Assembly (NCBI RefSeq): GCF_026151205.1
Contig: NC_087073.1
Location: 3,679,001-3,743,000 of the forward strand
Length of the DNA: 64,000 nt
Direction of reading: 5' to 3'
Source of the DNA: Bolinopsis microptera
Lineage: Eukaryota; Ctenophora; Tentaculata; Lobata; Bolinopsidae
In this document: positions 1-64,000 of the stretch, one piece after another
How the letters are laid out: each line of letters begins with the position of its first letter
Numbering within the stretch: the first letter of the stretch is position 1
Made by a program: the position numbers and the translations under genes
The notes under the pieces: model-generated
Seen by the model: the letters and a program-made list of their open reading frames with translations, nothing else
Database searches by the model: none
What the model was told of the DNA's origin: nothing

Positions 1-279
1 GTGTCTAATTGGCGGTAATTGGGAGAAACAATTTGGCTTTATGACGTAATAGCACACATAGAAGGAAAATTATCTGCTCACCTCTTTTTATACTAGCCGG
101 CACCGTCACTAGGACTAAATTAGTGTTGCTAACATTACCTCACTGTACTCTCACACTGCTCCTTATAACGGACATTCCAACAAGAAACTACCAAGCATTG
201 CATTCCTGCGCAGACTTGGAATATTTTATAGTTTTATTATACTTGACATGGGATTCTCTAACCTACATTCCTCCCCCAG

Positions 280-465
280 ATGCCTAAAAAGAAAGGAGCC
301 GGCACGCCACGAACACCAGCAGCCAATAAGAAGAAGCCCCGGGAAAAGTCGGCTGCCCAAAAAGCGAGGGATGAAGAACGTAGGAAGATGTTACTCGCGA
401 AGAAACTTGAGATGAAGAAGAAGATGCAAGAGAATGGGAACGTGCCAGAGGTTATCATTACCTAA
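280..465 (+). CDS. Last coding exon of an upstream DLGAP/GKAP-like gene (copy 1)
   Basis: The exon follows a pyrimidine-rich acceptor ending at 279 and runs 61 codons to a TAA stop. It encodes a very basic peptide that begins MPKKKG, has an EERRKMLLAKKLEMKKK helix-like stretch in the middle and ends PEVIIT. It is nearly identical to the last exon of the second copy (17,804-17,989): I count four base differences in 186, one of them changing Gly to Ser. In the second copy this exon joins in phase to exons encoding a recognisable GKAP domain, so this one is inferred to be the end of a sister gene whose earlier exons lie before the window. In DLGAP proteins this segment corresponds to the Lys/Arg-rich tail. 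The hydrophobic C-terminal PDZ ligand usual in the family (ending TRL) is not visible. The first codon is only an internal Met after a splice site, not a proven start. Confidence 0.75.
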   Translation: MPKKKGAGTPRTPAANKKKPREKSAAQKARDEERRKMLLAKKLEMKKKMQENGNVPEVIIT

Positions 466-559
466 GGAAGTGTGTGGTCGACCTAGCCTGGATCAGGGTA
501 AACGGGCTGGGGTGACAGAGACACAGGTCAGATGTTAGAAGCTGGGTTTAGGATAGCGG

Positions 560-668
560 GATCACGTGATAGTAGATGGGAACACGTGATAGTAGATGGG
601 ATCACGTGATAGTAGATGGGATCACGTGATAGTAGATGGGATCACGTGATAGTAGATGGGATCACGTG
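560..668. repeat. 20-bp minisatellite carrying TCACGTGA palindromes (copy 1)
   Basis: Five full 20-bp units plus a partial one, each beginning GATCACGTGATAG, lie 95 bp after the DLGAP-like stop codon. Each unit holds the palindrome ATCACGTGAT, which includes a CACGTG E-box. One unit has GAACACGTG instead. Confidence 0.95.
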
Positions 669-1338
669 GTCGCTATTAAGAGACGGTCTGGTTGGTGTGA
701 TGACCCGTTAATAGGAATAATAGGATCTGGATATTTGTGTAATTGTTGTTTCCTTGTCCGCTGCTGATTGTGTTCCACGACCTGGACAAGCCAAAAGGCG
801 AAAGGTTCCCGCAAGTTAAACTGCTCCACGAATATGTCTTCCTTAGACAAGCAGATCCTATTACGAGTTTCTGAATGATAATTAATTGAGTTCTAGTCTA
901 AAGTGTTGAATTGAGAGTACCAATACAAGTTGATCGATTTTCTGGTCACATTTTTTTGATTGAAAACTGATAATTTGTAGTGTAATTAGCACTCCGTGCA
1001 ACAATTGTTTGATTTGAAGGTAAGAATTTAAGTTGATGAGTGGTTTAGGCCAGTTAAAGATGAGATTGGATTATGCGTATATCTGTAAATATGCTATTTG
1101 ATTACTAAAATTCTAAACGTTTTTCCTTTTATTTTTTGAAAAAGCGAGTGATTTTGTGGTCATTTATTGTTGTAGTTAAATTTTATAAAAATCAAGAAAA
1201 AATAATTGCTCAGTGTAGTTTTATTGTAGAAGTGTTATTCTTGCACAGTGCGGTAGTTTTCAAAAGGATTGCATTATGGTGAACAATTATTGACAAGCAA
1301 CGCAGCCTAAGGTCATCATTATAGCATAGTCGAGATGA

Positions 1339-1505
1339 GGGATCGTTCACATATTACTTGAGGTCCCCCACGGAATTTCCTCCAGAATCATTGGTTCATT
1401 TTAACCTGACGTGAAATTGGAAGATAACTCCCTGCTCCTGTCAGCAATCATTCATTTCTAGTAACGCTCTCCCCCTAAATATGTCACATAAATGTGAACG
1501 ACCCC
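1339..1505. mobile_element. Short MITE with GGG(G/A)TCGTTCACAT termini (copy 1)
   Basis: The left end reads GGGATCGTTCACATATTAC and the right end is the inverse of GGGGTCGTTCACATTTATG, 167 bp in all. The same terminal inverted repeat bounds the element at 39,221-39,382. No coding capacity. Flanking target-site duplication is not clear here. Confidence 0.65.
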
Positions 1506-2196
1506 TTTACCCTTAAAGTCATGTAGAAATCTGCCTCTTTGACGAATGAATGTTAATATAGATGGTGTAGTTCATCTAATTTTCAAAAACAGAGCTTTTA
1601 ATAAAAATGAGTATTTACTATTTTCCATTTGGGCAATTTTAGAAGTAAATAGATGCATTTACAAAGAGGCATGTTAGTAGAAGGAGAATTTAAAGGTCGT
1701 TACCATGTTCAGGGTTTTTACGTTTAGTAGGGTATGTGATGTTTATTGTATTTTTAAGTGCAATATTATATTTACTGCATAATGTGGGATGACCATATTT
1801 TGAAAACTAAGTTTTTTTGGTTGAAGAGAATATTCAAGTCAATTTTTAAAATGAGTTCTCAATTTGGTTATTTGTACGTTTTGATTGGTTTACCGCTTTC
1901 GTATGAAAAACATCCACGTTTATTACACTAAGTCGATAACTTTTAATTTTGTTTAACTATTTGTTTGCATGTCAATGTGTAAATCTACTACAATAAACTA
2001 TCTTGTCTTTTTTTGTCGTTGAAAGATCGCCTAGAAAATTTGAGAACGAATGACTATGCTATGATTATCACTACATTCGAATGCTTACTTTGTTTGAACA
2101 GACGTTTAAGATTTGTACCTGACAGAGGAAATTACGAACGGTCTACTTTTTTCCAAAATGTAAGATAAAAGTTGAAAGCCGTGAGCATCTAGCGTA

Positions 2197-2262
2197 ACGC
2201 TTATACGCGCGCGCGCGTTCTGTTAGCTAAATCTAACTGATCGCGCGCGGCGCGCAATATTT
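2197..2262. repeat. GC-rich inverted repeat in AT-rich DNA
   Basis: Runs of GCGCGC flank TTAGCTAAATCTAACT, so the stretch can fold on itself. The matching place in copy 2 (19,734-19,790) has a different CG run length. It is a local structure, not a gene. Confidence 0.5.
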
Positions 2263-4742
2263 ACAATTCTGGTACGTACAGTACATTATATTAGTAGATC
2301 AGATTATAGATCATACCAAAGAGCTCCTATACTCAAAAGTAATCACCCAAGTGTTCAATTTTAATTGGCTGGGTGAAGTTGGAAGTGATGACCCGCCGCG
2401 CACGAGTGTGCGGCTCCCCTGTATCGTATAAGTGAAATTAAATGGGGGTCACGACGTGATACAATAATCATTTAGAATACTTTTGAAAGAAATCCACAAG
2501 CTCGAAATAACGCTATTGCATTGTCTTATTTCGCTGTAAATAGCACAACAAAGTGAGTATAAGCTGCTGCGCTTGTCATCATGTTACTCTCTTTCAAAAA
2601 TACATCCCAATTGCAATTTGTATAAGTGCATATTATAGTGCGATGCACTACCAACTACTAAGCTGCGCATCCAATTGTGCAATTAAGTGCTTCTCGCAAC
2701 CGTTAAATCGGCAAAATGCACCAATTGTGGAAATTGGGCCACGCCGAGCTGCGAAGGATTGACATCGTAAATTAAAATACATATATTGATTTGGAATACA
2801 TTGCAAAATTTGATTTCGATTCATGAAGTTGAAAGAAGTTACAGTAATGCGCGCAATTTGGGAAGTGTATATTGTATGTGCTTTCAGTGAAAAATATATA
2901 ACCGGTACCTTTTTAATTGTTAAACCATCGTTAAAATAGTCATAAAATACAAACCATTTAATTGTGCCATTGTGGCAATTCGCCACGCGCACTTCACATT
3001 ATATAATTGTGCATATTGTGCGCGGCAGCGAATTGGAACCTCTTTTCAAGCATATACTTAATACATACACGTTGTATACTTCTTTCACGCATGGCACGAA
3101 GCACATATATGTGAGTAAAGAGAAGCGAGCAATGGACTAACAAGCTAAGTAAGCCAAGCTTAAGTGTCTATGTCCAAATATAATAAACACGTCACATATA
3201 TTTCGAAAGTATTCGTGATCAGCGTCCGAAAATTTATCGATTCAAGGTGGTTTTAACTGATGGGGGCCCTTATAGAACATTCTCGAAGATCGACTGTAGA
3301 GTGAACGATCTAGAAGGGATGACATCGTCAATCAACTGATAGCTAACACAATTACAAAAAATTTGATGATAGTGACGGTCCTTTGTGTCAGCCCTATCTT
3401 GGGAAAATGGAAGAGTCTTTTCGACTGGTCCGGTGATCCAGTATTATGGTCAAATACCCGTGGACGGGAGGGAAAACCGGAACTTAAACCTACCAACCGC
3501 CAATAAAAGAGGAAGAAACCATGCCAGTAAAAACAGACTCATTAGACCACTGGGATCGGCAATAATCTCCAATCTAACTAAGGAACCTAATCGACAAAGA
3601 TACAGTAGTAAAGGAATCTTCTTCTCGCATGAAGGTAAGATTGCTGAGCAAAGCGTGTGCGCATTATAAGTAGCAATTGTGCTTTACTCTAATCCGAGCC
3701 CTCCTGCTGAAATAGCTCAATAGTACAATTCTTTTAAAGCTCCAGCATTCTCTCCAACGACGTAAGCTTGCACTTTATGTAGGATGTAACAATAATGGGC
3801 TCATCTTACGTCATGTAACTACTAATAACAGAGTCATGACCTTGATCCAAAAAATATTTGGGGTGATGATTTCGTTTTTTATGGACGATGGTGTTTTCTG
3901 GTAAACCAGCATTATGGAAGTCACTCTTTGAGGTTACACTGCTAACAAGGCCTTCAATTGTGCTCTGGGGATGAGTTTGTGAACTTGAACCAAGCATAGT
4001 TTGAGTCCTTGTACCGGAAACCCACACTAAACGTTATCTCTAACGGTTGAAGTAGCATCCTACAATGTATAGTACTGCAACCAGGGCATTAAAAGCACAA
4101 CATAGATAAAAAAGCACATGCCAGATCTTAAACCTGCAACCTTCTAATGTCTCCAAGCTAACACATACCTAACAATTATTGTTTCATTGAAACTTAAACT
4201 TATTGTTTCAAACTTACTGTTTCAATGACTTGGCAGGGCAACGTGTCATAGGAAGTTTTGTTGATGATAGTTAGTGTCGTAATTGTCAGGTATTCCAATT
4301 CACTGACATTTTCACAAGAAGCAGTGGCTATAATAATAATAATAATAATTCTATACAGTTACATAATTGAAACAATTATGGCCCCTTATTGTGGGCAGAG
4401 TATGTGTCTTTATTGAATTGTCCTGATATAAACTTATCTGAGTGACTGCATTAAAATAATTTAAGGTGAGTTCTCTTGAAACTTTAAGACAATAGGAATA
4501 AATACTAGGACCTAATAAAATGAAAACAAAGTGCAGCCATCTAATTTGTTGTTGAGCTTTCTCTTCTCCTACGGTTGACTAGAGGAATTATCTTTGGCGA
4601 GTATTAGGAACTTAGACCATTACAAATACCGTGCTGTAAGTTTGCAAGGCATGTGGACTAAGTGGGTCGAGAGTGGGTGTAAAGTATGTGTGGCTGGTGG
4701 GTGCTCCCTTGAAGCTTCTTTTAAACATTCCAATAATTTCAG

Positions 4743-7700
4743 CTGGTGGACGAGTGATGGCGAGTTGCGGCAAAGCTAACTTACTGCTAACTTCCAAGTT
4801 TAAACAGTACAGAGGACTCTGCGCTGAGTTCGAGGTTTGTCAAGTTCTTCGAACAATGTCTTTTTATAACCAGTGTTTAGCTATTAAAACGCATGTTATT
4901 AGATTCGGGTGTTGAATACAATTTCTAACAAGTTTGAGTGTAATAATTTCTGGATTACAGAGGAGAACATAGTTTTGCATTTCTTTAATCGTGCACTAAA
5001 TTGAAGGTGCAATTACGGACGTCAACAGGAGCTAAATTGTTGAGCTCCTGTCAATCATACACACCACAAACCAGGGGAATGGGATTGGTTTATTTTGGGA
5101 AGATGTTTAGGTGCTAACCTTCACTCACATTGACACATATTTCTATAAAATACTGTGTTAGCTTACACTCGGAATGTATAACAATTATAATATGTGGTGT
5201 TACCAGAAATAGTCTAGTCAGGTTTAAAACCCTTTGAAGAAAGCTATGGCACACGTACAACATAGGTGTTGTTTCAGGAAACTGATTTTAAATTGCAGCT
5301 AAGTTGATAAAAACTAACCAATAACCATATATAACTTGATGATAAGCTTTACCAAGTGATAATGTGGCGAAGCTATGAAGATTTTCTCAATATCCTAACT
5401 TTGCTTTGACAAACAACACTAACATTCTTAGTTCTTACGCAGGAGTTTGCATATTTTCTAGCATCTAGAATGTTCTTTGACTGCTTGCATTCTTAGAGTC
5501 AAAAATACTTGTAGTCACCTGCAGTACCTGACCGTATTTTGGCCCGAAGCCCGAATGAAATAATGAAGTTTGTGACAGTCTTATCAGAGTATTCCCATGA
5601 AGCACGTACACAGTATTAGAGAGAATATCTTATCGCAAAGTACTTCATGTGACTGTAACTGGTACCAGTTGTGATATATTAGTGACGGAGACCCCACTGT
5701 TTATCACTACCTTAACCCAGCTGCTATAACTCAATAACTAAGAGTTTGCTCCCTAACAATAGTGTCATTATATAACATCTCAGGGTTGTTACCATGGTTC
5801 CAGTTACACCGCAATCTCCACAGTAACCACAGTAACCACAGACCATACTGAATAATAAGTAATAACCTGACCCCCTCAGCTGTTTATCAGTATCTGGTCA
5901 CCTTTTATTATATCAACTTTAAACATTCCTAATAATAGTCGAGATCTGAGGTCTGAGGTCTGAGGAGTGTATATTACATCAAGTTGACACATTCTTGATG
6001 ATCTCGCTGAATTACTGAAAATAAATACCTTAACACGAGTCAGCAGATCTGTAAAAGATCTTTGATTTCTATTTTTATCACCATGAGACCTAGGATCAGT
6101 AATTTCTCTCTTTACAATTACTGATCTCCTCGTCATTCACTACCTAGACTCCAGACTTAGGAGAGTAACTACTTAGGAATAACTTAAGAAATAACTTAGG
6201 AATAAAGAAGAAGTGGTTGGTTGCACCTACTTGCCGGGCACGCAATCTTTAATACCCGTTTATACCCAGTCACTCCGTCACCTAGTGCCACTAGTTCCAC
6301 TAGTTCAGCCATATGTTCGGTCAGGTTTTTATAACATGTCACCGTTAAATCTCCCATGGGCTTTGGAAATTACGATTTAATAACGCTTAACTTAATGCTA
6401 TATTTACTTTACATACCTAAACTAGAGCGGTTTCGTGGGCAATAGCCTGAGAGAGTCTCAGTGCGTGGTGTATGTGACCACAGTGACCGTAGAGTTGTCA
6501 AGCAAAGAAATAAAATATAATGTTCGTATATATTATGCTACATAATGTACAATTATTATATTATGAGAATATTAAAGTCATTGTCGGAGGAAAGTAGTCT
6601 CAATATTCAGCTCGCTAAATCTACTTTGTACACTCTACAATAACTCTTACACTCACAAGAAGCACTGTTTTCGTGGTAAAATTAATCACCTCATCGTTAT
6701 ATCTGTATTACGTGTCCTATTAATATATTATGTATGCTAGTATTCATTCCATTTGGGTAACAAATTCCGCCAAATTACCGTACTTTAGTTCAGTACCTCG
6801 TGACTCCACCAAGTTAGTAAACAAGCCTTTCCCGGAGCCGGGAATAACAAGGATACAGTGCAAACTAGACTGAACATCAAGTAAAACTATCAACAACTTG
6901 ACTGTGACAAGTCTGCTATATGAAGTTGTGATGAACCCCTCTAAGATACTTACTACAGGTTATGAAGGACACATATGATACATTGAGCTGTACCGTGTAG
7001 TAACTGCACGGTGCGGTGTGTACTGTATGTACACGGTGTGTATACTGTATGTATACTGTATGTACACGGTGTGTATACTGTATGTACTTACATGATATTA
7101 ACTTAGTTCCTGTTCTCCCACACACACACACGTGCGCGTGTACTCAATGTCCTCACTGTAGCTTTAATTACCATTTACTTATCCCGGCCAATGAATGGCT
7201 ACCTTTTATTGTTAGGTATAATGAGATTAAAATCCTAAACGTTACCAGATTTTACTAGACTAGACGTGATCTCTCAGTAAAGAAAACTCCAGAACATCCT
7301 AGTTCTTTTAAAAAGGCGTGTCCACGGTGAACGATCTATTAATAGTATTCTTCAGTTATTGTTAACACGTGGTCGTTTGATCGTTTACACCAAAAATCAC
7401 GCGGTTCTTTTTTCTCGGAAACTGTTAACAATATGGTCGCCCAGAATAATCGCACTAACCAAATATTATTAAAATGGGGGGGGTGTCACGTCCGTCTATG
7501 TCCGCTTGTCTCATAGAATCCAAAAAGGACAGGACATAGGCGGACATAGGCGGACATAGGCGGACATAGACGGACATAGGCGGACATAGACGGACATAAA
7601 CGGACATAAACGGACATAAACGGACATAAATGGACACCTAAATTGCTAAATAAAATGTTCAATTTTTGCTGTTATATGGAGAGATCATGTTTTTTGTCCG

Positions 7701-10700
7701 GTACCCTATATTTTCAAAACGGACAAAAAATAGAGCGGACAAAAACGGACAAAAATGGAAATAAAATTTAGATGCTTCCTCCTCCTACTCTTCCTCCTCC
7801 TCCTCCTGGGTCTTCCTGATCTTCCTCAGTCCTCTTCCTCCTCCCCTCCTCAGTCCTCCTCCTACTCCTCCTCCTCGTCCTCAGTCCTCCTCATCAGTCC
7901 TCAACAGTCCTCCTCCTCCCCAATCCTCCTCCTCCTGAGTCCTCCTTCTGGGTCCTCCTCCTGGGTCCTCCTCCTCCTCTTCATCCTCCTCCTCAGTCCT
8001 CCTCATCAGTCCTCAACAGTCCTCCTCCTCCCCAGTCCTCCTCCCCCCTCCTCCTCCTCCTATTCAGTCCTCCTCCTCCTCAGTCCTCCTCCTTCTCAGT
8101 CTTCCTCAGTCCTTCTCAGTCCTCCTCCTCCTCCTCCTCTTCCCTCTCAGTCATCCTCCTCAGCCATCCTCCTCAGTCCTCCTCAGTCCTCCTCCTCAGT
8201 CCTCCTCCTCCTGGGTCCTCCTCCTCCTCTTCATCCTCCTCCTCTTCCTCCTCGGTCCTCAGTCCTCCTCCTCAGTCCTCCTTCTCATCAGTCCTCCTCC
8301 TCCTCAGTCCTCTCCCAGTCCCCCTCCTTCTCCTCCTCCTATTCATTCCTCCTCCTCCTCCTCCTCCTCAGTCCTCCTTCTCATTTCTCCTAAGTCCTCC
8401 TCCTAAGTCCTCCTCCTCCTCTTCCTCCTGAGTCCTCCTCCTCCTCCCTCTCAGTCATCCTCCTCAGTCATCCTCCTCAGCCATCCTCCTCAGCCATCTT
8501 CCTCAGCCATCCTCCTCAGTACTCCTCAGTCCTCCTCCTTCTCAGTCATCGTCAGTCCTCCTCTTCAGTCCTCCTCAGTTCTCCTCCTCCTCCTGGGTCC
8601 TCCTCCTCCTCCCCCTCCTGGGTCCTCCTCCTGGGTCTTCCTGATCCTCCCCAGTCCTCTTCCTCCTCCCCTCCTCAGTCCTCCTCCTACTCCTCCTCCT
8701 CGTCCTCAGTTCTCCTCATCAGTCCTCAACAGTCCTCCTCCTCCCCAGTCCTCCTCCTCCTCCTGGGGCCTTTTCCTAGGTCCTCCTCCTGGGTCCTCCT
8801 CCTCCTGGGTCCTCCTCCTCCTGGGTCCTCCTCCTCCTGGGTCCTCCTTCTCCTCCTCAGTCCTTCTCCTCCTCCTCTTCCTCCTCCTCCTCCCTCTCAG
8901 TCATCCTCCTCAGCCATCCTCCTCAGCCATCCTCCTCAGTCCTCCTCCTTCTCAGTCCTCCTGAGTCCTCCTCCTCCTGAGTCATCCTCCTCAGTTCTCC
9001 TCCTACTCCTCCTCCTCGTCCTCAGTTCTCCTCATCAGTCCTCAACAGTCCTCCTCCTCCCCAGTCCTCCTCCTCCTCCTGGGGCCTTTTCCTGGGTCCT
9101 CCTCCTGGGTCCTCCTCCTCCTGGGTCCTCCTTCTCCTCCTCAGTCCTTCTCCTCCTCCTCTTCCTCCTCCTCCTCCCTCTCAGTCATCCTACTCAGCCA
9201 TCCTCCTCAGCCATCCTCCTCAGTCCTCCTCCTTCTCAGTCCTCCTCAGTCCTCCTCCTGAGTCCTCCTCCTCCTGAGTCATCCTCCTCAGTTCTCCTCC
9301 TCCTCCTCCTAGGTCCTCCTTCTGGGTCCTCCTCCTCCTCCTCCTGGGTCTTCCTGATCCTCCTCCTCCCTCTCAGTCATCCTCCTCAGTCATCCTCCTC
9401 AGTCATCCTCCTCAGCCATCCTCCTCAGCCATCCTCCTCAGCCATCCTCCTCAGTACTCTTCAGTACTCTTCAGTCTTCCTCCTTCTCAGTCCTCCTCCT
9501 GAGTCCTCCTCCTCCTGAGTCATCCTCCTGAGTCCTCCTCCTGGGTCTTCCTGACCCTCCCCAGTCCTCTTCCTCCTCCCCTCCTCAGTCCTCCTCCTAC
9601 TCCTCCTTCTCGTCCTCAGTCCTCCTCATCAGTCCTCATCAGTCCTCCTCCTCCCCAGTCCTCCTCCTCCTCCTCCTGGGGCCTTTTCCTGGGTCCCTAT
9701 ATAATTTGATATAATAAGTTAAAGCTATTAATAGCTTTAGTGTGATTAATAAGTCGTTTGTTTTGTACAAAATTATAATACATAGAAGTTGCGAAAAATT
9801 CTCAAAATGTTTGTCCGCTAATGTCCACCAATGTCCGCTAATGTCCACCAATGTCCGTCCGAGTCCGCCAATGTCCGTCCGGGTCCGCAAATGTCCGTCC
9901 GAGTCCGCCAATGTCCGTCCGAGTCCGCCAATGTCCGTCCGTGTCCGCCAATGTCCGTCCGAGTCCGCCAATGTCCGTCTGTGTCCGCCAATGTCCCAAA
10001 AAACACGTCCGTTGTCTCATAGAATCCAAAAAGGACAGGACATAGGCGGACATAGACGGACGTGACACCCCCCCCCCCTAAAATACTTAGAACAGCTCAG
10101 GTATGTATTATGTATTTTTTGTAACATTTCCTATAAGTTGAAATATACTCATTATAATTATATCATATGCTCATCAGATCATCGGCAAAAACGAAAATAT
10201 TTGTCGTAAAAACAGTGACATAGCGAGTGTAATATTACCATGTTTAAAATTGGCCCACTTCCATACTAATGCAAAATACATACAGGAGCCCCTGTACAGT
10301 GTACGTATAACTTTTTTGCATTAGTATGGAAGTAAGCCAATTTTAAACCTAGGGGGTTCTAGAGCACAACAGATCATAGTTGTAGTCTCCAAATGTGGCT
10401 ACATCTCCTTTATCTGACCGATAGTCATTGTCTGACTGTAAACAGTGGTCTTTGTTAATGTAGCGTGTAAACTCTACCATGTGATATACACAGGATACAT
10501 TGTAAACATGTCATATGACTTCAACTGTATGCGGGAACGCTCAATACATGATAATATAAGTAGTTTTATTATTAATGTAAATGTTCGTTTGCAGTGAGTG
10601 ATTCCGGATAAGTTACCCTTTATTAATGTTGCTAAGCAATGTCATTTAAATTTGTCAGGTACACCCACCAATACTCTACTGCTAGGTTTAGGATAGCACA

Positions 10701-13700
10701 GAGCGTTGGTCTTGGCACACTATTCAATCTCATTATTTCATATAACAATACTGTCTATTAACCTGCTATAATGTATCATAAAATGTATCTTATAATTTTA
10801 TAATAGGCCAATGAGCCGTTCTGTATTGTCTTATGGCTATGTAATGATTATTTTGACAGGCTAGTTTTAGTACAAAGAATGTACGCGGTGTTACATCAAA
10901 AGAGTATTCAGGCTATACTCGATCATTCGAGTGAGTTATGACCTCACTGAACAAAATGTTCAAAATAATAGGAAATGTCCTCGATTTCGTGCAAAGCAAG
11001 GGAATCAAGAATCTGCTGATTAAATCAGCTCAGTCCAATATCAATATTTTAAGCTTCCCCTGGCCCTCCCAATTGTTACGAATAATTGCAAGTGTAAGAC
11101 CAGGAATGCACCTGTAGAATTGTCCGTATGTGATGTACGAGGTTATTTACCTGATTTAACGGGAAGACCGTATCACGGTCACACAGTTTAACACTGTTCA
11201 GAAGAAACCGTAACCTGTATCCGTGAGATGTAGTAGAATTCTCTCTCTCTCTCAGCCTTTAAACACGGCTATAATAAATATATCGTGAGACAATGCTGTT
11301 ATGTTTAACGGTAGGGATGCCGTGTACACACCAGCAAGCACTACAGTGGGGAGGCGGCTGTGTATACTAGTATAATCCATTATACCGTTAGTTAGTTTAC
11401 TTCTTAATTGATGGAGCTGGAGAATATTAAAAACAGATGTTTTGTCAGACCGGTGCGGTGGTTGCAAAACTTAGTACCTCATCAAACCGTACTCTGAATC
11501 CAGCTGCTATTGATTTGCTAGCCTACTACTAAAGATTTACTGAGAATATGTAAGAACTAAGATTTACGGAGTGTACATGATAATAAGAGTTGTACTGGCA
11601 GTTAGATGATCTAAAATTAGTCTGAATCTAGTCTTAGTTAGTGAAGGAGGTCGGTAAAGGAGGTTTTACTGTACAGTCAACTAGCCAACTGAATTGTTTT
11701 TACCTCATGGACTTACATAAACGTTCTGCTACAGGATTATCCAACTGTAGTTCTTTTAAGACTTCAAAAAGTCGAAGCCTGTAACGATCCAATTATTTAG
11801 TCGATGAGAAGAAATAATCGAGCATTATCTCAGTTATCAGGCTACTTAATAATAGCTGTCAGCTGTTTCTTGAGTAAAGCATATCGCCTCATCATCAACA
11901 GAGAAAAAGTTCCCCTAATTAGCTGTATATAATTCGTTTCATGACACATGTGTATACAGTGTAACAGTGTAGTGTAATTATAAGTGTAGATCTGTAAGTG
12001 ATTAGTAGCATAGTCCTGCTTTATAAGATTTCATGTGGCGTTTGTCCTTTGCCTTGAGGGTCGAAGGAGCGGAATATTGAGTTGGTGAGGGAACTGCTTA
12101 GAAAATGTAGATTGGGGTTTCTGTAGGACTCGTGAGACGGTTGGGCGAGACAAATTATTGTACAAGTGTTAAAAATGAGGATCATTTACCGTAAATGAGG
12201 CCTGGCGACTGGTTTATAACTTCCTAATACCTTCATTATATGTTCAGATAACGTGAATGTAAAAACGGTTTCCCAATATAACCAGGGTGCTCCAAATATG
12301 GAAACATAAAGAGAAAAGAACGAATCTGATTTGAAGGGAGGAATCCAAATTTGTCTTTGTCTCTAACTTAACTTTCAACTACGGTTCAAATATCAAGTGC
12401 CCATTATATCATTGTCTATGTACCCAGATTACCAGAGAGGTCTCAGGGACTAGGTTCCAGCTAGCTCCAATTAAGTACTCCGAAAGTTCAACTAGAATAA
12501 AAGTGAACGTTATATCAGCCATTTAAAATGCACTGTTACGGTAGTCTAGACTAAGATACTGATTTTGAGCTATAGTTCGAAACAAACTTCCTTCAGTAGA
12601 AAGGGTCTTGATCTTTTGAGGAAGGGGTTGGAGCTTTAATTGTTGCAGCTCATAAGTGGAGCTTCACTAGAAAGTGATTGTTCAGTGCCTGGTACATATT
12701 GAGCGCATGCTAGGTCTAAATTAAATGCTTGTAGGTTAACTGTTCTTATTAGGATTCCAGGATTCCAGGATTCCAGGATTCCAGGATACCAGGACACTCT
12801 TAACTCCTCGGTTACAATATAAGGGTTACTGATCACTTTTAATGTTACTTGTAGATCATATGTTTTCAAGCAGAAGACCTCTCTTCTTGCTATCTATAAT
12901 ATTCCTGGCGCCCTGCAGTTAGATCTACAGATCTAAGCGTGTCGGTATGCTCTTCTTAGTAACTGAGTTATAATCAGTAACGGCACTGTCATGGTGATTT
13001 ATCACCGTAATACCGCGCCCCTCAAATCTATGTTTTAAGCAATACTCCTCCTTGGCTGGAGCCACTGAGTCGACATCTGCAGTCGATCTCTTAGTTCTCA
13101 GTATGTCTGTACTGCATACCAACATACCAACATACCAGCATACTCATGTATTATATAATGACATTCGTATCAGTATCCTGGCTCTATCATAGAGATCTAT
13201 GATAACTGGAATACCAAGCTTAAGTCTTTAAGATCATCGGATGGCAGGAAGAAATTTGGTGCACTAAAGGCATGTTTTCAGGTTCTGGAATATGAATATC
13301 CTTTCTTTTCGGATAAGTTAAGCGCTCCAATCACTGTATATATCTGGTCATTGAAGATATAAATAGGTCCAGTTATGGGGTGAGGCTTTCTACAAAATTT
13401 GAACAATTGAAGTAATTCGATATCGGGTACTTGGCATTCATAGTAGTGCACTTAATTCATCTTGAATCGGATAAGTGGTCTATAAAACGTTGCCTCTTTC
13501 ATATTTCATACTAAAATCTTGAGTATGGGCGCCATTTGGTGCGATTCTTTAGGTTAACTCTTTTAAAAGCGTAGGTAAGACTTCACAATTGCTATTAATC
13601 GACATCATTTCGAGCATCTTCATACTTATATCAAATCCTAAAAGTGAATCCATCCCCGCTTATAATAAACACATGATACCATTTCATACTGTACTGAGAA

Positions 13701-16700
13701 CTGAGAAGATTGCTAGGTCAGGTGATTTCTGTCCAAGTCACGTACATCTAAAATTTAGTTTCATACTTCATAGCATATTTACGCTTCATAGGTAGCTCAG
13801 TAATCATAGTTCACAGCATATTTAGACTTCACGGGAGGGGTGGTAAACATTTCCAAGCCATCTGTCATTAACGCTCTCCCTTGAAAGTGCTTTTTTGGCA
13901 CTGGAAAGATGCCACCTAAAATCGAGTGACACTGAATTTAATGTGAGTTTTAAAAGTTTAATTTATCCTAATTATTGCGCGCAACAGAGTGACAAGTGTA
14001 ACACGTCTCTATTCCACAGAGTACCAGTAGGAAGATGACAGCTGATGATATGCAGGGTTTCTGGGAGCTCATCCTTCTACAGGTATTTTTATTGTGGATT
14101 TTTATTTTACATTATAGATTTGAGAATTATTTCCGGTCGATAACATTGTTTAAAATGGTTTGATCAAGTTTGCAATCTTAAGAGGTCGATAATTTGATCG
14201 TATTCCATAGTCTTGGTTTCTAGGTAAGCGATCATCGATCATCCGAACAGTTTCCTATCCTCAACCTCGCCCATTGCATGTTTAGTGTTTACTGGTGTCC
14301 GTAATCCGTTCAGAGAGCATTAATTCGGGCAATACGATCCGCTAAATTTCCGTGCCTTCCATTTGGACAGCTACAGCACGAATCCCCATCTCCATAATTT
14401 CAACAGTTACAATCTAGGTCCTCCTAGGACCGGATATCGGTTTTATATTTCACCATTCAATACATATAATACGTTATATATATATACGTTATATATGTTA
14501 TATGTTATCCCCACCAATCTGGTGGTTTCACTTAAAACCCTACAAAACAAAAGGCCGGTGTGAAGAATAGTGCTGGGTGATAGCCAGGGAGCCGACACGT
14601 CGAACACCTTGTCAAGGTGTGATAGACTGCCCATATTATCCTTACCAGACATTAATATCCGTCTGTTAGCCGCGATAAAATAGTATTCTCCTTGTGCCAC
14701 TAACCAGCCCTGGCTATAATAGCTGGCCGGTTATAAAACCAGCCTGGCACGCCCGTTATATGTGGGCGTAATTGTATCGGAATAGTAAAATATGCCACTA
14801 ATTTGACTGATTGTGCGTTAAGACGGTGTCGGATGTTTACTTGGATTACCTTATCTTATCTCTGTGGTGGTAATCCGTCGTATCCAAGTTGGTAGTTTAG
14901 TCGGATATTTGGGAGGTTTCTAAGATAGAATCCGTACTTGCAGTATCCTTATCTCTATGACGTCATCCACACTTGATAATATCCCAGCATAATAGTACTC
15001 TACCGACTAATATCATCTTATTAATAGTATTCAAATTTACTGGATAAATTATGTCTGGTAGAAGAATTACGGAATTATTTGGATATTATCCTTACTGTTG
15101 GCGTGCAAGGCGGCTCGATTCATTCGTTACAGTCTGCGACAGATGTTCTAAAAATCATATATTTCTCCCCCTCTCCCTGTCTCCGATTATGCCATATATG
15201 GAAATATGTTGGAACAGTTCACTCTCTACAGTCAACCAGCCCTGTGTACAGTTGGTGGCTAAGCTCCAGTCTAACTCCGCTCACGCTGACTAATATCATT
15301 TATCTGAGCTACAAGTATAAATAGCCCTATCTCTCTCTCGACAAGGTTATGATAATGTAATAAGCCCGTTCACCTGACGACTGGCCAGGGGACAGGGTGA
15401 TGACCGGGCCGGGGGCCTTGTCATTTCTGTAGAATATAAGAAATGTTATCACAAAGACATGATCTGGTGTAAAATTTAATTAAGATCCAGTGTACTAATA
15501 AACGTTAGACCTCACTTGCGAGAGCTCTGTTTAACCCACACCGCGGCCGGGGTTGGATTACGACATCAAATTTGATTACAGCTCATCATTACGAGCCGGA
15601 TGAGCGCATAATGGTGACATGATGTAACCCTAAACGGGTGAATCTGCCCCCTCCTAATGGATTTGAATCGCGGTAAATTTAGCAGCACGCAGAGTCGTAC
15701 AAACGTTAGTAGTTACCGTGTGTGCGATATTTAGTAGCCGGAGTGTGAGCTCGGAGTGTGTCAAGATATTCAATATTTGACGATGGAGTGAAATTTTTTA
15801 GTGAATTGTTCTGTTGAAGGGAACTGTCTGGAATTTCACAAAGTTTCAGATAATTGGCAGCTGTCCTTGTAAGTCTAGTCGTAGACAACATTTTCTCTGT
15901 ATTAATGTTGTCATTCTACCCAGGTTGAAGACGTCAACAAGATGTTTACTGCGCTGAGAAGTCTCAAGGAAAACAACTGGGTCATCCCCAAATCACCGGT
16001 TAGTTGATAATATCACTCAATTTAAGAATTTTCATATCGTCTTAAATTACTAAGAGACGGATACTAAGTATTTATGAGATATAATCATCAGTCATCAGCG
16101 TTTATATGAAAACCAGCTAGTGGTCAGTTTATACGGGGCGACTGTAAACCCTGCTGATCACTGTTACACATCATAGCCTCACTGTTACACATCATACCCT
16201 CACTGTTACACATCATAGCCTCACTGTTACACATCATAGCCTCACTGTTACACATCATAGTCTCACTGTTACACATCATAGTCTCACTGTTACACATCAT
16301 AGCCTCACTGTTACACATCATAGCCTCACTGTTACACATCATAGTCTCATAATTATATTGGATATATTAATCTTTATATCATGCTAAACGTTACGTTTAA
16401 CATGATATGAAGTTAAGTCGTGATCAGCAAGTTTATGCCATATATGGCAATAGAATCTGTTTATTGTCCCCGGCGCGTTTTGTTTGTGCAAGCTTCTGTG
16501 CAAACTTCACTGCACGCCTCTTTTACAAGGAAATTACGTAACTATAATGGGGTGTTGCCAAATTCTTTCCAATCATTGTGCAGAGTTTGCACTCACCGCA
16601 TACTTAAACGACAATTTCACCGGTTCTAACATGGTAGAATGATGGTAAACACTACGTCAGACCACCGTTTAGAATGACATATCCAGGATATCCTGATACT

Positions 16701-17989
16701 CAGGATATTGTGGAATGTTTTGGTTGCTCAGTAGACTGAGAGGTGCAGAATGTTAAAAATATCCACTAATCACGTTTACACATGAGTAAGCATTGTGTAA
16801 GTAATAAGATTATATCCAGTTCATTTGTAGCTGGTCACATTATTTGAGTGGTTTGTGGACATAAAACGATGAGAACTCTGAGAAAATACTTTTATTTTCA
16901 CTCTATCTATGGCGTGTCATTCTCTTTCATTTTCACTTTACCCGAATTATTTATCTTGAAATAGATCAATCATACCTAAACGGAGCACGATATGACAATA
17001 TAACCGTTACTGGAAGGCATTAAATGTTGCTGTGATAAAACTGATCCAGATAAACTGTTGATCCTTTGATCGTCAAGTATTTTAGAGCAGTTTACGATAA
17101 AGACATAAACGAGGAAAACAATTATTCCTCGTGATCCGATTTTTCCCGCCTCAAACTAAGTTAAATATAGATCTGTGATCTGTAATTGCGTGAGATACAC
17201 AGCATGGTGTATCTTGATACACTGGCTAGACAATAAAATTTGGTTTTCATTGTAATGATGAAATTCCTAACATTTTCGATATCATTTCGCGGCCTGATAG
17301 CGTAATTTAGGACCACTAACATGTAACTACATGGTCCGCATACCTTGTAAATACCTAAGTCACTGTCTGATTTAATCAGCATTGTCCTTGACAATTCTTT
17401 CTGGAAATTTGTAGGTTTCTAGAAATTTGTTAAGAGTGCAACTAATTTTAGCTAATTCCAACTGAACCGCGGCTTGAACCTTCAGATTTGGTGCAATTAA
17501 ACCACAATTTACAAACCTAACTCCGTGTCTAATTGGCGGTAATTGGGAGAAACAATTTGGCTTTATGACGTAATAGCACACATAGAAGGAAAATTGTCTG
17601 CTCTCCTCTTTTTATACTAGCCGGCACCGTCACTAGGACTAAATTAGTGTTGCTAACATTACCTCACTGTACTCTCACACTGCTCCTTATAACGGACATT
17701 CCAACAAGAAACTACCAAGCATTGCATTCCTGCGAAGACTTGGAATATTTTATAGTTTTATTATATTTGACATGGGATTCTCTAACCTACATTCCTCCCC
17801 CAGATGCCTAAAAAGAAAGGAGCCAGCACACCACGAACACCAGCAGCCAATAAGAAGAAGCCCCGGGAAAAGTCAGCTGCCCAAAAAGCGAGGGATGAAG
17901 AACGTAGGAAGATGTTACTCGCGAAGAAACTTGAGATGAAGAAGAAGATGCAAGAGAATGGGAACGTGCCTGAGGTTATCATTACCTAA
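4743..17989 (+). CDS. DLGAP/GKAP-like postsynaptic scaffold, C-terminal part (copy 2)
   Basis: Four exons join in phase: 4,743-4,834 (two bases completing a split codon, then 30 codons), 14,020-14,082, 15,924-15,998 and 17,804-17,989. All have GT/AG borders and all three internal junctions are phase 0. The product reads through GKANLLLTSKFKQYRGLC, then MTADDMQGFWELILLQ, then VEDVNKMFTALRSLKENNW, then the basic tail ending PEVIIT. This order and spacing match the GKAP domain of disks-large-associated proteins (KFxQFRGLC, DLxGFWDM, EDVxxKFxELxxLKxNNW, basic tail). DLGAPs link PSD-95 type guanylate kinases to SHANK at synapses and also act at the mitotic spindle (DLGAP5/HURP). The upstream exon needed to complete the first codon was not found. 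Only about 400 bp separate exon 4,743 from the duplication junction, so this copy may lack its N-terminal exons. The first intron (9.2 kb) contains a fold-back element and a long TCC tract. Confidence 0.82.
7016..7085. repeat. Short GTATACTGTATGTACACGGT repeat
   Basis: Four or so imperfect copies of TGTATACTGTATGTA and TGTACACGGTGTG are interleaved. Open frames across it on both strands are repeat artefacts. Confidence 0.75.
7476..10078. mobile_element. Fold-back-type transposable element, 2.6 kb
   Basis: The ends are inverted repeats of about 30 bp that begin with a G run followed by GTGTCACGTCCGTCTATGTC. They are flanked by the direct repeat TAAAAT (7,470-7,475 and 10,079-10,084), which fits a 6-bp target duplication. 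The left arm (about 7,530-7,635) is a tandem array of CGGACATAGG-like units. The right arm (about 9,815-10,000) is an array of the inverse type (TGTCCGCCAA, TGTCCGTCCGAG). A 33-bp block containing GAATCCAAAAAGGACAGG occurs in the same orientation near both ends (about 7,507 and 10,013). The interior is the TCC tract. No transposase is visible, so the element is non-autonomous. Its superfamily is unknown. Confidence 0.75.
7770..9690. repeat. 1.9-kb TCC-rich polypyrimidine tract with higher-order repeats
   Basis: Almost the whole plus strand is C and T in TCC triplets, broken regularly by CAGT, GGGT or GCCAT. Larger blocks recur: one containing CAACAGTCC followed by CCCAGTCC appears near 7,890, 8,020, 8,725 and 9,045, and a block with GGGGCCTTTTCC near 8,765, 9,085 and 9,680. 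The Leu/Ser/Pro frame across it is an artefact of composition. Confidence 0.95.
10242..10348. repeat. 107-bp hairpin (MITE-like)
   Basis: The first 35 bases, starting GTTTAAAATTGG, pair with the last 35 with two mismatches, around a 37-bp loop. No clear target duplication was found. Confidence 0.8.
12751..12795. repeat. 10-bp tandem repeat AGGATTCCAG
   Basis: About four and a half copies; the last is changed to AGGATACCAG. It lies within the large DLGAP-like intron. Confidence 0.9.
16158..16346. repeat. 21-bp minisatellite TCACTGTTACACATCATAGCC
   Basis: Nine units of 21 bp lie in the intron between DLGAP-like exons 15,924-15,998 and 17,804-17,989. Units differ at the last three bases (GCC, ACC, GTC). 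The open minus-strand frame (MMCNSEA repeats) is a result of the unit being divisible by three. Confidence 0.95.
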
Positions 17990-18083
17990 GGAAGTGTGTG
18001 GTCGACCTAGCCTGGATCAGGGTAAACGGGCTGGGGTGACAGAGACACAGGTCAGATGTTAGAAGCTGGGTTTAGGATAGCGA

Positions 18084-18213
18084 GATCACGTGATAGTAGA
18101 TGGGATCACGTGATAGTAGATGGGATCACGTGATAGTAGATGGGATCACGTGATAGTAGATGGGATCACGTGATAGTAGATGGGATCACGTGATAGTAGA
18201 TGGGATCACGTGG
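18084..18213. repeat. 20-bp minisatellite carrying TCACGTGA palindromes (copy 2)
   Basis: This is the same array as at 560-668 in the duplicate copy, with six full units plus a partial one. It has gained or lost one unit since the duplication. Confidence 0.95.
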
Positions 18214-18880
18214 TCGCTATTAAGAGACGGTCTGGTTGGTGTGATGACCCGTTAATAGGAATAATAGGATCTGGATATTTGTGTAATTGTTGTTTCCTTG
18301 TCCGCTGATGATTGTGTTCCACGACCTGGACAAGCCAAAAGGTGAAAGGTTCCCGCAAGTTAAACTGCTCCACGAATATGTCTTCCTTAGACAAGCAGAT
18401 CCTATTACGAGTTTCTGAATGATAATTAATTGAGTTCTAGTCTAAAGTGTTGAATTGAGAGTACCAATACAAGTTGATCGATTTTCTGGTCACATTTTTT
18501 TGATTGAAAACTGATAATTTGTAGTGTAATTAGCACTCCGTGCAACAATTGTTTGATTTGAAGGTAAGAATTTAAGTTGATGAGTGGTTTAGGCCAGTTA
18601 AAGATGAGATTGGATTATGCGTATATCTGTAAATATGCTATTTGATTACTAAAATTCTAAACGTTTTTCCTTTTATTTTGAAAAAGCGAGTGATTTTGTG
18701 GTCATTTATTGTTGTAGTTAAATTTTATAAAAATCAAGAAAAAATAATTGCTCAGTGTAGTTTTATTGTAGAAGTGTTATTCTTGCACAGTGCGGTAGTT
18801 TTCAAAAGGATTGCATTATGGTGAACAATTATTGACAAGCAACGCAGCCTAAGGTCATCATTATAGCATAGTTGAGATGA

Positions 18881-19047
18881 GGGATCGTTCACATATTACT
18901 TGAGGTCCCCTACGGAATTTCCTCCAGAATCATTGGTTCATTTTAACCTGACGTGAAATTGGAAGATAACTCCCTGCTCCTGTCAGCAATCATTCATTTC
19001 TAGTAACGCTCTCCCCCTAAATATGTCACATAAATGTGAACGACCCC
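18881..19047. mobile_element. Short MITE with GGG(G/A)TCGTTCACAT termini (copy 2)
   Basis: This is the duplicate of the 1,339-1,505 element, carried along by the segmental duplication and not an independent insertion, because the flanks match as well. Confidence 0.65.
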
Positions 19048-20115
19048 TTTACCCTTAAAGTCATGTAGAAATCTGCCTCATTGTTAATGTAGATGGTGTA
19101 GTTCAGCTCATTTTCAAAAACAGAGCTTTTAATAAAAATGAGTATTTACTATTTTCCATTTGGGCAATTTTAGAAGTAAATAGATACATTTACAAAGAGG
19201 CATGTTATTAGAAGGAGAATTTAAAGGTCGTTACCATGTTCAGGGTTTTTACGTTTAGTAGGGTATGTGATGTTTATTGTATTTTTAAGTGCAATATTAT
19301 ATTTACTGCATAATGTGGGATGACCATATTTTGAAAACTAAGTTTTTTTTGTTGAAGAGAATATTCAAGTCAATTTTTAAAATGAGTTCTCAATTTGGTT
19401 ATTTGTACGTTTTGATTGGTTTACCGCTTTCGTATGAAAAACATCCACGTTTATTACACTAAGTCGATAACTTTTAATTTTGTTTAACTATTTGTTTGCA
19501 TGTCAATGTGTAAATCTACTACAATAAACTATCTTGTCTTTTTTTGTTGTTGAAAGATCGCCTAGAAAATTTGAGAACGAATGACTATGCTATGATTATC
19601 ACTACATTCGAATGCTTACTTTGTTTGAACAGACGTTTAAGATTTGTACCTGATAGAGGAAATTACGAACGGTCTACTTTTTTCCAAAATGTAAGATAAA
19701 AGTTGAAAGCCGTGAGCATCTAGCGTAACGCTTATACGCGCGCCGCGCGCTGTTAGCTAAGTCTAACTGATCGCGCGCGGCGCGCAATATTTACTATTCT
19801 GGTACGTAGAGTATTATATTAGTAAATATATAAGATCAGATTATAGCTAGGTCATATCAAAGAGCTCCTACTCAAAAGTACTCACCCAAGTGTTCAATTT
19901 TATTTGGCTGGGTGAATTGATAACATAATTGCTTTTATCTCACAATCGCGGAGATCAAATCTTCTGCATGTATTTACTATTTAGTTACCTGAGGACCCCA
20001 GGCTATTATGTTCATTAACATAAATAATAAAGATTTGGCGGAATGACAGGCTCAGCGCGGCCCAGTAACTATTTAGAATCAATATATGCACCAATATAAA
20101 TCATTCGTCTTACCA

Positions 20116-20863
20116 CATACGTTGTATGACCCGCCGCGCACAAGTGTGCGCGGCTCCCCTGTATCGTATATACGAAAATGGGGGTCACGACGTGATACAA
20201 ACAATACCTTTGAAAGAAATTTGGAATTCCTTTGAAAGAAATTTGAAATACCTTTGAAAGAAATCCACAAGCTCGAAATAACGTTGGAGGACTTCGCCGC
20301 GCAAACAAGCATTCTTGCTTCGCATCGACGTCGTCGATCGTTGCTCTGCTTCGCAAAGCAACGATCTCGATAGATTGACATCGTCAATCAAGAAATAACA
20401 CAATTGCAATTGCATTTAATTGACGATGTCAATTCATCGCAGCTCGGCGAGGCACAGTAGCGCATTTCGCCGATCTAGAAGTTGCTCCATCCAGAGCCCT
20501 TGCGCTTGCAGTAGCGCGCGCCCGCCTCACTTGTGAAACAAGCGCGCCCGCAGTGGCGCGAAAGCACATGGTTAGGACGTGAAATCTAGAAGTAACGGAT
20601 CGCGCGCGTTGTAGCGCGATGCATTACTGGGTCGCGCGCGCGCATCCAATAATGCTTCTCGCAACCACAGATTGGCGAGATGCGAAGGATTGACATCGTG
20701 AATCAACGCATCGCGCTACAACAATTGCATTGTCTTATTTCTCTGTAAAAAGTTGATACATGTTACGTATCACAAATATCATTGTATCACGTGGTGACTC
20801 CCACGGTCGCTTCACTACAGGGGGAGCCGCGCACTTCGTGCGCGGCGGGTCATACAACGTATG
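20116..20863. mobile_element. 748-bp element with GC-rich terminal inverted repeats
   Basis: The first and last 26 bp are identical inverted repeats, beginning CATACGTTGTATGACCC. The similarity continues through a GTGCGCGG hairpin and a CACGTGATACAA-like end, about 85 bp in all. The interior holds internal repeats and copies of TTGACATCGTCAA but no convincing reading frame. Copy 1 retains only a left end at about 2,390-2,465 and a scrambled remnant. No target duplication was identified. Confidence 0.6.
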
Positions 20864-21606
20864 ACAAAAATATCAGAGATGGTGCATGCAACGTATGTTA
20901 AGTAAAAAGCACAACAACTGCTGCGCTTATCATCATGTTACTCTCTTTCAAAAATACATCCAAATTGTGCAATTTGTATAAGTGCATATTATAGCGCGAT
21001 GCACTACCAATTACTTAGCCGCGCATACAATAGTGCAAGTGCTTCTCGCAACCGTTAAATCGGCAAAATGCACCAATTGTGGAAATTGGGCCACGCCGAG
21101 CTGCGAAGGATTGACATCGTCAATTAAAAATACATATATTGATTCGGAATACATTGCAAAATTTGATTTCGATTCATGATGAAGTTTGAAAGCAGTTACA
21201 GCAATGCGCGCAATTTGGGAAGTGTATGTTGTATGTACTTTCAGTGGAAAATATATAACGTGTACCTTTTTAATTGTTAAACCATGGTTAAAATAGTTAT
21301 AAAATACAAACCATTTAATTGTGCCATTGTGGCAATTTTCCACGCGTACTTCACATTATATAATTGTGTATATTGTGCGCGGCAGCGAATTGGAACCTCT
21401 TTTCAAGCATATGCTTAATACATACACGTACGTTGTATACTTCTTTCACGCACGAAGCACATATATGTGAGTAGAGAGAAGCGAGCAATAGACTAACAAG
21501 CTAAGTAAGCCAAGCTTAAGTGTTCATTCATGTCCAAATATAATAAACACGTCACATATATTTCAAAAATATTCGTGATCAGCGTCCGAAAATTTATCGA
21601 TTCAAT

Positions 21607-21797
21607 AATAATAATAATTACAACATTTATAAACCGCCTTATAGCTAAATCATATAACTCGATATAATTTAATCCTGGAGATAAACTCCAGTGCTTTCTA
21701 AAGCGGCTCTTACATTAACTGAGCTTAGTTTAATTGAAAATTAGACATGACAAGTTCATTTTACCTATGTAAATGCAAAATCAATCAAATGCTAGAG
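21607..21797. mobile_element. Insertion absent from copy 1, with (TAA)n end
   Basis: Copy 1 reads straight from ATCGATTCAA to GGTGG at 3,238-3,248, whereas copy 2 has about 190 bp between them. It begins with a TAA run followed by TTACAACATTTATAAACCGCC, a layout like the tails of short retroposons in marine invertebrates. It may be a minus-strand SINE-like insert. Exact ends are uncertain by a few bases. Confidence 0.55.
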
Positions 21798-22309
21798 GTG
21801 GTTTCAACTGATGGGGGCCCTTTTAGAACATTCTCGAAGATCGACTGTAGAATGAACGATCTGGAAGGGATGACATCGTCAATCAACTGATAGCTAACAC
21901 AATTACAAGAAATTGATTATATATGATGATAGTGACGGTCCTTTGTGTCAGCCCTTTCTTGGGAAAATGGAAGAGTCTTTTAGACTGGTCCGGTGATCCA
22001 GTATTATGGTCAAATACCCGTGGACGGGAGGGAAAACCGGAACTTAAACCTACCAACTGCCAATAAAAGAGGAAGAAACCATGCCAGTAAAAACAGACTC
22101 ATTAGACCACTGGGATCGGCAATAATCTCCAATCTAACTAAGGTACCTAATCGACAAAGATACAGTTAAGGAATCTTCTTCTCGCATGAAGGTAAGATTG
22201 CTGAGCAAAGCGTGTGCGCATTATAAGTAGCAATTGTGCTTTACTCTAACCCAAGCCCTCGTGCTGCAATATATAGCTCATATAGCTATATAGCTCAATA
22301 GTACAATTC

Positions 22310-23369
22310 TCAATGCCTAGCAGCACCAGACAGCAGCCGTGTACCTTTTTCGACTCCGTGGAGTTCCTGATGGACTTTTGTTTACTTTTGTTAATAATCG
22401 GATCAACCTTTCTTTCTCGAAACATGTATCCTATTGTATTTCATTATTGTATTAAAATGTAAAGATATACTAGATATTACAACGAAATAGCGGTATACCA
22501 AATTGGCCCTTGATATTAACTATAACCGTGTTGATGGTTTTAAATTTTGTATGTTGTAAGTATTATATTTTAGTTTGTGAAGCGTTTACTCCTCCCCCTC
22601 AGCAAGACAGTTAGATTGTAGATTGATGATAATAATTGTCAAATGACGTTATATATTATATAACAGTTATAAATGTTCAATAGTTGTAGAGCGATTTCAA
22701 AAGTAGTGGTCCACAGGGGCCCGAAAAAGCCGTACAGGCACTTGGGTCCTTATCCTTGTCACTAATCTCAATTGGATTCGGTTTACACAAAACATGAACA
22801 TTTAGACGTACACATTGACACGATATTTATTAGAAAGCAAAAAGTATAAAATAATACGTGCGTGCGCGGCTTGAGCCGCGCCGCATAAGAACGGATGCGT
22901 GCAGGGGCTGGAGTACGCTTGTATGTAGATTAATGAAATGTTGTTCACATAGCCATGTGCCTACGCGTACTGCGTGACGCGCGCTACTGCAAGCGAGAGG
23001 GCTCTGGTTAGAGCAAGAAATGTTGCATTGTAAATATTGAGAATTGACGATATATTATGATCTAATAGTAAATTTTACAAAGCTGGCTTTGGATTTAGGT
23101 AAGATTATAATTCATTCAAAAAAACCACGGATAGTTTAAATTTATTTCTATTTGTCGTATAATCATAAACAATTTAATCCTGTTTTCAAGAATGCGCGGC
23201 TTTGGCGGCCAGTTATTGACTTATACATTAAATTGGATTTTAAATAGAAATGTGAATATATTAAAATTTAAAACTTTCAAAACGGAGGCTTATAAATATT
23301 ATTATATTATGATTGTAAAATAAAGGATAAAATTTTAAATTTGTTTCACTAAAAAATTTGTTTCACTTT
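22310..23369. other. 1.06-kb block present only in copy 2
   Basis: Copy 1 goes directly from GTACAATTC to TTTTAAAGCTCC near 3,732, while copy 2 has this block between them. It is AT-rich, contains a CGTGCGCGGCTTGAGCCGCG hairpin near 22,860 and ends with two copies of AATTTGTTTCACT. No gene or clear transposon termini were found. It may be an insertion in copy 2 or a deletion in copy 1. Confidence 0.6.
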
Positions 23370-23888
23370 TAAAGCTCCAGCCTTCTCTCCAACGACGTAA
23401 GCTTGCACTTTATGTAGGATGGAACAATAATTGGCTCATCTTACATCATGTCACTACTAATAACAGAGTCATGACCTTCATCCAAGAAATATTTGGGATG
23501 ATGATTTCGTTTTTTATGGACGATGGTGTTTTCTGGTAAACCGGCATTATGGAAGTCACTCTTTGAGGTTACACTGCTAACAAGGCCTTCAATTGTGCTC
23601 TGGGGATGAGTTTGTGAACTTGAACCAGAGCATAGTTCGAGTCCTTGTACCGTAAACCCACATTAAACGTTATCTCTAACGGTTGAAGTAGCATTCTACA
23701 ATGTATAGTACTGCAACCAGGGCATTAAAAGCACAACATAGATAAAAAAGCACATGCCAGATCTTAAACCTGCAACCTTCTAATGTCTCCAAGCTAACAC
23801 TTATTGTTTCATTGAAACTTAAACTTATTGTTTCAAACTAACTGTTTCAATGACTTGGCAGGGCAACGTGTCATAGGAAGTTTTGTTG

Positions 23889-24205
23889 CAGTGGCGTAAC
23901 TTAGGGCCCCGCAGACCCCGCTGTGCGGGGGGGCGCCGTATAAGGGGGGCGCAATTTTCCTGAATTTTAGGCCCTTTCACTGAAAAAACGCCTTGTTTGT
24001 GTATTTCCCTGTCCAATTTAGCGTTCGGCCGACGCGAAAAAAATATTTGGGGTACCCTTTTTTGCTTCAGGGGGGCGCAAAAACCTTAGGGGGGGGCGAT
24101 AAAAAAAGTACCCCGACCTTTTTTTTTTTTTAGGGACACAAAAAATTTTAGGGGGGCGCTTTTTGTCACTGAGCGGGGGCGCCAACAAGCAAAGTTACGC
24201 CACTG
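23889..24205. mobile_element. hAT-type MITE, 317 bp, with empty site preserved in copy 1
   Basis: Termini are inverted repeats of 14 bp, CAGTGGCGTAACTT. They are flanked by the 8-bp direct repeat TTTTGTTG (23,881-23,888 and 24,206-24,213). Copy 1 has a single TTTTGTTG at 4,256-4,263 and no element. CAGTGGCG ends and 8-bp target duplications are typical of hAT elements. The interior is rich in G runs (GGGGGGCGC) and has no reading frame. Confidence 0.92.
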
Positions 24206-24221
24206 TTTTGTTGATGATAGT

Positions 24222-24990
24222 TAGTCATCAGTAGTCAATGACTAGACAGGGTTATTGAAAATTACAAAGAGTAAAGTGGCAACTGGACTTGGGACCAGCT
24301 CATAGTACATTTCATTAATGCCCTCTGAAAAGCCCTCTGCTAGCTAAAAAATGATATTGTTAGGTAAAACGTACTGAAAATTAAAATTAAGATTAAAAAT
24401 TGAAAACGAACTGAACTAACAAAAAGAATGACACGTCATGCTAAAATACATATTCCGAAGTAATATGTTAAAATACTTGTCGACAAAGATTTCAAACCGT
24501 TTGCGCAAGGCAGCAATATTGAAACTTTGTCGTGCAAGTTTACGAACTAAATTTTTACAATGCAAAATAAAACTGTTAAAAGAACTATTAATACGAGCTA
24601 AACGAACTAACTGACTATTAAATATACCATAAGACTGGCCTTTGGGAATATTCCCATCTAAAAAGGGATAATTAATGACATCAAAATTATAATCGTTCCT
24701 CTTGTCATAAAGTTTAACAACAAATTTTCCTCTATAAATACTGATAGTAAGATCTAAAAAGTGTGTCGTAATTGTCAGGTATTCCAATTCACTGACATTT
24801 TCACAAGAAGCAGTGGCTAAGAACTTACATCCTATATGTCTGGGTGTATCTACTGTATCTCTGGTGACTAATGGTGTCTTATGATAATACTCTGTATAAT
24901 GTTGCGCAATAGGTTCTGTTTACATTAACTTTGTGCACATTTTCTTCCCAGTGACATAAAGTGAGGAATCTAAGAATCTAATTCCTAGCC
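24222..24990 (-). mobile_element. Decayed Penelope-like reverse transcriptase, 3' part
   Basis: The minus strand is open from about 24,787 to 24,416 and encodes FLDLTISIYRGKF, then LYDKRNDYNFDVINYPFLDG, NIPKGQSYG and SQLVRLARI. This is the pattern of the C-terminal part of reverse transcriptases of Penelope-like elements, as I recall it. Upstream of codon 1 the frame is broken by stops and shifts. A 3' flank of about 190 bp (24,226-24,415) recurs in the opposite orientation at about 49,670-49,858, which confirms that it is a dispersed repeat. The family label is the less certain part. Confidence 0.75.
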
Positions 24991-26206
24991 ATATTAATTT
25001 CCATAGCCACGCCGACTAATTTTTGTCAACAAAATTATTAAATCAACTTTAAAATAGTCGCTCTCGGTTGTTACACACTGTAACGCCGCGCACTGTACTT
25101 TAATTCTATATTTATCTGAGAAGATGTTCGAATCGAGCGCAAATGCCAGATTCCTGTCAGGATCCTAGTTCTTGCGCTTAACTTGCGCGTTACCAAATAA
25201 TCCAAGATATTTCTGTCAGGATCCAAGATTTTCCTACTACCAGTATGGTAGTATGGACTGTTTGGTAGTATGGTAGTATGGTAGTTGCAGGAACGCGCGA
25301 AGAGCTATATGTAAATATTACTAAAGCGTACATGGAATCGTATCCTAGTCGGTTAATCCGTCGGTACTATATTAGCAGATCGCGAGTTCGAGACCCGGAA
25401 AGGAATTTTTTCACAATCTTTTGGCAATTATGAATAACTATACTAATGAATTAATAACTATACTAATGAATAACTAAACCTCTGTAATATAACTAGCAAA
25501 GTAAAATGAAATCGTTATCCGGCCGCGGAGCGGCCGAAAAATTTATGGTAGTCGTTTTAAAAATATATGGTAGCCGTTTTTTCTTTCCAGACTGGATTCC
25601 TAGTCCCTTTTTAAATTTATGTCACTGGGATTTTCTTTCTCATATACTGACTGACCTGCTTCTTAACAAAAATTGTACTTATTGAAGGTGTTGATTATTT
25701 GGAGAATAAGAGTAAGCATAGTCATGATGATTATTCAGCAAAGAAGAAGTTCATTAATTTGAACTAGGTTGTTTTATTTGGGTCTAAATCATTAAAATTT
25801 TATAATTAAAATTATTAAGATATTTTGATGCATATTTGTAATGCTCTTATGTATCATGATGTTTTGATCTGATTTCATTTTTTGATTTGATTTAAGACGT
25901 CAAGTTTCTGCACAATTGTAAATTGCCTTCTTTCCCTGGATCATTGATCATATAAAATCATGAAGATAAATAATCAGACACTTTAAAATTTATGATCATT
26001 AATCACCTTGTTAATTATAAACCCCTCATGTATTACAAATGTGAATATTTTCCATGATGGCATCAAGTTTCTGTCCAGCAATGATTGATCCATTTAATAC
26101 AATCAAATTACATTTATAGGAGTATTTTATGTGAATCAGACATTCCAATTATATCAACATTTAATGGAGAAGAAATGAGAAGCAGTTATAATATTGGTCT
26201 GGTGAA
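24817..26206. other. Intergenic, duplication end to WD40 gene
   Basis: The first part continues the broken retroelement. It then holds a short TATGGTAG tandem repeat (about 25,243-25,283) and a tRNA-like sequence at 25,345-25,425. The rest is AT-rich with no supported exon. The WD40 promoter must lie at its right end, but no TATA box or other element stands out. Confidence 0.5.
25345..25425 (+). mobile_element. tRNA-derived SINE-like relic
   Basis: The stretch contains TAGTCGGTTAATCCGTCGG, which resembles a polymerase III A box, and, at a tRNA-like distance, GCGAGTTCGAGACCCGG, which resembles a B box and T arm. The T stem does not pair fully and the anticodon arm is short, so this is not an intact tRNA. 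A T run follows at about 25,408. Confidence 0.5.
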
Positions 26207-38831
<12,625 letters not shown>

Positions 38832-39091
38832 CTATTTGGGAACAGCTTTTTTTCAAGATTTTTCGTCCGATTTGATAATCATAATCAGTTGACTGATGAT
38901 AGTTGATGTACGCGAACTTTTTACGATAAGACGGATTTTTTTTCTTGAACGATTGACTGACATTCCCATAAACTCTTTGTACATCTTCCATTTGTTACCA
39001 GATGGATGATTTTGAATTTTTTATGATTTTGAAAGATTTAACACTTTAAAATAGGCATTATTTGGTTGTTATATTAATGATTTGTTTAACA

Positions 39092-39097
39092 AATAAA
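39092..39097 (+). terminator. Putative polyadenylation signal of the WD40 gene
   Basis: AATAAA lies 261 bp after the stop codon and is followed by T/G-rich sequence (TTTGTATTG) suitable for a cleavage site. Confidence 0.6.
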
Positions 39098-39220
39098 GAC
39101 ATTTGTATTGCATATTATCAGATGTTTGGGCACTTTGTCTACTGAAATTGCTAGATTTTTGATTGGTTTGCAAAAAAACGTACATGATTATTGATCACAA
39201 AAAATGTCAAAACAGTGTTA

Positions 39221-39382
39221 GGGGTCGTTCACATATTACGTAATCATTTTTTGGAACATTTTAACCCCCCCCCCCCCCTCTGTAATCAGTTTTACACGTA
39301 GCTATTGTGTCAAAACTTCACTAGCGTAATCATTTGGACCCCCCCCCTGGCCCAGCTGATTACGTAATATGTGAACGACTCC
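39221..39382. mobile_element. MITE with GGGGTCGTTCACATATTACG termini and TTA target duplication
   Basis: The terminal inverted repeats are about 26 bp (one ends GGGGTCG, the other CGACTCC). They are flanked on both sides by TTA (39,218-39,220 and 39,383-39,385). The interior of the 162-bp element holds runs of C. A 3-bp TTA/TWA target duplication is typical of PIF/Harbinger elements, so that assignment is an inference. It lies in the 3' flank of the WD40 gene. Confidence 0.78.
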
Positions 39383-40618
39383 TTATTTGCTTTAATTTGT
39401 GAGTCAGAGGCAGCAATCTGTCAGAAGATTTGATTTTATTTTAAAACGATTGCCCTTTTCTAATTTAACCCTGAGTTTCCAATGTTTTGATCATTACTTG
39501 ATTTCGAAATTTAATCTTAGAATATTTTTACACAAAAGTACAGGGTAGTTCATTTTGCGAAAATTCCTGTTTTTGTGGTACAGAGATAAAAGTATGGTAG
39601 AACAAGTTTCATTTACCATATTAAGTTAAAACAGTGAGGTGGCTTAAAGTTTTCACAATTCAATTGTTTCCTTTGTGTACAAAGTAAAGTGTATTCATTT
39701 CAAATTATTATGTTTACTACAATTGAAACGGACATTTTATTTGTTTTTTTAAGAGAGATGAAATATAATATAACCAGCCCTTATTCTTTCCTTAATCAAG
39801 AAATCCATTTGATTCTTGGAGTATAGAGGAATGGAAACCATATTCATTTCACTGAAACGTTTTGAGCTTGATTAATGGTGTTGAGGGCTTTCTAATTTAT
39901 AACAAAAACTTGCAATCTTGCTCTAAGAAAATTTGTACAGAACTGTTTGGAATTATTCAATATGAAATAACCGCCGAAATTTCTGATCACCTTGTAGATG
40001 ACGAAAGCTAGAACATTCATCAGACACAGAGACAGGGAATACCAATTTTAAATTTTCAAAACGCGAGAATGTTCCCGGTTCCACTTTCCAGCCTTAAATT
40101 GACTCCGGGGACTGGTAGACTATACAAAAGGTTTTAAAATGGTTCATCCTGCTGTCATGGGAGATGTGGTGTCGAAACACCACTACCGTTCCGGAACCCA
40201 CTGCAAATCAAATTCATCTGTGAATTTAAAACTCCCGGTTTCACACATAAACGTCAGGCGCATAGACAATATTGTGATAAGCCAAGCGACGTATCGCTGT
40301 TTGGCGCACATGTTTTTGTTATATTTGAGCCGCGCATGCCTCACCCCACGTGCGATGAACTTTTCCTTTCATTCCTATACCCGTCGTTTCAGTTTTGTTG
40401 CTATCTATCGGGCAGACCACGTGTCATAAACCTTGACCGTCTGCGAATCTGTAAAGGTAGTTCATTGGTCCCAAGAATAAATACTTCAGATCGATTACTC
40501 CAATAGCAGTATCATTTTAAAATATGGTTTTACAGATAATAGTCGGTTTTGGACGTAAAATTTCGATCATTTACTCAGTAAGATATGCGTTGCATTTTTA
40601 TGGTTGACAGTATCGTTT

Positions 40619-43600
40619 TTAAACAGCTATTTCCCCATCATTTAGACCTTTTATGAACTTAGCAAATATTTCATCGTAATCAGCCCGTCTGCTCTGACTT
40701 CCATCATCCTTGGTTTCCGCCATGTTTTTAGTTATCCTGTCCATGCCTCGTTTCAATCCAGCCTTCCCAGTACCGGAGGAGTTTTTGGTGAAGAACTGGG
40801 TAACATCCTCATATTGTTGTCGTGTTTCGAGACCACTGGTAACACACATTAACAAGGAGTCAAACGAGAACTGAGATTCTCCGTACATCTCAAAATAGTA
40901 GCTGTAGTTTTTCTTAAACCATCTCCAAGTTAGCCCTGGGTTCCGCGAGGCTACGTAGCAGATTGTTCTCTTCTTCAGGGCCCGTGGCATTATCTGCGAT
41001 CTTTTACTGTAATTCAGGATGTACAGCTGTTGTTTCGGGTTGCGTGTCTGGCAAACGTAAGCTAGAATTATCTCGTACTCTTTGATTGATCGTGGGTACC
41101 AGGTGAGTAATTTGAAAATCTTACCCCAGCTCTTTTTAACCCTTCTGTAGAACCTCAAACAAAATGCTAGGTAAACAATATTTACATGTTCCCCTTTCAA
41201 AAATTGTCTAATGACACGCCTAGAACGAGCTCTTGCGGTGCGATCTCCCCATCTAACTCCAAAGTAAAACATCCATTTGTAAAACTTCTTTAAGTTCCAG
41301 GACGTGGTATCCTCGATTTCCCTTTTCATCGCTGATCTCACGTGACCTATGAGCACATGTTTGAAGTATCGTTCAAATAGGAACCGGTTTTCTGCTGTAT
41401 AAAGCTTGGTTTTAAAGTGCAGTAGCTTGATAACCCACCGCTCTATAATGTTTCCTTGTGTTTCATGCAGGACGTAGCGGGAGGTGTCCAAGAAAATATC
41501 TGCGCTGACTCTGCCATTGTCATAGTTTTCAAGTAGATTGATCGTGTAGACTGAAATATTGATAAATTAATAAACGTAACAATAGCACTATAATTAGATT
41601 ACGACATTTTTGAAGGAAAGCAACAAGCTGATTGTTGCCGATTTACGATTGTCACAGCTTCATGCTGCTATAACTCTTAATCAATTTCAAGCGGTAATAA
41701 AGCGTGGAATACTTATGCCCTAAAGGCAAAAGTACTAACAATACGATTATATTCCTTCGAAATTGCAAAGCTTATTTTCATCTGTCACTAAAACAATTCA
41801 TTAGCCACGCCCCCAGGTTCGCAGTCACCAAGTAAACTATTTCAGTCAATTTCTTAATCGAGTTAACCCAAGTTTCTTGCAAATCCTTGAGCTGATCATT
41901 GTGCGCCTGTTATAAATAGTTGATACTGGATAGAACCCATGTAAATATAACACAATCATTATAGCAGCTACATACTTATTCAAGATTCATATTCTCACTT
42001 GTTCGTTGCATGTCAGATAGGACTTTATGATTTCCTCTCAATTCCTTGGCCAGTGTTTTCATGTTCTTATTATCGTAGAGATGGATAGCAAATTCCGTGT
42101 TCAGTGTGTCGTGGAGGTACCATTTTACTGGTTTGGAAAATGTGTGATGTCCCCTCTTGGTTTCCCATAACTGTTTGGGGAAAGGACCGTTTGCATTCCT
42201 ATTTGCCGACGTTAGGTATTTGTTGTGTGTCGAATTAAAAGTATAAAGACAAAAATTTGTCGCAGCGATTAGACGCTCTGTCGGGAAATTAATGTTCCCG
42301 TTTATTAGACTTTAGATTTAAAACAAGTCTGGGGAAATTGACAAAACCCCACAAAAGATACCTGGAAATTTAGCTTCACTTACTGTGTATTTTGTCGGAG
42401 GTTCGACATCCGATTTGAAATTCACCGGAATAAGCCAAACTTGATTGGTCTGGTAGTTTCCTTTGGGCGTATACCGGCTTTGTGTTAAGGAAATAGTATT
42501 GCCATTGCCCTGAAAAGTTTACCAATTTAAGCCCTGAATTTGGGTTTTATGACGCTGGTAAAGTTTAAATACTGCGGGAGAACTTAACAACTGTGAGTTA
42601 ATGCAAGTGGCATGTGTAATTATTGAAATTACTCGAAGCACTATTCGATAATGCTGATGCGCAATTCAATAAGATATTGCTGAAGCCACACTTTACTTTT
42701 CGTGTGATGAGCAGTATATTTTCCTAATTTTCCGTACATAACAGTGAATAACGTTCGCTGTCGTGTCGACGTTTTCAGACCTACCTTTGTAATTTTTACC
42801 ATCGGAAAACCTGGCTCGTTAAGCCAGTTTTCCATGAACTTTCTCACTGATACCTTAACCGTGATATTCTCGAAACATCCCGTGAAATCGTTAAAGTCAG
42901 CACTTTTCATATGATAAGTTCGGAAGTATTTTTGTAGACCTTTCTGGAAGTTTGCCTCTCCTATCAGCTTGAGAATGGCTGAAATTATTAATACCGATTG
43001 TTTACAAAATGTAAAATAATATTTAAGATATTATTATCAGTCTCGTGACATTTATTTAATATATATTATATATATTTATATATATTATATATATTATATG
43101 TATATATTATATACCGTTGGTATGCGAAGAATTCATCTATGAGTCATGAACATAAGTAAATCGGGTATGTTCAGTAAAACATTAGGTGAAGACTGAAGAA
43201 GGAGCGTTCCATATTAGTAATAGTAAAAAACCTCGTAGTATCCAGGAGCCCTTGGCATAGGACAAATTGTTAAACATAGCTGCAGCCCCGTAAGAGTCCT
43301 TCAACTTTTGCCTCACGGGTTTCGTGAACCGATATTTGTCGTCCCCTATCCCTGTGATTAATATCGTGATTATAAAAAGTAACACGTTATCTTCATTGTT
43401 ATGTTTATTGTTAGTTAAGGTATACCGTGTCATTAAGTCTGCTCGCCTGTTTTCGCAATCTCCAAATTTATTTACTATTCAAATTTAGAGTAGTCTTTTG
43501 AGTACTTAGTAATAGTACTTTACCGTTTTGATTATTTTCATGGGGGTGTGCAGTTGATAAGGAAATTGATCAACATATTTTACTGTTACAGTACATTTAC

Positions 43601-46425
43601 GACTCCGATTTACTGCACAGTTTTTTACTGTATAGCATCATCAATTTAACTGGAAGTGGAACTCAAATTAAATTTTAAATAGTACTAAGTACTTTTGAAT
43701 GTTTCTTTCCTTTCAACACTATGAGTACTACTATTTAACAGATAATTTGGTTGAACTACTTCTAAAGACTTCCTTATTAAACTTAACCACGCCTTTGACC
43801 TTTGACGTTGAGCCAACTGGAGATTCGGAGAATCATAAAAGTTGACTATTACTGCAACATTCGACTCATAAATCACTATCCCGTCGTTTCATTTCTGATA
43901 CATTGCTACTTTGGTCTATGAAATACATTAACTCCGTACACGACATTTGTTTAATGTTAGACGTTTCGTCTCAAGCGCCCTGAGAAAAGAGACACCCAAG
44001 CTTGATAACCAGACCTATTTAGTGAAACCTAGACCTACCTGCACCATAGCCCTTTCTCACAAGACCAAGTTCATGGTCTCCAGGACTCCTATCTTTTATA
44101 CCCATGTGGTCTTGTGCGTACTGGGTGATAAACCTCGCGAAACCCTCCTTTAACCAGAGATCATCCCACCACTTGAGACTAACCATGTTCCCAAACCACA
44201 TGTGTGAAACCTCGTGCACTACCACACTCCGGCAAAACAGCTGTGACTTGGGAGGCACTGCACTATCTGCACTGTACACACAATCGTACTGGTGGTGGGG
44301 AATTGTTATTGTTTAGTGGCAAGTAGAGGTTATGTAAAGTACTAAGCTTTAGAAGATGAAAATTTACAAAGTTGTACGGCTTATTTTTCCTTACCATAAG
44401 ATGGATCATGGCGATGTTTTCCATTCCTCCAGCGTTGAAGTCGAATATTCCGATGATATCTAGTTTCCTGAACGGATAGTTTATTCCCAGATACTTCTCG
44501 AAGAAGTCCAGCGATCGTGCCGCAAGTTTCGCCGTCCGTAGGGCCTGTTTTTTAGCGTAGTTCGGCGTAAGCACTGTAACGGGCACACCACGACCTGATT
44601 TCACGCTGACCTGTTGAAATGTCCATTGTTGCTCATTGAACACATTCTTTTACAAAGTATCTTGTGTATTCTGTCATTACTCTCCTTGTGACACTACTTG
44701 AGTTCGGGCGCTAACAAACACATAACTATGTGTTCCGTTCTAATTATGTGGAAAGCCGAGGTTTCCGCAAATCACAGCTGGTCTACTACAGTGCGCTAGG
44801 AAATATTTGGATGCCGGAAGAGGCAAGTGAAACTTTCCAGACAATTCATAATTCTGGCAGCGATATTACGGCGACTAAAGAGATGCTCTAAAAATACATC
44901 CGCGATATAACTATAAATTACTGTCTGATAGATTGTAAATTAGAACGTTTATTGCGAATTAAAAATCGCTGAACTTAATGATGTGCAAATACCCTGTCCA
45001 TATCATGGATATTGATAGCAAGGAGGTAGACGCTCATACTCGCAGTCTCCTCGAACTCTGTTCGGACTCTTCCGGAACCTATTTGTGTCCGGGATTTGAT
45101 GGGACCAGCAGAGTTAGCGTGATGTGAAGAGGGATGTTCCACTGTTAACTGAACCCTGTCAAATAGCGTGGTCAGTATTTGGCCTACCTTCGTGCAATTT
45201 TGTGAATCTAGCAAAACTCTTGTCCGTGAGAATTTGATAGAAAATATCGTAATATCTAAATCTGTCGTTCATCAGAATTTGTACTATATCTCTGAAAATG
45301 TGTCTTCAACAGTTTAAAAAAATGCTCGAATAATAAGAATTAGACCTAGTATACAGACTACCAAATGACAGCATGTAGATGCCTTGAAAGATATCTAATA
45401 TAACTGTGCCACCAGCTTGTTATACCACTTAAATTCCAGAGAAGGTTGACAAATGAAAACTATAAATCGCACTTTGTGCTAAATCGTTTAAAGGATGACA
45501 GGTCACCTGACACGGAAGGATGGCTCATCAAAGCAAGGGAAAGCTTCACGAGCTTTGTCTGGCTCGAAGTGGGTGGTAACTTGGTGGTGTTTGTGTCCCT
45601 TACTGTCCACGTAGCCCGACTTTATCATTCCCTGTAGTGCTTCTAGAACTTTCCCGCTAAACCGCAGTTTTATCTTGTAGTGTCCTTATCGGGGATTTGG
45701 TTTTGTGAAAAGTGTAAACATTTGACCATCGATAAATCTTGGGTTTTATTCCAGCTCTGGACGCATAACGTTCGCTTGGAGTTGGGAGTGGGACCCATTT
45801 GCTGTTCATTTTAGGGTTGCTCACTAATATTATTATCAGTTCTGATTTTTAAGAGATACTCAAATTAAAATCTAGTATACACGCACCTGGTTCTACCGGA
45901 TTTTGTGGCTTTATAAACAATATTTTCTTCTTTTTATCAGCTGTTGTTTTCGCAATCTTGCATATTTTCCCTTCATGGTCTTCCAAAACTATTGCACTTA
46001 TCTGGAATTATTGCGATCAGCAAATGGAATATGAACTCTCTAAACCGGTTTGACACAATCTCGACTACGTATATATATATTAACCACCGGTCAAAGTTAT
46101 GTAAACGCTCGAAATATTAATCGATTTTTGCTTCGCAGGTAATCAATATTATAACCCGTCTCCGCTAATATGCTATAACTAATATGCTATAAGCTACAAA
46201 ATCAAACTGCGTTAATTTAGTTCTAACATTGAAATGTTTAGCTGATGCATAGAGCCAGATGTTGTCTCTTTTTTTCTTCACTTCAATTTGAATCTCTGTC
46301 CGGCCCTCATAACTCCACTTTTCTAAGTCGAATTTGAGGTGTAGAAACTGTTTAGAGGGTATAACATCTCTTGACAGACGAGTAGAATGCACCGAGGGCA
46401 CCAGGAATAATGTGGCTAATAAGAC
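40619..46425 (-). CDS. M1-family zinc aminopeptidase (APN/ERAP-like), 5' exon missing
   Basis: Eleven exons join in phase on the minus strand: 46,228-46,425; 45,887-46,001; 45,507-45,684; 44,993-45,155; 44,395-44,610; 44,039-44,288; 43,232-43,351; 42,785-42,978; 42,384-42,509; 41,999-42,170; 40,619-41,550. They give 887 residues, close to the usual M1 length. The resolved N-terminus (VLLATLFLVPSVHS) looks like the core of a signal peptide whose Met lies in an unseen upstream exon. M1 landmarks in order are FEPDKAREAFPCFDEP, the exopeptidase motif as GGMEN, the zinc site HEVSHMWFGN with the third ligand in LWLKEGFA 18 residues on, and the catalytic Tyr in NLSYAKGSWILR. The 310-codon last exon matches the helical ERAP1_C region. 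No C-terminal anchor is seen, so a secreted or lumenal peptidase removing N-terminal residues is likely. Oddities are GGMEN instead of GAMEN and no GLITYRE after it. Confidence 0.9.
43054..43113. repeat. (TA)n-rich microsatellite in an aminopeptidase intron
   Basis: An imperfect TATATATT run of about 60 bp lies between the exons at 42,785-42,978 and 43,232-43,351. Confidence 0.9.
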
Positions 46426-46786
46426 CTGAATCTGGGAAAGTGAACATATTATAATCTACTTGATTTAAACATATATATAATATTATAATCTAATATTATA
46501 ATCTAGATTTAAAGGATTAAATCATTGCTGTTAGTGTTACATCGTCAAAAATGACTATAAATAGGGGTACTCCATTTCTGAGAACAATATGAGAAATACG
46601 AAAAATAAAGCAACGTTTTTGTCAACCAGCAAGTTTTTGGGCAGGAATTTAATTAATAATTTTCAATTTTGTCTCCAATTATTGTTTACAAACCAGCTTG
46701 TATACGCTATACACAGCTCTTTATTATATTTATACGAAAATAGGTATATAATAACAAATTGTACTGAATGGTATTTTTACCATAAC
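46426..46786. promoter_or_regulatory. Head-to-head interval between aminopeptidase and SH2 genes
   Basis: The first SH2 coding exon (+) and the most upstream aminopeptidase exon found (-) are separated by only 361 bp. The missing signal-peptide Met exon of the aminopeptidase must lie here or within SH2 intron 1. AT-rich repeats (ATATTATAATCTA) occupy the left third. A shared or overlapping promoter is an inference. Confidence 0.4.
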
Positions 46787-49700
46787 ATGACGTCTGGAGG
46801 TGGACCAAATCTTCAACCAAAAAACTCGAGCAACACGTTCAATACGAACAACAATCCAAAAACAAATCCACCTTTAACTTTCCCAGAACATGCAACGTGT
46901 AAAGATTGGTATGTGGTACAGCTGTCACTGAAGACTTTTGTGTATACTGGTATAGGTGTTCAAATATAGTGATAGACAATCCCACAAATTGACGGAGATG
47001 TGGAAAAATTAGGCCTCCAATTTAGTCAAGAAACTCCGTGGAGCTTTATCTATAGTGCGGTACCCTAAGTATGGATTGCTCAATAAAGAAATGTCGTGAA
47101 TCAAAATGTTAAGAGCCGTAAATAAACATCTTGTGTCGCATATTGAGATATTGTTTCCTAATTGTACATTGAGGTTTCGTTTATGCGGTCAAATTTTGAT
47201 ATTTAGAAATATATCAGAGCGACATTGACAATCTAGGTAGTTGGTATTGCAGAGGCTAACTGGTTTGAGATAGTACTGATATCGATTTCTCGTGAATTTC
47301 AACCTACAAGTACAATAATAAAACACCGATTTTCCGGCAGACTCGATGTACCAGTTGTTTCTCAGATTTCTCCTAAACTGATAATGAAAGTGTATCTAGT
47401 GTAAATCAAAACCTGTATTTACCAGGGCAATTTCCTTTCCCCTGAAAACCCTAGTAAATCGGTTTTTACTGCACTTATGAACCACTTGATGCATTAAATA
47501 TATATCTTGTTAAATTGCATTATTATTTCGCGGAAAGTCATGTTAAAGCGGATATCTTGGCGTCGGTAAAATGGCAACCGATATACATACATACATATAT
47601 ATCTCACTTTATATATATTAAGATATGCTTTAATTGCATTATTGTTGGATACGGCCATACTCGGTTGAACACACCCTGCTTATAGGTATTAGGTATTAGG
47701 TATACTACCGATCTTATCTTTACTTAGAAATTGAATACGCCTTTTTAAAGACTGATTTGGATATATTTACAATTTAGCAACAACGATCCTAATTTCCAAG
47801 AATCATCCGAAAATCCATGTCTACATAGCATAATCAATATTCATATCTATGTTACCCTTCGGCCCTCAATATGATGGAAGATCAAGTTTAAAACATAGCT
47901 TCATCGTATCTGTTTATACCTTTACTCATTTAGTGCGGCACAATCTAAATATAATCTTTCAAATGGCTTCAGAGACCGTTCAGTTCACAATTGAGATATC
48001 GTGAGAGCATTTTCTCGGTTAGGTTGATTTAATTTGTTTGAGCGAATGTGAATTAACTGTGGTAGAAATAATCTAACACATAGATTTGAAATTTACATCT
48101 TTTAAGTTCAAATATCCGCTCATGTACCGACCACTCTAAACTCAGATAATCTTTGAATTTTGTTATCACGTTTCACTTATCTGCTCGGGCCTCAGATTAG
48201 AGTGACTTTGATTTCAACAGATTTATCTGGCATTAAATCAATTCGCTCTTCTGTGAAAAAAGAATTACAACATGGTGGCTCATTCAACTAATACGAGAAC
48301 ACCAGCTGTAAATACAACAACTGATGTGTGAACATATTATATGAAATTTAATGAGATTTCACGCATCTGAAGCGGTACAAGCTGAATGTGCTGACTGACA
48401 TATATTTTGGTGTCAAATGCCATTCGACAGTTCATTGTTGCGTTTGTGTATCATTTTGCTTATCGAATTTCAAAACCACATTATGGTGTACATTTAAAAC
48501 CGACGACTTTTCCTTCGTAATCGTTCTTTGTCTTGCTGTAAAAGTGCGATATTTGTAAATCTCCGTTATTATAATATGTGAGTACAGTTTGATAAAGAAC
48601 CAATGATTTCCGGCATTCGTGTTAAAAGTAGAAACAGTTTTGCATCTTTTAAACACTTGTCAGCTTTTCAGATCATGTTTGTTAAAAGTATGTACTCTAA
48701 ATTCATAATTTATAAATTAAATAAGTATCTGTAACAACAGTTAGGTTCCTATAATTGATCAATAATTTCTCAATCTGTTCCCCCTCTCTGAAGGACGGAA
48801 GTTGTCTCCAACACAGAAGAGTATTTATATACCGCTGAGGAAGAGTTATTATATAATGTGGTGGAGACTATAACTGTTAAGGATGACGAGCCAACGTCCC
48901 AGTTATACGAGGAAACGGTCATATCTCACTCTACTGCTATACAAAACGATAGGGATCTCGTTCATAGTGACTTCAGGTTTTACTTATTTTGAGCAAACGT
49001 ACTTAATTATTTATTTACTTGAGTGATAAGAAATTTTCAAATGCTGTGATGTTCGCTTTCTTCAATTTAAATACTGCGTCAATCTACGGTAATTGAGCCA
49101 TTTTGGCTGATATCCTGATGATAACCAGGCGGAGAGAAAGCAGCAGAAGTGCCAGCCTCCCCCCACCTAGCAGACTCTACTCTGATGTGCTGATGGTGAG
49201 AGAACAGCTGGGTGAACCCACACACGTGACACACACTCCCATGAAACGCATCTCTGTCCAGGAGAGTAACTACACTCTTCACAAGGTTTGTCTGGAGGTT
49301 GGTGCGTGCACCAGGCATCATTTTCTACTTTCAATCAAACGCTTAATGAGGCACATTCGGAAATCTCGACGACTCAATATGCAAATTTGTCCCGAAGGCT
49401 TTAGCCATTATCTTTGTGTTAGGTTATATAAATATTCCGCTACCCATAAGGCATAAACTGTATGGTACTTTTGCGATGAAAAATTGAAGCCCTAAAACTG
49501 TACCTAACATCCCATATTATTATTTACTTTGAACTTTAAGTTTTGAAGTTTCTTGAAATTATCCGGTATTTCCCGCTTAAATATTTTTGCATTCTTGCAA
49601 AGCTGAAACAAATTTTGTTTTGGCGTTTCCGTATAGTATACATACGTTTCCTTATATTAATATATATATTCAATTTTTAATCTTAATTTTAATTTTCAGT

Positions 49701-52700
49701 ACGTTTTACCTAACAATATCATTTTTTAGCTAGCAGAATGGTTTCAGAGGGCATTAATGAAATGTACTATGAGCTGGTCCCAAGCTCATAGTACCATTTT
49801 ATTCTTTGTAATTTTCAATAACCCTGTCTAGTCATTGACTACTGATACAAGAAAAGACTTAATTTACCTGGTCGATGTTTTAAAAACAGAAAGAATATAA
49901 GATCTGAACTAGCCTCCATACTGTATGACTTGAATCAGTAAAATTAATGTTGAATAAAAAGAGCTTTGCGTAGAACTTAAAGTTAACTAATACTATTAAA
50001 GTAGTATAATATGATTTACGAAGGGAATTTCAGCTGTAGTACTCCATAATTAATAGAGGCTGGCTCGAAAGATTTCTCATTTCTCATGCTTAAAGCGCAT
50101 ATCGATCACAACCGTAGAAACAGTTTATGAGAAATCGTATCGCGCAGATCTGGGAGAGATCCAGAATAATTTAGTCAAGTAGTGTTGATCTTAGGCCAAA
50201 ATTTACTACATCTATAATACATATATCTTGACGTTTACAATTTCAGTTACAGAATGAGAACAGTTATCAAGATACACTGCTGCTAAATCAATGCTTACAA
50301 GGCGACTTTAATGAGGGCGACTCTAGTGAGGGCGACTCTAATGAGGTGAGACCGGGTGTTATCATTTTATATCGCTAAAAATATCACTGAGACTGAAAAG
50401 TGATAGCCTTACATTAGCCGATATTAGATATTAGATAATATCTATTACTGGAGTTAGGTAATATCTGTTTTAGTAAAGCTTTAACCACTTATCATTTTCA
50501 CAGGGACACTCCCATAACCAGCATATCCCATTATCCCTCTTCCAACACTACTTTTGTCCTCTATTTCCAGGGAAGTGAGAGTGATGAGGAACTGGAGGAT
50601 TTACCCCGGTTCAGAACCCGGCTGTCAGCGTGCGGTCCTCGAGCTAAAGAAAGTGCACGTGCCGGACGTGCCATCAGATCGGGAACTCTTAGTGGGGACG
50701 AAATTGAAATCCTGCGAAACGGTCATGAACAAGACCACGGGTACGTTAAGGGGCAAAATATTGGTATAATATTTTGGTCACCATACTAATTACGGTGTCG
50801 AAGAACTTTTAACCTGAACTCTTTTTAAGAGTTCAGCCAAAGTTTTAAACGAGAAAGTATTAATAGTAATATGATAATTTTAATACGATTTCTTTAGAAG
50901 CTTTAATTCCCAAGAGACACCAAATGATAACGCCAGCTTCATATGAAGATGTTAGGTATAGGCAAAGTTATGGCCTACACATTATCATGTTTTGAAAACC
51001 CTTCAAACTTCAAAGACAAGCGCAAACTGCCAATAAAGTCCTGAAATTTAATAATAATTTAGAAAGCTTATTCAAATATATTAATTGTAGTAAAATTACT
51101 TCCAACATGACGTCATGTTAATGCTCTTAAAAACTGTAAGTTATCTTTGAGCGTAAGTATATAATACTCATATTTTCTACCCAAATACAGTAGTCATACC
51201 GGTTAATGAGGGCGCGTTGTAAAATAGCTTAAATTTGAATAGTCTCGTCTCGATTATGTTATAAATTGGATTAGGAAATACAATTTAACTGAAACTTGTT
51301 TCAAAACACTTAAAGTATGAACGTTATATCAAAGCTGAAATATTAATTATGAATTAAAATTAAAAAGCCGTCTGAATTTTTATTTATACAGGATGTTCTT
51401 CACGACATAGTAGTACGGTATTAAACATCTGTAGGTTAATCTATAATGGAGCAATAAGCTATATTAAGCGCTCGGCTTCATTGCACATCGGTTATAATGT
51501 TCTTGCAATCAGTTCAGATATCTATATTTTTTTATATTTCTCGAAATTTCGAATATTTTGATGCAACATTCTAGGTGACATATGTGGGTGGGGTTGTTTT
51601 CGCCTGTACTAGTTTGGAAATTTCCCAAAATATTGAAGTACGAAGTAGTTTGATTTTGTTTCTTTTCTGGACTCTGAGGGACTAAATATTATGGTAAAAC
51701 TTAAATCATGATAACGAACATCTTCCTAAGAAATTCAAGATTTTATTGCTTCACAGTCAAATTGTATAGGAAATTGTTAAGATAATCTTAAACAGTTGCA
51801 TTGTGTTCACTAAGTGAATATGATTTGAGAATTATGTCATTATGACTTATGAGTCATACAGGGTGTTCAGTTTAACCTTAATTGGGCATGCTTTTATCAA
51901 TTCATCCAAGCATTTTTCTAGTTTTTACTGACAAGTTTTAGAATGACCTCTGTTGAAATCTCTATTTCGTTATCAATACAGTTCACAAATCTGATCCATT
52001 CTCATACGTCTCTTGATTCAATCCTTTTACAGTAAATCAAAACTATTTGTGCCACACCACATATTCCTACTATATAACACTCATATATAAGATCAAATTT
52101 CCACATTGTTGGCTAATCAAGCTGCTCTACACCTTCAATCCGACTAGTTCCCACAACTCATTAAGATAATATCCTTCAGCCCAACAATCAGATATTATCT
52201 ATTTCACAGGATCCCGATGCTCAACGAACTCCGCGATACCATCCCTAAGCTCACTATCACAGAACCTGGTAACTCCATGTTTTACGAAACAGCTTTCCCG
52301 CTCCACACCCCAAAATCCACTGCTAACTCCGACAATTCTTGTTACGAGAACACGGACTACTTCACCAGGATGGTTATACCCGTGGATGGTGATGATCAGA
52401 AACGGCTGACTATAAGCGTGGAACACTACACGTCAGTCCTCATTGAGGTGAATAATTCACACTTTTTTCTTGACATAATACTTATAAAACCATTATAAGT
52501 GACCCTCACAGAGGTTTCTTACGTGCGTTGATATTTCAATTTCAAATTTGATCTCTGCTTGACGTAAGGCACTTATGTCTCATAACCCACGCGGTTTCAA
52601 CAGCGTAACCGTTTAGTTGTACACCACACTATAACTTTATCATTCGCTATTTCCTAATTTTCCAGTTCCATTAACTTACAAGTGATGATTATGTCAGGAG

Positions 52701-53616
52701 GAAGGTTGTGATGATGATCCCATTTACTCGCAGCCGATTAAACCTAAAACTAAAAAGATAAGCAGGAGTGAATGCGAGGATATTCTGGTATACGTTATAC
52801 TACTATTGCCGTCTAAATGCCTATAAATTGCATGTCTGGCTCAATTAATGCATGTCAGGTCGCTTGATCATTAAGCCTAAATGGATGCTATAAAAGTCAG
52901 TGCTGATTTTGGTGCTTCCTCGAAAACGAATTTGTCATTTTAATGTTTTATGTCGGTTATTTTGTGATTGGCTAGATGGCATATATTTATTGATTTCTGG
53001 GTATCTCTATCGCTTGTTGCAGGAGAAGTGTAACGTAGGAGACTTCATGTTCCGACGAAATAAGGAGACGGTGAGTTTGTCTTTGAACTGTTTAAGATAG
53101 TAAAATACTGTGTTCATGCAATCATAAATAATTTAATGTGTTCAAGCTTAAATACGATCGCGATCGTCTAGAATGTTCTGTACATGAACACATTTAATTT
53201 CAGACCATTTTGTCAGTCAAGGTTCATACGAAGTGAGTTCTTTTCATACGACCACGAACTTTGACTTGAATCGTTTCCAAGATCTCTTTTTAAGTAACAT
53301 AATTTTAATAAACCTCAAACTTCAAAGTTATCAAAAAGAAACAAAACTTTAAAAATGTTTACAATTTATAGCTGATTGATGTTGGGTTTCAACTAAAGAT
53401 TGTTCAAACATAATCAATATTCGTTACAGAGTGAAACACATCAAGCTAGAGTTCGATAAAGACAGTGTTAAAGTCGGAAAGGAATCCTTTAACTCCCTCT
53501 CGGAAATGATAAAGTTTTACAAAACATCTGTCCCCGTTTCTCTGGTGACCGAGCCCGTTTTCCTGGTAGAAGAAATTGACTCACAAGGTTTGCCGACACA
53601 TTCTCCATTTCAGTAA
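46787..53616 (+). CDS. SH2-domain adaptor-like protein
   Basis: Nine exons join in phase: 46,787-46,908; 48,794-48,976; 49,129-49,285; 50,247-50,345; 50,571-50,740; 52,210-52,447; 53,023-53,070; 53,204-53,232; 53,430-53,616. They encode 410 aa. Residues 1 to about 305 look disordered: Asn/Pro-rich at the start, acidic (EGDSSEGDSNE, ESDEELED) in the middle, with scattered tyrosines such as EEYLYTAEEELLYN and SCYENTDYF that could be phosphorylated. Residues about 310-400 form an SH2 domain: VGDFMFRR supplies the phosphotyrosine-binding Arg (residue about 334, FLVR motif as FMFR), followed by ILSV, VKHIKLEF with the conserved His, and FNSLSEMIKFYK. The N-terminal Trp of typical SH2 domains is not evident. 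A tail-end SH2 after a Tyr-bearing acidic region resembles SLP-76/BLNK adaptors in layout only. No kinase or membrane segment is present. ATG 46,787 is the first Met that opens a phase-compatible exon. Confidence 0.85.
49665..49858 (+). mobile_element. Penelope-like element 3' fragment
   Basis: This is an inverse match to about 24,226-24,395, including TAACAATATCATTTTTTAGC, ATGAGCTGGTCCCAAG and the end GTCATTGACTACTGAT. It lies in SH2 intron 3 (49,286-50,246) and has no coding sequence left. Confidence 0.8.
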
Positions 53617-53823
53617 ATTTATAATATTCGGCTGTTTAGAGCTTGATGTCATCATTCTATTGACAATTACATCTTGTTCCCGTCTCGTAGGTCAGGGGAA
53701 ATGAATATCGTCATGAGTTACTATTTATACTCCTTCTTGGACCTGACCATGGTATTTTACTGAGAGCTAACTGTTATTCTGCTGCAATTCTGCTGCTATT
53801 CTGGTGTTCTGTGGAGGATGTGT

Positions 53824-55996
53824 TCAGGTGGCTGCAACTGCTGATACCCCCTTGTTACGTCCTCTCAAAACGTCGCCCAATGACCTGGGATGAAACACAA
53901 AATTAGAATCAATCACGACAACTATATAATTACTTGGTGATCCCTGGTTACCACCTGATTTATATTTCCGTAGTTGCGACAATTTGGTCTTTTGTCTGCA
54001 TATTAATTCTACCTCTAATAGCAATTGTCGAGTTGGCTCTAATTGATCACTAGAATGTCATAGTGATTTATGGTCTGATTATCGAGTTGATTTTCGAAAA
54101 TATCGGTTATTTTAAGTAACAATCAAATTTGTTCCAGATGTCTGATGGTTCCCTTATTTTTTAACAAAAATGGTCTACTTTTTCACAACTTTATAATCTT
54201 TTGTTCTAATTTATGATCTAAAATCCACTAAAGCCTATACACAAATAAACTAAAGCCAGCCTTTGGTATACACTATACAGCCAAAGTTCTGTAGCTCATT
54301 ACTTGAGTCAGGACTTACGCTTTTTTGAAAAGTTTGACCACTGTGGGGGCTGGTGTTAGCATGATCGCTGGAGTTTCCTCTCCATCGCTCAACTTTCTGC
54401 TCGGCATCATCATTATAGTGTTTCTAATCCCCGTTGGGGATTGTGAGTTTGCTGGCCGTCTGAAAGAAGCATGAAATTACTTTTTAGTTATTTAACATCT
54501 GGTCGGGTGACAAGTAGAAATTGAAAGATTCAAGCAACATAAATGTAAAACTGCTTAACGTCGAATGATAGGTTGTAATTTTGTCTCGACAGTTGACGTA
54601 AGCTTGGGAATTGAGATTATATTAAATTATGCAACCTGCCACTTACTTGCCAGAGATAGCTATCCGACTCTCTGATTGACATTTCTTCAGAAGTTTCTTT
54701 TGGTTAAGCTGTAAGGTTTTCAGCGCAGGAAGCTGTCGTGGGTAGTCATGAACGTCTGTTTTCCGGGCTGACGATGGTTCGGCACGGTTATCATGTGACT
54801 GGTTGGAATGTTTGTCTTTGATGTTCTCGAACGCTGGTTTTATAGTTCTGTGGTCGGTTATTAGAAAGGGTTTTGCTTGATGTGCAGTCTGACTGCTGTG
54901 CTGAGGATGACACAATAGCTGAGTTGGGCCGCGGTAACGTCCGTTTGTCAGCTGGTCTCATAGAGTGGGAAGTTTTCTCCTTGCACTTCCTCTCGTTTTC
55001 CTCATCTGAAAGATCTAGCTTTGTTTGTGAGCTTGTGCCGACCGATACTGCAGATCTAGTCTCTATTCTGCGCTTTCTGGATACTGCCAAGGTTGCTTCT
55101 GATTGTGTTTTTATCATTGAAGGTTTGGTCCTGCTCTGGTCTGTCGGTGAAAGTTGTACTAGTTTTCTCAGCAAGGCGTTTGTTGATAGATCTGACGGTG
55201 ATTTTATTTCTGATTTCCTGTGATTGGACGTTAATGCTGGGCTCGTGGCCTGCTTCCGTAGAGACTTTTGGCTTGGTTTTCCTTTTTCGCTTGCAAACGC
55301 ACCTATCTTACGTAAGAAATCCTCGGTTGTCAATTTGTCGGCTTGTTCATCGCAATGAGAGGTGATTCCTAGTGTTTTAGCTGCCTTGCTTGGTACCTGA
55401 ACAGCTTCAATACCCAGAGTCTTGGCTGCTTTACTTGAAACATTGGCTGGCATTGCCACAGCTTCCATTTCATGCACTCTATTTTCTCTCGGTTCTTTAT
55501 CTTTAGACTTCATTGAAAACCTTTTAGAGCCACGAAGGCCTGTCTCTGATTTTCTCCCTTTCGCATTGCTTCCACCAAATTGTTCCTTTTTCTCTTTTGT
55601 CTTCGTTCTGAACATTGGTTCATCTTGATCTATACCGAGTCTCTGAGCAGCCTTGCTAGGGCACGTCGTCGCCAGCTGATCATTAATGTTGTCGAATGAT
55701 TTGCTTTTCTGCGGAGATTCGTCGATAAAAAGCTGGTTTGACCTTGTGATGAACGTCTCGAGTTTTACGTCCGTAGAATCGAGTACTAAGGATTCACTCA
55801 AAAGATCTGGCTCGGACTGACTTCTTGGTCGTCTTCGTAACGAGCTGCCGGTTCGAGGAGAGGAATGAGGTTTGTGGGACACAACACGATTCAGCTTGTA
55901 TATTTTTGGGTTTCCCCGAAAAATCTTTTTAAATGAATCAAACACGTTTTTGGACTCGTTATCATCTTGTTGCTTCTGCTTGCGTTTGGTTGACAT
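53824..55996 (-). CDS. Unknown Lys/Ser-rich protein with SKAAKTLGI repeats; frameshifted exon
   Basis: Exons on the minus strand are 54,647-55,996, 54,319-54,459 and 53,824-53,884. The first exon opens at ATG 55,996, eight codons after an in-frame stop, and stays open for 401 codons to a stop at 54,791. A second frame, open across 54,647-54,915, ends at a strong donor whose phase fits the next two exons exactly. Those continue PSRKLSDGEETPAIMLTPAP, then a tail ending SAVAAT. The genome therefore shows an apparent one-base frameshift inside exon 1. The protein is basic and probably disordered. It has VFDSFKKIFRG near the start, RSQSEPDLL at about 58-66, and three copies of SKAA(K/Q)(T/R)LGI at about 114, 188 and 203. 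I do not recognise the family. It converges on the SH2 gene with 207 bp between the stop codons. Confidence 0.68.
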
Positions 55997-56687
55997 TTCT
56001 AATTGAAAGGTGATGAAGATTTAGTAATAGTATGCATATTTATCGTATCGCATAAATAGCGAAATATTAAAACAGGATATCTGTACCAAATACCAACATA
56101 CGAATTCTAGGTCCTGGTACAAATCTTGGTTGGGAGAACTGAGTGGCAGAGGTTTGGGTACTTAATTCCATTCATTTTCATAAGGGCTCCTAGAGACATC
56201 CTAACAACGCCCCCATATTATCACTACTGTTTTTGGATTCCAGAACATTTGCTTCGAAAGGGATCCATAACGTGACTTTACCTGCCTTCGCTACTTTGCA
56301 CTTTCTTGATGAATAAGATATTTAACTAAATTATTAAGTAAAATCACTGCCACAATTGTTGCAAAACATTTACTAGACTTAACCTGTACAAACTACTTAT
56401 GAAATCCTTAAAAATGAATACAGACTCATGTTATCAGATACAACTGAGGTCAAACTTCAAAGTCAAATCCAGCCATTCAAATTCGGCCTAAATCAATACC
56501 ATCAATACCACGAGAAGGACCATAAGGATTCTATAAAACTTTGATCTCTACCTAATGACGTACGTCCAACAAAGAAAACAACTGAAAAGCAATATTTATA
56601 GCAGCTGACATCAGCTGTGCCACGAATACTGAATATGCAGTACATAACGGGGAGCATGGCTGGACAAGCAGAAGCAGAAATCACAGA

Positions 56688-56907
56688 GCTGCACAGCAAT
56701 GACAGCAGAACTGCACAGCAATGACAGCAGAGCTGCACAGCAATGACAGCAGTGCTGTACAGCAATGACAGCAATGCTGCACAGCAGTGACAGCAATGCT
56801 GCACAGCAGTGACAGCAATGCTGCACAGCAGTGACAGCAATGCTGCACAGCAATGACAGCAATGCTGCACAGCGGTGACAGCGGTGCTGCACAGCGGTGA
56901 CAGCGTT
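56688..56907. repeat. 22-bp minisatellite GCTGCACAGCAATGACAGCA
   Basis: Ten units of 22 bp are seen. Because 22 is not divisible by three, three minus-strand frames are open at once with the same Cys/Ala/Leu-rich wording, which shows that they are not genes. Confidence 0.95.
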
Positions 56908-56999
56908 GCTGCAAGGCATTACACAACACTTGCTAACAGTAACCAACAGGGGTGCTGCAAGGCATTACACAACACTTGCTAACAGTAACCAACAGGGGT
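56908..56999. repeat. 46-bp tandem duplication
   Basis: Two identical 46-bp copies start GCTGCAAGGCATTACACAAC at 56,908 and 56,954. They abut the end of the 22-bp minisatellite and share its GCTGCA start. Confidence 0.95.
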
Positions 57000-59900
57000 T
57001 CTCTATACAGTTGGCCGGCCTTGTAACCAGAGCTTAAATTTATTAGGAAAGCTACTGAATCGTATTCGTGCCACTTGGGCGACTCCTGGCAGTAGAGGAG
57101 ATCTGGGCGGGCTAGTTATCTGATACAAACATGTGGAGAGTGAGGAGAGAGAGAGAGAGAGAGTGTAAGGTCTCTGAGCTTATGACGTCACGTAAACCCT
57201 CTGTCTGGTTCATATTTCGGTTAATCAGCTTCCGAAAACAATGGAAACCATGAGGGAAGTTAATTACCAATTCTATTGTCAGACTTTTGTTCTTTTTGTA
57301 AATTAGCATCGACTATTAGGCTGGATCATTGGGTCGTTCTTAAACGAGAGAAAACGGCGTACTAGTAACCTAAGACATAAACAATTAACCTTTTATCTTT
57401 TCAAATTTAATTTGTGGTTATATGTAAAACATCCGTCAGATATATAGATTTAACCTAACGACCAAAAACTATCAAATCCCATTCAACTCGAGCAATTCGA
57501 CCATTTCTGGAAGTCTCAGACAGCATATGAGACAGCATGTGAAGGATCCGATGATACAATTTATAAATTAGAAACTTTAGAGTTGGAGCCTGTCAGTATT
57601 CACCATGCGGGTCATTGACTAAAGTGCCTCTCCTCGATATTATTAGATCGCATATGGTACCCCCTGCGTCACCACCACTCAATATACACAAAACAAACTA
57701 AACCGTAATCAAGGGAGACTGATCCAGTGTTGTGGAGAAATGAGAATTGGGATTATCTTCCAGCTGCCAAAGTGCCACAACTCCTGCACAATAATATACC
57801 TTGTCTGCAGTAGAGCTAAAGTGCTGTATCCCAGCTCACTGCTACTACACTGACAGTGGTTCGGTGCCGGTTCTGGTTTAAGAGCAGGTGTGTGGGTCGT
57901 GGGCAAATAGTGCCTGATAACAACACCCACCCCCGGTGGTTTTGTGACCCATTTTGTGTCATGATCCTAGCACAAGGGTGTCATGTCGCACTCAACCGTG
58001 AATATTTTGAGTATGTAATATGTGGAAAACTGGTAAATCTAGTCCTGGTGGACAGGTGGCATGTTCTGGTTCAATCTAAGTGCATTATTGTCAGACTCTC
58101 CAGATACGAGAATACTCGTGATTTTAAAGAACAAAGGTCAAAGCTATATTTAAAAATCATTTTACAGTTCATAAATACAAATAGTGGTGGTTCTTATAGA
58201 AGTTATCATACATAGAGTAACTTAATGGCTGCCATTGAAGTCAGTTTTATTCTAAACGCTATACATTAGCCTATCTAAAATCGCAATGCTTCTTCAATAC
58301 AATGAGTATCAAGACCGCTCGCCATAATTAGCATTCGACTAGATCATGGAACACAAACTAAAGAGGAAAGAAAAGTCTGAACTGTAAATGTTTACCACAC
58401 CATTTTTATCCAGGATCCTAGCTGTTTATATATGGCCACATCATGCCCTTCTTACTACCTTATTTCATTTAAACGAAAGTATTACAGTGTAACCAAATAT
58501 CAATAGTTTTGCCGCCGTCACCGTAATGGCTCGGATGGATGGGCTTACGGTCCAACATTAACTTTGATCAAGGAACTGAGTGAAGTGAGTGTGACGTAGA
58601 AATGAGGTAATGCCCCTTTTCTAGAGTCGGCACACGATCTGTGACATACAGAAATCATTACCTCGTGGTATTCGTTGGAAATCGAATTTCTCCAACAACA
58701 ATTTGAGAATTTAGTATTCATGGCAGAACTCAAAAGTTACTAGGAGCAATGAGCATCCCTTCCTAATCGGGTGTTTAGGGTCTGGTGTTACGTCGTACTA
58801 AGTCTAGGCTATTAAAGAAGATCGTCGCTTTAATCTTTTTGATATTCGATCTAGCCAATTCGATGAGCTATCCAAGAACACAATATGCTTCTTGAATCTT
58901 GATCGATTTGTCTCTTGACAAGCTGATCCTTTGATTCTCCACTATCATTGACTGTGGCTCTCTTATTTTTCATCATGATCAACGATCAGCATTTACGCCA
59001 CACCCTTGGAGCATATAATAAAAAGGGAGTGCTTTGGCCTTTGACGTGGGCGAACTATCATAGCAAAATACAAATTCATTATTCTTACTATACCCAGGTC
59101 TCGTATATCGTGCAAAAAAATGGGAGGGTGGGGCTGGGATCATCAACATTCTGATGAAAATGCATGCCATAAGCCTCTTCGCAATTTCAGGAAAAACCTA
59201 GATTTTTAACATCCATTATAGTATTAGTAAATATCTTTGAACATTTCGAAAACGCCGGAAATTTCGAAACAGTGATATGTTCTGTGCTATACTTTGAAAA
59301 TTTTGGAATCTGTTTCAAATTGTTTTCCAATTTCTCACCTCATCAGACCAAGTTGGCAGAGTAGTCCATAAAAGTAAGCACGATGAGGTAAAATCTACTT
59401 CTCTGACATTTCATATTCGTCAATGGTTATGCTTTATTAAACTGTTTTAAATAGTTAAATGGTTTTGACCATATTGGGCAGTAGCAAATTAGTATTATTT
59501 TGTATATTTTCAGTTCCTCGTTTTCATTGGATATTTACGGAACGGTGGTCAAAGTTGCTATATATATTAAGTGCATCCGTTTTTAATGGAACATTTAAAA
59601 TGCTCATTTTATACCACTTAACCAGAAAAATACAGCCTATTTTTATCTTAATACCTTATGGTTGGTTTTTTGCTCTGTCAAACCCTGGTTTAGCAGCCTG
59701 GGAAGTAAATTAAATATCAGATAGAAGTTTCTGATGAATTTTGATTTGTAAATCTATATTTAGATTAAAGAAAAATGAATCAAATGAATCAAAGCAAGCT
59801 GGTAACTATCGTGAAAGTAAATGAAGGCAAGCTGGTAACTATCGTGAAAATGATCAAGCAAAATTGAGAGGAAGACCACATTCGTCCAACATGTTATTTG

Positions 59901-60417
59901 GCAAATGAGACCTTCGTTGTGTCAACCTGTATATTGTATTAGTTCCATTTGCTCACGTCCTCATCGAATAACGACTAGTAGTATAGTGAAAGTAACAATA
60001 TGCCACTGACTATGACTGAATTTCATTAACCTGTTGTAATTTGCGGACCACCTGGATTTTTCGTATGACGTACCTAATAATATTAGTAATATGTATTCAA
60101 TGGTTGGTACAGTGAACAGTTAACATTGGAAGGTCTGATCACCAAGTACGACATTCATTAAATTCATATCCGATTTGTCGTTAGCAATATTCACGGTTAC
60201 AAGGTTGAATCGTCCAGCAAATACAAACCATAAGCACTGATACCGATGGCAAATAGGTAATAAGTAAGTAATAACTGTGAGGAGAGCAGGTTATTTCTTG
60301 GTGGGATATATTGCCCGCACCTCTAGTACCTGTAAATGGTGATTATTAACTGTGGCCCCTATCGTATTTCAACTGTGGTGCTGCAAGGCTAGGTGACATG
60401 GACACCGTCCAGTTTAA

Positions 60418-60442
60418 TCAAAGGTATCAATAATACCTTTGA
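60418..60442. repeat. Small hairpin TCAAAGGTAT/ATACCTTTGA
   Basis: Ten-base perfect arms surround a 5-base loop. It is the first of three hairpins in a 470-bp stretch. Confidence 0.8.
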
Positions 60443-60604
60443 GTATATTGATCCTTTTTATGGTAATTTATAATATATTTGTGTCTCCTAGATGAGTCTG
60501 GCAAGACCGCAATTGCAACAGGCGCTCAATTCAGATGCACTCTAAATTCCGACAGCAGTTAGGAAAAGTATGGCACCCAATTCCACAGTAAATTCTTAGG
60601 AGCG

Positions 60605-60698
60605 AACGGAATTATGACTCCAGAACAAAAGCAATCGATTTCTAGGAGTAGTTACTCCTAGAAATCAATTGCTTTTGTTCTTGAGTCAGAATTCTGTT
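60605..60698. repeat. 94-bp hairpin with 45-bp arms
   Basis: The arms begin AACGGAATTATGACTCC and AACAGAATTCTGACTCA (read from the outer ends). They match at about 41 of 45 positions and meet at a 4-base loop in CTAGGAGTAGTTACTCCTAG. Confidence 0.92.
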
Positions 60699-60805
60699 CT
60701 TTGTGATATTTTACCTTAGCTGAAATTTAGTCACCTGATGTTAACCCGTTAACGGAATTAGGGCACTGCCATTTCGGAAACCTAATTTTCTAGTAACCAT
60801 CGCCG

Positions 60806-60885
60806 GGTAACATTAAATATAATTACTTCCACTTTTAGCTAATCTAGATTAGCTAAAAGTGGAAGTAATTATATTTAATGTTACC
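60806..60885. repeat. Perfect 80-bp palindrome
   Basis: Forty bases from GGTAACATTAAATATAATTA to the centre at 60,845/60,846 (AATCTAGATT) are followed by their exact inverse, with no loop and no mismatch. Confidence 0.97.
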
Positions 60886-61282
60886 ACTACAATATTGACT
60901 CCTGTTTGAAGCAGCACGTGCCAGAATAAATTGCAATATAATAACGCCACAAGACACTATCAAGATGGATCTTATTTATACTCCACGGTTCTACATCAAT
61001 CATATCATAAAGGAGAACTGTAATATCGGGTTTGAAGTTTGAACTATAACGAAACTTGAGTTTGAATAATGATCAGTATTGCAAGAATATGATATCTATT
61101 TCTAAGTAGGATAACTATAAGATCTGACACCAATTATGAAACAGATGTATGTATAAAATTAGAAGCTACAGATGTATTAAAGCCTTTTTCTGACTTCATG
61201 ATCAATAATAAAATAAAATATCTTTACAGCTCAAACTAAACCTTTCCCTGTACAGCCGACTAAGTTGTATCTTTAAATAACC

Positions 61283-64000
61283 CTAAAGTTTCAACTTTAG
61301 TTCCTTATATTTTTGTTTGAGTTTCTTGTGGAGGAGAAAGTTTTGTCTGACACATTCGTCGTGGAAATCATCTCGTGCTCTATTGACCAGGCTGTCTTTT
61401 TTCGATTCTTTTTCTCCGATATACTTAGCTCCATACAGTGTCAACTGCAATTGAATGTATTAAGTTTAACTATTAGACACAAATTTTACCCGTGAGATTC
61501 AGTGAAACGCATATTGATGTACAATGCACAGTAATTGATCCAGCAAATAAAAGCCGTGGGATGTAATTTTCTTCTAACATTTAGTGCAATGTTCCTGTCA
61601 ATTTGCTGACCTTATAAAGAGGATACAAGTATATAATGAAGGGAAACATGAAAGGTTGTACTCCAGTGTACTTCAATAGTTGCTCCACTCTACTGAACTT
61701 CCAATCTGTAAGTTTTTATTAAAAATGTTGAGAAATTCTTGTTTTCAGCGATCAGTAGCATGCTGCTATCGTAAGTGAACAATCATTTCTTACCTACCAC
61801 TCTTACTTTCCGTTCAACTTAAACACAGAATTATTATACGGAATATCGAGAAGAAGTTACCTTTTCGGGCGTTCTCTTGGCAAGAGCTGAAGGTTGTATT
61901 TAACACAGCTATCAGTAGATTCAACATTAGGATAATCAGACCCACCAAGAATACCATGTAGATTATCTGTGGTAATTTGAAAACTTAGAACTGAAGCCTG
62001 AAACCCTTACCCAATGCAGGGGTATAATGAGGTACGATATCCGTTCCCAGTAAAATAGAATATTAAAGTTAAGTGCTAGAAACGTTGTGTCATTACATGG
62101 GGTAATCTTTAATAGTTAATCAAATCTTTAAATCCAATTTCGGATTCTCAATCCTTGACTGTCACTTATGGCACCCTTTTAAGCAGATCGGATCTTTACG
62201 TTACATTAAATATGGTGTCTACTTAAATCAGTGTTAATTGTAGGAGCAATTTTACGTTCATGAGAAAGGAACTCTGCTCGTCGTATGTAAGGGTCCCAGC
62301 ACTTCTAGAACCATATCCAAACACACTGAACGCTAGGAAAGACAAAGAATTCCAGAAGGTATCAAAGTTTTCGTTCATCGTCATTTCAGGACCTGGAAAT
62401 GGTATCAGTAATGCTCAGGTTATCTAGAAAGTTCTCAATTGTTCGTTATTTTAAATGGTTATTAAACTTCTAACAGATCCAACACGTGCAGAAGCTCTCC
62501 GATAATAACCATAACCAAGTGCACGTGACCATGTGCACGTGCTGATCTAGTACAGACTGCACTATAATGGTAGATACTTGATGCACTCTGCACAGTGCAC
62601 AGGTGCTTCATTGTCTTTACGTACAATTTTGTCGTAAACACTGATATAAACGATTTCTATGCTATTTCTTACTGGTGCCTAGCCTACTATGTATTATTGG
62701 ATGGTTAAAATGATTTATTTTGGGATCACCGATATTTATTTTAGCATTTAACCTCCCAGTTAAGTTAAAGGTTATAATTTAAGCTGATTGGAATTTAGAG
62801 AGCACCTCCGGAATTTCATCTCATTCTTGAAACAAATTTGACTTTTGAAGACCTACTTGTTTGGTTATGAATGTTGAGATAAGCTCGGTAACTCTGGTAA
62901 GAAATGGTGTGTAGTGGTAGACTGAACACCACCATCGTTATCACTAGCAGAATCACAAACGTCATAAAGTCCTGAAAAATTAAAATCTCAGCAGGGTAAA
63001 TATTCAGGCAATATTATAAGAATGTTGTTGATAAATTGATTATCGCACAGCATACTCGCGTTTTTATAAAAGCGAAAATATTGAAAATAACAAGGTAGTG
63101 CACTTTTCTACTCCAAGTCATACTTCAGCACATTTCATCCCTTCCTAGTAGTAGTACGATGCATTCCTGTTCCTTAATTTCGCATTCTTGAGAACGTATC
63201 TCTGTACCATACTCTTGGTATAGATTGTAAAATGGACATTATAAGTGTTATGTAACCTTGTAGCTTTTCAGGAATATATAATAAAAAAGCGTGTTATTCA
63301 TGTTATAATGGTCATATTATTGAATATTCTCAACTGTTAACAATTGATGATAATACTTATCGGCAATCGTTAGCAGACATGACCTCACGACAAAATGATA
63401 CTCGTTTAAAATTTATCGCTATCAGAAGGAATTGATTGGCAATTTTAATATTGCATGTCTGCCCAGTAACTACTTCCCCAGTTCTGCTCAATTTGTCACA
63501 TGTTATTAAATCTAATTTCATCGATGTTTCCTACTGCTAAAACTTTTAGCTAATCGCCAATCTCTTGAAACATAGTTTGAAGGTCGTCTGATGTAGATGA
63601 TGGAATCCAATTTATTCTACTATTTTTTAAATGGTCTCGACCTGACAGAGGCGTCCTCTTCAAGTTAAATATAACTTGATACACGGAATTAAAGAGGCAC
63701 TTAGTGACTAGTGAGTGAGTGCACTTAACTCTCAGACACTGACATCATCTCTTATTTAGAGTCTTAACTATCTTGCTTCAATGACTGGCCTGCAAGAATT
63801 GCGAAATTAACAGCCTGCAAAGTGTAATCATTAATGTGATGACCTGTTAAAATTAACTAAAGGGTACTTCTACGGAACTTGCTTACATGCAGCATCTTTA
63901 CAATTGTCCTGGTGAGGGGTCCTAGTGTTTTGTTTATTCGTAACAATCCAGACAGTCTAATGAGGAGACCAGAAGCTGCCAGCCCGTAGATGTACCTCGT
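61283..64000 (-). CDS. TRPM-like cation channel, S4 to C-terminus (partial at window end)
   Basis: Six exons join in phase on the minus strand: 63,887-64,000 (continues beyond the window), 62,857-62,971, 62,256-62,392, 61,861-61,966, 61,611-61,705 and 61,283-61,444. The first gives RYIYGLAASGLLIRLSGLLR then LGPLTRTIVKML, the S4 and S4-S5 linker pattern of TRP channels. The second gives S5 (DFMTFVILLVITMVVFSL). The third is the pore (FDTFWNSLSFLAFSVFGYG). The fourth is S6 ending LNLLIAVLNTTF. The fifth begins with the TRP-domain DWKFSR and leads to FPFIIYLYPLYK. The last resembles the TRPM tail (DDFHDECVRQNF) and ends in a short Lys-rich coil. TRPM channels are plasma-membrane, often calcium-permeable tetramers. 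A TRPC identity is less likely because of the PFII and FHDEC segments after the TRP domain. No NUDT9 or kinase domain follows, since the stop comes soon after. Confidence 0.83.

Follow-up and report, generated by a model that had tools for sequence, protein, structure and literature searches.

Introduction

Two described systems come closest to the tandem duplication analysed here, one of which involves roo, an LTR retrotransposon. Drosophila Bar is a head-to-tail duplication of 203.5 kb with a single complete roo between the copies and one truncated gene, and its origin has been ascribed to an unequal crossover between elements that lay at two sites and on different chromatids (PMC13322080). 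In human tumours, a direct tandem duplication, somatic and 22.6 Mb long, has been described that carries a short L1 at its internal junction, and is explained by a cDNA joining a break on a sister chromatid (PMC7058536). The kind of event considered below is already known. Here we describe a smaller, apparent tandem duplication in the window, a 64,000-nucleotide stretch of DNA from Bolinopsis microptera; the duplicated unit includes the last four exons (a-d) of a DLGAP-type scaffold gene.

Results

Two copies lie head to tail

The window was compared with itself by self-BLAST, and the comparison was then widened by 80 kb on the upstream and 20 kb on the downstream side, 164 kb in all without any N. 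Negative coordinates denote positions upstream of the window, with -10,553..0 corresponding to genome C2:3,668,447-3,679,000. A preliminary description of the window had proposed a head-to-tail duplication and predicted a sister of 4.3-17.5 kb just upstream of it. The head-to-tail layout and the sister were both borne out when the upstream DNA was aligned to the window: copy A is followed by copy B, and 4,677-17,524 pairs in pieces with -10,553..0 at 95.5-98.8% identity, DLGAP-type exons a-c included. The parts of the tandem are as follows.

-10,553..4,330 (start at C2:3,668,447), plus strand: copy A, 14,884 bp, with 1..4330 in the window
4331..4674, minus strand: 5'-truncated LINE (non-LTR retrotransposon) fragment, 344 bp, exactly between A and B
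4675..4676, no strand: extra bases GG, without a match in the LINE relatives or in the left-edge sequence of copy A
4677..24819, plus strand: copy B, 20,143 bp
7476..10078, no strand: 2.6-kb insertion in copy B only, with terminal inverted repeats and a target duplication
24813..24824, no strand: right edge of copy B, where the LINE site is empty, GTGGCTA/AGAAC (the slash marks the site), counterpart of the filled site at 4,330

Within the window, self-BLAST matched the copies as follows, the last match coming from the window-only run.

1-2,381 with 17,525-19,919: 96.7% identity
2,564-3,245 with 20,918-21,605: 92.5% identity
3,245-3,714 with 21,796-22,271: 95.0% identity
3,731-4,263 with 23,366-23,888: 95.1% identity
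4,274-4,330 with 24,763-24,819: 100% identity

Because the four long matches are collinear and have E = 0, chance resemblance of A and B is out of the question. The unit had been put at about 17-20 kb, against which copy A measures 14.9 kb, below that range, and copy B 20.1 kb. The term near-identical suits the first 2.4 kb but not the 20-24.8 kb region, where the alignable part differs by 3.4% and copy B is ~3 kb longer than copy A. The insertion private to copy B has terminal inverted repeats made up of a G-run plus TGTCACGTCCGTCTATGTCCGC, is flanked by a 6-bp target duplication (TAAAAT), and has an interior of about 2 kb of pyrimidine-rich sequence together with a minisatellite.

A LINE fragment occupies the seam

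The internal junction had been placed at the (TAA)n run near 4,330. Copy A does end there, but copy B starts at 4,677 and the run, (TAA)6 at 4,331-4,348, is the 3' tail of the junction LINE, equal in length to the tails of relatives L038 and L039; a plain (TAA)n microsatellite was therefore rejected as the junction. Homology of 4,331-4,676 to either flank or to positions 23,889-24,762 of copy B was rejected by a shuffle test, in which all six local alignment scores fell within those of 100 shuffles each and one tied the shuffle maximum. We call the site at 4,330, the right end of the unit, P1, and the left edge of the unit, 4,677, P2. The LINE is confined to the seam between the copies, and both outer edges of the tandem are empty sites, the left edge of copy A (site P2) reading CAAC/GTGTAAAG.

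Several features of its relatives argue that the junction element belongs to a LINE family: 5' truncation that varies between members, a simple-repeat tail, target duplications, and the motifs PQGS and YADD, read by eye in the 453-aa ORF of L040 and L045, which we take to be reverse transcriptase motifs. Target duplications of 11-14 bp were found in two of the five relatives that could be judged, namely L043 (12-14 bp) and L042 (11 bp, about 25 bp beyond the end of family similarity); L038 has one of 6 bp, and L041 and L046 have none at their ends. The count leaves aside L040, L044 and L045, whose 5' ends were not reached, and also L039. A C-terminal 366-aa piece gave no meaningful Pfam match, and the sequence further 5' of L040 (L068) contained no ORF beyond one of 140 aa, so that a full-length element was not found.

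No target-site duplication was found at the ends of the junction LINE, as expected if its two ends belong to different sites, although this is weaker evidence than it appears, given that L041 and L046 also have none. In comparison with nine relatives, the fragment carries four private substitutions in about 312 bp, so the insertion itself is not very recent. It has no indel of its own, and for this reason, together with the 164 kb without an N, the junction seems unlike a product of raw gap filling.

One gene reads as whole and its copy lacks the first exon

The exons of the resident gene (gene A) and of its copy (gene B) are listed below.

-13,186..-12,427 (C2:3,665,814-3,666,573), plus strand: gene A exon 1, outside the duplicated unit
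-10,487..-10,396, plus strand: gene A exon a
-3,755..-3,693, plus strand: gene A exon b
-1,444..-1,370, plus strand: gene A exon c
280..465, plus strand: gene A last exon d, 186 bp with stop
4743..4834, plus strand: gene B exon a, the first exon present, with an in-frame ATG at 4,757
14020..14082, plus strand: gene B exon b
15924..15998, plus strand: gene B exon c, with no difference from exon c of gene A
17804..17989, plus strand: gene B last exon d, 186 bp with stop

The duplication had been described as cutting a DLGAP-like gene and leaving the second gene possibly 5'-truncated. The extra copy is indeed cut: gene B consists of exons a-d only, its first exon (4,743) lying 412 bp past the end of copy A, and lacks exon 1 with the first 253 codons. 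Gene A, on the other hand, reads as whole, with exon 1 and the duplicated exons a-d giving a modelled 391-aa GKAP-domain protein. It scores 74.7 bits against PF03359 (GKAP; gathering cut-off 27) over profile positions 49-317 of 344, whereas the 133-aa reading of gene B scores 64.8 bits against the same cut-off over positions 198-317 of 344 only, a less complete domain in a gene whose exon 1 was outside the unit. Among PDB sequences, gene A matched DLGAP1 (4r0y; E = 8.6e-11, residues 245-325) and DLGAP5 (8x9p; E = 1.1e-8, residues 253-359). Both comparisons of gene A took in exon 1 as part of the whole protein.

DLGAP1-4 end in the PDZ-binding sequence QTRL. Both genes resemble the DLGAP/GKAP family in having a GKAP domain above the gathering score, but the model of gene A has only 391 aa, with VIIT in place of QTRL at its end; the predicted C-terminus is PEVIIT in both copies. 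No convincing extra exon was found among eight candidates between exon 1 and exon a, a search for missing DLGAP exons with two regular expressions returned one useless match, and downstream of the stop codon neither AATAAA nor ATTAAA occurs within 635 bp in A or 671 bp in B. Among the papers searched, none combined DLGAP with a ctenophore.

In the shared 186-bp exon the earlier count of four differences, three of them silent, proved exact, the fourth being Gly/Ser. Over the whole shared coding sequence the genes differ at nine positions, eight of them silent, so that divergence is 9.2% at silent and 0.3% at replacement sites (P = 2.7e-5 under neutrality of the two lineages). Pseudogene decay of gene B was rejected, as the four exons contain no stop or frameshift and keep four AG acceptors and three GT donors. 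A strong claim of selection on gene B was rejected as well: one neutral lineage at intron rates would bring only about 2.5 replacement changes by our own arithmetic, and silent divergence is several-fold above intron divergence, so the 8:1 bias does not show that gene B is functional.

The copies differ to about the same degree as one haplotig pair

Over the first 12.3 kb, A and B differ at 185 of 12,340 sites (1.50%), and the divergence is uniform (13 windows of 1 kb, chi-square P = 0.23); it reaches 3.43% in the last 1.7 kb and is uneven across all 15 windows (P = 8.7e-7). One of four small contigs sampled, C100, is an apparent leftover haplotig, and it differs from the chromosome-size contig C9 at 69 of 4,510 sites (1.53%). 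Copies A and B therefore look like alleles in their divergence, by a yardstick that is this single haplotig pair. No 10-kb duplication turned up in 40 kb sampled from C7, a stretch too short for estimating how often false duplications occur; its direct repeats of more than 200 bp comprised satellite or short-period arrays and a single pair of 357 bp.

Discussion

Origin of the tandem

The explanation that we favour, tentatively and with somewhat less than an even chance of being right, is a real Bar-like head-to-tail duplication formed by unequal exchange between homologues through a LINE. One homologue would have carried the LINE just past the right end of the unit (P1), and an exchange would have connected this LINE with P2, the unit's left edge, on the other homologue, either because a same-family LINE stood at P2 and allowed homologous exchange as in Drosophila Bar, or by the joining of the LINE 5' end to a break at P2. 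The product would be X - copy A - LINE - copy B - Y, with gene A intact and gene B left with exons a-d. We infer that the junction exists in the animal's DNA, that the exchange took place between homologues and not between sister chromatids, and that gene B has little or no expression. Against the exchange stand the uneven divergence over all 15 windows and the four private changes of the LINE, and no LINE was seen at P2 on a chromosome with a single unit. A duplication on a single chromosome that already had the LINE at P1 was rejected because copy B would retain the LINE at its right edge, where the site is empty.

The main rival to a real exchange is an assembly artefact, in which A and B are two haplotypes of one locus scaffolded head to tail, the contig of one haplotype having ended at the LINE at P1 and that of the other starting at P2. 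We lean against this possibility but take it seriously, since a false haplotype join would lead just as well to allele-level divergence, for which a single haplotig is the yardstick, and since the silent-rich coding differences suit alleles. The contig sample includes an apparent leftover haplotig, the published Bolinopsis assembly was made with wtdbg, HiRise, TGS-GapCloser and Purge Haplotigs, and its k-mer size is about 254 Mb compared with 265 Mb assembled. Nevertheless, the join contains no Ns and is sharp, with the LINE tail complete at P1 and no indel private to this LINE copy; moreover, reads running from the right end of the unit into its left end would need a real tandem, so gap filling should presumably have failed.

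A real duplication could also have arisen between sister chromatids, bridged by a LINE insertion: reverse transcription would have begun at P1, the end of the cDNA would have joined a break at P2 on the sister, and all A-B divergence would have accumulated later. A single insertion would then explain the tail at P1, the 5' truncation, the missing target duplication and both empty outer sites. The uniform divergence over the first 12.3 kb is in keeping with this, the four changes in the LINE agree, within counting error, with an age of half of 1.5%, and the mechanism is in print for L1 in human tumours (PMC7058536). We nonetheless consider it unlikely, because the age of the duplication would have to match allelic divergence by coincidence; the silent bias (8 to 1) also speaks against it but counts little, given the few replacements expected of a neutral gene B. 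It is more improbable still that an older duplication arose by another route and that a LINE later inserted at or near the junction, with a small deletion removing the original breakpoint. LINE insertions that lack a target duplication and are accompanied by deletions are known, and the extra GG fits a patched end, but the LINE must then have hit the junction independently.

Possible rescue of gene B, and what the locus would mean

It is very doubtful, though conceivable, that gene B is alive although the duplication would have parted it from its promoter and first exon, a spliced leader being joined at the 3' splice site before exon a to yield a short DLGAP protein; this would be the 133-aa reading from the ATG at 4,757, with the C-terminal part of the GKAP domain. 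In the ctenophore Hormiphora, a leader is present on 56% of Iso-Seq reads, a lower bound according to the authors (PMC8527503). The Hormiphora leader pattern (26 bases, up to three mismatches) matched this genome three times, each with three mismatches, and its reversed control did not match; no leader gene was identified by this search. If gene B is alive, trans-splicing would be a general rescue route for 5'-truncated duplicates, and as Hormiphora combines high heterozygosity with common trans-splicing, such truncated copies could be expressed unusually easily, provided that the tandem is real. A real tandem would mean that a comb jelly gained a truncated gene copy through a duplication whose seam, resolved here to the base, is occupied by a LINE; an artefact would caution, by a concrete example, that what passes for a recent tandem duplication in an assembly of this kind can be a pair of haplotypes.

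Comparison with known systems

The locus resembles the L1-bridged tumour duplication in having the tail of the element at one site, its 5' end joined elsewhere and no target duplication. That event is somatic and spans 22.6 Mb, whereas the present one is 15-20 kb long in an animal genome assembly, and the divergence of its copies points to homologues over sisters. With Bar, the locus shares a single retrotransposon exactly between head-to-tail copies and one truncated gene, with no element at the outer edges here. It differs from Bar in scale, 203.5 kb and a complete roo as against 15-20 kb and a 344-bp LINE fragment, and in that no element is seen here at the second site.

Layout of the duplication

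The window (C2:3,679,001–3,743,000; 38.7% GC) lies on contig C2 of an assembly of 264.65 Mb in 232 contigs, of which C1–C13 span 15.2–26.2 Mb (C1, 26.2 Mb) and six others that we inspected span 10–198 kb. PMC11797021 gives 265 Mb, 13 chromosomes, the largest 26.2 Mb, 38.5% GC and 346 scaffolds for Bolinopsis microptera. The window, 80 kb upstream and 20 kb downstream (164 kb, containing no N bases) were compared with themselves, revealing two units in identical order and orientation that each carry the last four exons (a–d) of a DLGAP-type gene. Positions are window coordinates, with negative values upstream and 0 corresponding to C2:3,679,000.

Duplicated units and the exon outside them
-10,553..4,330, + strand: copy A, 14,884 bp
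4,677..24,819, + strand: copy B, 20,143 bp
-13,186..-12,427, + strand: exon 1 of gene A, outside the duplicated unit; single

The sister of 4.3–17.5 kb that the preliminary description predicted directly upstream of the window is thus present in the fetched flanks, as part of copy A. Most of the length difference is B-specific sequence, the largest B-only piece being a 2.6-kb insertion at 7,476–10,078. This piece carries terminal inverted repeats (a G-run followed by TGTCACGTCCGTCTATGTCCGC) and has a 6-bp target duplication; its interior combines ~2 kb of pyrimidine-rich sequence (82% C+T over 7,750–9,700) with a minisatellite. It looks like a satellite-carrying DNA transposon. An insertion of ~400 bp at about -1,970..-1,574 (L009), which includes the inverted words CCGTTCAC/GTGAACGG, is found in A and absent from B.

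Over all alignable sequence the copies differ at 252 of 14,068 sites (1.79%), or 244 of 14,058 with the last block trimmed. The first 12.3 kb differ at 185 of 12,340 sites (1.50%), with no excessive scatter among 13 windows (chi-square P = 0.23), and the last 1.7 kb at 59 of 1,718 (3.43%; Fisher P = 1.8e-7), such that divergence across all 15 windows jointly is not homogeneous (P = 8.7e-7). This more divergent part contains at least one dispersed repeat (3,211–3,304; >30 matches elsewhere in the genome).

Other features of the surroundings are + strand open frames at -19,241..-16,848, a neighbour upstream of gene A, which resemble a TatD-type DNase gene; a tandem array at -39,000..-35,484 (inter-copy offsets 366, 559 and 923 bp; 92–99% identity); and a perfect 80-bp palindrome at 60,806–60,885. 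Elsewhere in the genome, C7:10,010,001–10,040,000 (L049–L051) holds dense satellite arrays with periods of 71 bp and 43 bp.

A LINE fragment between the copies

Among the best 40 candidates scored, the sequence separating the copies (4,331–4,676) has at least 39 other genomic matches at 90–99% plus one short piece, distributed over at least 12 of the contigs C1–C13 as well as the small contig C100. Ten family copies, including that at the junction, were read with 1.5-kb flanks; each starts with a TAA run, and the opposite ends fall at differing points.

Extent of family copies from the TAA run
Junction copy: 344 bp
L046: 340 bp
L042: 432 bp
L041, L043: about 1.1 kb each
L038: 1.4 kb
L039: about 1.55 kb
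L040, L044, L045: >1.8 kb each

The minus-strand reading of L040 and L045 encodes PQGS...YADD, a signature of reverse transcriptase. Because of this motif, the common TAA start and the variable other ends, the family is identified from its sequence as a LINE with the TAA run as its 3′ tail. The junction had been placed at the (TAA)n near 4,330; that run does adjoin the end of copy A, but it belongs to the LINE. No full-length element was found, and a further stretch 5′ of L040 gave just one 140-aa ORF.

Target duplications flank L043 (12–14 bp), L038 (6 bp) and L042 (11 bp, ~25 bp past the end of family similarity). None was found at the ends of L041, L046 or the junction copy, the last being bordered by GTGGCTA on the left and GG then GTGTAAAG on the right; its flanks share no word longer than a 6-mer, which lies 15 bp into copy B and is no more than chance would give. 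The site at 4,330 (P1, right end of the unit) reads empty at the right edge of B (GTGGCTA/AGAAC), as does the site at 4,677 (P2, left edge) at the left edge of A (CAAC/GTGTAAAG), and therefore one LINE fragment lies between the copies and none at the outer edges. Compared with its relatives, the fragment has four changes of its own over about 312 bp, indicating that the insertion is not brand new.

Genes A and B

Both copies contain exons a, b, c and d and retain their AG acceptors and GT donors, and the phase of exon 1 matches exon a exactly. In the predicted models, gene A gives a joined reading of 391 codons (GKAP domain, PF03359, 74.7 bits) and gene B a shorter one that starts with the ATG at 4,757 and has 133 codons (64.8 bits). 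Human DLGAP1 is apparently longer between the regions matching exon 1 and exon a; a search for an extra small exon between these two yielded no convincing candidate. Since gene A reads whole, the predicted structures indicate that the duplication added a 5′-truncated copy and left the resident gene uncut. The preliminary description has the duplication cut a DLGAP-like gene; only the extra copy, gene B, is truncated, lacking exon 1.

Gene B, whose first exon begins 412 bp past the end of copy A behind the antisense LINE fragment, also lacks any promoter preceding exon 1; silence or weak read-through would be its likeliest fate. Expression starting from exon a via a trans-spliced leader is also possible, because PMC8527503 reports such a leader on 56% of Hormiphora Iso-Seq reads and 491 occurrences of its motif in the M. 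leidyi genome. The coding sequences differ at 9 bases, 8 of them silent. Silent sites of exons a–d differ at 8 of 87 (9.2%), versus 1.5–1.8% for the copies overall; Hormiphora exons are likewise more heterozygous than introns, which its authors attributed to read mapping (PMC8527503). GKAP in ctenophores is probably already known, since a list of synaptic components quoted in an argument about ctenophores includes Gkap (PMC4685580).

Real tandem or joined haplotypes

As a haplotig yardstick, four small contigs (C50, C100, C150 and C200) were sampled with 2,000-bp queries. The whole C100 query aligned to C9 at 95%. When 5 kb were compared, 69 of the 4,510 ungapped sites in the main alignment mismatched (1.53%) and 25 gaps were opened; these figures omit a second piece (261 columns, one mismatch). 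This pair looks like a leftover haplotig. The C150 query had no second copy in the genome, and those from C50 and C200 matched dispersed repeats only. The A/B divergence (1.50%, first 12.3 kb) equals that of this one pair and may be compared with the 2% single-nucleotide heterozygosity put forward for Hormiphora in PMC8527503; by sequence, then, A and B look like two alleles.

Allele-level divergence fits an artefact in which two haplotypes of one locus were falsely joined head to tail. Leftover haplotypes are to be expected, since the published assembly relied on wtdbg, HiRise, TGS-GapCloser and Purge Haplotigs and its k-mer size is near 254 Mb (PMC10232365). However, the 164 kb contain no Ns, the LINE tail at P1 is whole, and the junction LINE has no private indel among the ten copies compared, although raw-read gap filling would be expected to leave some. 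In addition, ordinary reads should never run from the unit's right end to its left end. Allele-like copies fit a real exchange between homologues equally, because such exchange puts two alleles on one chromosome. We consider that the tandem is probably real.

Origin of the tandem

Plain duplication of a chromosome already bearing the LINE at P1 is ruled out, as the LINE lies between the copies and is absent at the right edge of B. LINEs could instead have stood at two sites on two homologues, and exchange through them would produce a tandem with a single LINE between copies; this would account at once for the layout, the absence of a target duplication and the allele-level divergence. Alternatively, the LINE insertion itself may have bridged the duplication, as described for L1 in tumours in PMC7058536. 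This requires one LINE only, but the age of the event must then coincide with heterozygosity unless homologues took part. Exchange between homologues through LINEs would resemble Drosophila Bar, a duplication attributed in PMC13322080 to exchange through elements, in which a single retroelement likewise lies between the copies, roo in Bar and a LINE fragment here.
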